Shown here: one piece after another, positions 1 to 64,000 of the stretch
Position numbering within the stretch: position 1 is the first letter of the stretch
Layout of the letters: the number at the start of each line of letters is the position of its first letter
Source of the DNA: Sporichthya polymorpha DSM 43042
GTDB taxonomy: Bacteria > Actinomycetota > Actinomycetes > Sporichthyales > Sporichthyaceae
Direction of reading: 5' to 3'
Length of the DNA: 64,000 bases
Assembly (NCBI RefSeq): GCF_000384115.1
Contig: NZ_KB913029.1
Location: forward strand, 1 to 64,000
Program-made: the position numbers and the translations under genes
The notes under the pieces: model-generated
Database searches by the model: none
The model's input: the letters and a program-made list of their open reading frames with translations, nothing else
Told to the model about the DNA's origin: nothing

Positions 1-651
1 CAGGGCGCGCAGGCGCTGGTCGGCAACGGCGGAGCCGAGGGTGAGGGTCTCCTCCAGGCGGCCCGCGTGCCGGCAGGCGGTGAGCACGGCCTTGGACCGG
101 GCGGGCTCGACGCCGGCACGGTGCCACTCCCAGGACGGGATGCGCAGCCAGGTCGCGGCGTCGGGCGGCACCATCATTCCCGCCGGGGCCGGGCCGGGCG
201 CGGGGTCGCCGAAGCGGCGCACCAGCTCCCGCCAGGACGCGCGGGCCTGCCGGCCGGTCACCTTCTGCTCGAGGATGCAGGGGACGAGGACCTCGACCAG
301 CAGGTCGGACCGGGGAATCCGCCAGCCCGGGTTGCGGGCCGCGGCGTCGCGCAGGACGGGATGGACCGGGACGAACCCCTCGGCGTCGTCGTCCTCGCCG
401 CACAGCCGCGGGATCCGGTCGAGCAGCCACTCGGCGCCGGGCCCCCACGCCGCGCCGACGACGGTCGTGGTGCCCCGCCGCAGGGCGAGGCGGAGGGTGC
501 CGGGCCCTTCCGGGGTGCGGACGGCCCGCCAGATCGCGTTGTCCGCGTCGACCCGGTAGGCCGGATCGCCCGCGCCACGCCGGAGCGGTCCGAGCGTGCG
601 GTGCAGGTCCAGCGGACGGCTCGACCGCCACTCCCGCTCCGCGCCCGACAC
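1..651 (-). CDS. DNA-3-methyladenine glycosylase 2 family protein (partial, runs off window start)
   Basis: An open minus-strand frame runs into the window edge, so only the N-terminal ~217 codons are visible. The translation contains LHRTLGPLRRGAGDPAYR, a substrate-recognition-like beta region, then LLVEVLVPCILEQKVTG and a WEWHRAGVEPARSK stretch. These are typical of actinobacterial AlkA-type helix-hairpin-helix base-excision glycosylases, which remove alkylated purines. The catalytic HhH-GPD Asp lies beyond the window. I chose the GTG at 651. A GTG at 720 is in frame, but the residues it adds do not look like the family. It is divergent from the DUF3105 gene at 773. Identification is by recalled family resemblance. 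Confidence 0.8.
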   Translation of the reverse strand, partial: MSGAEREWRSSRPLDLHRTLGPLRRGAGDPAYRVDADNAIWRAVRTPEGPGTLRLALRRGTTTVVGAAWGPGAEWLLDRIPRLCGEDDDAEGFVPVHPVLRDAAARNPGWRIPRSDLLVEVLVPCILEQKVTGRQARASWRELVRRFGDPAPGPAPAGMMVPPDAATWLRIPSWEWHRAGVEPARSKAVLTACRHAGRLEETLTLGSAVADQRLRAL

Positions 652-772
652 ACGCCGAGTCTGCCCGACGTCCGGACCTCCAAGGCACGCTCCGTAGACT
701 CCGGCAGCGAAGTCGGCCACCCGACTGCCCTTGCCGAAGACCGTGCCGAAGAGACGAGAAGGCTCACACACC

Positions 773-1516
773 GTGGCGAAGAAGAAGCAGACCCCCCGCG
801 CGGGAGCGGACCGCAAGGCACGGGTGGAGGAGCTCAAGCGTCAGCAGAAGGCGGCCGAGCGCCGCAAGACGTTCCTCTTCGGTGGCGTCGGCATCCTGAT
901 CGCGGCGACGCTGATCGCGATCCCGGTCGTCTCGATCGTCAACAAGGACAAGGAGAAGAAGCGGGCGTTCGAGGAGCTCGGCGTCCCGACCGCGCTCGCC
1001 GCGTGCGACACCACGCAGACCGACAAGGTCGACGCGAACGACGGCGACCACGAGAACGACCCGAGCGTCCGGATCAACTACGACACCGCGCCGCCGAGCC
1101 ACGGCCGGCACTTCGCCGCCCCGGCGACGATCAACAGCCGCGGTTTCTACACCAAGAGCGACGCCCCGCGCCTCGAGGAGCTCGTCCACAACCTCGAGCA
1201 CGGCTACAACGTCGTCTGGTACGACCCGGACGCCGTCACCGGCCAGCAGCTCGAGGACCTCAAGACCCTCGCCGCGAAGTTCCGCGACGACAACGAGACC
1301 CGCAAGTTCATCGCGGTCCCGTGGGATGCCGCGCGCGGCAAGTTCCCGGCGGGCAAGACGATCGCCATGGCCCACTGGGGCGCCCCGAAGGAGGCCGGCG
1401 ACTACGCGACCTCCACGGGCTACCGGCAGTACTGCGGGCAGGTCTCCGGCGGCGCGATCCGGGCCTTCGTCCAGGCGCACCCGTCCTCGGACTCGCCCGA
1501 GCCGAACACGATGTAG
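773..1516 (+). CDS. DUF3105 domain membrane protein, copy 1
   Basis: A protein of about 247 aa starting at GTG 773 after a GAGAAGG ribosome site; an ATG at 731 is also in frame but lacks one. A Lys/Arg-rich cytoplasmic N-terminus precedes one membrane helix (about residues 28-48, FLFGGVGILIAATLIAIPVV). The extracytoplasmic DUF3105 domain has the hallmark HNLEHGYNVVWYDPD plus HGRHF, an early Cys (ACDTTQ) and a late Cys (YCGQVSG). The family's function is unknown. The conserved His and Cys residues could bind a metal, which is inference. It is followed 150 bp later by a paralogue in the same direction. Confidence 0.88.
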   Translation: MAKKKQTPRAGADRKARVEELKRQQKAAERRKTFLFGGVGILIAATLIAIPVVSIVNKDKEKKRAFEELGVPTALAACDTTQTDKVDANDGDHENDPSVRINYDTAPPSHGRHFAAPATINSRGFYTKSDAPRLEELVHNLEHGYNVVWYDPDAVTGQQLEDLKTLAAKFRDDNETRKFIAVPWDAARGKFPAGKTIAMAHWGAPKEAGDYATSTGYRQYCGQVSGGAIRAFVQAHPSSDSPEPNTM

Positions 1517-1666
1517 TCACCCATCCGGCTGACGTCTCGTCCGATATGCCCGACCCGCCGTCGCGGGGAAGACCAAACGTGGCGTCAGACCCCTGATTCC
1601 GTCGTACGGTTGTCCCGGCGCGGCCGGTAACGGCTGCGCGCGTGGGGCGAACGGGGAGGGGTCACG

Positions 1667-2443
1667 GTGTCGGACCGGACCACGGAGCAGACGACGAGTT
1701 CGGGCGGCAACGTGCCCGCGGCTCGCGGGCAGTCGGCGTTCGAGGACCGTCGGCAGCGGATCGAGGCGCTCCGGGCCAAGAAGCGCCGGTCGGAGCGGAT
1801 CCGCTCGACGGCTTTCATGCTGGTCATCCTCGTCGGAACCGGGGCGTTCTTCGCGAAGCCGGCCTACAACTGGGTCGACAAGAAGTTCAACGACCCGCTC
1901 GATCGCTCGATCGCGTCCTTCGGTGTCCCGCTCGGCGACGCCGGCTGCGGCAAGATCACCCAGGACAAGGCCAGCGGCAGCCAGGACCACGTCCAGGTCG
2001 GCGTGCGCGTCGACTACGACCACGTCCCGCCGAGCTCCGGCAAGCACTACTCCAACCCGGTCGCGTTCGCCGCGACGCCGTTCTTCACCACGAAGGACAA
2101 CCCGCCGGTGGAGAACCTCGTGCACAACATGGAGCACGGCTACTCGATCCTCTGGTACGACCCGGAGATCAAGGGCGGCGACCTCGACGAGATCGAGGAC
2201 CTCGCCAAGCGCCTGCGCGACGACGCCAAGTACCAGCAGTTCATCGCGACGCCCTGGGACCCGACCTACGGCGACTTCCCCGGGGACAAGTTCATCGCGC
2301 TGACGCACTGGAGCGCCCCGGACCCCAAGACCGGCCAGGGCTTCGGCCACCGCCTCTTCTGCGAGCGCCTCTCCGGCCAGGCCGTCCAGGACTTCATGGA
2401 CAAGTACCCGGCGACGGACGCACCGGAACGGAACATCCGCTGA
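1667..2443 (+). CDS. DUF3105 domain membrane protein, copy 2
   Basis: A 258-aa paralogue of the preceding gene, started at GTG 1667 behind a GGGGAGGGG ribosome site. It has the same plan: basic cytoplasmic tail, one membrane helix (about residues 45-65), then an external DUF3105 domain with SGKHYSNP, HNMEHGYSILWYDPE, THWSAP and two Cys (GCGKI, FCERLSG). The two copies keep the His/Cys positions but differ elsewhere, so the duplication is not recent. No biochemical role is established for the family. Confidence 0.88.
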   Translation: MSDRTTEQTTSSGGNVPAARGQSAFEDRRQRIEALRAKKRRSERIRSTAFMLVILVGTGAFFAKPAYNWVDKKFNDPLDRSIASFGVPLGDAGCGKITQDKASGSQDHVQVGVRVDYDHVPPSSGKHYSNPVAFAATPFFTTKDNPPVENLVHNMEHGYSILWYDPEIKGGDLDEIEDLAKRLRDDAKYQQFIATPWDPTYGDFPGDKFIALTHWSAPDPKTGQGFGHRLFCERLSGQAVQDFMDKYPATDAPERNIR

Positions 2444-2483
2444 GCGTTCGCCCGTCCGCACCACCTGCCGACGATCGACCGAT

Positions 2484-2489
2484 TAGATT
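2484..2489 (+). promoter_or_regulatory. probable leaderless -10 element for the PGPGW gene
   Basis: TAGATT lies 6 nt before the GTG at 2496 and no Shine-Dalgarno sequence is present. This is the geometry of actinobacterial leaderless promoters. The same hexamer and spacing precede mshB at 43556. Confidence 0.5.
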
Positions 2490-2495
2490 TCTCGA

Positions 2496-3053
2496 GTGAG
2501 CCGCGCCGTGCCTGAGGACCCCTCGCCCGAGGATCTCGCCGAGATGCTCGAGATCGCGGAGGACGATGACCTTCGCGACCTGCGACCGGACCCGAGCGAC
2601 TCGCGCGCGGTCGCGGACGCGAAGAAGCGCCGGCGGACGGTGCTGCTCGCCCGGAAGATCGGGATCGCGCTGGCCGGGGGCATGGTCCTCGCGGCCGGCA
2701 TCGTGATGATCCCGCTCCCCGGCCCGGGGTGGCTGGTCGTGGTCTTCGGGCTGTGGATTCTCAGCTTCGAGTTCCGGTGGGCCGAGCGGCTCTTCGACCA
2801 GATCCACGACAAGGTCGTCGACGCCGCGCACCTCGCCGCCTCGAACAAGTGGGGCACGATGCTGTCGATCGTGTCCGCGTGCGGCATCATCGCCGCCGGG
2901 TTCGTCTGGGCCCTGTGGGAAGACCTCCCCTTCAGCAGCTGGTACTCCGGCCTGGCGTTGAGCGCCAGCGGTGTCGTCGCGCTGTTCACCATCTGGTGGG
3001 CCGCGAGCGACCTGAAGAAGAAGCGCGCCCGGCTCGCGGCCAACTCGGGCTGA
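2496..3053 (+). CDS. TIGR02611 / PGPGW family membrane protein
   Basis: A 185-aa membrane protein. An acidic/basic cytoplasmic N-terminus (about 60 residues) is followed by a helix leading into IPLPGPGWLVVVFGLWILSFEF, which holds the PGPGW motif, and then two more hydrophobic segments (about residues 120-145 and 150-170). It ends in a basic tail. The family is common in actinobacteria and its function is unknown. It starts at a GTG placed just after a -10-like hexamer. It converges on the nucleotidyltransferase at 3086 with only 32 bp between them and no visible hairpin. Confidence 0.85.
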   Translation: MSRAVPEDPSPEDLAEMLEIAEDDDLRDLRPDPSDSRAVADAKKRRRTVLLARKIGIALAGGMVLAAGIVMIPLPGPGWLVVVFGLWILSFEFRWAERLFDQIHDKVVDAAHLAASNKWGTMLSIVSACGIIAAGFVWALWEDLPFSSWYSGLALSASGVVALFTIWWAASDLKKKRARLAANSG

Positions 3054-3085
3054 GATCCCTGGCGCCGGCGGAGACTGACGCGGCG

Positions 3086-4171
3086 TCAGGCGCCCGGCGA
3101 GAACCGGATCGTGGCGTCCGGCAGCACCGCGGAGGACCACAGCCGCGCCCCGGCGGCGAGCTCGTTGTCGTTCCCCACGAGCGACTTGTCGCCGAGGACC
3201 GCGTCGGTGAGCACCGACCGCTCCCCCACCCGCGCGCCGGACCCGAGCACGCACCGCCGCACCTGCGCGCCGGCGGCGACCCACACGTCGTCGAACAGCA
3301 CGGCCCCCGAGATCACGGCCCCGGCGGAGATGACGCAGCCCGGCCCGATCACCGAGCCGTCCGTGATCTGCGCATCCTCGGCGACGAGCGCGTCGGGTGC
3401 GATCAGCGCCGGCCCCGGCGCCGCGACTGCCGGCGAGCGCAGGACCCCGCGGACCAGGTCGGCCGAGCCGCGGACGAACGCGGCCGGGGTCCCGACGTCG
3501 AGCCAGTACGCGTCCTCGCGGTAGCCCTGGACGCGGCTGCCCGCGGCGAGCAGGCCGGGGAACGTCTCGCGCTCGACCGAGACCGGGCGCCCGGTCGGGA
3601 TCGCCTCGAGGACGTCGCGCCGGAAGATGTAGCACCCGGCGTTGATCTGGTCGGTGACCGGCTCGGGGGTCTTCTCCAGGAACGCGGTGACCCGCCCGTC
3701 GGCCTCGGTCGGGACGCACCCGAACGACCGCGGGTCCTCGACGCCGACGAGGTGCAACGTGACCGCCGCGTCGACGTCGCGGTGCATCCGCAGCTGCGCA
3801 GTCAGGTCGTGACCGGAGAGGACGTCCCCGTTGAGGATGACGACCGGCGTGTCCGGGCCGCCGGTCAGGCGGTCGGCGACGTTGCGGATCCCACCGCCGG
3901 TCCCGAGCGGCTCGGTCTCGGTGACGTAGTCGATGGCCAGCCCGAGCTCGCCGCCGTCGCCGTAGTGCTCGGCGAAGACCTCGGCGCGGTAGGACGTCGC
4001 GAGCACGACGTGCTTGATGCCGACCTCCGCGAGCCGGACCAGCTGGTGGGTCAGGAACGGGACGCCCGCGCACGGCAGCATCGGCTTGGGGGTCGTGAGC
4101 GTGAGCGGCCGCAACCGGCTGCCCTGACCCCCGACGAGGATGACCGCCTCGGCGTCGGCCGACTCTGTCAT
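3086..4171 (-). CDS. NDP-sugar pyrophosphorylase, probably mannose-1-phosphate guanylyltransferase
   Basis: A 361-aa nucleotidyltransferase that activates a sugar-1-phosphate for glycan synthesis. The N-terminal signature VGGQGSRLRPLTLTTPKPM (residues 13-31), the GTGGGIRN loop and a NGDVL metal-binding Asp are intact. The C-terminal third has the hexapeptide pattern of a left-handed beta-helix (GSVIGPGCVISAGAVISGAV). This resembles actinobacterial ManB-type GDP-mannose pyrophosphorylases, but the base and sugar specificity cannot be read from sequence. It follows a glycosyltransferase by 11 bp on the same strand, so the two are probably co-transcribed. Confidence 0.82.
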   Translation of the reverse strand: MTESADAEAVILVGGQGSRLRPLTLTTPKPMLPCAGVPFLTHQLVRLAEVGIKHVVLATSYRAEVFAEHYGDGGELGLAIDYVTETEPLGTGGGIRNVADRLTGGPDTPVVILNGDVLSGHDLTAQLRMHRDVDAAVTLHLVGVEDPRSFGCVPTEADGRVTAFLEKTPEPVTDQINAGCYIFRRDVLEAIPTGRPVSVERETFPGLLAAGSRVQGYREDAYWLDVGTPAAFVRGSADLVRGVLRSPAVAAPGPALIAPDALVAEDAQITDGSVIGPGCVISAGAVISGAVLFDDVWVAAGAQVRRCVLGSGARVGERSVLTDAVLGDKSLVGNDNELAAGARLWSSAVLPDATIRFSPGA

Positions 4172-4182
4172 GCCGATCCCGC

Positions 4183-5361
4183 TCAGCCCGCCTGGTGGCG
4201 GGCGCTGCTCGGGTCGCTCGCCTCGTTCGTGGACGCGAGGCCGGCGGCGCGGGCGTAGGTCTCGAGGTGGATCTGCGCCGAGCTGCTCCAGCTGAAGAGC
4301 TTCGACCGGGCGGTCGCCGCCTCGGAGAGCGAGCGCCGACGCTCGCCGTCCTCCAGCAGCCGCTTGAGGTTGCGCGCGATGCAGTCGGCGTCCGGCTCGG
4401 TGTAGGCCGCGGCCTCGCCGCCGACCTCGGGCAGCGAGAGCCGGCGCGCGATCAGCACCGCGGCGCCGCAGGCCATCGCCTCGAGGGTCGGGAAGCCGAA
4501 GCCCTCGCTGCGGCTCGGGAACACCATGACGGTGGCGCCGCCCATGAAGCCGGGCAGGTCACCGGCGCGCAGGTAGCCCGGGCGCACGAGGCGCAGCCCG
4601 GACGGGACCTCGTTCACCGCCTCCAGCACGGCGGGGTCCGGCGTCGAGGAGCCGGCGAGCACCAGCGCGGGCGGCTCGTCCATCTCGGACGCGGCGAGCA
4701 CCCAGCCCCGGATCAGTTCGGGAATGTTCTTGCGGCTCGACATCTCGCCGAGCGACCCGACGTACGGCATGCCGTGCAGGCCGAGTCGCTGCGCGACGCG
4801 GTCGCGCTCGGCGTCCGTCGGCGGCCGGAACATCGTCGTGTCGATGCCGTGGTACGCGACGTCCACGCGGGCCGGGTCGGCGTCGAAGAGGCGGACGAGC
4901 TCGTCGCGGGTCGCCCGCGAGGGGACGAGAAACCGCGCCGCCAGCTCGAGCGAGGAGCGGGTCGCGCGGCGGTAGAACTCGGCCCGCTCGTCGGCGTAGT
5001 ACTCCGGGTTGTGGAACACCGAGGCGTCGTGGATGGTGACGACGACGGGGACCGGCGACGCCGCGGGCATCGAGTAGAACGGGCAGTGGATGACGTCCGC
5101 GCCGATCTGCTGCGCGAGCGCGGGCAGGCCCTCCTGCTCCCAGGCCAGCCGCTCGGGGCGGTGGCTGATGTTGCTCGGGGCGGGCAGGACGGTGGCCGCC
5201 GGGGCCAGCCGGGACAGCCGGTCGGCGTCGGGACGCTGACAGGCGATGCCGAGGTCGGCGCCGGCCGCGGCCAGCGCGGGCAGCAGACCGTCGATGTAGC
5301 GGCCCAGGCCGCCACGGTCGGCGGGCACGGCGGTGGCGTCGACGAGCACGCGGGGCGCCAC
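4183..5361 (-). CDS. GT4-type glycosyltransferase
   Basis: A retaining GT-B glycosyltransferase of 392 aa. The N-terminal domain starts RVLVDATAVPADRGGLGRYI. The C-terminal nucleotide-sugar domain has YVGSLGEMSSRKNIPELI and the E-x7-E loop SRSEGFGFPTLEAMACG. The GTG at 5361 is preferred because AGGAG sits 5 nt upstream, although the frame is open to 5400. It is probably co-transcribed with the downstream NDP-sugar pyrophosphorylase. The acceptor is unknown; a cell-surface glycan is likely. Confidence 0.85.
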   Translation of the reverse strand: MAPRVLVDATAVPADRGGLGRYIDGLLPALAAAGADLGIACQRPDADRLSRLAPAATVLPAPSNISHRPERLAWEQEGLPALAQQIGADVIHCPFYSMPAASPVPVVVTIHDASVFHNPEYYADERAEFYRRATRSSLELAARFLVPSRATRDELVRLFDADPARVDVAYHGIDTTMFRPPTDAERDRVAQRLGLHGMPYVGSLGEMSSRKNIPELIRGWVLAASEMDEPPALVLAGSSTPDPAVLEAVNEVPSGLRLVRPGYLRAGDLPGFMGGATVMVFPSRSEGFGFPTLEAMACGAAVLIARRLSLPEVGGEAAAYTEPDADCIARNLKRLLEDGERRRSLSEAATARSKLFSWSSSAQIHLETYARAAGLASTNEASDPSSARHQAG

Positions 5362-5513
5362 AGGAACTCCTAGCAGGGGATGAGTACAGCGGGCGGACAC
5401 GAACGCCGGCGGGAGCCGGGCCCTGAAGCGAGAGCCCTTCCCGCCGGTCCTGGGGGAAGCCTACGCCGCTCCGCCGCACGGCGCGGGCCGCACAGCGGTG
5501 AACCTCCGGCGAA

Positions 5514-5519
5514 TAGGCT
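5514..5519 (+). promoter_or_regulatory. probable leaderless -10 element for the TIGR03089 gene
   Basis: TAGGCT lies 8 nt before the ATG at 5528, with no ribosome site between. The divergent region 5362-5527 also carries an inverted repeat with 9-bp arms (CCGGCGGGA) around 5412-5456, nearer the glycosyltransferase. Confidence 0.45.
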
Positions 5520-5527
5520 CCGACACC

Positions 5528-6262
5528 ATGACTCCGGCGGACCTGCTGCGGGCGGCGGCCCGTCCCGACCCGGCGCGCCCCTTCGTGACCTTCTACGACG
5601 ACGCGACCGGCGAGCGCGTCGAGCTGTCGTTCACCACCGCGGACAACTGGATCGCGAAGACGGCGAACATGATCGTCGAGGACCTCGCGGCGCGGCCGGG
5701 TGACCGGATCGCGCTGCTGCTCCCGACCCACTGGCAGACGGTGGTCTGGTACCTGGCCTGCTGGACCGCCGGCGTCGTCGTCGCCCCCGACGGCGACCCC
5801 GCCGAGGCCGACCACGTCGTCACCGACCCGGACGGGATCGAGCGCGCCGCCGCCTGCCGGGGCGAGCGCGTGCTGGTCCCGATGCGCCCGTTCGGCGCCC
5901 CCGCGTCGACACTCCCGGCGGGGTTCTACGACTACGCCGCCGAGGTCCCCGCCTACGGCGACCAGTTCGCCCCGTGGGCCCCGGTCACCGACTCCGACGC
6001 CGCGCTCGAGCGCGCCGGCGGAACCGCCACGGGCGCCGACCTCGTTGCCGCGGCCCGCGCGACCGCCGCGGAGTGGGGCCTGACCGGCGCCGACCGCGCG
6101 CTCGTCACCACCGAGCTCCGCACCCCCGAGGGGCTGTTGGCCGGCCTGCTCGCCCCGCTCGCGGTCGGGGCGTCGGTGGTCCTGTGCCGCAACGCCGATC
6201 CGGCCGCGCTCCCCCGCCGGATCGAGACCGAGCGCGTCACCCGGACGCTGCCGCCGGGCTGA
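5528..6262 (+). CDS. TIGR03089 family protein (AMP-binding-enzyme-like fragment)
   Basis: A 244-aa protein that resembles the N-terminal half of acyl-CoA synthetases (VELSFTTADNWIAKTANMIVEDLAARPGDRIALLLPTHWQT) but stops before the ATP-binding and adenylate-forming motifs. Actinobacteria keep this short form as the TIGR03089 family, usually beside cell-wall polysaccharide genes as here. It is unlikely to activate a substrate alone and its role is unknown. The ATG at 5528 fits better than the upstream in-frame codon at 5498 because of the adjacent -10-like hexamer. Confidence 0.8.
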   Translation: MTPADLLRAAARPDPARPFVTFYDDATGERVELSFTTADNWIAKTANMIVEDLAARPGDRIALLLPTHWQTVVWYLACWTAGVVVAPDGDPAEADHVVTDPDGIERAAACRGERVLVPMRPFGAPASTLPAGFYDYAAEVPAYGDQFAPWAPVTDSDAALERAGGTATGADLVAAARATAAEWGLTGADRALVTTELRTPEGLLAGLLAPLAVGASVVLCRNADPAALPRRIETERVTRTLPPG

Positions 6263-6280
6263 GCAGCGCACCGGCCGACA

Positions 6281-7648
6281 TCAGTCGGCGGTCGAGTCCC
6301 CGCCCTCGTCGGCGGGTTCGGTGTCGCCGGCCTCGTCGGGCTCGTGGCCCGCGGCGGCGTCCGGCCCGTCGGCGGGCGGCTCCGGCGTCGCGCCCGGGCT
6401 CGGTTCCGGCAGCGAGGGCCCGAACGGCGACTCCTCGACGAGGATGTCCCGGACCTGGCTGCGGATCGCCGGCAGCTGGGCGTAGAGCAACCCACCCGGG
6501 CACTCGGTGCGCCCGGCGTCACGATGCGCGGAGACGCGGACGAAGTCCACGTGCGTCCCGGACTTGTAGCGCGAGGTGCCGCCGCCCTCGGAGATCAGCT
6601 CGACGGTCGCGAGCGGGTCGAGCACGGTGCCGTCGCCGGTCAGCCCGAACTTCCAGGCGATGATGCGCGCGACCGCGGCCAGGGTCTCGGGCGTCGGCGC
6701 CGTGTCCGTGTGGTCGCCGAGGACGGAGACGCCGAAGCTGTTCCGGTTGAACCCGCCGGTGTGGGCGCCGAGCACCGCGCGGTCGATGCCGCCGGCCCGG
6801 CCCTCCCAGATCCTCCCGAAGCGGTCGACGAGGAAGTTGTAGCCGACGTCGGACCAGCCGCGGCCCTTCACGTGGTACGCGAAGATCCCGCGCAGGATCT
6901 TCGGCACCTCGGCGGGGGTGTAGTCGTTGGTGCCGGCCGTGTGGTGGACGAACGCGGCCTGGATCCGGCCGGTGTAACGGGGCTTGCCCTTGCGCAGCTT
7001 CTCGTCCGCGCCCCAGTCCTTGCGCCGGTAGACGGTCGGCCAGGCGATCGTCGCGTGCGCCTGTGAGGCCACGCGCGGCACGGAGCCGACGTCGGCGTCC
7101 GCCGCCGAGCGGCCCGGGTCGACGAGCACGGCCCGCAGGCCGGTCAGCGCGGTCAGGTCGACGCGGTCGAGGCGCACCTGGAACGCGTCGGCGTCGCCCA
7201 CCCAGAGCGGGGCGGTCCCCAGCCGGCGCTCGGCGGCGCCGGACCGGGCGGCCGAGGTCGGGTCCGTCGCGGCGGCGTCGACGTCCCCGTCGGGCCCGTC
7301 GCCGTCGGCCTCCAGCGCGGTCCAGTCCGACCAGGTCCCCTCCGCCCGGGTCCGGACGCTGAACTGCGGTCCGGACTCGTGGTCGTGGTCGTGGTCGTGG
7401 TCGCCCAGCGTCGCGGTCGCGGGGCGGTCCCAGGTGAGCCCGAGCAGCGCGAACGACGCGGGCGCGGGAATCGGCGCGAGCGTGGCGACGCCGGCGGGGA
7501 CCCCGCCGGGCATGGCGAGGGGCACCTCGGAGATCCGCGGCGCGACGACGTGTGCGGACACCCGGCCCGGGAGCTCCACGACGGGCGCGGCGATCGACGC
7601 CGTCGACGCCGCGAGCGTGACGACGAGCAGGGCGGGTGCAATGCGCAT
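6281..7648 (-). CDS. secreted N-acetylmuramoyl-L-alanine amidase (PGRP/Amidase_2 domain)
   Basis: A 455-aa exported peptidoglycan hydrolase. It starts at ATG 7648 (GGAG 10 nt upstream) with a Sec signal peptide (MRIAPALLVVTLAASTASIAAP). A region of about 150 residues containing a His/Asp run precedes the PGRP-type amidase domain. There VHHTAG supplies the first zinc His, followed by WSDVGYNFLVDRFGRIWEGR, GGFNRNSFGVSVLGDH and a later SAHRDAGRTECPG that supplies the second His and Cys. The acidic, Pro-rich C-terminal tail is low complexity. It should cleave the MurNAc-L-Ala bond outside the membrane. The 5' region contains an unusual inverted repeat. Confidence 0.88.
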   Translation of the reverse strand: MRIAPALLVVTLAASTASIAAPVVELPGRVSAHVVAPRISEVPLAMPGGVPAGVATLAPIPAPASFALLGLTWDRPATATLGDHDHDHDHESGPQFSVRTRAEGTWSDWTALEADGDGPDGDVDAAATDPTSAARSGAAERRLGTAPLWVGDADAFQVRLDRVDLTALTGLRAVLVDPGRSAADADVGSVPRVASQAHATIAWPTVYRRKDWGADEKLRKGKPRYTGRIQAAFVHHTAGTNDYTPAEVPKILRGIFAYHVKGRGWSDVGYNFLVDRFGRIWEGRAGGIDRAVLGAHTGGFNRNSFGVSVLGDHTDTAPTPETLAAVARIIAWKFGLTGDGTVLDPLATVELISEGGGTSRYKSGTHVDFVRVSAHRDAGRTECPGGLLYAQLPAIRSQVRDILVEESPFGPSLPEPSPGATPEPPADGPDAAAGHEPDEAGDTEPADEGGDSTAD

Positions 7649-7662
7649 AATGCGCGACTCCT

Positions 7663-7730
7663 GTGACGGAAGTTGTCTTTTGTTTCTGGTGTTACGACTG
7701 GGATCAAATCCCACCCGCAACTCCCGTCAC
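7663..7730 (-). promoter_or_regulatory. inverted repeat in the amidase leader
   Basis: Two 13-nt arms, GTGACGGAAGTTG at 7663-7675 and CAACTCCCGTCAC at 7718-7730, are complementary with one mismatch. They enclose 42 nt that include a smaller GGGAT/ATCCC repeat. In the amidase transcript the second arm ends just before the GGAG ribosome site. A leader stem acting on translation or a protein-binding site are both possible. Confidence 0.45.
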
Positions 7731-7740
7731 AATGGGTGGA

Positions 7741-7855
7741 CGCGAATTACAGATCTGGAATTAGCGCTCGCGGGCACCCGCCCTGACCTGCAGCTTCGCG
7801 GTGCCGGGCCGCAAGTTCGGCGCTGACCAGCAGAAATACTTCCGTGTAATTCGCG
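7741..7855. repeat. 115-bp block bounded by perfect 11-bp terminal inverted repeats
   Basis: CGCGAATTACA at 7741-7751 and TGTAATTCGCG at 7845-7855 are exact inverted copies bounding AT-richer, apparently non-coding DNA between the ABC ATPase stop and the amidase leader. The size and ends resemble a MITE, but I see no target-site duplication. No second copy was noticed in the window. Confidence 0.35.
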
Positions 7856-7882
7856 GCGCCGACAAATGCGCCGCAGGGCACC

Positions 7883-8971
7883 TCAGGAATCGGTGCGCGA
7901 ATTCTCCGCCCGACCGGGCTCCCCCGCGGGCTGTTCCTCGACCTGGACGTCGAAGGTGAGCTGCTCCTCCCCCGGCGCCGCGGCCTCCGGCGGCTCGGGG
8001 GCGCTTCCCTGGGCCGGGACGACCTTCGGCTCGGCCGGCTTCGTCTCGGCCGGCGTCGGCTCGGCCGGCTTCCCTCCCGCCGGCTTCGTGGCCGCGGGCT
8101 TCTCGCCGGCGGTCTCGGCCTCCAGACGGGCGCGGCGGGCGTCCCGGCGCGCGCGGCGGGCCATGGCCTCGCGCTCGCGCTCGGCCTCCTCGTCGACGGC
8201 CTTCTCGACGTCGGCGATGTAGTGCGCGAGGACCTCCTTGACCGGGCCGTCGTGGACGAGCCGGCCGTGCTGGAGGTAGAGCCCCCGCTTGCAGAAGCGC
8301 TCGATCTGGGACTCCTGGTGGGAGACCAGGACGATCGTCTTGCCGGAGTTGCGGAGCTCCTCCATGCGGTTGAAGCACTTCTGCCGGAAGGCGCGGTCGC
8401 CGACGGAGAGCACCTCGTCGACGAGGACGATCGGCCGGTCGATGCTGGTGATGACCGAGAACCCGACCTTGGCCTTCATACCGCTGGACAGGTGCCGCAG
8501 CGGGGTGTCGAGCCGGTGACCGATCTCCGCCCACTCGACGATGTCGTCGAATCGCGCCGCGATCTGACGCTTCGTCAAGCCCTTCAGGCCGGCCGCGAGC
8601 CAGATGTTGTCGCGGACGGTCAGGTCGCCGACGAAGCCGCCGGTCACCTCGATCATCGGGGCGACCGGCCCGCGGACCTTGACCGCCCCCTCGTCCGGGA
8701 TCATCACGCCGGCGATGAGCTTGAGCAGCGTCGACTTGCCGTGCCCGTTGCGGCCGACCAGGCCGACGGCCTCCCCGTCGGCGACGGTGAACGAGACGTC
8801 GCGCAGCGCCCAGAACTCGTCGGGCCCGCGGTCGCGGCGCGCGCGCCGGCCGTCGGCGGTGAAGCTCTCCCGCACCCGGGTGCGGAAGGGCCGCTGCCGG
8901 TTGGTGCGGAACCTGATGCCGACGTTGCGCACCTCGATCAGCGGCGTCGGCTTCCGTTTGCGAGCGGCCAT
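7883..8971 (-). CDS. polysaccharide ABC exporter ATP-binding subunit (Wzt/TagH-like)
   Basis: A 362-aa ATPase of the surface-polysaccharide export family. It has Walker A GRNGHGKST (about residues 73-81), a short LSSGM signature, Walker B with VLVDEVLSVGD, and the switch His in VSHQ. The N-terminal extension before the first strand and the lack of a Q-loop like that of uptake ATPases fit the TagH/Wzt group. The last ~110 residues are a Lys/Glu/Pro/Ala-rich low-complexity tail rather than a carbohydrate-binding domain. The start overlaps the permease stop as TGATG, implying translational coupling. Confidence 0.88.
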   Translation of the reverse strand: MAARKRKPTPLIEVRNVGIRFRTNRQRPFRTRVRESFTADGRRARRDRGPDEFWALRDVSFTVADGEAVGLVGRNGHGKSTLLKLIAGVMIPDEGAVKVRGPVAPMIEVTGGFVGDLTVRDNIWLAAGLKGLTKRQIAARFDDIVEWAEIGHRLDTPLRHLSSGMKAKVGFSVITSIDRPIVLVDEVLSVGDRAFRQKCFNRMEELRNSGKTIVLVSHQESQIERFCKRGLYLQHGRLVHDGPVKEVLAHYIADVEKAVDEEAEREREAMARRARRDARRARLEAETAGEKPAATKPAGGKPAEPTPAETKPAEPKVVPAQGSAPEPPEAAAPGEEQLTFDVQVEEQPAGEPGRAENSRTDS

Positions 8972-9774
8972 CAGATCTCCTTCAGCACGGCCGGCTCGAG
9001 CTTGCGGAAGATGTAGACGCCGAAGGCCAGGATGACGAGGCAGGAGATGCCGCCGCGGACGGCGACGAGGAACGGCAGCTCGTCGTCCGGGAAGACGCAC
9101 AGGCGGTACAGCGTGAAGATCGTGGTGAACGGGTTCCAGGAGTAGAGCTCCTTCATGAACCCGGGGATGTTCTCGTTGTCGAAGATCGCGAAGGCCCCGT
9201 AGATGACCGGGCACATGTAGAGCAGGACGCGGTTGGTGACGCGCATCAGGCGCTCGGTGTCGGGCACGAGGACCGCCACGGGCGCGAGGGTCATCGCGAT
9301 CCCGAGCAGCAGGGTCCACTGCATCGCCATGGCGATCGGGAAGAACACGATCTGCCAGTGGATGTCCTGCCCGTAGGCGAAGATGAAGATCAGCAGCACC
9401 GGCAGGGTGAAGACGTACTCGACGAACTTCGACCCGATCATCCGCAGGATCCACGTCTCCCGTGGAACGTCGACGGAGCGGATCAGCCGCGCCTCCCCCG
9501 CGAGCGCACGGGTCGAGCCGGAGATGCACCCGCTGGCCCACTGGAACGGCATCATCGCGAGCAGCAGGTAGAGCAGGTACGGGTCGCCCGCGATGTCCTT
9601 GCCGCGGTTGAAGACGACGTCGAAGACGAACCAGTAGACGAGCCCCATCAGCAGGGGGTCGAGGACGGTCCAGACGTAGCCGAGCGCCGAGTCGGAGTAG
9701 CGGACCTTGAGGTCCCGTCCGATGAGCAGGAACAGGATCCGGCGGCGTTGCACGATCGCGCGTACGCGCCTCAC
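8971..9774 (-). CDS. polysaccharide ABC exporter permease (Wzm/TagG-like, ABC-2)
   Basis: A 267-aa permease with six predicted membrane helices. It opens with an amphipathic segment (RIVQRRRILFLLIGRDLKVRYSDSALGYVWTVLDPLLM) diagnostic of the ABC-2 polysaccharide exporter family. The start is GTG 9774 behind an AAGGGGAG ribosome site. It forms an export pair with the downstream ATPase, and the upstream glycosyltransferases probably build the glycan exported. Confidence 0.87.
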   Translation of the reverse strand: MRRVRAIVQRRRILFLLIGRDLKVRYSDSALGYVWTVLDPLLMGLVYWFVFDVVFNRGKDIAGDPYLLYLLLAMMPFQWASGCISGSTRALAGEARLIRSVDVPRETWILRMIGSKFVEYVFTLPVLLIFIFAYGQDIHWQIVFFPIAMAMQWTLLLGIAMTLAPVAVLVPDTERLMRVTNRVLLYMCPVIYGAFAIFDNENIPGFMKELYSWNPFTTIFTLYRLCVFPDDELPFLVAVRGGISCLVILAFGVYIFRKLEPAVLKEI

Positions 9775-9837
9775 GGCCCCCGCTCCCCTTCCCGCTGGCT
9801 TCCCCGGTCGGCGGGGACACAGAACTCGCTGGTCAGG

Positions 9838-10980
9838 TTAGCTCCCGCCCCGGCCCAAACCTGCGAAGACGTCCAGCATCAGGGTCGCATTCCGGACCCA
9901 TGTGTACGAAGTCACGGCGTGGTCCCGCGCCGCGGCCCCCATCCGGGCGCGCCGGACCGGGTCGTCGCGCAACGCCGCGAGCCGGTCCGCGAGCGTCGTC
10001 GGGTCGTCCGGCGGGACGACGAAGCCGGTCTCGCCGTCGCGCACGTACTCCGCCAGCGCCCCGGTGCCCGCCGCCACGACCGGCACCCCGCAGGCCTGGC
10101 CCTGCAGGGCGACCAGGGCCCGGCCGTCGCGGTCGGTGCCGACGACGAGCGCGTCCAGGCGCGCCAGCGCGCCGGGCAGGCCGGCCTCGGCGGAGCCGAG
10201 CACGACGAGGTCGGCGGGGTCCGCCCCGGGCCGGTCGGTCAGCTCCTGGTGCGCACGTTCGAGGAGCTGGCGGTCCAGACCCGCGCGCGGGGCCGGGACG
10301 GTGCCGATCAGGAAGCGGCCGTCCGGCGGCCGGGGCGCGGGCACGAACCGATCGGTGTCGACGCCGACCGGGGTGACCGACACCGGCCGGTCGGTGTGCC
10401 GGCCGACGGCCGCGGCCAGCAGGCGGCTGGTGGCGCAGACGGCGTCGGCCCGCCGCAGGGCGAGTTCGAGCGTCCGCCGGCCCGCGGCGGAGGAGACACC
10501 GAGGTCGGCCGTCAGGTCCGCGCCGGCGAGGACGACGTACGGGTGCCGGTCCGCGAGGGCCGCCAGGAGGCCGTACGGTCCGCCGAGGTGGACCGCGATC
10601 ACGTCGGGCCGGGCCTGGTCGAGCAGCGCCCGCAGGCGCGTCACCGCCCGGGGCGAGGGGACGTCCCCGCGCAGCGTCGGCAGGTGGGCGGTCCGGACCC
10701 GGGTCGGCAACGGCCCCGGCTCCCCTCCCGCCGTCCCCGCCGCCGTCCCCGCCGGGAGGCTGATCGCGTAGACCTCGATCCCCTGCCCGGCGTAGAACTC
10801 CACCCAGCGGCGGGTGTGCGGGCTGTCGGCCGGCGCGAGCAGCGCGACCCGCATCCGGCGTTCGGAGCGCTCGTACGGCCCGGGGCCGTCGGTCTGGGTA
10901 CGGCGGCGCAACCGCTCGACGTCGGCCACCAACCGTTCCGCGCGTTCCTCCCGCGCACGCCGCCCGCGTAGGCCGGTCAC
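9838..10980 (-). CDS. GT4-type glycosyltransferase
   Basis: A 380-aa GT-B enzyme. MRVALLAPADSPHTRRWVEFYAGQGIEVYAI begins the first Rossmann domain. The C-terminal domain has GQACGVPVVAAGTGALAEYVRDGETGFVVPP. The GTG at 10980 is one base after the preceding stop (TGACGTG) and is taken as a coupled start. The ATG at 10854, directly before RVALLAP, is a serious alternative and would remove a 42-residue Arg/Glu-rich extension. It sits in the polysaccharide cluster. Confidence 0.82.
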   Translation of the reverse strand: MTGLRGRRAREERAERLVADVERLRRRTQTDGPGPYERSERRMRVALLAPADSPHTRRWVEFYAGQGIEVYAISLPAGTAAGTAGGEPGPLPTRVRTAHLPTLRGDVPSPRAVTRLRALLDQARPDVIAVHLGGPYGLLAALADRHPYVVLAGADLTADLGVSSAAGRRTLELALRRADAVCATSRLLAAAVGRHTDRPVSVTPVGVDTDRFVPAPRPPDGRFLIGTVPAPRAGLDRQLLERAHQELTDRPGADPADLVVLGSAEAGLPGALARLDALVVGTDRDGRALVALQGQACGVPVVAAGTGALAEYVRDGETGFVVPPDDPTTLADRLAALRDDPVRRARMGAAARDHAVTSYTWVRNATLMLDVFAGLGRGGS

Positions 10981-10981
10981 G

Positions 10982-12034
10982 TCAGCGCCCGGGGCCGGGG
11001 TCCGGTCCGGGGTCGGGCGCGAGATCGCGCGGACTGAGCAGGTAGCCCATGCCCCAGGACATGTGCATCGTCGCGTAGACGGCGGGCAGCGCCGCGGCGG
11101 CCGTCGGGGGCAGGCCCCGGCTGGTGGCGGCGGACCCGGCGACGACCGCGGCGAGGTACCCGAGCGGGCCCAGGAGGCCGATCCGGTGCCCGGTCAGCGC
11201 CAGCGCCGTCCCGCCGACGACGCCGAGGACCGCGACGGGCGCGGCGAGGTACCGCGCGTTCGCGGTGTCCGGGTGGCGGCGGATGACCTCGCGGCGCCAC
11301 TGGCCGGTCCGGAAGAACTGCTTCGACAGCGCGCGCAGGTCCGCGCGGGGCCGATAGGTGACCTGCATCTTCGGCGTGAACCAGACGACCCCGCCGGCGC
11401 GACGGATCCGGTAGTTCAGCTCCCAGTCCTGGGCGCGGCGCATGTGCTCGTCGAACCCGCCGACGCGCTCGAGCATGTCCCGGCGGAACACCCCGAGATA
11501 GACGGTCTCGGCCGGCCCGGCCTCGCCGCCGAGGTGGAAGCGGGCGCCGCCGATGCCGAACCAGCTGCTGTAGGCGCGCGCGACGGCCTGCTCGAACGGC
11601 GTGACCCCCTGCGCGGCCATGATCCCGCCGACGTTGTCCGCGCCGGTGCTGGTCAGGACCTCGACGGCGGTGCGGACGTAGTCCGGCGGCAGGATCGCGT
11701 GCCCGTCGACGCGGACGACGACCGGCGCGGTGCTGGCGCCGATGGCGGCGTTCAGCCCCGCCGGGGTCGCTCCCGTCGGGTTGGGCACCGTGCGGATCCG
11801 CGGATCGCCGTCCGCGAGCGCGGCGGCCACCTCGTCGGTGCCGTCGGTCGAGGGGCCGAGGGCGAGCACGATCTCCAGCTCGCCCGGGTAGTCCTGCGCG
11901 AGGATCGCCTCGACCGCCGTGCGCAGGTGCCGCCGCTCGTTGAGCACCGGCATCACGACCGCGACGGGCGGGGTGGCACCGAGGATCCGGCCGTCCTCGG
12001 CGACCCGCGGCTCAGGAATACCGGCAGGTGTCAT
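10982..12034 (-). CDS. family 2 glycosyltransferase (succinoglycan-biosynthesis-like)
   Basis: A 350-aa GT-A enzyme. VAVVMPVLNERRHLRTAVEAILAQ is the nucleotide-sugar binding strand. VRVDGHAILPPDYV supplies the DxD-equivalent Asp, and RAQDWELNYRIRRAGG the catalytic ED-type region. Hydrophobic segments near the C-terminus (about residues 255-320) suggest membrane attachment. The ATG at 12034 is chosen over a GTG-type codon at 12052. Its start lies inside the 3' end of the LCP gene, so the two are coupled. Confidence 0.85.
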   Translation of the reverse strand: MTPAGIPEPRVAEDGRILGATPPVAVVMPVLNERRHLRTAVEAILAQDYPGELEIVLALGPSTDGTDEVAAALADGDPRIRTVPNPTGATPAGLNAAIGASTAPVVVRVDGHAILPPDYVRTAVEVLTSTGADNVGGIMAAQGVTPFEQAVARAYSSWFGIGGARFHLGGEAGPAETVYLGVFRRDMLERVGGFDEHMRRAQDWELNYRIRRAGGVVWFTPKMQVTYRPRADLRALSKQFFRTGQWRREVIRRHPDTANARYLAAPVAVLGVVGGTALALTGHRIGLLGPLGYLAAVVAGSAATSRGLPPTAAAALPAVYATMHMSWGMGYLLSPRDLAPDPGPDPGPGR

Positions 12035-13445
12035 CGAGAGCCGTCGCCTCACCGGGGGTCGCCTTGATCGCGGCCGGCGTCGGGGTGGCCTTTTTCTTCT
12101 TCTTGGGCGTCGCCGACGGCTTCGGCGCCGGGGTCGGGTCCGGCTGCTCGGCGGCGAGGAGGGCCTTCTGGACCTGCGCCCGGATGAAGTTCAGGTCCGG
12201 CGCGGCGGGGTTGATCGCCGGCGGGATGAACTGGACGCTCGTCATCTTCTGGTTCTTGGCCTCGTCGACGACGCCGATGAGGCGCTGGACGGCGTCGATC
12301 GACAGGTCGGTCGTGAGGACCTGGCGCGACGCCGACGTGAGCTTGGAGTACTTCAGCAGGATCGTCCCCGGGTCCGCCGCGCGCAGGATCGCGCCCATCA
12401 CGCACTTCTGGCGGGTGATGCGCGCGTAGTCGTCGGACGTCGCGCGGGAGCGGGCGTACCAGAGGGCCTTGTACCCGGAGAGTTTCTGCAGACCCGGCTC
12501 GATCCAGCCGCGGATCGGCATCGTGACGCCCTGCAGGTTCTTGCCGCCACCGATCGGCAGGCGCTGTTCGACGCGGAGGGTGACGCCGCCGAGGGCGTTG
12601 ACCAGGTTCTCGAACCCGGCCAGGTTCACCATCGCGTAGTAGTGGACCGGCACGCCGAGCGTCTGGGCGACGGCCTGCTGGACCGCGAGGGCGCCCGGGT
12701 CCTTGGCGCCGCGGAACAGCTCGGGGTGCTCGGCGCCGTAGGTGTAGATGCCGAAGAAGAAGTCCGGGAAGCCGTTCGGGAACTTGGCGTCCATCGGCGT
12801 GCCCGGCGGGAACTGCGCGTACTGCATGTTCCGCGGCAGCGAGAACAGCACGGTCTTGCCGTTGGAGACGTCGATGCTCGCCAGGGTGATCGAGTCGGTG
12901 CGGATGCCCTCGCGGTTGTCACCGCCGTCGCCACCGAGCAGCAGGACGTTGAGTCGGCCCTTGTAGAGGTCGCGGATGCCGCCGTCGGTGAACGTCCGCT
13001 CCAGGAAGTCGCGGTGCGTCTGGATCAGGTTCGCGCTGTACGCCGCCGGGGTGGCGACCAGCGCCATCAGGACCAGCGAGAGCACCGAGACCGTGAGGCG
13101 GTGCGACCGGACGAGCTCCGGCGGTCGGCCCAGACGCCAGGCGTCCATGAACAGCGCCAGCCAGCACAGGCCGAGCACGACGATGCCGGTCTGGAGCGAA
13201 ACCAGGGCCCAGGACTCGAAGCCGAGCTCGAGCAGGCCCTCCTTGCCCTCGATCCAGTAGACGATCAGGGCTCCGACCCCGATCAGGCCCACGATCCGGA
13301 GGGCGGCCCGGCCGACGACCTTGTTGCCGCACATGAGCTGGGCCGATCCGGGCAGCACGAGCGTCATCGCGAGCAGGACGAGCGCCCGGCGGAAGCGGAC
13401 CCGCTCCGACTTCCGGGCGACATCCGCCAGCTTCCCGCTCTGCAC
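12012..13445 (-). CDS. LytR-CpsA-Psr (LCP) family wall-polymer ligase
   Basis: A 477-aa membrane protein. The basic N-terminus carries four hydrophobic segments (about residues 20-150), more than the single anchor of typical LCP proteins. The external LCP catalytic domain follows, with LNVLLLGGDGGDNREGIRTDSI (pyrophosphate-binding Arg and Asp) and SLPRNMQY. Then come GGVTLRVEQRLP and YARSRATSDDYARITRQK. The Lys-rich C-terminal tail (PSATPKKKKKATPTP) may face the wall. LCP enzymes attach lipid-linked glycans to peptidoglycan, fitting the exporter and transferases downstream. The start is GTG 13445 with AAGGAG upstream. Confidence 0.88.
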   Translation of the reverse strand: MQSGKLADVARKSERVRFRRALVLLAMTLVLPGSAQLMCGNKVVGRAALRIVGLIGVGALIVYWIEGKEGLLELGFESWALVSLQTGIVVLGLCWLALFMDAWRLGRPPELVRSHRLTVSVLSLVLMALVATPAAYSANLIQTHRDFLERTFTDGGIRDLYKGRLNVLLLGGDGGDNREGIRTDSITLASIDVSNGKTVLFSLPRNMQYAQFPPGTPMDAKFPNGFPDFFFGIYTYGAEHPELFRGAKDPGALAVQQAVAQTLGVPVHYYAMVNLAGFENLVNALGGVTLRVEQRLPIGGGKNLQGVTMPIRGWIEPGLQKLSGYKALWYARSRATSDDYARITRQKCVMGAILRAADPGTILLKYSKLTSASRQVLTTDLSIDAVQRLIGVVDEAKNQKMTSVQFIPPAINPAAPDLNFIRAQVQKALLAAEQPDPTPAPKPSATPKKKKKATPTPAAIKATPGEATALDDTCRYS

Positions 13446-13694
13446 GACGCGTGTTCTCCTTCGTACGAGGGCAGCCGGACGGCACTGACGAGATTCCAGA
13501 CGCGATTCTCAGTATCAACACGTGGGCGGCGCGTGACGTGCATATCGTCGCGAGTCGTCCTGTGGAGATGCTTTTGAGACGATCAAGCAAGCGTCACGAT
13601 GCGTCCGATCGGAGCATTCCGACCGCTCCGACGTCCTGCCACCGGCCGCGCCGGTGAGGCTGGCAGCATGGGTTCCAGCATAAGGAGGGGGCGC

Positions 13695-15011
13695 GTGCCT
13701 CGTTTGACGGTTCTCGGGACCGGTTACCTCGGCGTCACCCACGCCGCCTGCATGGCCGAACTGGGCTTCGACGTGCTCGGCATGGACGTGGACGAGTCCA
13801 AGATCGCCCGCCTGTCCGCCGGGGAGGTGCCGTTCTACGAGCCCGACCTGGAGCCGCTGGTCGCCAAGCACCTCGACAGCGGCAAGCTCCGCTTCACCAC
13901 CTCCTACGAGGAGGTCGCCGAGTTCGGCGACGTCCACTTCACCTGCGTCGGCACGCCGCAGAAGCGTGGGGACCTGGGCGCGGACCTGACCCAGGTGGAC
14001 GCGGTGATCGACGGGCTGGCGCCCCACCTGCGCCGTCCCTGCCTGGTCGTGGGCAAGTCGACCGTCCCCGTGGGGACCGCCGCCCGGCTCGCGGACCACC
14101 TGCGCGCCCACGCCCCGGTCGGGGCGGACGCCGAGCTGGCGTGGAACCCCGAGTTCCTCCGGGAGGGCTTCGCGGTCCTCGACACGCTGAAGCCCGACCG
14201 CCTCGTCGTCGGCGTGCGCTCGGCGGCCGCCGAGGCGAAGCTGCGCGAGGTCTACGCGGACCTGATCGACGCGGGCATCCCGTTCCTCGTCACCGACTTC
14301 GCGACCGCGGAGCTGGTGAAGGTCGCGGCCAACGCCTTCCTCGCCACGAAGATCTCGTTCATCAACGCGATGGCGGAGGTCTGCGAGGCCGCCGGGGCGG
14401 ACGTCACGGCCCTGGCCGACGCCATCGGGCACGACCCGCGAATCGGGCGCCGCTTCCTGAACGCCGGCCTCGGCTTCGGCGGCGGCTGCCTGCCCAAGGA
14501 CATCCGGGCGTTCATGGCCCGGGCGGGTGAACTCGGCGCGGCCGAGGCGCTGACGTTCCTGCGCGAGGTCGACGCCATCAACATGCGTCGCCGGGCGCGC
14601 ACCGTCGAGCTCGCCCGTGAGGAGTGCGGCGGCGCCCTGCTCGGCCGCCGGATCGGCGTCCTGGGCGCGGCGTTCAAGCCGAACTCCGACGACGTCCGGG
14701 ACTCCCCCGCGCTCTCGGTCGCCGGGCAGCTCCAGCTGCAGGGCGCGCTGGTCTCGGTCTACGACCCGAAGGCCATGGACAACGCCTCGGCGCTGTTCCC
14801 GACGCTGGCCTACGCCCCATCGGCGGTCGACGCCTGCCGGGGCGCGGACCTCGTCCTCCACGTCACCGAGTGGCCGGAGTTCCTCGCGATCGACCCGGCG
14901 GTCCTCGGCGAGGTCGTGGGCAGCCGCGTCATCCTCGACGCGCGCAACGCCCTCGACCCCGAGCGGTGGCGCGAGGCGGGCTGGACGTACCGGAGCCTCG
15001 GCCGCCCCTGA
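13695..15011 (+). CDS. UDP-glucose 6-dehydrogenase
   Basis: A 438-aa NAD-dependent dehydrogenase making a UDP-uronate for surface glycans. It shows the Rossmann fingerprint LGTGYLGVTHAACMAELGF, the VGKSTVPVGT strand and catalytic Cys in GFGGGCLPKDIRAF. The third domain starts at GRRIGVLGAAFKPNSDDVRDSPA. The GTG at 13695 follows AAGGAGGGGG, one of the strongest ribosome sites in the window. It is divergent from the LCP gene across 249 bp, which should hold both promoters. A UDP-mannose/GDP-mannose dehydrogenase specificity cannot be excluded. Confidence 0.87.
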   Translation: MPRLTVLGTGYLGVTHAACMAELGFDVLGMDVDESKIARLSAGEVPFYEPDLEPLVAKHLDSGKLRFTTSYEEVAEFGDVHFTCVGTPQKRGDLGADLTQVDAVIDGLAPHLRRPCLVVGKSTVPVGTAARLADHLRAHAPVGADAELAWNPEFLREGFAVLDTLKPDRLVVGVRSAAAEAKLREVYADLIDAGIPFLVTDFATAELVKVAANAFLATKISFINAMAEVCEAAGADVTALADAIGHDPRIGRRFLNAGLGFGGGCLPKDIRAFMARAGELGAAEALTFLREVDAINMRRRARTVELAREECGGALLGRRIGVLGAAFKPNSDDVRDSPALSVAGQLQLQGALVSVYDPKAMDNASALFPTLAYAPSAVDACRGADLVLHVTEWPEFLAIDPAVLGEVVGSRVILDARNALDPERWREAGWTYRSLGRP

Positions 15012-15116
15012 TTCACCCGTTCTCCCGCAGGACTCCACAGCGACACCGGTGGCACTTAGGGTGACCTCCGCACGCCCGGCCCCACCGAACCGGCCCACCC
15101 TGTCTGGAGAACCCGC

Positions 15117-16514
15117 ATGACCGCGACGAGCTCTGCCGACCTCGCCCTCCTCCGCTCCGCCGTGAAGGGCGAGGTGCACGCCCCCGGCGACTCCGGGTAC
15201 GACGAAGGCCGCTCGATCTGGAACGCCCAGATCGACCGCCGGCCCGCGGCGGTCGTGATGGCCGCCGGGCCCGACGACGTCGCGGCGGCGATCGGGTTCG
15301 CCCGCGAGAACGGGCTGGAGATCTCGGTCCGCGGCGGCGGGCACAACACCGGTGGCTACGCCGTCGGCGACGGCGGGCTGATGATCAACCTCGCGCGGCT
15401 GAACTCCGTCGAGGTCGACGTGGAGAACCGCCGCGCGAAGGTCGGCGGCGGCGCGCTGCTCGCGGACCTGGACGCCGCGACGCAGGCGCACGGGCTCGCG
15501 ACACCCGGCGGGATGGTCAGCCACACCGGCGTCGGCGGCCTGACCCTCGGCGGCGGCATGGGCTGGCTGACGCGGCTGCACGGCCTGACGATCGACAACC
15601 TCACCGGCGCCGAGGTCGTCCTCGCCGACGGCCGGATCGTCTGGGCCTCGGAGACCGAGCACGCCGACCTGTTCTGGGCCCTGCGCGGCGGCGGCGGGAA
15701 CTTCGGCGTCGTCACCACCTTCGAGTTCGCGCTGCACCCGGTGGGCCCGATGGTGTCGGTGGGCCTGTTCTTCTGGGAGGTCGAGCGCGCGACCGACGCG
15801 CTGCGGATGCTGCGCGACAAGGTGCCGTCGATCCCGCAGGACTCCAACGTCATTATCGGCCTGCTCAACGCCCCGCCCGCGCCGTTCGTCCCGGCCGAGC
15901 ACCACTTTCAGCCGGGCGTCCTGCTCGTGCTCGTCGGCTTCGGCTCGCCCGAGGACCACGCGGCGCAGTGCGCGGAGGTCGGCGCCGCGCTCGAGCCGCT
16001 GTTCAGCTTCGCGACGCCGATGCCCTACGTCGCGCTGCAGCAGATGCAGGACGAGGCCACCGCGCACGGCCAGTTCTGCTACGAGAAGGGCACCCAGCTC
16101 GCGGAGCTCTCCGACGGCGCGATCGACGTGTTCGTCTCGCACCTCGGCAGGCGCACGGTGCCGACGTCGCAGGTGCTGTTCTACCGGCTCGACCACGCGT
16201 ACTCCGCCGTCGCCGAGAACGCCACCGCGTACGGCGCGACCCGCACCCCGCGCTACGCCACGATGCTCGTCGCGCTGACGCCGAACATGGAGGCGTGGGA
16301 GGCCGAGCGCCAGTGGGTCCGCAACCTCTGGACCGACCTGCAGCCCTACTCGCTCGGCATCGGCGACTACGTCAACAACATGGTCGAGTTCGACGCCGAA
16401 CGGATCCTCGCCTCCTACGGCCCGGAGAAGTACGCGCGCCTCGCCGGCATCAAGGCCGTCTACGACCCGGAGAACCTCTTCCGCCGCAACGTCAACATCC
16501 CGCCGGCGGGCTGA
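15117..16514 (+). CDS. FAD-binding oxidoreductase, berberine-bridge type
   Basis: A 465-aa PCMH/BBE flavoenzyme. The FAD region is intact: SVRGGGHNTGGYAV gives the His used for 8-alpha covalent attachment, then TPGGMVSHTGVGGLTLGGGMGWLTRLHGLTIDNL and ADLFWALRGGGGNFGVVT. The C-terminal BBE segment YDPENLFRRNVNIPP is present. The family oxidises sugars, alkaloids or polyphenols; the substrate here is unknown. It is longer and better conserved than the second family member at 54356. It ends 7 bp from the convergent propeller/RTX gene. Confidence 0.87.
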   Translation: MTATSSADLALLRSAVKGEVHAPGDSGYDEGRSIWNAQIDRRPAAVVMAAGPDDVAAAIGFARENGLEISVRGGGHNTGGYAVGDGGLMINLARLNSVEVDVENRRAKVGGGALLADLDAATQAHGLATPGGMVSHTGVGGLTLGGGMGWLTRLHGLTIDNLTGAEVVLADGRIVWASETEHADLFWALRGGGGNFGVVTTFEFALHPVGPMVSVGLFFWEVERATDALRMLRDKVPSIPQDSNVIIGLLNAPPAPFVPAEHHFQPGVLLVLVGFGSPEDHAAQCAEVGAALEPLFSFATPMPYVALQQMQDEATAHGQFCYEKGTQLAELSDGAIDVFVSHLGRRTVPTSQVLFYRLDHAYSAVAENATAYGATRTPRYATMLVALTPNMEAWEAERQWVRNLWTDLQPYSLGIGDYVNNMVEFDAERILASYGPEKYARLAGIKAVYDPENLFRRNVNIPPAG

Positions 16515-16521
16515 CGGGGCG

Positions 16522-17829
16522 TCAGGGCTTGAGCGTGTCCCCGGGGTCGCCGGCGAGCTTGTCGACCCCGGGGCCACCGACCAGGCTGTCCTTGCCCTCG
16601 CCTCCGACCAGGCGGTCGTTGCCGGCCTGACCGCGCAGGTCGTCGGCGCCGAGGTCGCCGAAGAGCTGGTCGTTGCCGGGCCCGCCGCGCAGCTTGTCGT
16701 TGCCCGCGCCGCCGCAGAGGATGTCGTTCCCCGCGCCGCCCGAAATCACGTCGTTGCCGGCGAGGCCGCGGATCAGGTCCTTGCCGCGGGTCCCGCGCAG
16801 AACGTCGTTGCCGGCGGTGCCGACCTTGAGCCGGTAGCCCTTGGGCACCGGGGCGCCGGACTTGCACGCCGGGTGCGTCGGGCCGGATCCCGGGCGGCCC
16901 CAGTCCCACGCGGTGTCCTCGCCGGAGCCGACGATCAGCGGCGCGGCCGAACCGGTTCCGCTCGCGTCGGCGACGAACACGTCGCCGTTGTCGCCGTTGC
17001 GGGTGGTCGTGAACGCGACGCGCGTGCCGTCCGGGGAGAAGAACGAGTACTGATCCTTGGCGACGTCGTCGTCGATCGTCCGTGCGTTCGAGCCGTCCGC
17101 GTTCGCGACCTGCACGGCGAGGTAGCCGGGCGGGTCGAGGGTGTAGGTGATGCGTTTCGAGTCGGGCGAGTACCGCGGGTAGAACGCGCGGCCGGCCTTC
17201 AGCTTCGTGACGTTCTTGCGGTCGCTGCCGTCGGGCTTCATCGACCAGACGTCGATCGCGCCCGAGCCCTCGGCGCTGAACAGCAGCCGGGAGCCGTTGG
17301 GCGCGTACGCGGGGTGGGCCTCGTTGACGCCCGCCGTCGTCGTCAGCGCCCGCTGGCCGGTGCCGTCGGCCTTCATCGTCCAGAGGTCGGTGGTGGAGCC
17401 GACCGTGCGCGTGTAGACGACGCGCGACCCGTCGGGCGAGAACACCGGGTGCGTCTCGACGGCCGCGGAGGTGGTGAGGCGCCGCTGGCCGGTGCCGTCG
17501 GCGTTCATCACCCAGATGTCGCTGCCGCCGTTACGGGCCGAGGCGAAGACGATCCGGTCTCCGTCGGCGGAGAAACTCGCGAACCGGTCGGCGCCCTGAG
17601 CCGTCGTCAGCTGCTTCAGGTTCGACCCGTCCGGGTTGACGACCCAGAGCTCGACGTCGCCGCTGCGGGCCGAGGAGAACACGATCCGACCGTCGTCGTT
17701 CGTGGCCGGCGCCGCAGCGCTGCTGTCCGCCTGCGCGACGGGCACCAGGCCGGTCAGCGCCAGGGCGGCGGCCAGCACGGCGCCCCCGGCCGCGATCGAC
17801 GGTGTCCGCTTCCGGTACGCAGCGCTCAT
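16522..17829 (-). CDS. secreted TolB/PD40 beta-propeller protein with C-terminal RTX-type repeats
   Basis: A 435-aa exported protein. A signal peptide (start at ATG 17829, RKRTPSIAAGGAVLAAALALTG) is followed by six PD40-type blades (DGRIVFSSARSGDVELWVVNPDGSNLKQL and similar). After a Cys-containing linker, about nine calcium-binding nonapeptides (GNDILCGGAGNDKLRGGPG type) make a beta-roll. This looks like a calcium-stabilised surface or secreted binding protein. The substrate is unknown. It lies 11 bp after the protease gene, apparently in the purK-purE transcription unit. The ribosome site is weak. Confidence 0.83.
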   Translation of the reverse strand: MSAAYRKRTPSIAAGGAVLAAALALTGLVPVAQADSSAAAPATNDDGRIVFSSARSGDVELWVVNPDGSNLKQLTTAQGADRFASFSADGDRIVFASARNGGSDIWVMNADGTGQRRLTTSAAVETHPVFSPDGSRVVYTRTVGSTTDLWTMKADGTGQRALTTTAGVNEAHPAYAPNGSRLLFSAEGSGAIDVWSMKPDGSDRKNVTKLKAGRAFYPRYSPDSKRITYTLDPPGYLAVQVANADGSNARTIDDDVAKDQYSFFSPDGTRVAFTTTRNGDNGDVFVADASGTGSAAPLIVGSGEDTAWDWGRPGSGPTHPACKSGAPVPKGYRLKVGTAGNDVLRGTRGKDLIRGLAGNDVISGGAGNDILCGGAGNDKLRGGPGNDQLFGDLGADDLRGQAGNDRLVGGEGKDSLVGGPGVDKLAGDPGDTLKP

Positions 17830-17840
17830 GGGCGGAAACC

Positions 17841-18719
17841 CTATGTGGGTGGGTCGGGCGAGACCAGGAGGGCGCGAAGCAGGACCGGGCCGTGGAACGC
17901 CCCCGTCCCGGGGACCAGGCGCAGCCCGCGGAAGCCCGCGTGCCGTTCGGCGTAGGCGAGGGCACGGGCGACGTCGGTGATCGCGTTGCCGGCGGGCGGG
18001 TCGAGGGTGATCTCGGACAGGCTCCCGACGGCGCGGCCGGCCGGGTCCAGGTACGGACCGCCGGAGTCGCCGGGCACGCCCGGGGTGAGCGAGTAGACGA
18101 AGTGCACCCGGCCGCTCGGGTGGGTGCCGACGCCGAAGGTCTGCTTCGGCTCGATCGGACGGACACCCTGCCGCAGGGGCGAGGCGCCCCATCCGGTGAG
18201 CAGGTCGCCCTCGCGGATGCCGTCGGTGTTGAGCCCGGTCGGGCCGCCGAAGAGCGGGACGGTGGGGTTGACCTCCGCGACCGCGGATGCCGGGACCTGA
18301 ATCAGGGCGAAGTCGTTGTACCGGCAGGTGTCGGCGTCCTGCTCTCCGACCGCCGGCATCGTCCGCCAGCTCGAGTACACGAGCCGGCCGGAGATGCCCG
18401 TCTCCCCGAGCGGCACCCGCGTCCCGAGCGGGGCCTGGGTGCCGAACTCGCACGCCGTGGTGTCGAAGGAAGCGTTCTCGTCCGGGACGCGCGAGCAGTG
18501 GCCGGACTGCCCCAGGTACACCCGGCCGCGGTCGTCGGTGAAGACGAAGTTCGCGGTGCACCGCCCGCCCGCGGTCTCGGTCGAGATCCCGGGCCGGATC
18601 GGGGCGGTCAGGTCGCCGAACGCCGGGGCCGCGGCGGCCGACGCCGAAGCCGGCCACGGGAGCGCGGCCGCGACGAGTGCGCCCGCGACGAGGGCGCCGA
18701 GCCGTCGCGGGCGGTTCAC
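17841..18719 (-). CDS. secreted trypsin-like serine protease (S1 fold)
   Basis: A 292-aa exported protease. A signal peptide of about 30 residues is followed by GGRCTANFVFTDDRGRVYLGQSGHCS (catalytic His), YNDFALIQVP (catalytic Asp) and PGVPGDSGGPYLDPAG (catalytic Ser). Four Cys are placed as for chymotrypsin-fold disulfides. There is no clear propeptide. The GTG at 18719 follows the purE stop by one base (TGACGTG), so it appears translationally coupled to a purine gene, an odd partnership. Confidence 0.88.
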   Translation of the reverse strand: MNRPRRLGALVAGALVAAALPWPASASAAAAPAFGDLTAPIRPGISTETAGGRCTANFVFTDDRGRVYLGQSGHCSRVPDENASFDTTACEFGTQAPLGTRVPLGETGISGRLVYSSWRTMPAVGEQDADTCRYNDFALIQVPASAVAEVNPTVPLFGGPTGLNTDGIREGDLLTGWGASPLRQGVRPIEPKQTFGVGTHPSGRVHFVYSLTPGVPGDSGGPYLDPAGRAVGSLSEITLDPPAGNAITDVARALAYAERHAGFRGLRLVPGTGAFHGPVLLRALLVSPDPPT

Positions 18720-18720
18720 G

Positions 18721-19224
18721 TCAGATCTTTCGGCCGCGCACCGCGGCGCCCTTGGCCCTGGCCTCGGCGTTGAGGTCCGCCTGGAACTGGCGCATCTTCG
18801 CCTGCAGCTCGGGGTCGCCGAGCGCGAGCATCCGGACCGCGAGAAGGCCCGCGTTGCGGGCGGCGCCGACCGCGACGGTGGCGACCGGCACCCCGGCGGG
18901 CATCTGCACGATCGAGAGCAGCGAGTCGAGCCCGTCCAGGTGCTTGAGCGGGACCGGGACGCCGATGACCGGCAGCGGCGTCACGGAGGCGAGCATGCCG
19001 GGCAGGTGGGCCGCTCCCCCGGCGCCGGCGATGATCACCTGCAGGCCACGATCGGCGGCGTTCTGGCCGTAGGCGAGCATCTCCGCCGGCATCCGGTGGG
19101 CGGAGACGACGTCGGCCTCGTACGGCACGTCGAACTGGCTCAGCGCTCCGGCGGCCGCCTCCATGACGGGCCAGTCCGAGTCGCTGCCCATGACGATCCC
19201 GACGAGGGGTGCAGCGCTAACCAT
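18721..19224 (-). CDS. purE: 5-(carboxyamino)imidazole ribonucleotide mutase
   Basis: A 167-aa PurE that isomerises N5-CAIR to CAIR in purine synthesis. It has [36 protein letters not shown] and [30 protein letters not shown]. The start is ATG 19224 with GGAGA upstream; the frame is open to 19263. It overlaps the purK stop by 8 nt, so the two subunits are coupled. The lengthened C-terminus after LGDPEL is usual in actinobacteria. Confidence 0.95.
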
Positions 19225-20368
19225 CGATCTCTCCTCGCAGGAACGCGGCCGCGTGCCGGGCACGCTCGAGCAGGTCGTCGGGGTCGGACCCGGTGACGGT
19301 CACGTGGCCGACCTTGCGGCCCGGGACCACCGTCTTGCCGTAGTTGTGGATGTGCAGACCCGGGTCGTGGGCCAGGCAGTGCAGGTACCCGCCGTAGAGG
19401 TCGGGGAAGCGCTCGGGGTCGTCGGAGCCGAGGACGTTGGCCATCACCGCGGCCGGCGCGGTCATCCCGACCTCCCCGAGCGGGAGGTCGAGCACGGCCC
19501 GCAGGTGCTGCTCGAACTGGCTGGTCGTCGCACCCTCGATCGTCCAGTGGCCGCTGTTGTGCGGCCGCATCGCGAGCTCGTTGACCAGGACACCGGCGGG
19601 GGTGTCGAACATCTCGACGGCCAGCATCCCGACGGTCTTGAGCTCGGCGGCGATCGCCAGGGCGGCGCGCTGGGCGGCGAGCGCGTGGTCCTCGTCGATC
19701 GCCGCGGGCGCGAACACCTCGCGGCAGATGCCGTGGCGCTGGACGGTCTCGACGACCGGGTAGACCGCGGCCTGCCCGTGCGGGCTCCGGGCGACCTGGA
19801 CGGCGAGTTCGCGGGTGTACTCGACGCGGGCCTCGGCCAGGAGCGGGCCGCGCGCGAGCCAGTCGGCGGCCTCGGCCGCCGTCGCCACCACGCGGACGCC
19901 GCGGCCGTCGTAGCCCCCGCGCGGGGTCTTCACGACCACCGGCCAGCCGATCCGGTCGCCGAACTCGGCGAGCTCGCTCTCGGTCGTGACCAACGCCCAG
20001 TCCGGGCACGGGACGCCGATGCCGGTCAGACGCTCGCGCATGGCGAGCTTGTCCTGGGCGTGGACGAGCGCGTCCGCCCCGGGGCGGACCGCCACCCCCT
20101 CGGCCTCCAGCGTGCGCAGGTGGTCGGTGGGGACGTGCTCGTGGTCGAACGTGAGGACGTCGCAGCCCGCCGCGAACGCGCGGAGGGTGTCGAGGTCGTC
20201 GTGATCGCCGATCACGACGTCGGCCGCGATCTGCGCGGCGCTCTCCTCCGGGGAGGCGGCCAGGACCCGCAGGCGGACGTCGAGAGCGATCGCGGCCTGG
20301 GCGGTCATCCGGGCCAGCTGCCCGCCGCCGACCATGCCGACGACCGGGCGGTTCACCCTCGACACCAT
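19217..20368 (-). CDS. purK: 5-(carboxyamino)imidazole ribonucleotide synthase
   Basis: A 383-aa ATP-grasp enzyme making N5-CAIR from AIR, bicarbonate and ATP. It shows [45 protein letters not shown] and the metal-binding [13 protein letters not shown] segment. The start is ATG 20368, giving the usual family length. It is first in the run purK-purE-protease-propeller protein and divergent from gtrA. Confidence 0.95.
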
Positions 20369-20412
20369 TGCAATGCGGTCACGAGCACACGCTAGCCGCC
20401 CGGTCGGGGCGC

Positions 20413-20439
20413 TTGAGAGGGAAGGTGGACGGGTAGATT
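20413..20439 (+). promoter_or_regulatory. candidate promoter for gtrA
   Basis: TTGAGA at 20413-20418 and TAGATT at 20434-20439 are separated by 15 bp, slightly short for a housekeeping sigma promoter. They lie about 50 bp before the gtrA start in the divergent purK/gtrA region. Confidence 0.4.
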
Positions 20440-20488
20440 GAGCCCTCGAGTCGGGCGTCCGCCCGCGCATCTGGAGGACTGACGCCCC

Positions 20489-20983
20489 GTGAACTCTGCT
20501 CGTGGACTCGCGCGGTCTCTCTACGCCCGGGTCGAGCACCTGCTTCACGAGATCGCCAAGTTCGGCGTCGTCGGCGCGATCGCGTTCATCGTCGACGTCG
20601 GCACCTTCAACCTCTTGCGTAACGGGGTGATGGAGGACAAGCCGCTCACGGCCAAGGTCGTCTCGACCGTCCTCGCCACCACCGTCGCGTTCGCCGGGAA
20701 CCGGCAGTGGACGTTCAAGCACCGCGAGCGCAGCAACGTCCGCCGCGAGTACGTCCTGTTCTTCGGGCTCAACGGCGTCGCCCTGCTGATCGCCCTCGCG
20801 TGCCTCGGCGTCTCCCACTACCTGCTGAACTTCACCAGCCCGCTCGCGGACAACATCTCCGCGAACATCGTCGGCATGGCGCTCGGGACCCTGTTCCGCT
20901 TCTGGTCCTACCGGAAGTTCGTCTTCACCGCCCCGGTGACCCGCGACACCCCCGCCGACGAGCCCGAGCCCCTCGCCGCCTAG
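20489..20983 (+). CDS. GtrA family membrane protein
   Basis: A 164-aa protein with four predicted membrane helices. KFGVVGAIAFIVDVGTFNLL and VAFAGNRQWTFKHRER are the characteristic GtrA segments, repeated in the second half as FRFWSYRKFVF. GtrA-like proteins are thought to move lipid-linked sugars across the membrane for surface glycosylation. The start is GTG 20489 after CTGGAGG. It is monocistronic and faces the HNH gene across a short hairpin. Confidence 0.88.
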   Translation: MNSARGLARSLYARVEHLLHEIAKFGVVGAIAFIVDVGTFNLLRNGVMEDKPLTAKVVSTVLATTVAFAGNRQWTFKHRERSNVRREYVLFFGLNGVALLIALACLGVSHYLLNFTSPLADNISANIVGMALGTLFRFWSYRKFVFTAPVTRDTPADEPEPLAA

Positions 20984-21003
20984 GCGGCGGGCCCCGCGCG
21001 CGA

Positions 21004-21029
21004 CCCGGGGCAGCCTCGTCCGCCCCGGG
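21004..21029. terminator. hairpin between convergent gtrA and the DUF222/HNH gene
   Basis: Arms CCCGGGGC and GCCCCGGG with a 10-nt loop lie between the stop codons at 20983 and 21034. There is no U-tract, so intrinsic termination is only possible. Confidence 0.45.
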
Positions 21030-21033
21030 AGCC

Positions 21034-22767
21034 TCAGGCGGCTGGCTCGTCGGGTCCGGGGCGGGGTGCTGGTCGTTCCCCGGGGTCGATCAGGGGTGGG
21101 ATCTCGACGTCGTAGCCGACGCCGAGGCGGGTGATCCAGCGGACTTTCCGGTCCGAGAGGCGGATCAGTTGCCACCCGCCCTTGGTCTTGAGGTCATGGT
21201 CGTGCTCGCACAGCGGGCCGAGGTTCCCCGCGAGGGTCAGGCCGCCGCGGGCGTGGTCGATCGTGTGGTCGATCTCGGACCGCGCGGCCGGGAGGCGGCA
21301 GCCGGGGGCCTGGCAGGTCGTCATCCGCAGCTGGGTGTCCCGGCGTAGTCCTTGGCGGGGGAAGCGCCGCCGGGCGTCGTCCGGGTCCTCCGGGGTGGGC
21401 GGGCCGGCCGGGTTGTCCGTGTCGGCGCCGGCGGTCGCGAGGAGGTGGTGGCGGCCGATCTCGACCAGGACGGGGCGCCAGAGCGCGACTTCGGGGCTGG
21501 TGACGGTCTGGTCGAGCAGGGCCTGCAGCAGCGTGGCGGGAATGAGCAGGTCGACGATGCCGTGGTCACCCGCGCGGCGCTTGGGCCAGTCGATCGGCCG
21601 TGCGCTGATGAGCCCGGAGCTGATCGCGTACCCGGCGGGGTCGGTGACCGCGAACCGCCACTGCCCCGCCGCCAGTCGGTGGGCGAGGTCGCGGGCGTAC
21701 TCGGCGTGCACCGGTCCCTGCCCGGCGAGCTCGGCGGGGTCGCGGTCCATCCCGAGCAGGGTGGAGAGCTTCGCGGTGAGCTGCACCCCGTGGTGCGGAG
21801 ACCGGGCCACCGGCTCCGGTGCGGGCGCTGCCTTCGGCTCCGGTGCGGGCGCTGCCTTCGGCTCCGGTGCGGGCGCTGCCTCCGGCTCCGGCTCGGGCTC
21901 CGGCTCGGTTTCGGTCTCCGGCGCGAACTCTTCATCCTCGACCGGTCGGGTGGTGGCGAGGTGGGCGAGGATCTGCTCGTCGGTGAAGTCGGCGTAAGTG
22001 CCGTCCAGCAGGTTGAGCGCGATCTCCGAGCGCAGGTGATCCAGCGGCCGCGGATCACCCGCACGCTTCGCGTCATCGGCGAGCTTCCGCACCCGCGCGA
22101 TCGCGGCGGCGACCCGGGCGGGGTCCTGGTTCTGCGCGGCCAGGGTGGCGGTGCCGTCCTCGTTGCGCCAGGAGATCACCCGCCGTTCCCGGTGGGCCTC
22201 GGTGAACCGGCGCAGCGCCCAGTCGGGGTCGAGCTGAATCCCGAGTTTGCGGCACCGCGCGGCGAGCTGCTCACTGGTCCAGGGCCGGTCGGCGTCGATC
22301 GAGCAGTGCCCGAGGACCTCATCGATCACGGTGTTGGCGTGCTCGTCGGTCATGTCCCGGACCCAGAAGTGGATCACCCGGGCCCGTTCGATGCTCAGGT
22401 CCCCGGCGGCCATGGCGGCGTGCAACTTGGGGAAGCGCCGCACGATCGCCCAGGCGAAGTCCAGCAGCTCATTCGCGGTATAGCCCGAGATCCGCAGCGC
22501 GGTGCGGACCTCATCGGCGCCCCACCGGTCCGGGGCCGCGAGGCGCACGATCTCCTCCTGCGAGTCCAGGCCCCGGGACCCGACCTCGGCCACCATGCCC
22601 AGCCAGACCGCGTTCGCGGCGTTGAGCTGTCGTTGGCCGGCGCGCAGCACCGCGACCGACTCGGCCCCGGTCATCGACGCGCACTCGGCCTCACTCGGCC
22701 TCAGGCCGAGCGAGACCTGCCACGCACTCGGCGTGGAAGTGGTGGCTGCTGTCGATGTCCCCGTCAT
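21034..22767 (-). CDS. DUF222 domain-containing HNH endonuclease (13E12 repeat family)
   Basis: A 577-aa protein of the actinobacterial 13E12 family, usually present in many copies per genome. The N-terminal DUF222 helical region (from about residue 30, SVAVLRAGQRQLNAANAVWLGMV) runs to about 270. A linker of APAPEPKA repeats and acidic dipeptides follows, then a second helical block. The HNH module is CQAPGCRLPAARSEIDHTIDHARGGLTLAGNLGPLCEHDHDLK. Both Cys pairs and the DH/H residues of the nuclease are present. The start is ATG 22767. Biological role is unresolved; association with mobile DNA is often suspected. Confidence 0.9.
   Translation of the reverse strand: MTGTSTAATTSTPSAWQVSLGLRPSEAECASMTGAESVAVLRAGQRQLNAANAVWLGMVAEVGSRGLDSQEEIVRLAAPDRWGADEVRTALRISGYTANELLDFAWAIVRRFPKLHAAMAAGDLSIERARVIHFWVRDMTDEHANTVIDEVLGHCSIDADRPWTSEQLAARCRKLGIQLDPDWALRRFTEAHRERRVISWRNEDGTATLAAQNQDPARVAAAIARVRKLADDAKRAGDPRPLDHLRSEIALNLLDGTYADFTDEQILAHLATTRPVEDEEFAPETETEPEPEPEPEAAPAPEPKAAPAPEPKAAPAPEPVARSPHHGVQLTAKLSTLLGMDRDPAELAGQGPVHAEYARDLAHRLAAGQWRFAVTDPAGYAISSGLISARPIDWPKRRAGDHGIVDLLIPATLLQALLDQTVTSPEVALWRPVLVEIGRHHLLATAGADTDNPAGPPTPEDPDDARRRFPRQGLRRDTQLRMTTCQAPGCRLPAARSEIDHTIDHARGGLTLAGNLGPLCEHDHDLKTKGGWQLIRLSDRKVRWITRLGVGYDVEIPPLIDPGERPAPRPGPDEPAA
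21812..21883 (-). repeat. three tandem 24-nt repeats inside the HNH gene
   Basis: Three consecutive 24-nt units, the last with one change, encode an eight-residue unit (APAPEPKA) in the linker between the DUF222 and C-terminal regions. Being in frame, copy-number change would only lengthen the linker. Confidence 0.8.
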
Positions 22768-22775
22768 CACGACTG

Positions 22776-22781
22776 AACCTA
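22776..22781 (-). promoter_or_regulatory. probable leaderless -10 element for the HNH gene
   Basis: On the minus strand TAGGTT stands 8 nt before the ATG at 22767, with no ribosome site between. Confidence 0.4.
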
Positions 22782-22905
22782 GCGGGCACCACCGACAGTC
22801 CATTTTCGCCGGGATCGAGAGCGCGGGGCGCGGAGGAGCGGAGGGATCGGAGGAGCGGAATCCGCGGTGCCACAACGCCTCTGACGCCCCATCAACACCA
22901 CGCGA

Positions 22906-22930
22906 CCCCCATTGAAGATGTCATCTCCAA
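22906..22930. repeat. copy of a dispersed palindromic element (GATGTCATC core)
   Basis: The 25-nt sequence here matches, at 23 positions, each arm of the inverted pair inside the regulator gene at 53343-53409. The shared core AGATGTCATCT is itself palindromic. It lies in the non-coding stretch 22768-23053, next to the AAGGGGTG palindromes. Confidence 0.6.
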
Positions 22931-22951
22931 CGGGTTGTGGATAACCCCGAC

Positions 22952-22998
22952 GAAAGGGTGACACCCCATTACTCGGGAGTAAGGGGTGTCACCCTTTC
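22952..22998. repeat. palindromic element of the AGGGTGACACCCCTTACT family (divergent copy)
   Basis: Arms of 23 and 22 nt separated by GG; the left arm carries one extra A. Downstream of the LOG gene (stop 23054) and upstream of the HNH gene, it could end minus-strand LOG transcription. The other three copies lie between convergent genes. Confidence 0.85.
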
Positions 22999-23013
22999 TT
23001 TACAGCGGCGACC

Positions 23014-23040
23014 TCAACAAGGGGTGACACCCCTTGTTGA
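23014..23040. terminator. 27-nt palindrome just after the LOG gene
   Basis: Arms TCAACAAGGGGTG and CACCCCTTGTTGA pair perfectly around one central base, 13 bp beyond the LOG stop codon. It shares the AAGGGGTG core with the neighbouring larger element, so the two form a tandem pair of hairpins. Confidence 0.7.
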
Positions 23041-23053
23041 ACGCGGCGGCGGG

Positions 23054-23674
23054 TCAGGGCTCGGCCTCGAGGAGCTCGGACGGGTCGGCGGCGGTGCCGG
23101 CGGGGTCGACGGCGGCGGCGGGGGCCGGGGCGGAGAGCTCGGCCTCGATCGCGTCGAACGCCTCGGCAACCGAGGTCGTCCAGCGGAGCAGGTCGGCGGA
23201 GGCGGGACGCATGAAGCCGCGGTCGACGAGGACGCGGATCTGCTCGCGGAGCGGGTCGTAGAGGCCGTCGGGGTCGAGGACGACGACGGGGCGGTCGTGC
23301 ATCCGGAGCGTGCGGGCGACCCAGATCTCCAGCAGCTCCTCCAGGGTGCCGATGCCGCCGGGGAGGACGAGGAACGCGTCGGAGCGGTCGTCCATCTCGC
23401 CCTTGCGGGTCCGCATGTCGGGGGTGACGACGAGCTCGTCGGCGTCGTGGTCGGCCACCTCCCACGTCAGCAGTGCCTGCGGGATCACGCCGGTCGTGTG
23501 CGCTCCCTCGGCACGGGCGGCCCGGGCGAGCGCGCCCATCGCGGAGATCGAGCCCCCGCCGGAGACGAGGGCGTGCCCCCGGGCGGCGAGCACCGCGCCG
23601 ACCTCACCCGCGAGGTCGACGTAGTGCGGCGCGATCGCCTCGCTGGAGGCGCAGTAGACGCAGATCCGGGCCAC
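23054..23674 (-). CDS. LOG family protein (cytokinin riboside 5'-monophosphate phosphoribohydrolase-like)
   Basis: A 206-aa Rossmann-fold protein of the TIGR00730/LOG family. It has RICVYCASSEAIAPHYVDLAGEVG, LVSGGGSISAMGALARAA and the nucleotide-binding signature PGGIGTLEELLEIW. LOG enzymes release the base from nucleoside monophosphates. An Ala/Pro-rich tail of about 30 residues is extra. It lies 13 bp after a second LOG-type gene. Confidence 0.88.
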   Translation of the reverse strand: MARICVYCASSEAIAPHYVDLAGEVGAVLAARGHALVSGGGSISAMGALARAARAEGAHTTGVIPQALLTWEVADHDADELVVTPDMRTRKGEMDDRSDAFLVLPGGIGTLEELLEIWVARTLRMHDRPVVVLDPDGLYDPLREQIRVLVDRGFMRPASADLLRWTTSVAEAFDAIEAELSAPAPAAAVDPAGTAADPSELLEAEP

Positions 23675-23687
23675 GGCTGACGCCGGC

Positions 23688-24521
23688 TCAGGGATACGGG
23701 TGCGCCGCCCGGGCCTGGCCCGCCCGGATGTCGTCGGCGAGGGCGTCCGTCGCCTCGATCTCCTGCCGACGCCGCTCCTCGTCCGCGTCCTTCATGATGT
23801 GGACGACGCGCTCGACGTCGTCCGTGACCTCGATCAGGTCCATGTCGTGCGGCGAGATCTTTCCGGCCTCGACCATCCGGGTCTTCAACCAGTCGACGAG
23901 CCCGGCCCAGTAGTCGGTGCCGACGAGCACGACGGGGAACCGGGTGACCTTCCCGGTCTGCACGAGGACGAGCGCCTCGAAGAGCTCGTCGAGGGTGCCG
24001 AAACCGCCGGGCATGAAGACGAAGCCCTGCGCGTACTTCACGAACATCGTCTTGCGGACGAAGAAGTAGCGGAAGTCGATACCGATGTCGACGTAGGAGT
24101 TCAGCCCCTGCTCGAACGGCAGCTCGATGCCGAGGCCGACCGAGGTGCCGCCACCTTCGACGCACCCGCGGTTCGCGGCCTCCATGACACCGGGCCCACC
24201 GCCGGTGATCACGGCGTAGCCCGCCTGCGCGAGCTCGTAGCCGAGCTGCCGGGACAGCTCGTACTCCGCGTGGTCGCGGGGCGTGCGAGCGGAACCGAAG
24301 ACGGTGATGGCCGGCCCGATCTCCGCGAGCAGACCGAAGCCCTCGACGAACTCGGACTGAATGCGCATCACGCGCCACGGGTCGGTGTGCACCCAGTCGG
24401 TGGGGCCGGCGCTGTCGAGCAGGCGCTGGTCCGTCGTGCCGGACTGGGTGAAACGCCGGCGCAGCACGACCGGCCCGCGGTGCCGCTCGGGTGGCCGCGA
24501 CGTGTTGTTCGCCTCGCTCAT
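23688..24521 (-). CDS. TIGR00730 family Rossmann protein (LOG-like, longer form)
   Basis: A 277-aa relative of the downstream gene with an N-terminal extension of about 75 residues. ITVFGSARTPRDHAEYELSRQLG, VITGGGPGVMEAANRG and MPGGFGTLDELFEALVLVQTGK are conserved; the GGxGTxxE motif is intact. Actinobacteria often carry both a short and a long form near dapE, as here. The start is ATG 24521 with a -10-like TACCTT 6 nt upstream, suggesting a leaderless mRNA for both LOG genes. Confidence 0.88.
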   Translation of the reverse strand: MSEANNTSRPPERHRGPVVLRRRFTQSGTTDQRLLDSAGPTDWVHTDPWRVMRIQSEFVEGFGLLAEIGPAITVFGSARTPRDHAEYELSRQLGYELAQAGYAVITGGGPGVMEAANRGCVEGGGTSVGLGIELPFEQGLNSYVDIGIDFRYFFVRKTMFVKYAQGFVFMPGGFGTLDELFEALVLVQTGKVTRFPVVLVGTDYWAGLVDWLKTRMVEAGKISPHDMDLIEVTDDVERVVHIMKDADEERRRQEIEATDALADDIRAGQARAAHPYP

Positions 24522-24527
24522 GTCGCG

Positions 24528-24533
24528 AAGGTA
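24528..24533 (-). promoter_or_regulatory. probable leaderless -10 element for the LOG gene pair
   Basis: TACCTT on the minus strand, 6 nt before the ATG at 24521, with no ribosome site. The stretch from here to the riboswitch at 24668 shows no coding sequence. Confidence 0.45.
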
Positions 24534-24667
24534 CCGGGCGAAAGGCCCCGCTGCCGCCAGACCAGCAACCCCACAGAGGGGTGTGTTGAATCACTTTTTC
24601 GGACGTTTTCCGGCTGTTTCCACGCGGGCGGCGGACCGAGTGTGAGCTTGACTCCACTTCGGGGCCG

Positions 24668-24905
24668 CAAAGATCGCTTAGTGTCCACTCGTCCGGACGA
24701 GGCGCTCGACGACGAGGCCTGGCCAAGAAGTGGCCGATGCTCCGGAGCCCCGGTCGCGGGACGCCCACTCCCGCCTACGCGAGCGGTTGTTGCCCCCTCA
24801 CACTTCTCCGGCGGGAGCGGAAGGCCAGGCCATACGAGCCTGAGTTCCAGACCTGGTCCATGCCATGGGCGCCACAGGTCGCTGCCTTCTGCGGCGGTCC
24901 GAGGA
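24668..24905 (+). ncRNA. probable ydaO-type c-di-AMP riboswitch
   Basis: The 388-bp gap before the NlpC/P60 gene is non-coding. It begins AAGATCGCTTAGTG followed by CTCGTCCGGACGAGG and later GGAGCCCCGGTCGCGGG. These resemble the 5' conserved part of ydaO/yuaA riboswitches as found upstream of actinobacterial resuscitation and cell-wall hydrolase genes. TTGACT at 24648 could be the -35 of the leader promoter. Gene context supports it; I recalled the motif rather than searched a model, and the exact ends are approximate. Confidence 0.68.
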
Positions 24906-24909
24906 TTCG

Positions 24910-25452
24910 ATGTCTCTGCTCACCAACGCGGCCGGGGTCACCCTGGCTGTGGCCCTCACCGCGCCTCTGGCCGCGGTCGCCCCCGGACTGGGCGGCCCCC
25001 CCGAGGCCTCCGCTGCGACCACGGCTCCGACCGTCTCCACCGCCGAGCGCGCCACGACTCCGCCCACCCGCGCCACCCGCGCCACCCGCGCGCAGCAGCG
25101 TGCCGAGTTCGGCAAACGAACCGTTCGCGTCGCCTCCCGTTACCAGGGTGTGCCGTACCGCAGCGGCGGCACCACCCCGCGCGGCTTCGACTGCTCGGGT
25201 TACACCCGCTTCGTCCTCGACAAGTTGGGACGGAACCTGCCGCGGACGTCGCAGCAGCAGTTCAACAAGGCGCAGCGCATCAAGAAGCCCAAGCGCGGCG
25301 ACCTGATCTTCTTCCACTCCAGCGGTGGTCGGGTCTACCACGTCGCGATCTACGCGGGGAACAACCGCATCTGGCACGCACCGCGGCCGGGTGAGCGCGT
25401 CCAGCGCGACAAGATCTGGAGCAAGCGCTGGACCGCGGGCCGTTATTTCTGA
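24910..25452 (+). CDS. secreted NlpC/P60 peptidoglycan endopeptidase
   Basis: A 180-aa exported cysteine peptidase of the C40 family that cleaves stem-peptide bonds. A signal peptide (AAGVTLAVALTAPLAAVAPG) precedes a Thr/Ala/Arg linker. The catalytic domain occupies the last ~110 residues: RGFDCSGYTRFV gives the Cys, YHVAIYAGNNRIWHA the His, and the third polar residue follows. The ATG at 24910 is preferred to the in-frame codon at 24865 because GAGG lies just upstream and a signal peptide begins there. Expression is probably controlled by the c-di-AMP leader. Confidence 0.88.
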   Translation: MSLLTNAAGVTLAVALTAPLAAVAPGLGGPPEASAATTAPTVSTAERATTPPTRATRATRAQQRAEFGKRTVRVASRYQGVPYRSGGTTPRGFDCSGYTRFVLDKLGRNLPRTSQQQFNKAQRIKKPKRGDLIFFHSSGGRVYHVAIYAGNNRIWHAPRPGERVQRDKIWSKRWTAGRYF

Positions 25453-25520
25453 CGGTCCGCCACATCGACGGCCATCGCCGCTAGAGCTGATCGAGAGTCA
25501 GATTTAATTCAGGCAGGTCG

Positions 25521-26597
25521 TCAGGCAGTGAGCCAGGCGCGGAGTTTCTCCTCGCACTCGCGCACTTCCGCGACGGGCACGAACTCGTCGCGGGAGTGCG
25601 CCAGGCTCGGGTCGCCGGGGCCGAAGTTCACGGCCGGGACGCCGAGCTCGGAGAACCGAGCGACATCCGTCCAGCCGAACTTCGGCGCCGGCGGCTTGCC
25701 GGTGACGGCGAGGAACGCCGCCGCCGCCGGCCGCGACAGTCCGGGCAGCGCGCCGGGCGCGAGGTCAGTGCACGCGACCTCCCACCCGGCGAGAACCTCA
25801 CGCACGTGCTGAAGGGCCTCGTCGCCGGACCGGTCGGGCGCGAAGCGGTAGTTCACCGTCACCACGCACTCGTCGGGGATGACGTTGCCCGCCACACCCC
25901 CGCGGATGCCGACCGCGGACAGGCCTTCGCGGTACTCCAGCCCGTCGATGACCGGGCGCCGCGGCGTGTACGCGGCCAGCCGCGCCAGGATCTCGCCCGC
26001 GGCGTGGATCGCGTTCTCGCCCTTCCACGACCGCGCGCTGTGCGCCCGGGTGCCGCGGGTCGTGACCTCGACGCGCAGGGTCCCCTGGCACCCGGCCTCG
26101 ACGCCGGCGTTCGACGGCTCCATCAGCACGGCGAAGTCGGCGGCGAGCCAATCGGGGTGCGCCGAGGCGAGGCGGCCGAGCCCGTTGAGCTCCGCCGCCA
26201 CCTCCTCGTTGTCGTAGAAGACGTAGGTGACGTCCCGGGCGGGGTCGGTCAGCGTCGCCGCGAGCCGGAGCCCGACGGCGAGGCCGCCCTTCATGTCGCA
26301 GGCGCCGAGGCCGTAGAGGCGGTCGCCCTCGAACCGGGCGGCGAGGTTCCCCGCCTCGGGGACGGTGTCCAGGTGCCCCGCGATAACGACCCGCTCGGCC
26401 CGGCCCGCGTTCGTGCGGGCGACGACGGCGTCCCCGTCCCGGTCCACGGTCAGGTGCGCGCAGGACCGCAGCGCGCGCTCGACGGCGTCGGCGAGGGGCC
26501 CTTCGGTGCCGCTGACCGACGGGCGGTCGATCAGGTCCCCCGTCAGGGTGACCACGTCCGTGCTGAGGTCGAGGTCCGCCCCCGGGTCGCGCGCCAT
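25521..26597 (-). CDS. dapE: succinyl-diaminopimelate desuccinylase
   Basis: A 358-aa M20 metallohydrolase releasing LL-diaminopimelate from its N-succinyl form. [39 protein letters not shown] and [17 protein letters not shown] carry the His, Asp and Glu metal ligands. [28 protein letters not shown] marks the dimerisation domain. The ATG at 26597 gives the family length; the frame runs on upstream without homology. It is divergent from dapD across 51 bp, so the two share one promoter region. Confidence 0.93.
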
Positions 26598-26635
26598 GCC
26601 CGCCACCGTAGCGACCCCTTCACAGCTGCGCTGGG

Positions 26636-26641
26636 TAACTT
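26636..26641 (+). promoter_or_regulatory. probable leaderless -10 element for dapD
   Basis: TAACTT ends 7 nt before the GTG at 26649, with no ribosome site. The whole dapE/dapD divergent region is only 51 bp. Confidence 0.4.
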
Positions 26642-26648
26642 TGACGGC

Positions 26649-27599
26649 GTGACCGACACTCCCGCCTTCTCCACGTCCGGCGCCTGGGGCCACGGCCTCG
26701 CGACGATCCTCGAGTCCGACGGCCGGATCCTCGACACCTGGTACCCCGCGCCCGCGCTCGGCGCCCCGGACGACTCGGCGCCGCCGCCCGAGCTCGTCGC
26801 GCTCGCGGGCAAGGACGACCGCCGCGGTGTCCGGCTGGAGGTCGTGACGACCGTTCTCGGCTCGCTCGCCGACGCCCCCGTCGACGCGTCCGACGTCTAC
26901 CTGCGCCTGCACCTGCTCTCGCACCGGCTCGTGCGACCGCACACCGTCAACCTCGAGGGGCAGTTCGGCCACCTGGCGAACGTCGTCTGGACGAACTACG
27001 GCCCCTGCGCCCCGGACGACTTCGAGACGACCCGGATGCGCCTGCGCGGCAACGGCCCGGTCCAGGTCTTCGGCGTCGACAAGTTCCCGCGGATGACGGA
27101 CTACGTCGTCCCGTCCGGCGTCCGGATCGCCGACGCCGACCGGGTCCGCCTCGGCGCGCACCTCGCGCCCGGGACGACGGTCATGCACGAGGGTTTCGTG
27201 AACTTCAACGCCGGGACGCTCGGCACCTCGATGGTCGAGGGCCGGATCTCGGCCGGCGTGGTCGTCGAGGACGGCGCGGACATCGGCGGCGGCGCCTCGA
27301 TCATGGGCACGCTCTCCGGCGGCGGGAAGACCGTCATCACCGTCGGCAAGGGCGCGCTGCTCGGCGCCAACTCCGGTCTCGGCATCCCCCTCGGCGACGG
27401 CAGCGTCGTCGAGGCGGGCTGCTACGTCACCGCGGGCACGAAGGTGACGCTCCCCGACGGCCGGGTCGTGGCCGCCCGGACGCTGGCGAACGAGCCCAAC
27501 CTGCTGTTCCGGCGCAACAGCGTCACGGGCGCCGTGGAGGCGCTGGCGCGCACCGGCGAATGGGGCGGGCTGAACGCCGCCCTGCATGCCAACGACTAG
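26649..27599 (+). CDS. dapD: 2,3,4,5-tetrahydropyridine-2,6-dicarboxylate N-succinyltransferase
   Basis: A 316-aa acyltransferase of the actinobacterial DapD type, matching its usual length. The N-terminal domain ([24 protein letters not shown]) leads to a left-handed beta-helix: [36 protein letters not shown] and [17 protein letters not shown]. It uses succinyl-CoA in the DAP branch of lysine and peptidoglycan synthesis. The start is GTG 26649. The next gene starts inside its 3' end (14-nt overlap). Confidence 0.94.
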
Positions 27600-28557
27600 G
27601 AGACGCAGCCCCGCCCGGACCTTCGTGGCGGTGACGGCGTCGCTCGTGCTGCTGACTGCGCTCGCGCTGGTCGCGATCCGGATCGCGGCCGACCGGATCG
27701 TGCTCCAGGAGGCGTGCACGGCCACGGCCGGCGGGGCGAAGGCGCGCGTCAGCATCGAGCAGGCCGAGAACGCGTCGATCATCGCCTCGGTCGCGGCGCG
27801 GCGGGGGCTGCCGGCGCGGGCGGCGACGATCGCGCTCGCGACCGCGCTGCAGGAGTCCGGGCTGCGGAACCTCGACTACGGCGACCGCGACTCTCTCGGG
27901 TTGTTCCAGCAGCGCCCGTCCCAGGGCTGGGGCACCGAGGCGCAGGTTCAGGACCCCGTCTACGCCGCCGGGAAGTTCTACGACGCGCTCGTGAAGATCC
28001 CCGACTACAAGACGATGAACATCAACGACGCCGCGCAGAAGGTGCAGCGCAGTGGCTTCCCCGAGGCCTACAACAAGCACGAGACGCGGGCCCGGGCGCT
28101 CGCCTCGACGCTGATGGGCTACTCCCCCGCCGCGTTCTCCTGCGCGATCCGGACCGGCGACGTCGGCGACGAGGAGCCGAACGGCCGGGGCCTGACGCCG
28201 CGGGCGCAGTCCGTCCTCGACGAGATCCAGAACGCCTTCGGCAACCAGTCGACCGGCGGGTACGCCGCGGGCGGGGTCACCGACGGGCACATGGAAGGGT
28301 CCGCGCACTACGACGGCCGGGCCGTCGACGTCTTCTACCGACCGGTCAACGCGACCGCCCGCCGCGACGGGTGGGCCACCGCGCAGTGGCTCGTCGCCCA
28401 CGCCGACCGCCTGAACATCGCGACGGTCATCTACGACGGCCGGATCTGGACCGCCCGCCGCTCGATCCAGGGCTGGCGGGACTACACCCCGCCCGGCGGG
28501 GACACCGGCAACGCGACCCTGATGCACCGCGACCACGTCCACGTCGACGTCCGGTGA
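27586..28557 (+). CDS. membrane-anchored protein with lysozyme/transglycosylase-like N-terminal region
   Basis: A 323-aa protein. A basic start and one hydrophobic segment (residues 12-34) anchor or export it. The next ~120 residues look like a goose-lysozyme-type fold: [35 protein letters not shown], where the Glu of LQES is the candidate catalytic acid. The C-terminal part ([22 protein letters not shown] and [10 protein letters not shown]) resembles a D-Ala-D-Ala peptidase-like His/Asp site. Families of this kind are widespread in actinobacteria but not characterised. It overlaps dapD by 14 nt. Confidence 0.7.
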
Positions 28558-28690
28558 CACGCCCGTAACGGCCCTGAGCAGCGCGGATGGGTGTGACTGG
28601 GGACATTCTTGCCAGGTTCACATGCTTGCCGTCACCATCGAGTGGATAAAGTCGAAAGTTGTTCACTGGTGCCGTTGCTGAGGAGTGACC

Positions 28691-29869
28691 GTGTCCAACG
28701 TTGAAGGACCCGCGGGCCCGGGCGACGGCACCCCGACCCCCGCCGAGGGCGCGGACGCGGCCAACACCGGCGGCCCCGGCACTCCGGCCGGCCCCGGCGG
28801 CCCCGCCGGCCCCGCCGGCCCCGGCAACAACGCGGGTGGCGACGGCGGCAGCGGCGACGGCGGTGAGAACGCGAACAGCAGCAACGCGCGCTGGGTCGTG
28901 GCCGCGGTGATCGCGATCGCCTGCCTCGCCGCGACGCTGTCGCTGATCGGCCGCATCGCCCAGGACGACGACGAGCCCACCACCGTCGCCGGGGAGGGCA
29001 GCCCGGTCGCGACTGTCGAGACCCCGTCGCCGACGCCGACCCCGTCCCCCACCCCGTCGCCGAGCCCGTCCCCCAGCGCCTCCCCCAGTTCCACCGCGAC
29101 CCCGAGCGCGTCCGCGAGCGGCTCGACCAGCGGTTCGACCAGTGGGTCCGCGAGTGAGCCCTCGGACAGCACCGCCGCCCCGACCGCCGGCGCGGTCGCG
29201 GGTAGCACCTCGGGGTCGGCCTCGGCGTCCGGCTCGGCCGACGGCTCCGCGAGCACAGCCTCCGCGAGCACCGCCTCCGCGAGCACCGCCTCCGCGGACG
29301 AGACCGCCGCCCCGACCGCCTCGGCGAGCACCAGCGGCTCGACCAGCGGCTCCACCAGCGGCTCCGCCTCGACCGGTGGCGCCACCAGCGTCGACGCGGG
29401 CAGCGCCTCCGGCTCGGCGTCCGCGAGCACCGCCTCCGACGAGACCGCGAGCCCCAGCGCCTCCGCGACGTCCTCCCCGACCGCCGCGGCGGTCGACTCG
29501 GGCTCCGGCAGCGCGTCGGGCTCCAGCTCGGCCCCCGGGTCGGCGTCCGGGTCGGCGTCCGGGTCGGCGAGCACCGCCTCCGAGGACAGCACCGCGGCCC
29601 CGACGGCGAGCCCGGCGGCGAGCACGTCCGGCAGCTCCTCGGACAGCGCCTCCGACAGCGGGGCCGAGAGCTCCTCGGGTAGCGCGTCCGGCAGCGCGTC
29701 GACGGACTCGGACGTCGCGCCCGGCGCGGTGCCCACCGGGGCCCCCGCGACCGGTCTCGGCGGCACGGCGGATGGCGACAGCAACCTCCCGCTGGTCGCG
29801 GGCGGGCTGCTGGCGCTGATCACGGCGCTCGCGCTGTCGGTCGTCGTCCTCGAGCGACGTCGGGGCTGA
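28691..29869 (+). CDS. Ser/Ala/Gly-rich surface protein, probable class F sortase substrate
   Basis: A 392-aa low-complexity protein. About 70 Gly/Pro-rich residues precede a membrane helix (WVVAAVIAIACLAATLSLI). A Pro/Ser (PSPTPTPSPTPSPSPSPS) and then Ser/Ala/Gly/Thr-rich region of ~230 residues follows. The end, GGTADGDSNLPLVAGGLLALITALAL then RRRG, is a cell-wall sorting-like tail without a standard LPxTG. The second GTG at 28691 fits the AGGAG site best. Repeated 15-nt units near 29260-29300 suggest length variability. It directly precedes the sortase gene. Confidence 0.72.
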   Translation: MSNVEGPAGPGDGTPTPAEGADAANTGGPGTPAGPGGPAGPAGPGNNAGGDGGSGDGGENANSSNARWVVAAVIAIACLAATLSLIGRIAQDDDEPTTVAGEGSPVATVETPSPTPTPSPTPSPSPSPSASPSSTATPSASASGSTSGSTSGSASEPSDSTAAPTAGAVAGSTSGSASASGSADGSASTASASTASASTASADETAAPTASASTSGSTSGSTSGSASTGGATSVDAGSASGSASASTASDETASPSASATSSPTAAAVDSGSGSASGSSSAPGSASGSASGSASTASEDSTAAPTASPAASTSGSSSDSASDSGAESSSGSASGSASTDSDVAPGAVPTGAPATGLGGTADGDSNLPLVAGGLLALITALALSVVVLERRRG

Positions 29870-29946
29870 TCACGACCGGCGACACCAGCACGCAGGACGG
29901 CGCGGCGGGGGCCGACCCGGAGGGTCGGGACGAGCGCGCCGATCGC

Positions 29947-30639
29947 GTGACCCTGATCGCGCTCGCGGTCGCGGCCACGCTGGCCTGCGGCGGGCTGATG
30001 GCGATCGCGCTCGGCCACGGCCCGACGGAGGCGACCTCGTCCGCGCCGCGGCCCGGCCTGGTCTTCGACCAGCCCGTCGACTCGATCCCGGGCCCGGACG
30101 AGCCGCTGATCGCGCCGGCCTCGTTCGCCCCGGCGGCGACCGAGGTGGCGCCGCTGAGCCGGTCCGAGCCCACCCACCTGCGGATCTCGCGGGTCGGGAT
30201 CGACACGGATCTGATCAGCCTGGGCCTGAACCCGGACCGCACGATCGAGGTCCCGCCGGACGACGCCGGCGCCCCGGCGGGCTGGTACCGCAACCTCGCG
30301 AGCCCGGGCGAGCCGGGCCCGGCGGTGATCCTCGGGCACCTCGACTCCCCGACCGACAAGGGCGTCTTCTTCAACCTCGGGGCGCTGCGGGAGGGCGACG
30401 TCGTCGTCGTCGACCGCAAGGACGGCAGCCGCGCCACCTTCACCGTCGACCTGGTCGCCGCGTTCTCCCGCGACGCCTTCCCGACCGCGGGCGTGTACGG
30501 CGCGACCGACCACCCGGCGCTGCGCCTGGTGACCTGCGGAGGCCGGTTCACGCGGGACGGGGGCTACGAGGACAGCGTCATCGTCTTCGCATCCCTGACC
30601 GACACGTACGTCCCGGTCCGGTCCTCCTGGTGGCGATGA
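29947..30639 (+). CDS. class F sortase
   Basis: A 230-aa transpeptidase. A hydrophobic anchor opens the protein as written. The catalytic domain shows GHLDSPTDKGVFFNLGALREGDVVVVDR (His) and LRLVTCGGRFTRDGGYEDSVIVFA (Cys, followed by the Arg region). The GTG at 29947 leaves no positive residues before the anchor. The frame is open back to a CTG overlapping the preceding stop (29866), and translation from there would add a charged cytoplasmic tail (GRDERADR), so a non-canonical start is possible. It likely anchors the upstream Ser-rich protein. Confidence 0.85.
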   Translation: MTLIALAVAATLACGGLMAIALGHGPTEATSSAPRPGLVFDQPVDSIPGPDEPLIAPASFAPAATEVAPLSRSEPTHLRISRVGIDTDLISLGLNPDRTIEVPPDDAGAPAGWYRNLASPGEPGPAVILGHLDSPTDKGVFFNLGALREGDVVVVDRKDGSRATFTVDLVAAFSRDAFPTAGVYGATDHPALRLVTCGGRFTRDGGYEDSVIVFASLTDTYVPVRSSWWR

Positions 30640-30663
30640 GCCCGCGAAAGCCCGATTGAGGTC

Positions 30664-30669
30664 TATCGT
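30664..30669 (+). promoter_or_regulatory. probable leaderless -10 element for the small membrane protein
   Basis: TATCGT ends 7 nt before the ATG at 30677; no ribosome site is adjacent. Confidence 0.35.
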
Positions 30670-30676
30670 CGACCGC

Positions 30677-30859
30677 ATGGCCGATGGAACTGGCGAGAAC
30701 GATGTTGACCCCGGTGGCGACACCGAGATGTTCCGCGCGTTCGTCGAGCGTTCGGAGACGTATCAGCCCCGCGCCAACTCGATGGCGCCGATCTACGTCG
30801 CCGTCGGCGCCATCGGCGTCGCGCTGCTGGCGTTCCTGCTGATCATCGCCCTGGGCTGA
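30677..30859 (+). CDS. small single-helix membrane protein, function unknown
   Basis: A 60-aa reading frame: acidic N-terminus (MADGTGENDVDPGGDTEMFR), a short charged stretch, then one hydrophobic helix (about residues 37-58, PIYVAVGAIGVALLAFLLIIALG) at the very C-terminus. No family is recognised. Support comes from the -10-like hexamer before the ATG and the coherent tail-anchored layout. It lies between the sortase gene and the convergent dapC. Confidence 0.5.
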   Translation: MADGTGENDVDPGGDTEMFRAFVERSETYQPRANSMAPIYVAVGAIGVALLAFLLIIALG

Positions 30860-30879
30860 GCCGGTTCCACGGCAGCCGC

Positions 30880-31986
30880 TCAGCTGCGCAGGCGCTCCAC
30901 GGCGGCCGCGATGCGCTCGTCGGTCGCGGTGAGCGCGACCCGGACGTGGGCGGCGCCGGCGGGTCCGTAGAAGTCCCCCGGTGCGACGAGGACGCCGCGC
31001 TCGGCGAGCCAGTCGACGGTGGTCCAGCAGTTCTCGCCGCGGGTGGACCACAGGTAGAGCCCCGCCTCGGAATGCTCGATCGTGAACCCGGCGCCCTCCA
31101 GGGCGGCGCGCAGGGCGGTCCGGCGGGCGGCGTAGCGCTCCCTCTGCTCGGCGACGTGGGCCGGGTCGGACAGGCCCGCGACCATCGCGGCCTGGACCGG
31201 GGCCGGGACGATCATCCCGGCGTGCTTGCGCACCTCCAGCAGGGCCGCGACCAGCGCCGCGTCCCCCGCCACGAAGGCGCCCCGGTAGCCGGCGAGGTTG
31301 GACCGCTTCGACATCGAGTGGACGACCAGCAGCCCCTCGTGGGACCCGCCGCAGATGTCGGGGTGCAGAACGGAGACCGGCTCGGCGTCCCAGCCGAACT
31401 CGGCATAGCACTCGTCGGAGGCGAGGACGACGCCCCGCTCCCGCGCCCAGGAGACCAGCTCGCGGAGCCGCTCCGGGCCCAGGACGCGGCCGGTGGGGTT
31501 CGCCGGGGAGTTGACCCAGAGCAGCCGCACGGGGCCCGTGGACTCGGCGTCGCCCAGGGTCTCGGGGTCCTCGGCCGTCACCGGTGTCGCGCCGGCCAGG
31601 CGGGCGCCGACGTCGTAGGTCGGGTACGCGAGCTCCGGGTGCGCGACGACGTCCCCGCGGCCGAGCCCGAGCAGCGTCGGCAGCCAGGCGACCAGCTCCT
31701 TGGACCCGATCGTCGGCAGCACGGCGGTCGAGGACAGGCCGACGACCCCGAACCGCTCGGTGAGGAACGTCGCAATCGTCTCGCGCAGGACCGGCGTGCC
31801 CGCGGTCAGCGGATACCCCGGAGCGTCAGCGGCCGCGCACAGCGCGTCCTGGACCACCGGGGGCGCCGGGTCCACCGGCGTGCCCACGGACAGGTCGATC
31901 AGGCCGCCGGGGGCACCGGCGGCCTTCTCCTTCGCCGGCTGGAGCCGGTCCCACGGGAAGTCCGGCAGGCGGGACGCGAGGCTCAT
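30880..31986 (-). CDS. dapC: succinyldiaminopimelate transaminase
   Basis: A 368-aa fold-type I PLP aminotransferase. It has LSVGTPVDPAPPVVQDAL, GYPLTAGTP, GSKELVAWLP, NSPANPTGRVL, DECYAEF and the PLP lysine in SMSKRSNLAGYRGAFVAG. The short actinobacterial form downstream of fdxA is DapC, which makes N-succinyl-LL-DAP between the DapD and DapE steps. All three genes thus lie within 7 kb. It starts 30 bp after the fdxA stop. Confidence 0.9.
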   Translation of the reverse strand: MSLASRLPDFPWDRLQPAKEKAAGAPGGLIDLSVGTPVDPAPPVVQDALCAAADAPGYPLTAGTPVLRETIATFLTERFGVVGLSSTAVLPTIGSKELVAWLPTLLGLGRGDVVAHPELAYPTYDVGARLAGATPVTAEDPETLGDAESTGPVRLLWVNSPANPTGRVLGPERLRELVSWARERGVVLASDECYAEFGWDAEPVSVLHPDICGGSHEGLLVVHSMSKRSNLAGYRGAFVAGDAALVAALLEVRKHAGMIVPAPVQAAMVAGLSDPAHVAEQRERYAARRTALRAALEGAGFTIEHSEAGLYLWSTRGENCWTTVDWLAERGVLVAPGDFYGPAGAAHVRVALTATDERIAAAVERLRS

Positions 31987-32016
31987 CGACAGTCCTTGGC
32001 GGCTGGCGCCGCCAAG

Positions 32017-32343
32017 TCAGTGGTCGTGCTCCTGGGGGGGCATGGCGGCGACCATGGGGTGGTCCTTACCGGTGTTGCCGAGCTTGGCGGCGCCGCCGGG
32101 GGAACCCAGGTCGGAGAAGAACTCCCCGTTGGCCTTGTAGAAGTCCTTCCACTGATCCGGGGTGTCGTCCTCGTAGTAGATGGCCTCCACGGGGCACACC
32201 GGCTCACAGGCACCGCAGTCGACGCACTCGTCGGGGTGGATGTACATCATCCGGGCGCCCTCATAGATGCAGTCGACCGGGCACTCCTCGATGCAGGCCT
32301 TGTCCTTCAGGTCGACGCAGGGCTGCGCGATCACGTACGTCAC
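32017..32343 (-). CDS. fdxA: 7Fe/8Fe-type ferredoxin
   Basis: A 108-aa FdxA. The two cluster sites are CVDLKDKACIEECPVDC and CVDCGACEPVCPVEAI; the first has the spacing of a 3Fe-4S site and the second of a 4Fe-4S site. The C-terminal extension (DQWKDFYKANGEFFSDLGSPGG) is usual for actinobacterial FdxA. The start is GTG 32343 with GGAGG upstream. The fdxA-dapC order is conserved in actinobacteria. Confidence 0.92.
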   Translation of the reverse strand: MTYVIAQPCVDLKDKACIEECPVDCIYEGARMMYIHPDECVDCGACEPVCPVEAIYYEDDTPDQWKDFYKANGEFFSDLGSPGGAAKLGNTGKDHPMVAAMPPQEHDH

Positions 32344-32445
32344 GGGTGGGTCCTCCTCGAGCTTCCGCACCTAGTATCCAGCCAACGGCGCAGGGTCCAA
32401 ATCAGGGGTTGACATTTGTCACCGAGCTTTGCCATCCGCTACGAG

Positions 32446-33444
32446 ATGTCGATCACGGCGGCCGACGTCGGGTCACGCGTCTCGGTGCGCCGCAAGCTGC
32501 CCGACGGTGGCCTCGGCGACGTCCTCGGCGATCTTGAGTCCTGGTCCGGCGGGGTTCTGACTGTACGTCGCAAAAACGGGGACCTCGTCAGGGTGGCCGA
32601 GGTCGACCTCGTGGCGGGCAAGGTCGTCCCGGCGCGCCGGGTGATCGCCCGTCGGCACGACCTGGTCTCCGACGCGGACGTCGAGGCCGTCGCCGCGCTC
32701 GGCTGGCAGGGCCTGGAGACCGAGCGCCTCGGCGGGTGGCTGCTGCGCGCGGCCGGTGGCTGGACCGGACGGGCGAATTCCGCGCTCCCCCTCGGCGACC
32801 CCGGCCTCGACCCCGAGGCCGCGATCGACGCCGTCGTCGCCTGGTACACCGAGCGCGGGCTGACGCCGCAGTTCCAGGTGCCCGTCCCGCTCGCGGCGGA
32901 CCTCGACGACCGGCTCGCGGCGCGCGGCTGGGACTGCCCGTACGGCGTCGGCGGCATCCACCTGATGACCGGGGACGTCGCGGCGATCTTGCAGGCCGCC
33001 GGCCCCGACCGCGACGATCTGCCGCCGGTGACACTGAGCGCCGCACCGTCGGCGGGCTGGCTCGGGGTCTACCGGTACCGGGAGGCGCCGCTGACGCCGG
33101 TCGCGATCGAGGTCCTGACCCGCGCGGCCGCGCCGGTGTTCGCCGAGGTCGTGCTCGACGGGGAGACGGTCGCCACCGGGCGGGGCGCGGTCGACGCCGG
33201 CTGGCTCGGCATCTTCGCGATGGAGACCACCGACGCCGCACGGCGACGCGGGCTGGCCCGCCATGTGATGCTGACTCTGATCCGGCACGCCCGCACTGCC
33301 GGGGCCCGGCACGTGTACCTGCAGGTGTCGGCCGACAACACGGGCGCGGTCGCGTTGTACCGCGGTCTGGGCCTGACGGTGCATCACCATTACCACTACC
33401 GCCGGGCACCCGGGCCGCGGACCGACGACGGAGAACAGTGCTGA
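32446..33444 (+). CDS. GNAT family N-acetyltransferase with N-terminal SH3-like region
   Basis: A 332-aa protein. The first ~70 residues (VSVRRKLPDGGLGDVLGDL...LTVRRKNGDLVRVAEVDLVAGKVVPARR) form a small beta-rich domain. The rest is a duplicated GNAT fold whose second half has the CoA-binding signature DAARRRGLARHVMLTLIRHARTAGARHVYLQVSADNTGAVALYRGLGL. The substrate is unknown. The ATG at 32446 is chosen; the frame is open from 32416. Its stop codon lies in the first unit of a 14-bp tandem repeat that leads to the next gene. Confidence 0.83.
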   Translation: MSITAADVGSRVSVRRKLPDGGLGDVLGDLESWSGGVLTVRRKNGDLVRVAEVDLVAGKVVPARRVIARRHDLVSDADVEAVAALGWQGLETERLGGWLLRAAGGWTGRANSALPLGDPGLDPEAAIDAVVAWYTERGLTPQFQVPVPLAADLDDRLAARGWDCPYGVGGIHLMTGDVAAILQAAGPDRDDLPPVTLSAAPSAGWLGVYRYREAPLTPVAIEVLTRAAAPVFAEVVLDGETVATGRGAVDAGWLGIFAMETTDAARRRGLARHVMLTLIRHARTAGARHVYLQVSADNTGAVALYRGLGLTVHHHYHYRRAPGPRTDDGEQC

Positions 33445-33529
33445 GAGAACGGTGTCGAGGGAACGGTGTTGAGGGACGGTGTTGAAGGAGCAGTGGTGAG
33501 GGAGCAGCGGTGAGGGAGCAGCGGTGAGG
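33433..33529 (+). repeat. degenerate 14-bp minisatellite joining two genes
   Basis: Seven consecutive units of the form GARCRGYGKYGAGG (one is 13 bp) run from the end of the GNAT gene to the start of the next. The first unit carries the GNAT stop codon and the seventh the GTG start at 33524. The last three units are nearly identical. Each unit brings a GAGG ribosome-site-like run and a GTG or TTG. Confidence 0.8.
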
Positions 33530-34360
33530 GAGTCACGGGAGGAGTTCGCCGCGGTCGTCGCCGATCCGGCGGGATCCCTCGCGCGCGCCTGCCTGCTGAT
33601 GGCGTGTGAGGCGGACGCCGACCTCGACGTCGACGCCGCACTGGGCCGACTCGACGCGCTCGCCGAGATCGTCGGCGCGGGCCTGCCCGGCGAGGCCCGA
33701 CCCGCGGCGCTGGGTCGGCACCTGCGCGCCACCCTCGGCGGAGATGCCGGCTTCGCCGGTTCTCAGGCCGACTACGACGACCTGCGGTCCTCGCTGCTGA
33801 ACGAGGTGCTCGTGCGCCGGCGAGGCCTGCCGATCCTGCTCTCGACGGTGTGGGTCGAGGTCGCCTCGCGCCTGGACGTCCCCGCCCACGGAGTCGGGCT
33901 GCCCGGGCACTTCGTCGTCGGCATCGGCGACCCCGAGCGCGCCGGCGAGCCGGCCGAGGGACCGGACGCGCCGTTCGTCCTCGTCGACCCGTTCGCGGGT
34001 GGGGCGCCGTTCCCGACCGCGTCGGCGTACGCCCTCCTCGGGCACGAGCCGACCGCCCGGGACCTGCGCCCGTGGGACACCCCGCGCACGATGCTGCGGA
34101 TTCTCGCCAACGTCTCGACCTGGGCCCGGCGGGCCGACCGGCTCCGGACCCGGCTGTGGGCGCTGGAGCTGTCGCTGCTGGTCCCGGGCTGCCCCGCCGC
34201 GGTCCGCCGCGAGCACGGCGAGACCCTCGCCCGCGCCGGCGACTTCGCGGGCGCCGCCGACGAGCTCGAGGCGTACGCGATCCGCGTCGAGGAGGACCAC
34301 CCCCTCGCCGCCAAGACGGCCCGTCAGGATGCCCGTGTCGCGCGGTCCCGACTGAACTGA
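33524..34360 (+). CDS. SirB1-like transglutaminase-fold protein
   Basis: A 278-aa protein of the Transglut_core2/SirB1 group. DYDDLRSSLLNEVLVRRRGLPILLSTVWVEVASRLDVPAHGVGLPGHFVVGIG is the family hallmark. The C-terminal ~90 residues have the helical look of tetratricopeptide repeats (PGCPAAVRREHGETLARAGDFAGAADELEAYA). No Cys is placed as a catalytic nucleophile, so it may be non-enzymatic. The start is GTG 33524 inside the minisatellite, and earlier units could also initiate. It abuts the serine hydrolase. Confidence 0.8.
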   Translation: MRESREEFAAVVADPAGSLARACLLMACEADADLDVDAALGRLDALAEIVGAGLPGEARPAALGRHLRATLGGDAGFAGSQADYDDLRSSLLNEVLVRRRGLPILLSTVWVEVASRLDVPAHGVGLPGHFVVGIGDPERAGEPAEGPDAPFVLVDPFAGGAPFPTASAYALLGHEPTARDLRPWDTPRTMLRILANVSTWARRADRLRTRLWALELSLLVPGCPAAVRREHGETLARAGDFAGAADELEAYAIRVEEDHPLAAKTARQDARVARSRLN

Positions 34361-35329
34361 GTGTCGATGCCGAACTCCACGAGCTCCCAGCCCGCGTTCC
34401 ACCAGAAGAAGGTCCTGCGCGCGTGCGCGGAGATCCTCGACCGCATCGAGGCGAACCCGGCCTACGAGCGCACGTCCGGCCTGCTGGTCGAGGTCGGGGG
34501 CGAGGTGCGCTTCGCGGTGGACCGGCGCGGGCCGGCCGTCGCCGACGTCTTCTCGGTGACGAAGGCCGTGACCGCGACCCTCGTCGGGATCGCGCAGGCC
34601 GACGGCTTCGTCCCGGACCTCGACGCGCCGGCCAAGCCGAGTCCGCACACCTGGCGGCAACTGCTGACGATGACCCGCGGCAGCGAGACCGACGGGGCGT
34701 GGGAGCTCGACGCGGTGATGGCGCGGGCCGACAGCTGGCTCGAGCACTGGCTCGCGGCGCCGGCGGTCACCGACCCGGGCAAGAAGTTCCGCTACGACGA
34801 CGGCGCGTACCACCTGCTCGGCGCCGCGCTGGCCGAGGCGACGCGCCGCCCACTGGCGGAGTACGCGGCCGAGCGCCTGTTCGGGCCGCTCGGAATCGAG
34901 GAGTGGGCCTGGCTGACCGACCCGGAAGGACTGCCGCTGGGGTTCGGGCACCTGCAGCTCGACCGGCCCGCGCTGGCCACGTTCGGGCGGCTGTGGCTCG
35001 ACCAGGGTCGCCTCGACGGCCAGGAACTGCTCCCGGCCAAGTACGCCCGCGCAATGGCGACCGCGCACACGACCGGCGGCGCGCCCGAGTGGAAGGGCTA
35101 CGGCTTCGGGCTCTGGGTCGACAAGTCGATGGGCTTCTTCGCGAGCGGCTGGGCGGGCCAGCACGTCCTGGTGCTGCCCGCGGCGGACGCCGTCATCGTG
35201 ACGACCGGGTACGCCGCCTTCGACCCCGGCCCGCCCCCGACCGACGAGATGCCCGAGGGCTGGCGACCGGCGGTGAAGCTGGTCCGCGAGGTGCTCGTCC
35301 CCGTCCTGCTCGCAGGCGGGTCGTCGTGA
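34361..35329 (+). CDS. serine hydrolase, beta-lactamase/DD-peptidase fold
   Basis: A 322-aa protein of the class C beta-lactamase-like family. SVTK (about residues 65-68) is the SxxK nucleophile motif. YDDGAYHLLG takes the YxN position with a changed third residue. AGQHVLVLP is near the HxG-type end. There is no signal peptide, so it is probably cytoplasmic. The start is the GTG immediately after the preceding stop, or the ATG 6 nt later. Its stop overlaps the next start (GTGA), making a tight operon. Confidence 0.82.
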   Translation: MSMPNSTSSQPAFHQKKVLRACAEILDRIEANPAYERTSGLLVEVGGEVRFAVDRRGPAVADVFSVTKAVTATLVGIAQADGFVPDLDAPAKPSPHTWRQLLTMTRGSETDGAWELDAVMARADSWLEHWLAAPAVTDPGKKFRYDDGAYHLLGAALAEATRRPLAEYAAERLFGPLGIEEWAWLTDPEGLPLGFGHLQLDRPALATFGRLWLDQGRLDGQELLPAKYARAMATAHTTGGAPEWKGYGFGLWVDKSMGFFASGWAGQHVLVLPAADAVIVTTGYAAFDPGPPPTDEMPEGWRPAVKLVREVLVPVLLAGGSS

Positions 35330-35979
35330 GGATCTTCGACCCGTCGACCGGCGAGCTCCGCGAGGTGAAGCCCGCGCCGGCCCGGATCCTCCGCATCGCG
35401 GTCGGCGACGGCGTCCGCGTCGCGATCGTCGCCGACCTGCTCCGCCGGGTCGCCGAGCGGCAACGCTGGCAGACCGGCGTCGCCGGGTTCAGCTCGCTGA
35501 CGGATCGTCAGTTGCTCTACGTCAACGTGCATCCGTTCCAGGACCCGGTCGAGCAGGCCGAGCTGGTCGTGCACGAGGTCGGCTCCGAGCCGCCGGTGCC
35601 GGGGCGGGCCGTGGTCGTCGGCGAGGTGGTGGCCGCCGAGGACGCGGTCGACGCGCTCGCCCTGCGGCTGGCCCTGCTGCGCCTCCCCTACCGCGAGCCG
35701 GCGATCCTCGACGCCGGCCTGCTGGCGAACGCGTACGACGACCTGAAGCGGTGGCGCGGGCTGGTCGCGGAGTGGGCCGAGCATCCGAGTGCGCCGATGG
35801 CCGGGGTCGACCCGGTCGTCGAGCGGGTCGAGGACGACCTCGACCTGCCCGGCGCGCTGGAGGCCCTGGAGGCGCTCGCCGCCGACGCGTCGATCTCCCC
35901 CGGCGCCCGGTTCGAGGCCTTCGCGCACCTGGACCGGTTGCTGGGCCTGGACCTGGCCTCCGAGGTCGGACGGCGTTGA
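35326..35979 (+). CDS. cysteinyl-tRNA synthetase-like protein lacking the catalytic core
   Basis: A 217-aa protein. The opening FDPSTGELREVKPAP resembles the N-terminal strand of CysRS. The C-terminal half (LANAYDDLKRWRGLVAEWAEH, then VEDDLDLPGALEALEALAADASISPGARFEAFAHLDRLLGLDL) resembles the CysRS anticodon-binding helical domain. No HIGH or KMSKS motif and no zinc Cys are present, so aminoacylation is not expected. Similar truncated paralogues occur in other actinobacteria; their job is not known to me. The GTG start overlaps the previous stop. Confidence 0.7.
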   Translation: MRIFDPSTGELREVKPAPARILRIAVGDGVRVAIVADLLRRVAERQRWQTGVAGFSSLTDRQLLYVNVHPFQDPVEQAELVVHEVGSEPPVPGRAVVVGEVVAAEDAVDALALRLALLRLPYREPAILDAGLLANAYDDLKRWRGLVAEWAEHPSAPMAGVDPVVERVEDDLDLPGALEALEALAADASISPGARFEAFAHLDRLLGLDLASEVGRR

Positions 35980-36530
35980 CCCTCCGGCTCGGGATCGCGG
36001 ACCACCTCGGCTGGGCGGTCGCGGTCACGGCCGACGCCGAGCACGCGGTCGTCGACCGGCGCCGGATCGCCCTCGTCGACGAGGGCCTCTCCGAGGCGCC
36101 CATCCACTACGACCGCGGCGTGTCCTCCGACGCGGAGATCGCGGCGCTGATCGACCGCGTCCGCGCCTCGATCGCCCGCTGCGCCGCCGCGGCCTTCGAC
36201 GACCTGCCGAGCGGCATCGTGTCGATCTCCCTGCGGGTCTGGCCGGCGGACTTCCCGACCGACCTCGCCGTCGCGCGCCAGGTCCCGTGGGAGGCCCGCG
36301 CCGACGCGGTGCGATACCGGCAGGTCCTCGCCGAGGTGGCGGGCGCCCGCGGCTGGGCGGTGCACCGCTACGACGCGAAGACCGCCGAAGCGCAGGCGTC
36401 CGCCCGCCTCGGCGCCCGCGCCGCCGACGTCCTCACCGGCCCCCGGGCCCGCCTCGGACCCCCGTGGACTCAGGACCACCGCGTCGCTCTCGCCGCCACC
36501 GTCCTCGCCGCCACCGTCCTCGCCGACTGA
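35976..36530 (+). CDS. conserved hypothetical protein, possible RNase H-like fold
   Basis: A 184-aa protein started at a TTG that overlaps the previous stop (TTGA). It begins TLRLGIADHLGWAVAVTADAEHAVVDRRRIALVD, whose glycine-rich strand-turn-strand is reminiscent of RNase H/RuvC-like folds. It continues with helix-rich sequence and ends ALAATVLAATVLAD. I recall similar actinobacterial proteins of unknown function. It is last in the five-gene run from 32446 and is followed by a palindromic element. Confidence 0.6.
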   Translation: MTLRLGIADHLGWAVAVTADAEHAVVDRRRIALVDEGLSEAPIHYDRGVSSDAEIAALIDRVRASIARCAAAAFDDLPSGIVSISLRVWPADFPTDLAVARQVPWEARADAVRYRQVLAEVAGARGWAVHRYDAKTAEAQASARLGARAADVLTGPRARLGPPWTQDHRVALAATVLAATVLAD

Positions 36531-36557
36531 CCCCCGCCGTCGGACCCGCCTGTGGAA

Positions 36558-36607
36558 AAGAAAGGGTGACACCCCTTACTGCGGAGTAAGGGGTGTCACC
36601 CTTTCTT
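36558..36607. terminator. palindromic element, copy between two convergent operons
   Basis: Perfect 23-nt arms (half-site AGGGTGACACCCCTTACT preceded by AAGAA) around a GCGG loop. A-rich and T-rich flanks on both sides give the form of a bidirectional intrinsic terminator between the gene ending at 36530 and rocD ending at 36663. Confidence 0.85.
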
Positions 36608-36662
36608 GACACGGGGGCGGCCGGGTTCGGCCACCGGCGGCGGGCTCATCGGCGGTGTCTGG

Positions 36663-37880
36663 TCAGCCGCGGAGGGCCTCGGCCAGGCGGGCGACGGCCC
36701 AGTCGATCTCGTCGCCGGTGATGATCAGCGGCGGGGCGAGGCGGATCGTCGAGCCGTGGGTGTCCTTGGCGAGGACGCCGAGGTGCATCAGCCGCTCGCA
36801 GATCTGCCGGCCGGTGCCGACGGCGGGGTCGATGTCGATCCCGGCCCAGAGGCCGCGACCGCGGACGGCGGTGACACCCATCGACGTCAGTTCGCCGAGG
36901 CCGTCGTGCATGCGAGCGCCGTGGACGCGGGCCCGCTCCTGGAACTCGCCGGTCGTAAGCAGCCGGACGACGGCGCGGCCGACCGCACAGGCGAGCGGGT
37001 TGCCGCCGAATGTCGAGCCGTGCTGACCCGGCTTCAGAACACCGAGCACGTCGGCGTCCGCGACCACCGCGGAGACCGGCACGATGCCGCCGCCGAGGGC
37101 CTTGCCGAGCAGGTACATGTCCGGGACGACGTTCTCGTGGTCGCACGCGAACAGTGCACCCGTTCGGCCCAGCCCGGACTGGATCTCGTCGGCGACGAAC
37201 AGGACCCCGCGCCGGGTGCAGATCTCGCGCACGGCGGTCAGGTAGCCCGCCGGCGGGACGAGGACCCCGGCCTCGCCCTGGATCGGCTCGATCAGCACCG
37301 CGACGGTGTTGTCGTCGATCGCGGACTCGATCGCCGCGGCGTCGCCGTAGGGCACGACGGTGAAGCCCGGGGTGAACGGGCCGAAGTTGTCGCGCGCGTC
37401 GGGGTCGGTCGAGAACGAGACGATCGTCGTCGTCCGGCCGTGGAAGTTGTCCGCGGCGACGAGAATGTTCGCGCGGTCGCGGGCGACGCCCTTGACCTCG
37501 TAGCCCCACTTGCGCGCGACCTTGATCGCGGTCTCGACGGCCTCGGCGCCGGTGTTCATCGGCAGGACCATCTGCTTGCCGGCGAGGTCACCGAGCTCGG
37601 CACAGAACTCGTAGAGCCCGTCGTGGTCGAACGCGCGGCTGGTCAGCGTGAGCCGGTCCAGCTGGTCGCGCGCCGCGGCGAGCAGCTCGGGGTGGCCGTG
37701 GCCGAAGTTCAGCGCCGAGTACGCCGCGAGGCAGTCCAGGTAGCGCTTGCCGTCGACGTCGGTCACCCAGGACCCGGCCGCCTCGCGCACCACGACCGGC
37801 AGCGGGTGGTAGTTGTGCGCGCAGCGGTCACGCAGGTCGGCGCGGTCCGCGGCGGCGGTGCGCGCAGCGGGAACGGTCAT
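36663..37880 (-). CDS. rocD: ornithine--oxo-acid transaminase
   Basis: A 405-aa class III PLP aminotransferase converting ornithine to glutamate-5-semialdehyde. It has [56 protein letters not shown] and the PLP lysine in [16 protein letters not shown]. The start is ATG 37880. It lies 28 bp after the dimethylargininase gene; together they would degrade arginine-derived compounds. The Lrp-type regulator at 39686 is a likely controller. Confidence 0.93.
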
Positions 37881-37908
37881 TCGGCACCTCCGAGCGCGCG
37901 GGGCGAGG

Positions 37909-38808
37909 TCATGAACGCAGTTCCAGGGTGCAGCACTTGGGACCTCCGCCGGACTTCTTGAACTCGGACAGCTCGACGGGCACGGGATCGTAGCCCCGCT
38001 CGCGCAGGGCCGCGGCGAACCGAACGCTCTCGACGGGGACGACGACGTGCTTGCCGTCGGAGACCGAGTTCATCGCGAACGTCGCGGCCTCGTCGGCGTC
38101 GACGGTGATCGCGTCCGGGAACATCCGGCGCAGGACCGCGTTGCTGCCCGGCGAGAACGCACCCGGGTAGTAGGCGATGTCGTGGTCGCCGAGGACGGCG
38201 ATGGCGGTGTCGAGGTGGTAGTAGCTCGGGTCCACCAACTGCAGCGAGATCACCGGCTTGCCGAAGAACTCCTGCGCCTCGCCGTGCGCCATGCGCGAGG
38301 TGCGGAACCCGGTGCCGGCGAGGAGGACGGTGTCGAGGTCGAGGAAGTCGCCCTCGCCCTCGTTGACGGTGCTCGTCGAGCCGAAGTCGGAGAATCGCCC
38401 GGTCGCGCGCAGCCATTCCAGGTACGCGGGGCCCTCGGGCTGCCGCTCGGCGGCGAGGAAGCTCGCGCCCAGCACCTTGCCGTCGACGACGAGCGCGCCG
38501 TTCGCGGCGAAGACCATGTCCGGAAGACCCGGCACGCCCTCGAGAATGTCGACGGTGTGGCCGAGCGCGCGGTAGGCGTCGCGCAGGCCCTCCCACTGCC
38601 GCATCGCCAGGCCGGTGTCGACGGGCTCACCGTTCGGGTCCATCCACGGGTTGATCGCGTACGTGACCTCGAAGTGGGTCGGCCGGCACATCAGGTAGTG
38701 CCGCGGGCGCGCGACGCGGACGCCGGGCAGCGTGGTGACGGTGGCCGGGCTGGTCGAGGCGCCGGAGGCGGGAGCCGGGATCGCGGGAGTCCCGGTCACG
38801 TGAGGCAT
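37909..38808 (-). CDS. ddaH: dimethylargininase (N(G),N(G)-dimethylarginine dimethylaminohydrolase)
   Basis: A 299-aa member of the amidinotransferase/DDAH superfamily that would hydrolyse methylated arginine to citrulline. [38 protein letters not shown] and [14 protein letters not shown] supply the Glu/Asp/His; the nucleophilic Cys lies in [11 protein letters not shown] at the C-terminus. The ATG at 38808 is preferred over 38814 because a TAGGTA hexamer sits 5 nt upstream. The gene order ddaH-rocD is common in actinobacteria. Arginine deiminase activity is a less likely alternative. Confidence 0.87.
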
Positions 38809-38813
38809 CGTCA

Positions 38814-38819
38814 TACCTA
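38814..38819 (-). promoter_or_regulatory. probable leaderless -10 element for ddaH
   Basis: TAGGTA on the minus strand, 5 nt before the ATG at 38808, with no ribosome site. Confidence 0.4.
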
Positions 38820-38876
38820 TGACGGTAGGAAGCGACGTCGCCCCCGTCAGGTCAAAGCGTTGCGCGTAAGCGTCGT

Positions 38877-38900
38877 TTCGTTGCGTTCTGGCGCAACGAA
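38877..38900. promoter_or_regulatory. candidate Lrp/AsnC-type operator upstream of ddaH-rocD
   Basis: TTCGTTGCG at 38877-38885 and CGCAACGAA at 38892-38900 are perfect 9-bp arms with a 6-bp spacer. A further half-site CGTTGCG occurs at 38858-38864, one helical turn or two away. The repeat lies about 60 bp upstream of the presumed ddaH start. Confidence 0.5.
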
Positions 38901-39018
38901 TCGACGCGATGGATCACCGGCCCCCGTTATGTCCGAGTCGGTAACACGGCCGGAACTTTCCGCCGTCGCAGCGGGGTCAGCCGCGCCGGCCGGGACGCAA
39001 CGGGGCAGGATCTTCCCC

Positions 39019-39597
39019 ATGGCCCACATCGCGCTGTTCCACTCGATCCTCGGCGTCCGTCCCGGCGAGCTCGACGGTGCCCGCCGCCTCACCGAGGCCG
39101 GGCACGAGGTCCGTGTCGTCGACCAGTACGACGGTGAGGTCTTCGACGATTACGAGGACGCCACCGCGTTCGCCCGCACGGTCGGCTACCACGAGCTCAT
39201 CGGCCGGGCCCTCGCCTCGACGCTCGACCTCCCCGACGGGTTTCTCGCGCTCGGGTTCTCCAACGGCGCCGTGATGGCGCAGTACGTCGCGCTCCAGCGG
39301 CCGGTCAGCGGCGTCGTGCTCGTCTCCACCGCCGTCGAGCTTGCCGAGATCGGCGGGAAGGCCTGGCCGTCCGAGGTCGCCGTCCAGCTCCACCACGCGA
39401 TGGACGACCCGTGGAAGGAACCGCAGCAGATGATCGACTTCGTCGGCCAGGTCCAGCAGGCCGGCGCCGACATCGACGTCTTCGACTACCACGCCGGCGG
39501 CCACCTGTTCACCGACCCGTCCAAGGCCGACGAGTACGACGAGGCCGGCACCGAGCTGTTCTGGGAGCGGACCCTCGCCTTCTGCGCCGCCCGCTGA
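39019..39597 (+). CDS. dienelactone hydrolase family protein
   Basis: A 192-aa alpha/beta hydrolase. HIALFHSILGVRPGELDGARRLTEAGHEVRVVDQYDG is the family N-terminus. The nucleophile elbow reads GFSNGAVMAQ, with Ser in place of the Cys of true dienelactone hydrolases. The Asp/His end is DYHAGGHLFTDPSK. The start is ATG 39019. It is divergent from ddaH and convergent with the Lrp gene across a palindromic element. The substrate is unknown. Confidence 0.83.
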   Translation: MAHIALFHSILGVRPGELDGARRLTEAGHEVRVVDQYDGEVFDDYEDATAFARTVGYHELIGRALASTLDLPDGFLALGFSNGAVMAQYVALQRPVSGVVLVSTAVELAEIGGKAWPSEVAVQLHHAMDDPWKEPQQMIDFVGQVQQAGADIDVFDYHAGGHLFTDPSKADEYDEAGTELFWERTLAFCAAR

Positions 39598-39625
39598 CTC
39601 CTTCGACCGAAGTCGCGATGTCAAG

Positions 39626-39669
39626 AAAGGGTGACACCCCTTACTGCGCAGTAAGGGGTGTCACCCTTT
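39626..39669. terminator. palindromic element, loopless 44-bp copy
   Basis: A perfect palindrome of two 22-nt arms (half-site AGGGTGACACCCCTTACT plus GC), continued by TTT to a run of six T on the right and by GATGT/ACATC flanks. It lies between the convergent hydrolase (stop 39597) and Lrp gene (stop 39686). Confidence 0.87.
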
Positions 39670-39685
39670 TTTCACATCAGGGCGG

Positions 39686-40144
39686 TCAGGCGAGGCCGCT
39701 GCCCTCCGCGCGGCGGAGGAGGGACGACATCACAATCGCGGACCGGGTGCGGGTGACGAAGCGCTCGGCGGCGATCTGTTCCACCACCCGCTCGAGGTGC
39801 TTGATGTCCCGGGCGAGGACGTGGAGAAGGGCGTCGGCGTCGCCGGTGACGGTCGAGGCGGAGACGACCTCGGGGAACCGGGCGACGGCGGCGCGGATCT
39901 TCTCCGGGGACGTGCGGCCCTCGCAGTAGAGCTCGACGAAGGCCTCGGTCGTCCAGCCCAGCGCGGCGGGGTCGACGACGGCGGTGAAGCCGCGGATCGC
40001 CCCGGTCGACCGCAGCCGGTCCACGCGCCGCTTCACCGCGGGGGCGGACAGGCCGATCTCGGAGCCGATGTCGGCGTAGCTGGTGCGCGCGTCGGCCTGC
40101 AGCGCCGCGACGATCTGCGCGTCCAGCGGGTCGAGGTCCGGCAC
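39686..40144 (-). CDS. Lrp/AsnC family transcriptional regulator
   Basis: A 152-aa regulator. The N-terminal winged helix (LDPLDAQIVAALQADARTSYADIGSEIGLSAPAVKRRVDRL) binds DNA. The C-terminal RAM/AsnC domain (FVELYCEGRTSPEKIRAAVARFPEVVSASTVTGDADALLHVLA) senses amino acids. The neighbouring arginine/ornithine catabolic genes and the inverted repeat at 38877 make ddaH-rocD its probable targets. It lies 13 bp after the VanW gene on the same strand. Confidence 0.9.
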   Translation of the reverse strand: MPDLDPLDAQIVAALQADARTSYADIGSEIGLSAPAVKRRVDRLRSTGAIRGFTAVVDPAALGWTTEAFVELYCEGRTSPEKIRAAVARFPEVVSASTVTGDADALLHVLARDIKHLERVVEQIAAERFVTRTRSAIVMSSLLRRAEGSGLA

Positions 40145-40157
40145 GCCAGCCTCCGGC

Positions 40158-42071
40158 TCAGTCGCGGCCGGAGTCGTCGTCGCCCGAACCGACGGGCAGC
40201 GGCGGGGCCGACGAGGTCGTCGTCGGGGTCGCGGACGGCGACGGTTCCGGCTTCGGCGTCGGGGTCGACTTCGGCGGCTTCGGTGTGCGGGACGGGCTCG
40301 GGTCGGGCGAGGAGCTCGAGCCCGGCGTCGGCGACTTGGTGCCCTTGCCCGGCTCGACGCAGACGATCTTGTCGGTCGGGAAGTAGTGGGTGTCGTAGGT
40401 CTCCCGCTTCACCTCCTCGCCGTCCTTTATGAAGACGCGCGTGATGGTGATGTCGAAGCCGTCGACCGGCGACTGCTCCTCGCAGTCCGGGTCCTCGGAC
40501 TCGACCGTCTTCGGCGAGACGATGTTGCGCCGCGGCGAGGAGATCGACTCGATCTCGTCCCACACCTTGGTGCCCCACATCGAGACCTCGATGGAGCCGA
40601 CCTTGTGCGTCGCCTGGATGTAGACGGGGTGGCCGGAGTCGTTCTGGAAGCGCAGGTCCTTCGAGCCCCACGCGACCGTCGCCTCGCGGCCGGCCGGGTA
40701 CCGGCTGATGTAGAGGCTGTGCGGGTGGTGCTCGATGTCCTTGAGCCCCGCGAAGAACGCGGCGTTGTAGGTCGTCGTCGCGGACTGCGAGACACCGCCG
40801 CCGAGGTCCTCGATGAACTGGCCGTTCTTGATGATGTAGCCGCGGACGAAGCCGTTCTTGACGGTCCGTTCGCCGACGGTCTTGTTCAGGCTCCAGATCT
40901 CGTCGGGCATGACGATCGAGCCGTTGATCAGCTCGGCGGCCCGGCCGATGTTCGTGACGCGGTAGGCCGCGTACGGGTACTCGGTCTTGAAGCTGGAGAG
41001 CTTGTCCGAGATGCCGAGCGCCTCGGCGTCGGCGGTGCTGAACTCCGGCGCCTGCGTGCGCGCACCGGCGTCCACGGTGCGGGGCCCGTCGCCGATGAGG
41101 ACGTCCGCGAGCTTGTCGCCGAGCACCCGCGCGTCGAGGACGATCCCCGCGCGGCTCGGGATGATCTCGACGGTCTCCTCTTCCTCGTCGAACCGGAACT
41201 TCGCGTCGCGCGGCGGACGGCCGAGGTCCTCGACCTCGTCCTCGAGGCTGTCGACCAGCCCCTCGGCGTCGACGACCAGGCGGAGCTCGCCGTCGGCGGG
41301 CTCGGTCGACAGGAACGGGCCGAACTCGGCGGGCGTCAGCTCGACGGCGTTCTTGGCGACGGTGATCGTCACCGGCCCCGACATGGCCTTGGCCCCGATG
41401 CCCGCGAGGGCGCGGTCGACGGCGGCCTGGTCGATCTCCGGCTGCACGTCGACGATCGCGGCCGCGACCTCGCTGTCCCCGGCGAGGAACGCGTCGGTCA
41501 GCGCGGCGGCGACGGCCTCGTCGTCCAGGCCGCGGCCGGGGACGGGCGCGATCGGCTTCGCGACGCCGGTGGAGAAGTCCAGCCCGCCCTCGACGAACCC
41601 GAGGCTGACCTCGTCGTTCATCTCCTCGACGGCCGTCTGCAGCGTCTCGGTGTTGACCGCCGGCACCGGGTCGACCTCCCGGCCGGCCCCGAAGAGGGTC
41701 TTGATCGCGCGGAACGGGGACGCCCAGCCCTCACGCGCCTTCTCGGCGGTGGCCTCGAGGTCGACGTCCAGGCCGAGCTCGCCGGTCGGCCGCGACAGTC
41801 GTTTGTCCCCGGCCACAACGGTCATCGCGTCCGGGAGCCGCTCGGGCAGCGCCACGGACAGGTGCATCCGGGCGTCCTCGACCGACTTCCCGCCGATCGG
41901 GATGCCGAGCACCTCGGTGTTGCGCGGGATGTTGCCGCCGGTCGTCGCCACCGCGACGCCGTACAGCAGCCCGACGGCAGCGACGGCCCCGCCGGCGACG
42001 ATCCCGACACGCAGTGCGGTCCGGCGCCCGCCGGACCCACCGGCCGAGGAGACCGGGGTGGACTCGGTCAC
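40158..42071 (-). CDS. VanW family protein with peptidoglycan-binding-like repeats
   Basis: A 637-aa membrane-anchored protein. One helix (about residues 20-45) is followed by two PG_binding_4-like domains (SVEDARMHLSVALPERLPDAMTV and the later SGPVTITVAKNAVELTPAEFGPFL). The VanW domain has YPYAAYRVTNIGRAAELINGSIVMPDEIWSLNKTVGERT and GGGVSQSATTTYNAAFFAGL. A Pro/Thr/Ser/Lys tail of ~80 residues may span the wall. Recent work on related actinobacterial proteins suggests a wall-associated role; the activity is not established. The start is GTG 42071. Confidence 0.87.
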   Translation of the reverse strand: MTESTPVSSAGGSGGRRTALRVGIVAGGAVAAVGLLYGVAVATTGGNIPRNTEVLGIPIGGKSVEDARMHLSVALPERLPDAMTVVAGDKRLSRPTGELGLDVDLEATAEKAREGWASPFRAIKTLFGAGREVDPVPAVNTETLQTAVEEMNDEVSLGFVEGGLDFSTGVAKPIAPVPGRGLDDEAVAAALTDAFLAGDSEVAAAIVDVQPEIDQAAVDRALAGIGAKAMSGPVTITVAKNAVELTPAEFGPFLSTEPADGELRLVVDAEGLVDSLEDEVEDLGRPPRDAKFRFDEEEETVEIIPSRAGIVLDARVLGDKLADVLIGDGPRTVDAGARTQAPEFSTADAEALGISDKLSSFKTEYPYAAYRVTNIGRAAELINGSIVMPDEIWSLNKTVGERTVKNGFVRGYIIKNGQFIEDLGGGVSQSATTTYNAAFFAGLKDIEHHPHSLYISRYPAGREATVAWGSKDLRFQNDSGHPVYIQATHKVGSIEVSMWGTKVWDEIESISSPRRNIVSPKTVESEDPDCEEQSPVDGFDITITRVFIKDGEEVKRETYDTHYFPTDKIVCVEPGKGTKSPTPGSSSSPDPSPSRTPKPPKSTPTPKPEPSPSATPTTTSSAPPLPVGSGDDDSGRD

Positions 42072-42186
42072 GAAACCTGCTCCCCTTGAAGGCGCGTGGC
42101 CACCAGCCCCGCCGAACGACAACGCCGACAAGTACACCAAACGCCCGCGGCGCGGGCGGCGGAACCGGGTACTCGCCGCGCCGGGA

Positions 42187-42669
42187 TCACGCCGGCGGTG
42201 TCTCCGGGTCGGCGATCGAGGCAGGCGCCGGCAGCGTGGCGAACGGGACGGCGGACACGGCGGCGAGCGCGGTGACACCGCCGAACAGGTACAGATAGCC
42301 CGCGAGGTCGGCGGCGATGATCACATCGCCCTCCGGCCGCCCCGCGGTGAAGACGAGGACGCTGATCACCCAGCCCGCGGCGAGCATCCCGACCGCGAGG
42401 CGGCTGCGCGTGAGCATCCCCGCGCTGAGCGCGACCGCCCCGAGCACGACCAGCATGAACACGCACCCGAGCGGCCAGCGGACCCCGGCCGAGACCGTCC
42501 GCGCCTGGAGGAACGACCCGCCGGCCCCGACGAGGAACCCCAGCGCCACCAGTCCGGCCGCCGTCCCCAGCACCGCCGGGAGCGGCTGGGTCGCGTGCGG
42601 CGGGGCGACCTTCGCCGGGGCCTTGGCGGGAGCGGAGCGCCGCTTCGCCGCGGACGGCTTGGAGCTCAC
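42187..42669 (-). CDS. DUF6113 family membrane protein
   Basis: A 160-aa protein: an Ala/Lys/Pro-rich N-terminus of about 30 residues, then four hydrophobic segments. The conserved [22 protein letters not shown] matches the family found downstream of mshB in streptomycetes. Its GTG overlaps the mshB stop (GTGA), so it is translated with MshB. The function is unknown. Confidence 0.78.
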
Positions 42670-43556
42670 AGTCCCGCGAACAGGTCGGACTCGGGGCCGT
42701 CGGCCGGGGCGGGGACGGTGCCGCCGACGAGGCGGAAGCACTCGACACCCCAGATCTTCTGTCCGAGGTGGTTCGAGAGCGCGAAGAACGGGCCGTCGAC
42801 GGTGATCTGGGTGGCGTGGGCGCGCATCGCGGCCATCTTGGCCTCGATGTACTCCTCGCCCTCGACGTAGCTGGTGACGAGCTCGTCGGGCACGCCCATG
42901 CCGAGGTCCTCGACCCGCTCGACGCCGTTGAAGAACTCGTTGTCCCCGGCCGCGCGGAGGGCGTCGATGCCGGACTGCAGGAACGAGAACGGGATCGCGT
43001 ACCAGTAGATCTTCGCGACGGTCCACGCCGCGCCGAGGTCGGGCCGGAACGCGGAATCGGCGGCGAGCTCGGCGGCCCGCATCGTGACCCGGTGGGCCTG
43101 GATGTGGTCGGGGTGGCCGTAGCCGCCGTTCTCGTCGTAGGTCACGAGCACCTGGGGCCGGACCTCGCGGAGCACCTCGACCAGGTGCGCGGCGGCCTCG
43201 TCCAGCTCGGCCCGCCAGAAGCAGTTCTCGCGGTCGTTGGAGGCGACACCCATCATCCCGGAGTCCCGGTACCGGCCGGGGCCGCCGAGAAACCGGAAGT
43301 CGGTGACGCCGAGGGCCGCCATCGCGTCCGCGAGCTCGGAGATGCGGTGCGGCCCGAGGGCGTCGTCGGCGTCGGCGGCGAGGTGGGCGAGCTCGGGGAC
43401 GAGGACCTCGCCCTCCTCCCCCAACGTGCAGGTCACGAGCGTGACGTGGACGCCCTCGGCGGCGTACTTGGCCATCACGATCCCGCTGTTGATCACCTCG
43501 TCGTCCGGGTGGGCGTGGACGAGGACGATCCGGCGGTCGGCGGTCGGGGCGGGCAT
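42666..43556 (-). CDS. mshB: N-acetyl-1-D-myo-inositol-2-amino-2-deoxy-alpha-D-glucopyranoside deacetylase
   Basis: A 296-aa zinc deacetylase of mycothiol synthesis. [17 protein letters not shown] supplies the His and Asp ligands and the catalytic Asp. [18 protein letters not shown] gives the second His. [35 protein letters not shown] is typical of MshB rather than of Mca. The start is ATG 43556 preceded by TAGATT and 6 nt, suggesting a leaderless mRNA. It supports the actinobacterial assignment. Confidence 0.92.
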
Positions 43557-43562
43557 GGGCGG

Positions 43563-43568
43563 AATCTA
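43563..43568 (-). promoter_or_regulatory. probable leaderless -10 element for mshB
   Basis: TAGATT on the minus strand, 6 nt before the ATG at 43556, identical in hexamer and spacing to the element before 2496. Confidence 0.5.
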
Positions 43569-43634
43569 GTCGACCCACCTGACGGGGCCGGTGCGGCTGC
43601 CCGCGGCGCAGACCCTCCGGACGATGGGCCCGGT

Positions 43635-43690
43635 GCCGCGGACGTATTGCTCGGGTATCGGGGGGAACGTACCGTTTAGGTAATCCTCAG
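43635..43690 (+). promoter_or_regulatory. shared upstream block, copy 1
   Basis: About 56 bp here can be aligned with 44656-44711 upstream of the paralogous gene: CCGCGGACGT, TTG plus a Gly-rich stretch, GGAACGTACCGT, then AATCCTCAG. GGAAC followed after 17 bp by CTCAG could be an ECF-sigma-like promoter, but the class is not recognised. Confidence 0.5.
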
Positions 43691-43705
43691 TTTCGGAGTC
43701 GTCCC

Positions 43706-44644
43706 ATGTCGCGGTTGGCCGTCCGTTCGCTGTTCGCGGGGGTCCTCGCGGGCGCCCTGTCGCTGCCGCTCGCCGCGCCGGCCGCCGCGGCGCCCGCCGG
43801 CTCGCCCCTCGGCGCCGAGACCACGCTCGTGACCAGCGGGCTCGCGTTCGGCGGCTTCACCTACCCGCTGGCGAGTGGCAAGCAGGTCACGATCGAGCGC
43901 CACGTCCTGGACCCGGGCGAGATCGTGCGCTGGGACGGCGAGGGTACGACGGTCGCGATCAACCAGAGCGGCCCGCTGCAGCACTTCCCGTCGTGCCGGA
44001 GCACGCAGCTCTGGCGCGCCTTCCCCGCCTACTACACCGTGCGCTCCGAGCAGCTGGGCACGGTCAAGGGCGTGACCGTCAACCAGGGCAAGGTGCCGGT
44101 CGTGCTGTTCACGATCACCTCCGAGGTGGTCGGCGCCGTGCAGAACGAGAGCCAGATCCACCGGCACTCGGGCGACGAGATCCCGGAGATCGGCGACGTC
44201 GGCGAGAACACCGACGGCGCGCCCGTCGACCCGGTCGTCCCCGCCAACGGCTGCCCGGACGGCACGCTCGCGCAGACCGAGACGCTGGCCGAGGGCGCCT
44301 TCACCGGCACCCCGCCGCAGCTGGACCTGGTCGACCACAACCAGATCGCGATCTACCGGCACCGCGTTCCCGCCGGGTACAACAGCGGATTCTTCTCGCC
44401 GTACGACGTCACGTTCGCGATCCCGGTCGCCGGCGAGATCACGACCCAGCACGAGTGCACCGACGCCACGGTCCGGCGGCCCGGGCAGGCGTTCGCCCTC
44501 GATCCGCACGTGCTGGTCCGCACCGCGGAGGCCGCGGAGTACGTGACGGTGGCCTGGAACATCCAGAACGGGTTCCCGGTCGACCGACCGCTCTACGTGC
44601 CCGAACTGCCGCCCACCGACTGCCCGGACGCGGTGCTCCAGTAG
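43706..44644 (+). CDS. secreted protein of unknown family, tandem copy 1 (cupin-like)
   Basis: A 312-aa exported protein with a clear Sec signal peptide (SLFAGVLAGALSLPLAAPAAAAP). The mature part is beta-rich, with two similar halves that recall cupin barrels: VTIERHVLDPGEIVRWDGEGTTVAI and DHNQIAIYRHRVPAGYNSGFFSPYDVTFAIPVAGEI. Four Cys shared with the next gene (SCRS, NGCP, ECTD, DCPD) could form two disulfides. No family is recognised. It is followed 84 bp later by a paralogue with the same upstream block. Confidence 0.78.
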   Translation: MSRLAVRSLFAGVLAGALSLPLAAPAAAAPAGSPLGAETTLVTSGLAFGGFTYPLASGKQVTIERHVLDPGEIVRWDGEGTTVAINQSGPLQHFPSCRSTQLWRAFPAYYTVRSEQLGTVKGVTVNQGKVPVVLFTITSEVVGAVQNESQIHRHSGDEIPEIGDVGENTDGAPVDPVVPANGCPDGTLAQTETLAEGAFTGTPPQLDLVDHNQIAIYRHRVPAGYNSGFFSPYDVTFAIPVAGEITTQHECTDATVRRPGQAFALDPHVLVRTAEAAEYVTVAWNIQNGFPVDRPLYVPELPPTDCPDAVLQ

Positions 44645-44655
44645 CCGCACCGTCG

Positions 44656-44711
44656 ACCGCGGACGTCTTGTCCGGGTTCGGGACGGAACGTACCGTCGAA
44701 GGAATCCTCAG
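44656..44711 (+). promoter_or_regulatory. shared upstream block, copy 2
   Basis: It matches the block at 43635-43690, including GGAACGTACCGT and AATCCTCAG with identical spacing between them. Each copy ends about 15-17 bp before its start codon, so the promoter was probably duplicated with the gene. Confidence 0.5.
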
Positions 44712-44728
44712 CTTTTGGGAGTTGTTGC

Positions 44729-45658
44729 ATGCGCCGATCCGTCCTCGCCCCGCTCCTCGCGGGTGCCCTGGCCCTGTCGGTGACCGCACCCGCGGCGGCG
44801 GAGGAGGCCATGCCGATCGGCGGCGTGAACGTCGTCATCGGCGGCGTCGCGTTCGGTGACTTCACCTACCCGGTCGAGGCCGGGAAGCGGGTCACCGTGC
44901 AGCGGCACGTCCTGGACCCCGGCGAGATCCTCACGTGGAAGGGCCCCTCGACCGTCGTCGCGATGCACGGCAACGAGGACGGGCTCCTGCAGAACTACCC
45001 GAACTGCAACTCGGTCCAGAACTGGCGGCCGTACCCCGCGTACTACGTCGCGCGGTCGAAGGACGCGGGCACGCTGCGCGGCGTCACGCACAACCCGTCG
45101 TCGGTGGCGATCGAGTTCTACACGGTCAAGTCCGAGGCGCTCGGTGTCCCGCAGAGCGACGGCCAGCTGCACCGCGAGCCGACGACCCCGCAGGCCGGCG
45201 ACATCCTCGCCGGCGAGGAGCCGAACCCCGGCGGCATCGGCGACCCGGTCACCGCGGCCAACGGGTGCCCCATCGGGGTGGAGGGCGAGACGACCGAGCT
45301 CGCGTCCGCGGTCATGGACTCCTCGGCCGGCATCGACCTCACCGACCACACGCAGATCGTCGTGTACCGCCACCAGGTCCCGGCCGGGTACTCCAGCGGC
45401 TGGCACTCCCCGTACTGGCCGACGCTGGTGATTCCGGTCGCCGGGCAGCTCGACGTCGCCCGCGGGTGCACCGACACCAGCGCCTACCCGGTGGGCAAGG
45501 GCTTCCGCGCCGACGGCCCGGTGCTGGTCCGCAGCGCCGGCGAGGCGGAGTACCTCTCGATCACCTGGAACATCCAGAACGGCTTCCCGATCGACCTGCC
45601 GTTCTACCTGCCCGAGCCGCCCCCGACGAGCTGCCCGGAGACCGCGCTCCCGCTCTGA
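44729..45658 (+). CDS. secreted protein of unknown family, tandem copy 2 (cupin-like)
   Basis: A 309-aa paralogue of the preceding gene, about half identical by eye. It has a signal peptide (SVLAPLLAGALALSVTAPAAA), RHVLDPGEILTWKG, PAYYVARSKDAGTLRGVTHN, DLTDHTQIVVYRHQVPAGYSSGWHSPYWPTLVIPVAG and WNIQNGFPIDLPFYLPEPPPTSCP. The four Cys are kept. The second half has the His/Pro-rich pattern of a cupin-like barrel but no complete metal-binding set. The function is unknown. It is convergent with the ABC transporter operon. Confidence 0.78.
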   Translation: MRRSVLAPLLAGALALSVTAPAAAEEAMPIGGVNVVIGGVAFGDFTYPVEAGKRVTVQRHVLDPGEILTWKGPSTVVAMHGNEDGLLQNYPNCNSVQNWRPYPAYYVARSKDAGTLRGVTHNPSSVAIEFYTVKSEALGVPQSDGQLHREPTTPQAGDILAGEEPNPGGIGDPVTAANGCPIGVEGETTELASAVMDSSAGIDLTDHTQIVVYRHQVPAGYSSGWHSPYWPTLVIPVAGQLDVARGCTDTSAYPVGKGFRADGPVLVRSAGEAEYLSITWNIQNGFPIDLPFYLPEPPPTSCPETALPL

Positions 45659-45677
45659 CGAATATCCTGACGGGTAG

Positions 45678-47357
45678 TCAGATCCCTGGTTCCGTCTCGC
45701 GGGCGCCGTCGAGCGCGGCCTGCCCGCCCGCGGTGACCCGACCGTCCTCGACGCGGATCACGCGCGGATAGCGGGCCGCGGTGACGGGCCGGTGCGCGAT
45801 CACGATCAGCGTCCGGCCGGCGCCGAGGCGACCGAGGGCCGCGGAGACGAGCGCGTCGGTCGCGGGATCGATGTCGGCGGTCGCCTCGTCGAGGACGAGG
45901 ACGTCGGGGTCGGCGAGGGCCGCGCGGACGAGGCCGACGAGCTGGCGCTCTCCCGCGGACAGATTGCCGCCGGCCGGGTCGACCGGGGTCGCGAGCCCGG
46001 CGGGCAGCCGCGCCCACCAGGCCTCCAGGCCGGCGGCGCGCACGGCCGCCTCGAGCGCGGCGTCGGTGTGCTCGCCGGGCACCAGGCGCAGGTTGTCGGC
46101 CAGCGTCCCCGCGACCAGGAACGCGTCCTGGGGCAGGAAGACCGCGGGCCCGCTGCGGCACTCGCCCGAGTCCGGCGTCAGCAGCCCGGCGGCGAGCTTT
46201 GCGACCGTGGACTTGCCCGCGCCGGTCGGGCCGACCAGCGCAACGTGCTCACCGGCCGCGATGCGCAGGCTGACCTCGTGCAGCACCGGACGGCCCGGGA
46301 CGTAGCCGAAGGAGACGCGAGCGAGCTCCACGCCGCCGCCGGGTGGTGGGGTCCGTTCCGCGGCGCGCGGCGGCGGGGCCGCGTCGACCAGATCGAGCAC
46401 GCGGACCAGGCGGACCCGCGCCTCGATCGCCTCGCCGACGAGCCAGGCAAAACTGGAAAGCGGGTCGAACATCTGACGCAGCGCCAGGGCGACGGTGGCG
46501 ACCGCCCCGACCCGGATGACGCCCTCGGCGGCGAGCAGGCCGCCGACGCCGACGACGGCCGCGACCGCGATCAGGTGGCTCAGCTGGTCCGCGACGAGCT
46601 TGTTCTCCGCCCGCAGGGCCTGGTCGTTGGCCTCAAGCATCTCGGCGTCGGGGCCGGCCCCGCGCGCCAGCGCCGCGGCGCGCGCGCCGGAGGCCTGGAC
46701 GTCCTCGCGGGCCCGCACGAGGTCGGCGACGACGGCCGTCACCGACGACTGGCCGACGGCGTAGCGGGCGTAGGCCGAGGTCGAGTCACGGTGGAACGCC
46801 CGCATCGCGACCACGAGGATCGGGACGACGGAGAGCGCGACCAGCGTGAGCTGCCAGGAGGTGACGACCAGGACGACGAGCGTGACCGCGAGCAGCAGGA
46901 ACACGTGGAGCAGCTGCCGCAGCCCGTCGCGCACGAACCGCGACAGGGCGGCGACGTCGGTGGTCGCGCGGGCGATCAGGTCGCCGGCGCGGTGAGCGTC
47001 GAAGAACCCGAGCGGCTGGGCGAGCAGAGCCCGGGTGACCCGGGTGCGGAGGTCGAGCAGGACCCGCTCCCCCGCGGCGGCGGTCAGCAGCAGGCTCGCC
47101 CGCTCGGCGGCGAACCCGACCAGGGCCAGGACGGCGAACGCGATCGCGACGGCGCGGAGGCGGTCGCGGTCGCCGTCGACCACCGCGTCGACGGCGAGAC
47201 CCGCCAGGACGGGGACCGCCAGTTCGGTGACCGCCGCGAACAGCCCGACGACCGCGGCCGCGAGCAACCACCACCGGTGCGGGGCGAGCACGCCCCGGGC
47301 CCGCCGCAGCGCGCCGCGGACGTCCGGCTCGGCGGGCAGGGTCTCCGGCCCGGTCAT
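45678..47357 (-). CDS. half-ABC transporter with fused membrane and ATPase domains (second subunit)
   Basis: A 559-aa exporter-type ABC protein. Six membrane helices occupy residues ~25-310. The ATPase has Walker A GPTGAGKST, FLPQDAFLVAGTLADNL, the signature LSAGERQLVGL (LSxGE) and Walker B VLVLDEATADID. It overlaps the upstream ABC gene (ATGA), so the two form a heterodimer. The locus has an iron box and a siderophore reductase. That context suggests a siderophore importer like mycobacterial IrtAB, which also uses the exporter fold; drug or lipid export is the alternative. Confidence 0.85.
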   Translation of the reverse strand: MTGPETLPAEPDVRGALRRARGVLAPHRWWLLAAAVVGLFAAVTELAVPVLAGLAVDAVVDGDRDRLRAVAIAFAVLALVGFAAERASLLLTAAAGERVLLDLRTRVTRALLAQPLGFFDAHRAGDLIARATTDVAALSRFVRDGLRQLLHVFLLLAVTLVVLVVTSWQLTLVALSVVPILVVAMRAFHRDSTSAYARYAVGQSSVTAVVADLVRAREDVQASGARAAALARGAGPDAEMLEANDQALRAENKLVADQLSHLIAVAAVVGVGGLLAAEGVIRVGAVATVALALRQMFDPLSSFAWLVGEAIEARVRLVRVLDLVDAAPPPRAAERTPPPGGGVELARVSFGYVPGRPVLHEVSLRIAAGEHVALVGPTGAGKSTVAKLAAGLLTPDSGECRSGPAVFLPQDAFLVAGTLADNLRLVPGEHTDAALEAAVRAAGLEAWWARLPAGLATPVDPAGGNLSAGERQLVGLVRAALADPDVLVLDEATADIDPATDALVSAALGRLGAGRTLIVIAHRPVTAARYPRVIRVEDGRVTAGGQAALDGARETEPGI

Positions 47358-49018
47358 CGCGCCACCAGGTCGAGGACGGCCGCCCCGAGCCCACCGTCGG
47401 CGAGCACCTCGGCGGACGGGCCGGCGGCGAGGACACGGCCCTCGCCGAGGACGACCAGGCGGTCCATCGCGCGGGCGGTGGCGAGCCGGTGGGTGGCGCA
47501 GAGGACGGTCGCGCCCGGGTGGTCGGCGCGCAGACGCGTGAGCACCACGGCCTCGGTGGCGGGGTCGAGCGCGGACGTCGGGTCGTCGAGGACGAGGACC
47601 GGCGGGCCGCCGAGGAGCGCGCGGGCCAGCGCGACCCGCTGCCGCTGCCCGCCCGACAGGGTCCCGCCGCCGGCGCCGACCGCCCCGTCCAGGCCGAGCT
47701 GGTCGAGGACGTCGTCGGCCACGGCCGTGCGGAGGGCGGCTCGCAGCTCCGCGTCGTCGGCATCGGGTGCGGCCAGGCGCAGGTTCTCGGCCAGCGTTCC
47801 GGCGAGCAGCGCCGGCGACTGCCCGAGGTAGCCGACGTGGGCCAAGCGGTCGACGCGGGCGAGGTGATCGACGCGGACGCCGTCGAGGAGCACCTGGCCG
47901 GCGGCCGGGTCGGCGAGGCGCGGCAGCAGGCGGAGCAGGCTGGACTTGCCCGCGCCTGTCGTCCCGAGCACGCCCACCCACTCGCCCGCGGCAACGTCGA
48001 GGTCGATCCCGTGGAGCACCTCGCGGCCGCCGCGGTGGACGTGCACGGCGGCGAACCGGACCCCGCCCCCGCGCGGCGCGGGGGCGGGCGTCGCCGGCTC
48101 CGGCGCCGCCGCCGGGGCGTCCAGCACCTCGAGCAACCGGTCGGCGGCCGCCATCGCCTGACCGCGGTCGATCATGCGGCTCGTCAGCGTCTCGGTGGCG
48201 TCGACCAGCAGCGCCATCCAGCCGATGAACGCGAGCAACTGACCCGGCGCCAGATCACCGGACAGCGCGGCGTCCCCGATCAGCCAGACGCCGGCGGCGA
48301 TGGCCAGGCCGGGCACGAGGGCGGCGGTGGAGACCCAGGCGGCCTCGACGCGCTCGCGGCGCATCGCGGTGGCGCGCAGCTCGTCGGACGCGCGACCGAT
48401 TCGCGCGGCGAGGACCGACTCCCCGCCGAGCCCCTTCACGGCCGTGACGCCGGTGATGAGCTCGCTGACCGTCCCGGTGAAGGCCCCGGTGGCCTCGGCG
48501 AACTCGGCGGACGCCCGGTGCTGACCGCGGACGTGACGAACCGTCAGCAGAACGGTGAGCGGAACCGCAGCCGCCCCCACCGCGGCCGGGCCGGCACCAA
48601 GGACGAGCAGCGCGACCCCGACGGCGATCAGCGTGAAGCTCGCCGTCACCAGCGTCGCGATGCCACGGACCCAGTCGTCGAGGGTGTCGACGTCGGCGGT
48701 GGCCCGCGCGATGAGTTGGCCCTCGCCGAGCCGACCCGCCGTGTCGGCGTCGAGGTCGACGACGTGCGCCAGCAGGCGGCGCCGCATCCAGACCGCGCCG
48801 CGGATCCCGGCGCGGTCGATCCACCAGTGCCGGCCGGCCGCGGCGACCGCGCGCAGGACGCCGAGCCCGAGCAGCACCCCGCACCAGAGCCCCAGCGCCG
48901 CCCGGTCGTCGGGCAGCACGCCGTCGTCGATCGCGCGAGCGATCGCGTAGGGGACGGCGATGCCGGCCGCCTGCCAGAGAAGGCCGACCACGAGCGCGAG
49001 ACCCAGCGGCCGGCGCAC
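47354..49018 (-). CDS. half-ABC transporter with fused membrane and ATPase domains (first subunit)
   Basis: A 554-aa partner of the downstream protein. It begins directly with the first membrane helix (LGLALVVGLLWQAAGIAVPYAIARAIDDGVL). The ATPase has Walker A GTTGAGKSS, the signature LSGGQRQRVALARAL and Walker B VLVLDDPTSALDP, where Asp replaces the usual catalytic Glu (DDPTSALD). The partner keeps Glu, so this is probably an asymmetric heterodimer with one degenerate site. It lacks the SIP reductase domain of IrtA; a separate FhuF-like gene is nearby. The start is GTG 49018 and the N-terminus is uncertain. Confidence 0.83.
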   Translation of the reverse strand: MRRPLGLALVVGLLWQAAGIAVPYAIARAIDDGVLPDDRAALGLWCGVLLGLGVLRAVAAAGRHWWIDRAGIRGAVWMRRRLLAHVVDLDADTAGRLGEGQLIARATADVDTLDDWVRGIATLVTASFTLIAVGVALLVLGAGPAAVGAAAVPLTVLLTVRHVRGQHRASAEFAEATGAFTGTVSELITGVTAVKGLGGESVLAARIGRASDELRATAMRRERVEAAWVSTAALVPGLAIAAGVWLIGDAALSGDLAPGQLLAFIGWMALLVDATETLTSRMIDRGQAMAAADRLLEVLDAPAAAPEPATPAPAPRGGGVRFAAVHVHRGGREVLHGIDLDVAAGEWVGVLGTTGAGKSSLLRLLPRLADPAAGQVLLDGVRVDHLARVDRLAHVGYLGQSPALLAGTLAENLRLAAPDADDAELRAALRTAVADDVLDQLGLDGAVGAGGGTLSGGQRQRVALARALLGGPPVLVLDDPTSALDPATEAVVLTRLRADHPGATVLCATHRLATARAMDRLVVLGEGRVLAAGPSAEVLADGGLGAAVLDLVAR

Positions 49019-49095
49019 GGCCCGCAGGATCGAACGGAGAAGTGCGCGACCGGTCAGCGGATCCTCGCGGGCTCGGGAGCTGGGGAGCTGGGAAG

Positions 49096-49359
49096 CTAGG
49101 GAGCGCCCCGATCCTCGCTCACCCGAGCGGTCCGCTGCGCGGGGACACGATCGGGAGTCCGGTCGGCCCGGTCAACGTCTTTTCCGGCGGCTGAACCGGC
49201 GGCCGAAGCGGCGGCGGCGTGCGGTCGCCGCGGCACGCGCAGCGCGAACCCGCCCGCCCGGAACGCCGACCCGGAGATCCGGCGTCCGCGGCCCAGCCGC
49301 ACCGCCCAGGCCGTCACCGCATCCGGTCCGGCCGTGAGCCCGTACTCCCGGTCCGCCAT
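49096..49359 (-). CDS. small hypothetical protein, first gene after the iron box
   Basis: An 87-aa frame: the first ~45 residues (ADREYGLTAGPDAVTAWAVRL then RGRRISGSAFRAGGF) look like real protein, the rest is Ala/Arg/Asp-rich. A strong GAGGAGG site sits at the right distance from ATG 49359, and an iron box lies just upstream, so translation is likely. No family is recognised. It precedes the ABC transporter genes by 77 bp and could be co-transcribed with them. Confidence 0.55.
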   Translation of the reverse strand: MADREYGLTAGPDAVTAWAVRLGRGRRISGSAFRAGGFALRVPRRPHAAAASAAGSAAGKDVDRADRTPDRVPAQRTARVSEDRGAP

Positions 49360-49378
49360 GACGCCTCCTCAAGTCCAG

Positions 49379-49397
49379 TTAGGTAAGCCTAACCTGA
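49379..49397 (-). promoter_or_regulatory. DmdR/IdeR iron box
   Basis: TTAGGTAAGCCTAACCTGA matches the 19-bp DtxR-family consensus at most positions. It sits 20 bp before the ATG at 49359, so iron should repress the small gene and the ABC pair. Confidence 0.85.
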
Positions 49398-49441
49398 CTT
49401 GGGACGGCTTGTCCCGGCGGTGGGACGAGCGTCACGGCCGT

Positions 49442-50365
49442 TCAGGACTCCGCGTGCTCGAGCTCCAGCCAGTAGACCTGCCGCGCGACGGAGTCCGCCG
49501 GATCGCGGAACTTGCAGGTGGCGCAGTACCGCTTCTTCGCCTCCAGCGGGAAGCGGGCGCGCCAGGCGCGCTCGCGGTCGGTCAGCGTGGACTCGTCGGG
49601 GTCGACCTGGGCACACGTGAAGGCGAGGCAGCAGCCGCCCTTCTGGGCGACGTGCACGGGGCCGAGGACGGCCGAGTCGGCGTTGGCGAGCCGCGGGCGA
49701 CCCTTCCACGGGACGCCGGGGCGCCCGACCGCCCGGCGCAGTCGCTCCATCGCGGCGGCGTCGAGCGGGCGCGGCTGGTAGTTGAACGCGCAGGCCACCC
49801 CGTCGGCGACCTCGTCCCACAGGCTCGACCGGCTGACCGGCCCGAGGGTCTTGCAGGCCTCGATCAGCGGCGCCGCGAACGCGATCAGGTTCTCGACGGT
49901 GCGCCCGAACAGCTCGTCCTCGGCGACGGTCTCGACGCCGTCCTGGCCGGCCCAGGGGTGCCCCGGGGGGACCAGGACCGGAATGTCGTCGATCCGCCCG
50001 TCGAGCGGCCACCCCTCGTCCGCGGCGACGTTCCACCGCACGGCCCCGGCCGACAGCAGCAGTCCCGCGCCGGCGGCGCCGAGACCGACCCCGACGATCC
50101 GGCCGGCACTCCCGGGGAACCAGCCGGCGACGTAGGTCGCGGCGGCCTGGTCGGTCGTGCCGGCCTCGCGCATCCGCGCGGCCCAGCCGCGCAGGAGCGC
50201 GGCGTCGTCGGCGAGCAGGTCGGCGACCCGCACCGGGCGGGTCTCGAGCTCCGCCTCGAACTCGACGAGCAGGCGCGGGAGGTCGACGTCGAGCCAGTCC
50301 CGGGCCCGGGCCGGGAGCCCGGCCGGGGCGGAGATCGTCTCCGGAAGCGTCACCGTCACCCTCAC
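49442..50365 (-). CDS. FhuF-like (2Fe-2S) siderophore-iron reductase
   Basis: A 307-aa cytoplasmic protein. Most of it is a helical substrate-binding region (ATYVAGWFPGSAGRIVGVGLGAAGAGLLL). The C-terminal KGGCCLAFTC and YCATCKFRDP provide the Cys set of the FhuF-type 2Fe-2S cluster. Such enzymes reduce Fe(III)-siderophores after uptake. It lies upstream of the iron box and the ABC genes in the same direction. The start is GTG 50365, one of several closely spaced GTG codons. Only a weak iron-box-like sequence precedes it. Confidence 0.83.
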   Translation of the reverse strand: MRVTVTLPETISAPAGLPARARDWLDVDLPRLLVEFEAELETRPVRVADLLADDAALLRGWAARMREAGTTDQAAATYVAGWFPGSAGRIVGVGLGAAGAGLLLSAGAVRWNVAADEGWPLDGRIDDIPVLVPPGHPWAGQDGVETVAEDELFGRTVENLIAFAAPLIEACKTLGPVSRSSLWDEVADGVACAFNYQPRPLDAAAMERLRRAVGRPGVPWKGRPRLANADSAVLGPVHVAQKGGCCLAFTCAQVDPDESTLTDRERAWRARFPLEAKKRYCATCKFRDPADSVARQVYWLELEHAES

Positions 50366-50453
50366 CCGAAAGAAATTCGCCTTGGCGGGAGGCTAACGCC
50401 GGGGCGGGTGAGCCGGGGCCGCAAGCGCTCGGTTCGTGCCAGATTCCGTCGCT

Positions 50454-50493
50454 GTCAGTGATGCTGTCAGCGGCGCTGTCAGTGCCGTGTAAG
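50454..50493 (+). promoter_or_regulatory. direct GTCAG repeats, candidate SARP-type binding site
   Basis: GTCAG at 50454, 50466 and 50478 plus GTAAG at 50489, spaced 12, 12 and 11 bp. The array ends 22 bp before the PIG-L gene start. Direct repeats at about one helical turn are the recognition form of BTAD/SARP regulators. Confidence 0.5.
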
Positions 50494-50515
50494 CCGTTCG
50501 GGTGACGCTACCCCC

Positions 50516-51262
50516 ATGACTCCGGTGAGAACTGCACGCAGCGTGATCAATTTGCCGGCCGCGGTCGCGGACCTCGGCACGATCCTCGGCGTCTGGGCCC
50601 ACCCCGACGACGAGGCGTACCTGTGCGGCGGGATCTACGCGGCCGCCCGCGACGCCGGCTCCCGCGTCGTCTGCGTGACCGCCACCCGCGGCGAGGCCGG
50701 GGGCGACCCGGTGCAGGAGCCGCCGGAGCGCCTCGCGGCCGTCCGCACCGCGGAGATGGCGGCCTCGCTCGCCGTCCTCGGCGTCGTCGAGCACCACTGG
50801 CTGGACCTGCCCGACGGCGGCTGCGCCGACCTCGACCCGGAGCCGCAGATCGCCCGGATCGCGGCGCTGATCACCGCGATCGGGCCGGACACCGTCCTCA
50901 CGTTCGGCCCCGACGGCGAGACCGGGCACGCCGACCACATCGCGGTCTCGACCTGGACGACGGCCGCGTTCCGCCGCGCCGCCGCCCCGGGTGCGCGCCT
51001 GCTCCACACCGCCGTCCCCGCGCGCTGGTGGGCCGAGTTCGGCCACCTCAACGACGAGTTCCCCGCGTTCGAACCCGGGAGCCCGATCGTGGTGCCGGAC
51101 GACTCCCTCGCCCTCGACCTCGTTCTCGACGACGGCCTGCTCGCCCGCAAGGTCGCCGCGCTCCGCGCCCAGACCAGCCAGACCGCCGGCATCGAGGCGG
51201 GCATGGGCCCCGACCTCTACGCCCGCTGGGTCCGCGACGAGTCGTTCGTCGACGCGACCTGA
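50516..51262 (+). CDS. PIG-L family deacetylase
   Basis: A 248-aa relative of MshB. GVWAHPDDEAYLCGGIYAAARDAG gives the metal ligands and catalytic Asp; FGPDGETGHADHIAVSTWT gives the second His. It is shorter than MshB and lacks its substrate-specific insertions, so a different N-acetyl-sugar is likely. The start is ATG 50516. It is convergent with the adjacent regulator and carries a candidate SARP site upstream. Confidence 0.87.
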   Translation: MTPVRTARSVINLPAAVADLGTILGVWAHPDDEAYLCGGIYAAARDAGSRVVCVTATRGEAGGDPVQEPPERLAAVRTAEMAASLAVLGVVEHHWLDLPDGGCADLDPEPQIARIAALITAIGPDTVLTFGPDGETGHADHIAVSTWTTAAFRRAAAPGARLLHTAVPARWWAEFGHLNDEFPAFEPGSPIVVPDDSLALDLVLDDGLLARKVAALRAQTSQTAGIEAGMGPDLYARWVRDESFVDAT

Positions 51263-51269
51263 CCCACCC

Positions 51270-54169
51270 TCACCCGGCCGACTGCGCTCGGGTGAGGTGG
51301 CGGGCCAGGGCGGCGCGGGCGGTGGCGAGGGCACCGGGGCGGGAGAGGTCGGCCCCGGGCGGGAGCGTCCCGGTCGGGGGCGGCAACGGCGGGGCGTCGG
51401 GGTCGCGGTGGGCGGCGGCGCGCAGGATCGCCGCCGGCTCCGGGTCGCCGAGGACGTCGAGGAGGTCGGCGAGATTCCGCAGCGTGACCCACTGGTGCGT
51501 CCAGTTGCCCGCGCGCGCCCAGTACTCGACGACGTCCCGGAAGCCGGCGAGCGCCTCGGCGACCCGCCCCGCTCGGTGAGCGCCGCGAGCCGGCCGACCG
51601 AGGCGATGCCGACGACGAACGTCGCGCCCGCCGCCCGGGCGAGGGCGATCGCCTCGGCGTAGCGCTCCTCGGCGAGGTCGCCGGCCGTCGAGGAGATCTC
51701 GCCCTCGACGTAGAGCGCGAAGGCGCGCAGCGCCGGGTAGTTGGCGCGCTCCAACGTGCGGCGGGTCAGCTCGCGCGCGAGGTCGAGGTCGCCGCCGTAC
51801 AGCGCACCCAGCGCCCCGACCGCGGGTGAGGAGGACGGCCGCGTCGCGTACTTCTCGGCGTCGAGGTCGTAGGCGACCGCGGCGTCCCAGTCCGCCCGGG
51901 TCAGCGCCGCGGAGGACAGCGCGACGAGCAGGAAGCGGCGCGCGTCGCCCGTCCCGCCACCCCGTTCGACGAGCTCGAGCCCGCCTCGGCCGAACCGCTC
52001 GGCGGCAACGTGGTCGCCGCGCATGTAGGCGTCCATCGCGGCACCGGCGTGGACGGCGACCGCGCCCGGGTGGTCGTCGGGGAAGCCCGCGGCGAGCAGC
52101 TCCTCCGCCCAGCCCGTGAGCCGGGTCAGGTCGCGCCAGGACCGGGCGTCCGCCAGGCTCGTCACGATCGCGGCCGCGGCGTCGAGCCGGCCGTGCTCGC
52201 GCGCGAGGGCGAACGCCGCGCGCAGGTTGAGCACCTCGCGGCGCAGCGTCGCGTCGGCCTCCGGTTCGGCCGCGCTGTGGCCCCGCTCGTCGATGTGCGC
52301 CGCGAGGTCGACGGACCACGACACGACCCGCGCCGCGGCGGTGGCGCTCTCGCCGGCCGCGGCGAGGCGGTCGGCGCCGAACGCGCGCAGGGTCTCGAGC
52401 ATCCGGTAGCGGGTGCGGCCGGTCGTGAGGTCGACCTCGAGCATCGATGCGTCGACCAGGTGCGCCAGCGCGGTGGCGGGGTCGCCGGGGACGTCGAGGT
52501 CGGCGGCGAGGCGCTCGGCCGTCGCGAGGTCGACGCCGTCGGCGAACGCGGCGAGGTGCCGGAACAGGCGCTGCTCCCCCTCGGGCAGCAGCGTGTACGA
52601 CCACTGGACGGTGTCGCGCAGCGTGCGATGCCGGGCGTCCGCGCTGGGGCGCCCGTCGCCGAGCAGGTCGAGGGCGCGGTCGAGTCGCTCGTGCAGGTCG
52701 GCGAGGGAGAACGACGCGAGCCGGCCGGCCGCGAGCTCGATCGCGAGCGGCATCCCGTCGAGCCGTCGGACGATGTCGGCCACCACGGGCCGCTCCGCCG
52801 CCGTCGGCGCGAACCCGGGCCGGACACGCGCGGCGCGGTCGCAGAACACGTCGACGCCGGCGTCGTCGGCCAGCGGGCCGACCCGGTGGCGGACCTCGGC
52901 CGACAACCCGATCGGGGACCGGCTGGTCGCGAGCAGGTGCAGGTCCGGGCAGCCCGCGAGCAGCGCCGCCAGCCCGTCGCGGACCGGTTCGATCAGGTGC
53001 TCGCAGTTGTCGACGACCAGCACCGCGGGCCGCGCCGCGAGCACCGCGACGCACGCCGCGAGCAGGTCGGGGTGGTGCCCGCGGACGTCCAGCGCGGTCG
53101 CGAGCGCGGCCGGGATCCCCGCCGCCTCGGTCACCGGGGCGAGGACGACGAACCCCGCGGCCTCGACCCGGTCCGCCACCGCCTGCGCCAGCCGGGTCTT
53201 TCCCACCCCACCCGGCCCGATCAGCGTCACGAGCCGCTCGGTCCGCAGCAGCTCGACGAGCTCCGCGACCTGGTCGTCGCGGCCGACCAGCCGATGCACC
53301 GCCGGCGGGGTCGCGAAGTCCCCCGCCCGGACCCGCGTCCGCCCCCCACTGGAGATGACATCTCCACCGGATCGGGCGGAATCGTTGGAGATGACATCTC
53401 CAGTGGGGGCGAGGGCGCCGGCGGCGATGGAGCGCTCCAGGGCGGCGAGGGCCGGGGAGGGGTCCAGGCCGGTCTCGTCGGCGAGGCGGGCGCGGAAGGT
53501 CCGGGCCGCGTCGAGGGCCGCGGCCGCCTGGCCGGTGCGGGCCTGAGCCTGCATCAGAAGCAGGACCGCGGGTTCCCGCAGCGGGTCGAGCGCGAGCGCG
53601 GCGACAGCCTCGGAGACCAGCCCCTCGAGGCGGTTCGCGGCGAGCGCGGCGGTGATCGAGAGGTCGGACAGGTCGCGCCGCAGGTCCGCGCACGCCAGCG
53701 ACTGGGCGGCGAGCGGCGGGACGTCCCCGAACTCCGCGAGCACCGGACCACGCCACAGCGCGAGCGCCCCGCGGGCGAGGTCGTCGGCCGCGGCGGGGTC
53801 GGTTGCGAGCCGGCGCCGGGCGTCCGCCAGCGCGGCCGCGGCGCGCGACAGGTCCAGGCCGTCGGCGGCGAGCCGGAGCCGGTAGGCGCCGTCGAGCCGT
53901 TCGAGGTTCTCGCCCGCCGCCCCGAGCTGGGCGCGCAGGCGCGAGACGTGGCTGTGCAGGGCCGCCCGTCCGGAGTCCGGGATCTCGTCGGGCCAGAGGG
54001 CGTCGAGCAGGGCGTCGTCGGTGACGGCCCGTCCGTCCACGACCGCGAGCAGCGCGAGTACCGCGCGGCGCTTCGGCCCGCGCACGTCGACCTCGGCGTC
54101 CCCTGCGCCGACTCGCAGGGGCCCCAGGACGTCGACGCGCAACCCCGCGCGCGTGGTCCCGGTCGCCAT
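51270..54169 (-). CDS. AfsR/SARP-like regulator (BTAD + NB-ARC + TPR-like), with apparent frameshift near 51566
   Basis: A large regulator of about 965 aa if one base is restored. The N-terminal winged helix (VDVLGPLRVGAGDAEVDVRGPKRRAVLALL) and BTAD domain end near residue 245. NB-ARC follows, with P-loop TLIGPGGVGKTRLAQAV and AVLVVDNCEHL; helical repeats fill the rest. The frame starting at ATG 54169 leaves homology at LAALTER. The continuation EALAGFRDVVEYWARAGNWTHQWVTLRNLADLLDVLGDPEPAAIL is in another frame down to the stop at 51270. The change lies in a G-run (51566-51570 on the plus strand). Unshifted, the frame runs on to 50393 antisense to the PIG-L gene. A palindromic element interrupts the linker after the BTAD domain. 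Confidence 0.8.
53343..53409. repeat. inverted pair of a dispersed palindromic element inside the regulator gene
   Basis: Two arms of about 24 nt (53343-53366 and 53385-53409) are inverted copies with one mismatch. Each contains TGGAGATGACATCTCCA, which is itself palindromic. The spacer is 18 bp. The reading frame stays open and the insert encodes the linker GDVISNDSARSGGDVIS between the BTAD and NB-ARC domains. A third copy of one arm is at 22906-22930. Confidence 0.7.
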
Positions 54170-54266
54170 GGCGCTCAGCATCCCAGCCCGGACCCCGAGT
54201 TCCGGGCCTCATTTTCGCCCGTCCGGCCCAGTGCCCGCGGCGGACCGACGCCGTGCCGGCCCCGGT

Positions 54267-54293
54267 GTCAGTGCGCTGTCAGCGCCGTGGCAG
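54267..54293 (+). promoter_or_regulatory. direct GTCAG repeats, candidate SARP-type binding site
   Basis: GTCAG at 54267 and 54278 and GGCAG at 54289, spaced exactly 11 bp, about 63 bp before the FAD oxidoreductase start. A similar array precedes the PIG-L gene at 50516 on the other side of the regulator. Confidence 0.55.
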
Positions 54294-54355
54294 CCGGTGC
54301 GAACAGGGTCGGCGCCCATCGAGCAGACGCAACGAAGCGAACGAAGGAGAACGCC

Positions 54356-55678
54356 ATGACGGCGATCGAGGACCGGGCCACCCGGACCGGCAGCGCGGAG
54401 GCGATCGCAGCGGAGCTGCGCGCCACCCTGCGCGGTCAGGTGATCGACCGCTCCCACCCCGAGTACGAGGAGGCTCGCCACGTCTGGAACGGGCTGATCG
54501 ACCGCTACCCCGCGGTGATCGCGCGCTGCGCCGGCGTCGCCGACGTCGTCGCCGCCGTCCGGGTGGCGCGGGAGCACCGGCCGCTGCTCAGCGTCCGCGG
54601 CGGCGGGCACCAGGTCGCGGGTTCCGCGGTGGTGGAGGACGGGCTCGTGATCGACGTGTCCGCGATGACCGGCGTGCACGTCGACCCGGTGGCCCGCACG
54701 GCGCGCGTCCAGGCCGGTGCCCGCTGGGCCGACGTCGACCGCGCGACGCAGGTGTGGGGGCTCGTCACCCCCGGCGGCGAGGTGTCGGACACGGGCGTCG
54801 CCGGCTACACCCTCGGCGGCGGGATGGGCATCCTGCAGCGTCGGTTCGGCCTCGCCTGCGACAACCTGCGCTCGGTGGAGATCGTCACCGCCGACGGTGT
54901 CGTCCGCACCGCGAGCCGGACCGAGAACGCCGACCTGTTCTGGGCACTGCGCGGCGGCGGCCGCGGACTCGGCGTCGTGACGTCGTTCGAGTTCGAGCTG
55001 CACCCGCTCGGGCCGCAGGTCGCGCAGGCGCTGGTGGCGTACCGCTACGACGAGGCGGCCCAGGTACTGCGTGGCTTCCGGGACTACGCGGTCACCGCGC
55101 CCGACACGCTCTCCCCCGAGGCCGGGCTGTGGTGCCTGCCGGCCGAGCCGGTGCTCGCCCCGCTGCGTTCGCTCGGCACCGCGGTGATCGACCTGTCGGG
55201 GACGTTCGACTACGTCGACGTGCAGCGGTCGCCGGACGCCCGGTTCCCCGCCGGCGACCGGTACCTGTTCACGTCGCACTTCCTCGACGAGCTCACCGAC
55301 GCCGCGATCGACGCGATGGTCGAGTGCGACGCGACCCGGCCCACCCCGCGGTCGCTGACCATCGTGCGGACGATGGGCGGCGCGATCGACCACGTCACCG
55401 ACGGCGGCGCGTGGGCGCACCGCGGGGCGCGGTTCAACCTCTCGATCGACGCGGCGTGGAGCGACCCCGCTCTCGACGCGACCGCGATGGGGTGGGCCCG
55501 CCGCTCGCACGCCGCCATGGCCCGCTTCGCCAACGGTGGCGTCTACCTGAACTTCGCCGACGTGCATGAACAGGCCGACCCGGCGAAGGTCTTCGGTTCC
55601 GCGGCCGCGCGCCTTGATCAGGTCCGCGCGACCTACGACCCGGACGGGCTCTTCGCCGCCGCCGCGGCCCGACCCTGA
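54356..55678 (+). CDS. FAD-binding oxidoreductase, berberine-bridge type (shortened)
   Basis: A 440-aa flavoenzyme related to the one at 15117. LSVRGGGHQVAGSAV (FAD-linking His), TPGGEVSDTGVAGYTLGGGMGILQRRFGLACDNL and ADLFWALRGGGRGLGVVTSF are intact. Around residues 255-275 (LSPEAGLWCLPAEPVLAPLRSLG) about 25-30 residues present in typical members seem to be missing. The reading frame is kept. The start is ATG 54356 with GAAGGAG upstream. It is divergent from the regulator, which may activate it. It ends in a run of 16 C. Confidence 0.85.
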   Translation: MTAIEDRATRTGSAEAIAAELRATLRGQVIDRSHPEYEEARHVWNGLIDRYPAVIARCAGVADVVAAVRVAREHRPLLSVRGGGHQVAGSAVVEDGLVIDVSAMTGVHVDPVARTARVQAGARWADVDRATQVWGLVTPGGEVSDTGVAGYTLGGGMGILQRRFGLACDNLRSVEIVTADGVVRTASRTENADLFWALRGGGRGLGVVTSFEFELHPLGPQVAQALVAYRYDEAAQVLRGFRDYAVTAPDTLSPEAGLWCLPAEPVLAPLRSLGTAVIDLSGTFDYVDVQRSPDARFPAGDRYLFTSHFLDELTDAAIDAMVECDATRPTPRSLTIVRTMGGAIDHVTDGGAWAHRGARFNLSIDAAWSDPALDATAMGWARRSHAAMARFANGGVYLNFADVHEQADPAKVFGSAAARLDQVRATYDPDGLFAAAAARP

Positions 55679-55694
55679 CCCCCCCCCCCCCCCC
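55679..55694. repeat. homopolymer of 16 C directly after a stop codon
   Basis: The run starts at the base after the TGA of the FAD oxidoreductase. Such a tract is prone to slippage and to sequencing error; here a length change would not alter the protein. Confidence 0.8.
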
Positions 55695-55704
55695 GAAAGA
55701 TCGG

Positions 55705-55736
55705 CGGCGGGCCCGGATCCCCCTCCGGGCCCGCCG
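55705..55736. terminator. GC-rich hairpin between convergent genes
   Basis: CGGCGGGCCCGGA and TCCGGGCCCGCCG are perfect 13-bp arms around a 6-nt loop, placed between the FAD oxidoreductase stop and the lipoprotein stop at 55750. There is no U-tract. Confidence 0.65.
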
Positions 55737-55749
55737 TCGTGCGTCTCGA

Positions 55750-56847
55750 TCAGGACGTCGGGCTGGGTGACGCCTCGTCAGCCGAGTCCCCGCCCAGCAC
55801 CGCCGCGAGCTTCGGGACCAGCAGGTCGATCGCGGTCGGGAGGCTGAGCACCGAGATGTACGCCATCGCGGCGACGAGTTCCTCCTCGTCGACGAAGACG
55901 TCCCGCTCCTCCCGGGAGACGTCGAGGGTGGCGTACACCGGGTGGTTCTCGACCGTGGCGCGCTGGTCGGAGCTCGCGAGCTCCCAGACCAGGACGTCCC
56001 GGTCGAGCAGCTCGAGCTGCTCGGCACTGATCGCGGAGAACGAGGCGTCGGCGTCGGCCAGGTCGTCGATCTCGGCCGGGATCTCGAAGCCGAGCTGGGT
56101 CAGGATGGCGACCCGCGAGCTGCGCGAGTTCTCCGTGTAGAACCCGTCCTCCAGCACACCGGCGTACGCCGCCTGGACGCCCGCGAACTCGGGGTGGGCC
56201 GCGCGGGCGGCGGTGAAGGCATTCTCGACCTCGGTGATCAGCGCCTCGGCCTCGGCCGTCCGGCCGAGGGTCCGGCCCGCGGCCCGCGTGACCTCCTGCC
56301 ACGGCGCGAAGTAGTCCGGGAAGCCGGGCAGCTGCGCGACGGTCGGGGCGATCGCGGACAGCTGCCGGTACTCGGCCTCGGTCATCCCCGAGGTGAACCC
56401 GGTGATCAGGTCCGGCTCCAGCGCCGCGATCGCCTCGATGTTCAGCTCGGTGTAGCTGAGCACCTCCGGCCGGGCGTCGCCCAGCCGGTCGTGCGCCCAC
56501 GGCCACACCGCGGACCGCTGGAGCTCGGAGACCGAGTCACCACCGATCCCGACCGGCACCACCCCGAGCGCGAGCAGGGCGTCGTGATCGACGAAGCCCA
56601 GCGAGACCACGCGCTGCGGGGCGACCGGGACCTCGGTCTCCCCGTACTTGTGGGCCACCCGCAGCGGGGTCGCGGTCGGCGACGCGGGGACGCTCGGCGT
56701 GAGCAGCCCCTCGTCGTCGTCCGCGCACCCGCCGATCAGCAGGCCGGCCCCGAGCGCGGCTCCGGACCCGAGGAACCGACGGCGCGTCAGGTCGTCGTCG
56801 ATCTCGGGAGTGAACAGGGCCGGGCGGTCGAGCAGCTGCGTGGTCAT
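55750..56847 (-). CDS. iron-siderophore ABC transporter substrate-binding lipoprotein (Tat)
   Basis: A 365-aa binding protein. The Tat motif RRRFLGSGAALGAGLLIGGC ends in a lipobox Cys, so it is an exported lipoprotein. The class III (FepB/FhuD-like) fold shows PQRVVSLGFVDHDALLALGVVPVGIGG and ALEPDLITGFTSGMTEAEYRQLSAIAPTV. Its ATG overlaps the stop of the upstream paralogue (ATGA), so both lie on one iron-regulated mRNA. No FecCD-type permease gene lies in the window. The C-terminus is Ser/Pro/Thr-rich. Confidence 0.87.
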   Translation of the reverse strand: MTTQLLDRPALFTPEIDDDLTRRRFLGSGAALGAGLLIGGCADDDEGLLTPSVPASPTATPLRVAHKYGETEVPVAPQRVVSLGFVDHDALLALGVVPVGIGGDSVSELQRSAVWPWAHDRLGDARPEVLSYTELNIEAIAALEPDLITGFTSGMTEAEYRQLSAIAPTVAQLPGFPDYFAPWQEVTRAAGRTLGRTAEAEALITEVENAFTAARAAHPEFAGVQAAYAGVLEDGFYTENSRSSRVAILTQLGFEIPAEIDDLADADASFSAISAEQLELLDRDVLVWELASSDQRATVENHPVYATLDVSREERDVFVDEEELVAAMAYISVLSLPTAIDLLVPKLAAVLGGDSADEASPSPTS

Positions 56848-57947
56848 GCGGGCTCCGGTTCGGACGTCGCGGTCGGGGACGCGGTGAGCGTGGAGAGCAG
56901 GAGGTCCTCGATGTCGTCGAGCATCGCCTCGACGGCGGGGAGGGAGTAGCCGGTCCCCCAGAGGACCTCGGGGACGAAGAACGCGCGGCCGGCGGCGACG
57001 GCCGGGAGCCGTGACCACAGCGGGTTGTCCTCCAGCGTCCGGCGCGTCTCGTCCTCGTTGTTCCCGTCGCTGACGAACAGCACGTCGTGATCGAACACGT
57101 CGAGCCGCTCGGGCGAGATCACCTCCGAGAACTCCTCCGGGGCGGGGCGCTCGCCGGGCAGGCCGATGGCGTCGAACAGGGGCTGGACGGTGTTCTGCAC
57201 CGTCCCGTCCCCCGGGACCCGGACGAACGCGGCGGTGGGCAGCCCGCCCGTGCCGGAGAGCTGGTTCCGCAGGGCGGTCACGCGGTCCCGCAGCGCGCCG
57301 GACAGTTCGGCGGCGCGGTCGACGCGGTCGACCGCGATCGCGACGTCCGCCAGCAGCCGCAGGTAGTCGTCGAAGCGCAGGTAGCCGTTGAACGCGCCGA
57401 ACACGGGGACGCCCGTGGTGCGCAGCTTGTCGAAGATCGGTGTGTAGAAGTCGACACCGGCCTCGGCGACCATCAGCATCAGGTCGGGGCGGACGCCGAG
57501 GATGCCCTCCAGGTTGGGCTCGTCGAAGGTGCCGCCGACGTTGGTAATCGCGCCCAGGTCGCCGAAGCGGGTCAGGTACGGATAGTTGTCGATCGAGAAG
57601 TCGCCGCGCGCCCAGCCGGCGATCCGCTCGATCTCGATCCCGAGCACCAGCATGTTGCCGAGGACCTGGTCGTCGAGGGCGACGATCCGCTGGGGGTTCC
57701 CCGGCACCGTGATCGAGCCGAAGACGTCGGAGACCGTGCGCGGCCCCGCCGTCGCGGTCTCGGACGGGGCGGGCGTGGCGCCCAGCGAGTTCTCGTCGTC
57801 GTCGGCGCAGCCGCCGAGCAGGAGTGCGCCGCCCACAGCGGCGCCGGAGCCGAGGAATCGACGACGGGTGAGGTCGTTCTCGATCGGGTCGTTCGCGAGG
57901 TCGAGGACGGTGGAGCCGGGGGTGGGAGCTTCCAGAAGGGTCACCAT
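56844..57947 (-). CDS. iron-siderophore ABC transporter substrate-binding lipoprotein (Tat), first copy
   Basis: A 367-aa paralogue of the next gene with the same Tat-lipobox leader (RRRFLGSGAAVGGALLLGGC). The binding domain has PQRIVALDDQVLGNMLVLGIEIERIAGWARG, GVRPDLMLMVAEAGV and LWSRLPAVAAGRAFFVPEVLWGTGYSL. The two proteins differ strongly in their ligand-facing segments, so they may take different siderophores. It starts at ATG 57947, just 9 bp from an iron box. Confidence 0.87.
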   Translation of the reverse strand: MVTLLEAPTPGSTVLDLANDPIENDLTRRRFLGSGAAVGGALLLGGCADDDENSLGATPAPSETATAGPRTVSDVFGSITVPGNPQRIVALDDQVLGNMLVLGIEIERIAGWARGDFSIDNYPYLTRFGDLGAITNVGGTFDEPNLEGILGVRPDLMLMVAEAGVDFYTPIFDKLRTTGVPVFGAFNGYLRFDDYLRLLADVAIAVDRVDRAAELSGALRDRVTALRNQLSGTGGLPTAAFVRVPGDGTVQNTVQPLFDAIGLPGERPAPEEFSEVISPERLDVFDHDVLFVSDGNNEDETRRTLEDNPLWSRLPAVAAGRAFFVPEVLWGTGYSLPAVEAMLDDIEDLLLSTLTASPTATSEPEPA

Positions 57948-57956
57948 GGCCGGAGC

Positions 57957-57975
57957 TTAGGGAAGCCTGACCTAA
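57957..57975 (-). promoter_or_regulatory. DmdR/IdeR iron box
   Basis: TTAGGGAAGCCTGACCTAA is a good match to the DtxR-family consensus and ends 9 bp before the ATG at 57947. Iron should repress both binding-protein genes. Confidence 0.87.
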
Positions 57976-58024
57976 TCGGCCACTACGTCGGACTCTCGTC
58001 GTGGCGCCCTGATTGGATGCGCCC

Positions 58025-60151
58025 ATGAGTACCGAGTCGTTCCCGCGCCTGACCGCCCGCACCCAGCGCTTCACGCTCGGTATGCCCCGCAACTTCGCGG
58101 TGGCTCCGGACGGCAGCCGGATCGTGTTCCTGCGCTCGGCCTCCGGGACCGACCGGACCACCCTGCTCTGGGTCGCGGACGTCCGGGCCGACGGACTGAC
58201 CGAGCGGGTCGTCGCGGACCCGCGGAACCTGTTCTCCGGCGACGAGGAACTCTCCGACGCCGAGCGCGCCCGGCGCGAACGGGCCCGGGAGGGCGCCGGC
58301 GGCGTCGTCGGCTTCGCCACCGACGGGGCGGTGTCGATCGCGGCCTTCGCGCTCTCCGGCGGACTCTACGTCGCCGACCTCGGGACCGGCGAGGTCCGCG
58401 CGCTGTCCGCCGCGGAGCCGGTCTTCGACCCCCGCCCCGACCCGACGGGCCGTCAGATCGCCTACGTCTCCGGCGGAGCGGTGCGCGTGATCGACGTCGA
58501 CGGCACGAACGACCGCGCGGTGCCGGGCCAGGACCCGGGCGGCGACGTCTCGTGGGGTCTCGCCGAGTTCGTCGCGGCCGAGGAGATGGGGCGCTTCCGC
58601 GGGTACTGGTGGTCCCCCGAGGGCGACGCGCTGCTCGTCGCGCGCACCGACAACGCCCCCGTCCAGCGCTGGCACATCGCCGACCCCGCGCACCCGGGCC
58701 GAGCCCCGCACGAGATCGCGTACCCGGCCGCCGGCACACCCAACGCCCGCGTGAGCCTGCACCTGCTCCGCCTCGACGGCAGCGCGGTCGAGGTCCGCTG
58801 GGACGCCGAGCAGTACGAGTACCTGCCGGTCGTGCACTGGTCGGGCAACGGCAACCCGCTGCTGCTGGTGCAGACGCGCGATCAGCGCCGGACGCAGATC
58901 CTCGAGGTCGAGACCGGCACCGGCGCGACCGTCGCGCTGCACACCGAGACCGACCCGGTGTGGATCGACCTGATCGACGGCGTCCCCGCCTGGTCGGGCG
59001 ACGGCGAGCTGATCCGGGCCGCGGACTCCGGCGACACCCGGCGGCTGTTCGTCGGCGCGCGCATGGTCTCCGGCGACCTGCAGGTGCGGTCGCTGCTCGG
59101 CAGCCTGAACGGTGACGCGCTGTTCGCCGCGTCGGCCGACGAGCCGACCGAGATCCACATCTACAAGGCCTCCCCCGACGGCCCGGTGCGGCTGTCCCGC
59201 ACGGCGGGTGTGCACGTCGCGGCCGCCGGCGGATCCCTGCTGGTGCTGGCCTGCGCGTCGCTGGACTGGGCCGGGCGCCGGACGCTCGTGCTGCGCGACG
59301 GCCACCTCGTCGGCGAGATCGCCTCGTCCGCGCTGACGCCGCCCGTCACCCCGGCGCCGCGGCTGCTGCACGCCGGGCCGCGGGCGGTCCGCACCGCGCT
59401 GCTCCTGCCGACGGGGCATCAGCCGGGCACCCGGCTGCCGGTGCTGATGGACCCCTACGGCGGCCCGCACGCCCAGCGCGTCACCGCGGCGCGCAACGCG
59501 TTCAACGAATCACAGTGGTGGGCGGACCAGGGATTCGCGGTCGTCGTCGCCGACGGGCGCGGGACGCCCGGCCGCGGCACCGCGTGGGAGCGCGCGATCG
59601 CCGGCGACGTCGCGGCCCCCGTCCTCGAGGACCAGATCGAGGCGCTCTACGCCGCCGCCGAGGAGTGTCCCGACCTCGACACCACCCGCGTCGCGATCCG
59701 CGGCTGGTCGTTCGGCGGTTATCTCGCCGCGCTCGCCGTCCTGCTCCGCCCGGACGTCTTCGGCGCGGGCATCGCCGGTGCCCCTGTCACCGACTGGGCG
59801 CTCTACGACACCCACTACACCGAGCGGTACCTCGGCACCCCCGCCGGGAACCCGGAGAACTACGCGCGCACGTCGCTCGTCACCGCCGGCGCGCTGACCC
59901 CCGCGGTGGAGAAGGCCGTCGCCGCGGGCCCCCACCGGCCGCTGCTGATCGTCCACGGCCTCGCCGACGACAACGTCGTCGCGGCCCACACCCTGCAGCT
60001 GTCCTCGGCCCTGCTCGCCGCCGGCCGGCCGCACCAGGTCCTCCCGCTCTCCGGCGTCACCCACATGACCCCACAGGAGGTCGTCGCCGAGAACCTGCTG
60101 CTGTTCCAGCTCGACTTCCTCCGTGGCGCGCTGGGGCTGACCTCCGCGTAG
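58025..60151 (+). CDS. S9 family prolyl oligopeptidase / dipeptidyl-peptidase IV-like
   Basis: A 708-aa peptidase without a signal peptide. The N-terminal beta-propeller starts RFTLGMPRNFAVAPDGSRIVFLRS and includes EFVAAEEMGRFRGYWWSPEGD, the DPP-IV-type Glu-Glu that binds the substrate N-terminus. The hydrolase domain has GWSFGGYLA (Ser), LADDNVVAAHT (Asp) and GVTHM (His). It should release N-terminal dipeptides. The ATG at 58025 is taken; 58013 is a TTG. It ends in a hairpin facing typA. Confidence 0.88.
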   Translation: MSTESFPRLTARTQRFTLGMPRNFAVAPDGSRIVFLRSASGTDRTTLLWVADVRADGLTERVVADPRNLFSGDEELSDAERARRERAREGAGGVVGFATDGAVSIAAFALSGGLYVADLGTGEVRALSAAEPVFDPRPDPTGRQIAYVSGGAVRVIDVDGTNDRAVPGQDPGGDVSWGLAEFVAAEEMGRFRGYWWSPEGDALLVARTDNAPVQRWHIADPAHPGRAPHEIAYPAAGTPNARVSLHLLRLDGSAVEVRWDAEQYEYLPVVHWSGNGNPLLLVQTRDQRRTQILEVETGTGATVALHTETDPVWIDLIDGVPAWSGDGELIRAADSGDTRRLFVGARMVSGDLQVRSLLGSLNGDALFAASADEPTEIHIYKASPDGPVRLSRTAGVHVAAAGGSLLVLACASLDWAGRRTLVLRDGHLVGEIASSALTPPVTPAPRLLHAGPRAVRTALLLPTGHQPGTRLPVLMDPYGGPHAQRVTAARNAFNESQWWADQGFAVVVADGRGTPGRGTAWERAIAGDVAAPVLEDQIEALYAAAEECPDLDTTRVAIRGWSFGGYLAALAVLLRPDVFGAGIAGAPVTDWALYDTHYTERYLGTPAGNPENYARTSLVTAGALTPAVEKAVAAGPHRPLLIVHGLADDNVVAAHTLQLSSALLAAGRPHQVLPLSGVTHMTPQEVVAENLLLFQLDFLRGALGLTSA

Positions 60152-60176
60152 CGTCCGGCTCATCGCCGTCCACCCC

Positions 60177-60228
60177 CGTAACGTCAGCGGGATCGCGCGC
60201 CATAGCGCTCGATCCCGCTGACGTTACG
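60177..60228. terminator. 19-bp-arm palindrome between convergent peptidase and typA
   Basis: CGTAACGTCAGCGGGATCG and its exact inverse flank a 14-nt loop. It is unrelated in sequence to the AGGGTGACACCCC family but occupies the same kind of site, 6 bp from the typA stop codon. Confidence 0.7.
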
Positions 60229-60233
60229 CGGGT

Positions 60234-62108
<1,875 letters not shown>

Positions 62109-62258
62109 GCGAAACTCCTGACGAAAGAAACCGGGACTGACCCCATTCTCCTGTACCCGCCGGGGTGTTCCTGACCACGCGAGCGGCAAATTCGCATGCC
62201 GGAGCAGCGCGGCGCGCCCTATCGTTCCTCGGTCCGCCACCGTTCCAGGAGTTCCGTC

Positions 62259-62747
62259 ATGCGCGCGCTCACGGCGACCGAGATCGCCGATTCCTTCGTC
62301 AACTGCACCCGCGGCGAGGTCAAATCGATGACGCCGATCCGCGGTTTGGCGGACGTGGACTGGGAAGTTCGCGAGTTCCTCGGCTGGCGCGACCCGAGGG
62401 CGCCGGCGCGGGCGTACCTCGTCACCGTCCGCGACGACCGACCCCTGGGGGTGGAGCTGCGCGCAACGACGGAGTCCCGTCCGGCCCGCGGGAGCGCGCT
62501 GTGCGACATCTGTCACACCGCCCACCCGGCCGACTCCGTGGGCCTGTTCGTCGCCCGGAAGGCCGGGCCGCGGGGCCGGGATCACAACACGGTCGGCACG
62601 TACATCTGTGCCGATCTCGCGTGCCCGCTGTACGTCCGGAAGCTCCGTCCGGTCACCCTCCCCCAGGGCGAGACCGCCCCGCCGGAGGAGCGCGCCCGCC
62701 GGCTCCAGCGCCGCCTCGACGCGTTCCTCGACCGCGTCCTCGCCTGA
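62259..62747 (+). CDS. FBP domain treble-clef zinc-finger protein (FusB-type C-terminal domain)
   Basis: A 162-aa protein. LTATEIADSFVNCTRGEVKSM starts the FBP domain. Zinc ligands are the CDICHTAH and CADLAC pairs in LCDICHTAHPADSVGLFVARKAG and GTYICADLACPLYVRK. The domain is that of EF-G-binding fusidic-acid resistance proteins, but the N-terminal helical half of FusB is absent. The ATG at 62259 follows AGGAG. It is divergent from typA, another ribosomal GTPase. Confidence 0.83.
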   Translation: MRALTATEIADSFVNCTRGEVKSMTPIRGLADVDWEVREFLGWRDPRAPARAYLVTVRDDRPLGVELRATTESRPARGSALCDICHTAHPADSVGLFVARKAGPRGRDHNTVGTYICADLACPLYVRKLRPVTLPQGETAPPEERARRLQRRLDAFLDRVLA

Positions 62748-62779
62748 CGCCGGTCTGACACAGCCTCAGGCCTGTGGAA

Positions 62780-62829
62780 AAGAAAGGGTGACACCCCTTA
62801 CTGCGCAGTAAGGGGTGTCACCCTTTCTT
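62780..62829. terminator. palindromic element, loopless 50-bp copy
   Basis: A perfect palindrome of two 25-nt arms (AAGAAAGGGTGACACC opening) between the convergent FBP gene (stop 62747) and TetR gene (stop 62834). The left flank CCTGTGGAA is shared with the copy at 36558, and the right flank CACATCA with the copy at 39626. Confidence 0.88.
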
Positions 62830-62833
62830 CACA

Positions 62834-63451
62834 TCACCCGCCGAAGTAGCCGCGGATCGCGGGGAGCATCCGCTCGATCACCTCGTCCTCGTCGGCGGAG
62901 GCGAGGGGTTCGACGCCGATCACGTACCGCATCAGCACGACGCCGATGATGTGCGCCGCGGCGAGGTTGACGCGGAGCGCGAGGTCAGGGGCGGGCGGCA
63001 GGTGCTCGGCGACGCGGGAGAACAGGGCCGAGGCGACGAACGACCGCATCATCGCGGCGGCGGTCTCGCTGCCGGTGGCGGAGCGCAGGAGGGCGAGGAA
63101 CGGCGCCCGGGAGTCGGCCTCGCGCCAGATCGAGAAGATGAACCGGACCATCCGCTCGGCGACCTCGTCGGGGTCGGCGGCGTCGGCGAAGACGAGCGGC
63201 AGGACCTCGGCCGGGTTGAAGGGCAACTGCATCGCGGCGACGAACACCGCCTCCTTGCCGCCCGGGAAGTAGTGGTGCACCAGGGCGGGGTCGACGCCCG
63301 CGGCGCGCGCGATGCCGCGCAGGCTGACGGCGTCGTAGCCGGCGGCGGCGAACTCGCGCCGTGCGGCGTCGAGGATCAGCTCGGCTTTGTTGGTCTCTCC
63401 CCCGGCGGGCCGGCCGCGGCCGCGCCGGGGACGTTCAGCAGCTGCGGGCAC
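62834..63451 (-). CDS. TetR family transcriptional regulator
   Basis: A 205-aa repressor-type protein. The helix-turn-helix ILDAARREFAAAGYDAVSLRGIARAAGVDPALVHHYFPGGKEAVFVAAM is typical. The C-terminal ligand/dimer domain includes IWREADSRAPFLALLRSATGSETAAAMMRSFVA. The start is GTG 63451, 9 bp after the stop of the ABC-2 permease, so it probably regulates that transporter operon. Confidence 0.9.
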   Translation of the reverse strand: MPAAAERPRRGRGRPAGGETNKAELILDAARREFAAAGYDAVSLRGIARAAGVDPALVHHYFPGGKEAVFVAAMQLPFNPAEVLPLVFADAADPDEVAERMVRFIFSIWREADSRAPFLALLRSATGSETAAAMMRSFVASALFSRVAEHLPPAPDLALRVNLAAAHIIGVVLMRYVIGVEPLASADEDEVIERMLPAIRGYFGG

Positions 63452-63460
63452 CGCAGGACT

Positions 63461-64000
63461 CTAGGCCGACTGCCGGCGCAGGGTCGCGGCGCCCGCGGCG
63501 AGGGCGAGCAACGCGCTGCCGCCGACGATCGCGAGGTCCCGCCCGACCTGTCCGGTCAGCCCGCCGCGTTGCATCGCCTGGTTCATCGCGTCGACGGCGT
63601 AGGACAGCGGGAGTACGTCGGACACGGCGTTGAGGACGTCGTCGAGCTGCGACCGCGGGACGAACAGCCCGCACAGGAACAGCTGCGGGATGACGACGGC
63701 CGGGAGCAGCTGCACCGCCTGGAACTCGGTGCGCGCGAAGGCGCTGGCGAACAGGCCCGCCGCGGCACCGAAGACCCCGACGACGGCCGCCGACAGGAAC
63801 AGCGCCCAGCCGCCCTTGGTCTCGGCGTCCACGCCGTAGAGCGTCATCGTCAGCAGTGCCGCGATGCCCGACTGCACGATCGCGACCAGCCCGAACGCGA
63901 GCCCGTAGCCGAGGAGCAGGTCGAGCTTGTTCATCGGCGTCGTCAGCAGCCGTTCCAGCGTCCCGGCGCGGCGTTCGCGCAGCGTCGCGACCGACGTCAC
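63461..64000 (-). CDS. ABC-2 type transporter permease (partial, runs off window end)
   Basis: The C-terminal 179 codons of a permease. TSVATLRERRAGTLERLLTTPMNKLDLLLGYGLAFGLVAIVQSG is the conserved ABC-2 cytoplasmic loop and helix. LPAVVIPQLFLCGLFVPRSQL and LPLSYAVDAMNQAMQRGG also fit drug or antibiotic efflux permeases of the DrrB type. The start and the ATPase partner lie outside the window. It is followed by the TetR regulator. Confidence 0.87.
   Translation of the reverse strand: MTSVATLRERRAGTLERLLTTPMNKLDLLLGYGLAFGLVAIVQSGIAALLTMTLYGVDAETKGGWALFLSAAVVGVFGAAAGLFASAFARTEFQAVQLLPAVVIPQLFLCGLFVPRSQLDDVLNAVSDVLPLSYAVDAMNQAMQRGGLTGQVGRDLAIVGGSALLALAAGAATLRRQSA

What the first reader, a model, noticed from the sequence alone, without database searches (positions are those of the whole stretch)
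36558..62829. Family of near-identical long palindromes, mostly between convergent genes
Copies at 36558-36607, 39626-39669 and 62780-62829, plus a divergent one at 22952-22998, share the half-site AGGGTGACACCCCTTACT with A/T-rich ends. Two are perfect palindromes of 44 and 50 bp with no loop. The first three sit between convergent genes, where a bidirectional terminator is useful. But unrelated terminators need not share sequence, so conservation across 40 kb points to a repeated (REP/REPIN-like or mobile) element adopted as terminators, or to a protein-binding site. Flanking bits (CCTGTGGAA, CACATCA) are shared too.
Basis: partly seen in the sequence, partly recalled or inferred. Interest (0 to 1): 0.75.

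Follow-up and report, generated by a model that had tools for sequence, protein, structure and literature searches.

The report
Conserved palindromic terminator-like repeats in Sporichthya
A soil bacterium carries about eighty almost identical long hairpin sequences just after its genes; they look like a spread-out repeat family that may now stop transcription in both directions, and a related species uses hairpins with a different wording.

Summary
The window lies in a 5.50-Mb actinomycete genome (G000), by inference a Sporichthya. The full palindrome has 81 sites there with at most 3 mismatches; its half-site has 215 matches, the reversed control 0. Of 75 copies in the 1.28 Mb I read, 54 lie between convergent genes, 21 between co-directional genes, none between divergent genes or inside called genes; 72 lie within 60 nt of a stop codon (my own gene calls). 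Outward tails are T-rich on both strands. In sister species G002, 25 of 25 pairable copies have the element in the same gap; in 24 aligned pairs the arms differ at 12 of 816 sites, the flanks at 203 of 3077. Solo and tandem units share GGGTGWCACCC, and 68 of 126 ends carry TGTC or CGTC. I read it as a CGTC-type REP family, head-to-head dimers, serving as bidirectional terminators. No Y1_Tnp (RAYT) gene was found in five genomes. Other palindrome families with the same TGWCA centre occur in G000/G002 and in relative G001; one also lies inside genes. Termination and mobility of the long dimer are untested.

The parts
36558..36607 (.). Long palindromic dimer (50 bp, centre GCGG) between convergent genes 35976-36530(+) and 36663-37880(-, class-III aminotransferase)
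   Evidence: same gap occupied in G002
39626..39669 (.). Long palindromic dimer (44 bp perfect, centre GCGC), TGTC end at 39619-39622, between convergent genes 39019-39597(+, dienelactone-hydrolase family) and 39686-40144(-, Lrp/AsnC family)
   Evidence: same gap occupied in G002 and, by another palindrome family, in G001
62780..62829 (.). Long palindromic dimer (50 bp perfect, centre GCGC) between convergent genes 62259-62747(+, FBP_C) and 62834-63451(-, TetR)
   Evidence: same gap occupied in G002
22952..22998 (.). Degenerate long dimer (extra A in one arm), in the gap downstream of 23054-23674(-) and upstream of 21034-22674(-, DUF222)
23014..23040 (.). Solo unit, 27-bp perfect palindrome TCAACAAGGGGTGACACCCCTTGTTGA with the same GGGTGWCACCC core
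22912..22930 (.). Degenerate copy of the second repeat family (TGGAGATGWCATCTCCA)
53350..53366 (.). Second repeat family, exact copy, inside the 50393-54181(-) gene (BTAD/ATPase regulator), in frame in the linker after the BTAD domain
53386..53402 (.). Second repeat family, second exact copy, 36 bp further on

Best explanation
The palindromes are head-to-head dimers of a REP-type repeat: each unit has a TGTC or CGTC end, an A-then-G stem and a TGWCA centre. The family was already in place in the common ancestor of two Sporichthya species and is held at gene 3' ends, where it works as a bidirectional intrinsic terminator: transcripts from either side fold the same hairpin (17 pairs of near-invariant arm, extended by A-T pairs) that ends in TTTCTT or TTTTTT. 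Shown: copy number, position, T-rich tails, predicted hairpin, shared positions in two species, arm conservation, unit structure. Inferred: that it stops transcription, that it arose as a spreading repeat, and that selection (on termination, perhaps with a second sequence-specific reader) keeps the arms uniform.
For: 81 full sites with at most 3 mismatches; 215 half-site matches against 0 in the control. 54 convergent, 21 co-directional, 0 divergent and 0 in-gene of 75; 72 of 75 within 60 nt of a stop codon; of the 16 in stretches outside the window that were not chosen for an element, 13 convergent, 3 co-directional, 0 divergent. In 1.0 Mb (the window and stretches taken for their position), 21 of 128 convergent, 9 of 457 co-directional and 0 of 144 divergent gaps hold the core (Fisher p about 1e-10 for convergent against the rest). 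Tails 5.44 and 5.46 T of 8 on the two strands, T frequency 0.14. Predicted hairpins with 23 unbroken pairs. Same gap occupied in G002 in 25 of 25 pairable cases. Arms 12/816, loop 13/96, flanks 203/3077 in 24 ortholog pairs (arms against flanks p 2e-10). TGTC 45 and CGTC 23 of 126 ends, GTAG 0. Solo and tandem units of the core: 41 clusters in three stretches, none in a called gene or divergent gap. No Y1_Tnp gene in 5 genomes, as CGTC repeats are said to lack a linked transposase (PMC3733652, passages).
Against: A plain terminator needs no fixed stem sequence, so arm uniformity is not explained by termination alone. The CCA tail of CGTC repeats is not evident in the dimers, and tandem clusters, rare in CGTC families, are frequent here. 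58 of 126 ends lack TGTC/CGTC. In 25 of 25, sixteen G000 loci had been fetched for their element and three are the window's own copies; only six pairs are free of such choice. The tool's terminator scan of 33000-43000 named half of one of the two copies there, among 3 sites against 1.8 in shuffles. G001's families show no clear T-tail. No empty site was seen for the long dimer. No RNA data.
Confidence: 0.7

Rival explanations
1. The core is primarily a binding site (DNA or RNA) for a sequence-specific protein, for example a nucleoid, processing or termination factor, and the T-tailed hairpin is secondary.
For: Arms almost invariant in 24 ortholog pairs while the first and last loop bases differ at 13 of 48 sites; the same TGWCA centre recurs in families with different arms in G000/G002 and G001, and in a few palindromes of G003; tandem arrays of 3, 4 and 6 units.
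Against: No candidate protein was found or sought; strict 3'-end placement and T-tails fit termination; the second family lies in genes as well, where a shared reader is hard to see.
Confidence: 0.17
2. Actively mobile REPIN-RAYT system in the strict sense.
For: Dimer of near-palindromic units, high copy, 3'-end bias.
Against: No Y1_Tnp match in G000-G004 while the same search rang in 5 of 14 control genomes; no GTAG end among 126; no position change seen between G000 and G002 in 25 pairs.
Confidence: 0.03
3. DNA uptake sequence that is also used in terminators, as in Neisseria and Pasteurellaceae.
For: Species-specific wording around a fixed centre and inverted pairs at gene ends resemble uptake-sequence dialects (PMC3630211, PMC1852404; passages).
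Against: About 215 half-sites rather than the 1,000 or more that PMC1852404 gives as usual, and the first family was not seen inside a called gene. No competence gene was examined.
Confidence: 0.04
4. Independent ordinary terminators that resemble each other by chance or composition.
For: Long hairpins with other sequences also sit in G001 and G004 gaps.
Against: 0 control matches; 59 of 75 copies have no mismatch at 34 arm positions; of 79 genomes searched, own included, only G000 and G002 have the half-site.
Confidence: 0.01

Closest known systems
CGTC-tagged REP superfamily (Di Nocera et al. 2013, PMC3733652; part of the Results section and passages read)
   Same: CGTC or TGTC end, first two stem pairs A-T, 9-bp stem in solo units such as TGTCAAGAAAGGGTGTCACCCTTTCTTGAC, 5-base centre, head-to-head dimers, 3'-end and convergent-gap placement, intragenic units (second family), no Y1_Tnp gene
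   Different: The passages list five phyla for CGTC repeats, without Actinobacteria (the word occurs 0 times in the main text; supplements not seen). Here no clear CCA tail in dimers, the two units of a dimer pair along their whole arms, tandem clusters are frequent, copies are very uniform, and tails are T-rich
REPIN-RAYT systems / GTAG REPs
   Same: Dimer of palindromic units in high copy outside genes
   Different: No GTAG end and no Y1_Tnp gene
Uptake-sequence terminators of Neisseria and Pasteurellaceae (PMC1852404, PMC3630211; abstracts and passages read)
   Same: Inverted pairs of a repeated motif form gene-end hairpins; wording changes with lineage round a fixed core
   Different: Fewer copies, first family not seen inside genes, no uptake evidence
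Rickettsia palindromic elements (as described in passages of PMC3733652)
   Same: Palindromic repeats in frame inside genes, as for the second family
   Different: Here the second family has a 17-bp core palindrome with variable extension; RPE sequences were not compared
TRIT terminators of Mycobacterium tuberculosis (RNIE paper, recalled; not held)
   Same: As recalled, a sequence-conserved terminator family in an actinomycete
   Different: Could not be compared; nothing of the paper was seen

Membership tests
CGTC-type REP | CGTC end (TGTC or CCTC variants) | tested here: met
   TGTC 45 + CGTC 23 of 126 ends; GTC expected at about 2.5%. 58 of 126 lack it.
CGTC-type REP | Stem 8-9 bp with A-T in the first two pairs | tested here: met
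   A at 89-90% of the two stem-end positions; solo units with a 9-bp stem
CGTC-type REP | Loop of 4-5 bases | tested here: met
   TGWCA centre of solo units; in the long dimer it is paired instead
CGTC-type REP | 3-base tail, mostly CCA | tested here: inconclusive
   CCA follows units in some tandem arrays; ACT lies there in the dimers
CGTC-type REP | Head-to-head dimers predominate | tested here: met
   81 dimers; tags, where present, lie outside
CGTC-type REP | No associated transposase | tested here: inconclusive
   Only Y1_Tnp was sought: 0 of 5 genomes; other transposases were not looked for
REPIN-RAYT | RAYT (Y1_Tnp) gene in the genome | tested here: not met
   0 of 5 genomes; rang in 5 of 14 controls
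REPIN-RAYT | GTAG end | tested here: not met
   0 of 126 ends
Bidirectional intrinsic terminator | Strong hairpin with T-rich tail on both strands just after stop codons | tested here: met
Bidirectional intrinsic terminator | Transcripts end there | not testable with these tools
   No RNA data
DNA uptake sequence | About 1,000 or more copies, also in genes | tested here: not met
   First family: 215 half-sites, none of 75 dimers in a called gene
DNA uptake sequence | Promotes uptake of DNA | not testable with these tools
   Needs transformation assays

The most novel reading that the evidence does not exclude
The family Sporichthyaceae has a repeat system with a fixed centre (TGWCA, in these families RTGWCAY) whose arms have been rewritten across whole genomes between species, like dialects: GGGTGWCACCC and GGAGATGWCATCTCC in G000/G002, CGGATGWCATCCG and AGGCGTGWCACGCCT in G001, a few GCATGWCATGC in G003. 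An unknown sequence-specific reader or mobiliser would drive the switch, and termination would be one use of the sites.
Probability: 0.2. Interest if true: 0.8.

Novelty: new variant of a known kind. Interest (0 to 1): 0.5.

Why it matters
It gives a clear case, in a phylum that the CGTC-repeat survey I read in part does not list, of a REP-like family whose copies stayed in place between two species, are nearly identical, and seem to supply terminators for convergent genes. Because a third species of the genus differs wholesale in wording but shares the same centre, it makes testable whether repeat uniformity is kept by termination, by a dedicated protein, or by a mobiliser. The hairpins could also be tried as bidirectional terminators in high-G+C hosts.

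Tried and rejected
Rfam: no family matches the window at the gathering score. tRNA: none. RAYT search: none. Exact pattern with a 10-base free centre in GTDB contigs: 0 stretches, but the tool may leave out the window's own and very near genomes, so this bears only on more distant ones.

Finder corrected: my first finder skipped imperfect copies lying before better ones, among them the window's own copy at 22952; it gave 66 copies, 48 convergent, 18 co-directional, 0 divergent. The recount by Hamming distance gives 75. Figures for ends and tails (63 copies with at most 1 mismatch) rest on the first list.

Slot conservation with G001: I took G001 convergent hairpins whose gap could be placed in G000 without that locus having been fetched for its element. 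4 of 12 such G000 gaps hold a palindrome (3 first family, 1 second family), against 16% of convergent gaps for the first family; not significant (p 0.12). Nine of the twelve were placed by one flank only, and I sent 9 of 18 unplaced gaps to that search. Five further pairs with an element lay in loci fetched for their element and two are window gaps of the finding; these seven were dropped. Three co-directional and two in-gene G001 sites paired with G000 sites without the first-family core. So conserved slots between G001 and G000 are NOT shown. One gene linker does carry different families at the same place in G000/G002 and G001.

Literature: nothing on TRIT/RNIE was held. Listings of searches showed me no description of these repeats; I saw listings only, apart from passages of three papers and part of one section. 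That is the extent of the claim.

Limits: genes were called by my own script, not by a standard caller. I read 1.28 of 5.50 Mb of G000, with element loci over-represented. Flank divergence includes coding sequence and gapped alignment and so understates intergenic change; without gaps, positions 20-40 bp out mismatch in about 40-50% of pairs, indels included. Of 40 G002 clusters 15 could not be paired, and one of the 25 pairs (no full palindrome in either) was dropped from the 24.

Full report
Identity of the genome. The window is the first 64 kb of a 5.50-Mb single-contig genome, G000. Relative G001 has a contig of 29,507 bases that matches the window, and the named collection holds a Sporichthya sp. 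MAG contig of the same length that carries the closest Lrp-family relative, 94% identical. I infer that G000, of the same genus by the tool's kinship, is a Sporichthya; the species is not known to me.

The observation. The four copies are as described. Genome-wide, the 20-base half-site has 103 forward and 112 reverse matches with at most 3 mismatches and none for the reversed control; the full palindrome with a free 4-base centre has 81 sites with at most 3 mismatches, control 0. Of 79 genomes searched, own included, the 19-base half-site (at most 1 mismatch) is in G000 and in G002, same genus (107 + 107), and in no other, including G001 of the same genus and G003 and G004 of the same family.

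Position. I called genes with my own codon-based script (90% coding in the contiguous sample). In 1,284,212 bases read, 75 dimers have at most 8 arm mismatches (59 none, 9 one): 54 in convergent gaps, 21 in co-directional gaps, 0 in divergent gaps, 0 inside called genes; the nearest stop codon is at most 60 nt away in 72 of 75, median 18. An earlier finder that missed imperfect copies gave 48, 18 and 0 of 66. Most of that sequence was fetched because it holds an element. In the stretches outside the window taken for their position alone, 16 dimers lie 13 convergent, 3 co-directional, 0 divergent, and in 1.0 Mb (those stretches and the window) 21 of 128 convergent, 9 of 457 co-directional and 0 of 144 divergent gaps hold the core GGGTGWCACCC (test).

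Anatomy. Of 63 copies of the first list with at most 1 arm mismatch, 56 have none at 34 arm positions; the centre is GCGC in 36, GCGG in 10 and CCGC in 10; outward the consensus is TTTCTTGACA. The first 8 outward bases hold on average 5.44 and 5.46 T on the two strands, where T makes up 0.14 of the sequence. Read inward, the tetranucleotide before the stem is TGTC 45 times, CGTC 23 times, TGTG 14 times and GGAA 11 times of 126, GTAG never. Folding of the three window gaps gives one hairpin of 23 unbroken pairs in each. The simple terminator scan of the tools named only one half of one of the two copies in 33000-43000.

Solo and tandem units. The core also occurs in solo palindromes of up to 29 bp and in arrays of 3, 4 or 6 units. 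In three stretches (204, 800 and 193 kb) it forms 41 clusters, the dimers included, none inside a called gene and none in a divergent gap.

Conservation. Of 40 G002 clusters, 25 could be paired with G000 by both flanks and all 25 have a half-site there; 15 could not be paired. Sixteen of the 25 G000 loci had been fetched for their element and three are the window's own copies, so six pairs are free of that choice. In 24 pairs the arms differ at 12 of 816 positions, the centre at 13 of 96 (all in its first and last base) and the gapped flanks at 203 of 3077 (tests). The ends switch between kinds and the centre changes while the arms on either side stay the same; that speaks against a very recent spread and against conversion of whole copies, and for constraint on the arms as sequence. 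This step is inference.

Relatives with other arms. In the gaps that match 36.5 kb and 39.6 kb, G001 has different hairpins. One, AACCANNAGGCGTGWCACGCNT, has 67 matches in G001 with at most 2 mismatches, 3 in G002 and none in G000, G003 and G004. The other, CAACGGATGWCATCCG, has 153 matches in G001 with at most 2 mismatches, 6 in G003 and 1-2 in the others, controls 0-1; with a slightly wider pattern and at most 1 mismatch, 36 of 296 genomes of the class have a match, G001 82, G003 7 and the rest 1-3 each. In fetched G001 sequence the two families lie in 28 convergent, 19 co-directional and 1 divergent gaps, 3 times in called genes and 2 times at a contig edge. A second family in the window's genome, TGGAGATGWCATCTCCA, has 79 copies in G000, 155 in G002 and none in the other three, at most 1 mismatch. 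Of 15 G000 clusters, 8 lie inside called genes, 6 in co-directional gaps and 1 in a divergent gap; 53350-53402 of the window is in frame in the linker of a BTAD-type regulator. At two places in one gene its copy number differs between G000 and G002, and at another site an insertion of 68 bp with two copies in G002 has a clean empty counterpart in G000. At one of those gene places G001 carries its own family. All share the centre TGWCA. Among odd perfect palindromes with arms of at least 7 in 1.0 Mb of G000, TGWCA is the fourth commonest centre (25), after three C+G-rich ones (48, 42, 40); the same count is 1 in 786 kb of other actinomycete loci, 4 in G002 C4, 2 in a G001 sample, 1 in G003 and 0 in G004.

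What was not shown. Conserved slots between G001 and G000 are not supported: 4 of 12 cases, p 0.12. Mobility of the long dimer is not shown. Termination is not measured.

Comparison. Di Nocera et al. (PMC3733652; part of the Results and passages read) describe CGTC-tagged REPs: CGTC or TGTC end, stem of 8-9 bp with A-T at the first two pairs, loop of 4-5, CCA tail, head-to-head dimers, units inside genes, no linked transposase; and REPs in general close to 3' ends in convergent and co-directional gaps. The first family meets the end, stem, loop and dimer features; tail and transposase are inconclusive. No Y1_Tnp domain was found in five genomes while the search rang in 5 of 14 controls, so RAYT-borne REPINs are not supported. 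Uptake sequences forming terminators (PMC1852404, PMC3630211; passages read) are the nearest functional parallel, but copy number and absence from called genes do not fit for the first family. Verdict: a REP-like family, not listed for this phylum in what I read, that appears to be adopted as bidirectional terminators.

Noticed in passing
53350-53402: Two exact copies of TGGAGATGWCATCTCCA lie in frame in the linker between the BTAD and ATPase parts of the 50393-54181(-) gene, encoding GDVIS twice.
   Followed up: yes
45660-58003: This 12.3-kb stretch is missing from the syntenic G002 contig C4, where its two sides are adjacent.
   Followed up: no
22912-22998: The second-family palindrome, a TTGTGGATAACCCC stretch (DnaA-box-like, recalled) and the degenerate dimer recur together near 898377, 3588514 and 5452631, so the 22.9-kb copy may belong to a longer repeat; the window copy lies upstream of a DUF222 gene, the others were not examined for that.
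   Followed up: partly
36550-36560 and 62772-62782: The alternative element end CTGTGGAAAAG / CTTTTCCACAG resembles a DnaA box (recalled); it is kept at the same end in several G002 orthologs.
   Followed up: no
G000:C1:5498896-5500128: Two pairs of second-family palindromes lie at either side of a segment of about 1.2 kb where G002 has only about 0.35 kb.
   Followed up: partly
L378 (G003:C169): At one gene place where G000 and G002 carry second-family copies, G003 has a different 13-bp inverted repeat.
   Followed up: no
L157 (G004), about 8740-8880: The G004 gap matching 36.5 kb holds its own hairpin with a stem of over 20 bp; parts of it were counted in two gaps of the G004 sample.
   Followed up: no
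L352 (G000 near 3685084): A convergent gap of 243 bp holds six tandem units of the core (GTCGACAAGGGGTGACACCC and the like).
   Followed up: no

Follow-up and report, generated by a model that had tools for sequence, protein, structure and literature searches.

The window (the whole 64,000-nt stretch of DNA analysed) holds a gene for a SARP-like regulator with Trans_reg_C, BTAD and AAA/NB-ARC domains (50393–54181, minus strand), and within this gene lies an inverted pair of palindromes at 53343–53409. The two arms (53343–53369 and 53383–53409) are 27 nt each, 93% complementary and 13 nt apart, and both contain TGGAGATGACATCTCCA. The layout is that of an element dimer, with two exact copies of this core palindrome (53350–53366 and 53386–53402, 36 nt start-to-start) separated by a 19-nt spacer, CCGGATCGGGCGGAATCGT (53367–53385), and with CCCCCAC...GTGGGGG ends. 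Folded as single-stranded DNA, a 79-nt stretch with the dimer reaches −31.5 kcal/mol (z = −7.8), a value equalled by none of 200 shuffles. The minus-strand reading frame through the pair is open and gives TGDVISNDSARSGGDVISS, encoding GDVIS twice. In the protein, the insert makes up residues 260–278, in the linker between the BTAD domain (residues 109–252) and the AAA/NB-ARC part (from residue 297); an earlier note on this DNA had placed it in frame in the linker between DNA-binding and NB-ARC parts. It was missing from all 79 related regulators examined, hence it is not a linker that all orthologues carry. The C-terminal third of the regulator (about 51500) makes sense only in another frame (overlapping ORF 51270–54212), hence the gene looks frameshifted, through sequencing error or decay; the palindrome insert sits in the intact N-terminal part.

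A search of this genome (G000; 5.5 Mb, 72.6% G+C) detected 60 exact copies of the 17-mer, with A or T at the centre, so the arm is not found in this gene alone. Base composition predicts 5.6e-5 copies and the reversed pattern was found 0 times, hence a chance origin of the repeats was rejected on copy number. One further copy, with one mismatch in the 17-mer, lies in the window at 22913–22929, upstream of a DUF222/HNH gene and 26 nt away from another palindrome element (22955–22995); the earlier note had pointed out both this recurrence near the HNH gene and its palindromic neighbour. The second congener (G001), which shows about 91–92% DNA identity to this genome, possesses 122 copies, double the number. 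In a sample of 394 genomes from the class, five of them from the host family, the other 392 have 0 copies, among them the third congener (G002) and two sister-genus genomes. An array scan of a named genome collection, from which this or very near genomes are possibly missing, gave no match. Along the chromosome, the region from 1.14 to 2.23 Mb has one site in >1 Mb and that from 2.2 to 4.4 Mb is dense; an even spread is not firmly rejected (circular uniformity, Kuiper p = 0.055).

The element is built from a 17-nt core, TGGAGATG-W-CATCTCCA, which occurs singly (about half of the sites) or in arrays of 2–4 cores spaced 36–38 nt start-to-start, less often 17–18 or 27–30 nt. Array spacers of 19–20 nt are weakly conserved and themselves palindromic, with the loose consensus CYGRAAHCGG/CCGDTTYCRG (CYG on the left, GG/CC in the middle, CRG on the right). 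Flanks such as CCCCAC...GTGGGG or CTGCAC...GTGCAG often lengthen the palindrome, and their sequence is variable. The inverted pair of the earlier note is real, but its unit is the 17-mer with variable, often palindromic flanks rather than an arm of constant 24 nt. Compensatory pairing of the flanks outside the core, followed across single cores, exceeded shuffles weakly and not uniformly and was therefore dropped as proof of a hairpin. Of the six frames in which the core can be read, five are open. Two core pairs enclose longer stretches, of 143 bp (L018, 3966–4125; L numbers denote loci) and 260 bp (L046, 4005–4281), and the latter locus has a single core in the sister species, as if the stretch between the cores had been gained or lost.

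The copies in this genome form 49 site clusters, 33 intergenic and 16 intragenic by gene calls from our own codon-usage model rather than curated annotation. The intergenic clusters lie between codirectional (n = 21), convergent (n = 11) and divergent (n = 1) genes, the last two differing from the background of 38/60 (p = 1e-3), and the median distance to the nearest stop codon is 12.5 nt. The intragenic hosts are diverse and include genes for a glycosyltransferase, FliO-like, AMP-binding and THUMP-like proteins, TilS, a polyketide synthase, a hydantoinase/oxoprolinase, MurJ, ScpB, a molybdopterin/flavodoxin reductase and two MMPL proteins, where the copies encode peptides such as GDDIST, GDVISS and EMSSP. 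With so many unrelated host genes, confinement of the feature to regulator linkers was rejected. The proposed tolerance for insertion in protein linkers is borne out by the in-frame copies, but most copies stand at gene 3′ ends. Array spacing was divisible by three for all seven intragenic core pairs of this genome against 4/20 intergenic ones (p = 3.7e-4), in 8/8 against 3/21 in the second congener (p = 3.8e-5) and in 2/2 against 2/24 in the third (p = 0.018); the first two tests are not independent, some arrays being common to both genomes. In-frame repeats in ScpB, TilS, MurJ and others are examples of mobile-like DNA turned protein sequence.

Palindromes with hairpin potential that sit right behind stop codons and between convergent gene pairs might be transcription terminators which share their sequence by accident. 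This reading appears very improbable, as termination does not need an exact sequence, one third of the sites are intragenic and 0/60 cores are flanked on the left or right by TTTT at a distance of up to 12 nt, compared with 10/15 copies of a second palindrome family. An intrinsic terminator identity for the 17-mer was accordingly rejected, its hairpin lacking a T-run in 60/60 cores. The second family consists of AGGGTGWCACCC...GGGTGWCACCCT inverted pairs 28 nt apart, with the TGWCA centre of the 17-mer and with A- and T-runs, and has >100 matches in this genome and the second congener and 0 in the third. In the window it is found as the terminator-like element at 22955–22995 and, between convergent genes, at 36563–36602, 39628–39667 (with a T-run) and 62785–62824. 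Because of its T-runs and its location mostly between convergent genes, this family looks like a repeated, putative bidirectional terminator.

Many 17-mer sites are common to this genome and the second congener, with arrays of unequal size. The shared arrays have four copies against one at ScpB, L255/L010 and L269/L030, and three against one elsewhere; in the ScpB gene, the second congener has a 12-residue repeat made of four copies, this genome has one copy and the third congener none. Other sites are filled in one species only. The hydantoinase gene has a clean 54-nt insert in the second congener which is absent at the same codons in this genome, an array directly behind the stop codon at L256/L317 is likewise missing here, as are further arrays at L265/L323 and L264/L322, and conversely the TilS array (L021) is present in this genome with other sequence in its place in the second congener. 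These empty and filled sites show recent gains or losses, the direction of which is mostly not readable from pairs. Consistent target-site duplications were not seen at the empty sites, the cleaner of which have ambiguous 2–4 nt repeats (TG, GCGG). The element is dispersed and high in copy number, is gained or lost between sister species and forms arrays that grow or shrink. The earlier suggestion of a small non-autonomous element agrees with the 60 dispersed exact copies and with their absence, in some cases, from the same genes of the sister species.

At shared sites the two genomes differ by 2% in the core, 21% in the spacers, about 18% at the edges and 7% in flanking DNA, sums which omit four loci that were misaligned, poorly aligned or degenerate. 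Divergence in the core is thus ten times lower than in the spacers (Fisher p = 4e-12). Furthermore, intragenic cores retain codons that are rare in this genome (GGA, 4.5% of Gly; GAT, 4.6% of Asp). Some constraint thus keeps the DNA sequence itself from changing, and this near-invariance, even at synonymous positions, would fit just as well with a site that the host requires. The element stands in frame in linkers or no more than about 12 nt from stop codons, with a core far steadier than its surroundings.

The third congener carries a related repeat. GGATGWCATCC, which is the centre of the 17-mer with other arms, has 106 copies there and one each in the other two genomes; its typical form is CAAC[GGATGWCATCC]GCAG, in arrays of period 25–27 behind stop codons. 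It stands at the position of the 17-mer in the genes of L041, L027 and L042, and approximately so in that of L044, where the linker is the same; these same-place genes include those for the hydantoinase and the THUMP-like protein as well as L042. Relatives with the same element and other outer letters indicate a real small repeat element. At first, most positions seemed to be common to this genome and the third congener, but this impression lost ground in a sample with less bias, in which sites of this genome were followed into the third congener wherever a counterpart was found (n = 11) and a site was present in 2/11. Four loci of the third congener (L217, L219, L227, L233) also hold pairs of hairpins, GGGGATGWCATCCC...GGGATGWCATCCC, spaced 59 nt apart, which may be its version of the second palindrome family, and the L219 pair shares its intergenic region with the L036 copies.

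These observations bear on the main rival explanation, in which a dimeric host protein (a nucleoid organiser, occlusion factor or regulator) binds the cores as double-stranded DNA throughout the genome and host selection keeps these sites, with species differing through a change of specificity that the sites followed. Perfectly symmetric cores that keep TGWCA at their centre, the steadiness of the core relative to its spacers, the retained rare codons and the different arms at identical positions in several genes of this genome and the third congener would all fit such sites, and dialects and constancy are what this explanation accounts for. It does not account for the turnover between species at about 92% identity, the 2/11 positional sharing or the twofold copy number in the sister species; moreover, the copies trail stop codons and shun divergent promoters, and their spacing is not fixed (17, 28, 36, 37). 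We regard host-protein sites as possible but unlikely.

RAYT transposases are the usual explanation for REP-like repeats. Classic Rickettsia palindromic elements (RPEs) measure about 150 bp and occur in alphaproteobacteria, and MITEs such as Correia, RUP and ERIC are small elements with inverted ends, dispersed and non-autonomous. REPs are short, high-copy palindromes of species-specific sequence, found between convergent genes and <20 bp downstream of stop codons, with occasional in-frame genic copies, and in REPINs they form dimers around a length-conserved spacer able to pair (PMC3733652, PMC3116915). RPEs are palindromic repeats in frame within many unrelated protein genes (PMC10969869), of which RPE-4 and RPE-6 are classed as REPs (PMC3733652).

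The 17-mer is largely in agreement with the REPs and REPINs of Pseudomonas, E. coli and others in being a short, high-copy and mostly extragenic palindrome (60 copies; 33 of 49 clusters) which forms inverted pairs around a 19–20 nt spacer able to pair, as in the window dimer, which folds with z = −7.8, with about half of the sites single. It differs however in its almost perfectly symmetric core, in the lack of a GTAG/CGTC tag, in tandem arrays of period 36/37 and in its actinobacterial host, a genome without a Y1/RAYT gene. GTAG/CTAC was found in the flanks of 1/60 cores (4.1 expected) and CGTC/GACG in 13 (23.5 expected), and the Y1 transposase profile PF01797 had no match in this genome, with positive results in five known control genomes including E. 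coli. The REP-associated transposase that the earlier note had proposed looking for was hence not found, and membership of the RAYT-linked REPs was rejected on the missing tag and transposase. The likeness to RPEs lies in an in-frame palindrome in unrelated proteins (16 intragenic clusters) that is absent from the related regulators; the unit here is 17 nt (dimers about 54–66 nt) and mostly intergenic. As in MITEs, the element is small, dispersed and non-autonomous with inverted ends, but no known insertion sequence was recognised by its terminal inverted repeats, no regular target-site duplication was seen and no parent insertion sequence was found. The element was not described in the open-licence literature searched, which is a part of the full literature, and is apparently an undescribed type akin to known bacterial palindromic repeats.

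We consider the window element to be probably one copy of a palindromic repeat that is short, non-autonomous and REP/REPIN-like, laid down by a factor other than a Y1 (RAYT) transposase. Such a trans-acting factor would lay down new copies on recognising the core, in either hairpin or duplex form, and insertions would survive where they are least harmful, behind genes or, if the frame is kept, in flexible linkers. Once the recognising factor changes, the arms would drift jointly into a lineage "dialect". More speculatively, and in our judgement rather doubtful, a hitherto unknown recognition system without a REP transposase might operate here, in which an actinobacterial factor reads a TGWCA-centred palindrome with lineage-specific arms, writes or keeps it at gene ends and linkers throughout the genome, and rewrites sites in place when its specificity changes, giving dialects at the same codons. 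A REPIN-like population that thrives without RAYT (60 copies in this genome, 122 in the second congener) implies either that a different enzyme can take on this role or that the host makes use of the sites, and the dialect difference, sometimes at the same codons, offers a direct handle on this choice.

No mobilising enzyme for the 17-mer was identified. DUF222/HNH proteins, of which there are 31 genomic copies, could be imagined to mobilise the element, since a core lies within about 1.5 kb of 10/30 genes examined (about 1.7 expected), and seven of these ten fall in a single subgroup of lower score, in which the core is upstream. Most site clusters, however, have no DUF222 gene nearby, and the core-adjacent genes are paralogues with a common duplicated upstream region, hence the association may reflect one event; we consider this explanation quite improbable. 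The upstream block shared by the DUF222/HNH paralogues at L012, L032, L048 and 22840–22990 of the window contains a core, a DnaA-box-like TTATCCACA and a copy of the second family.
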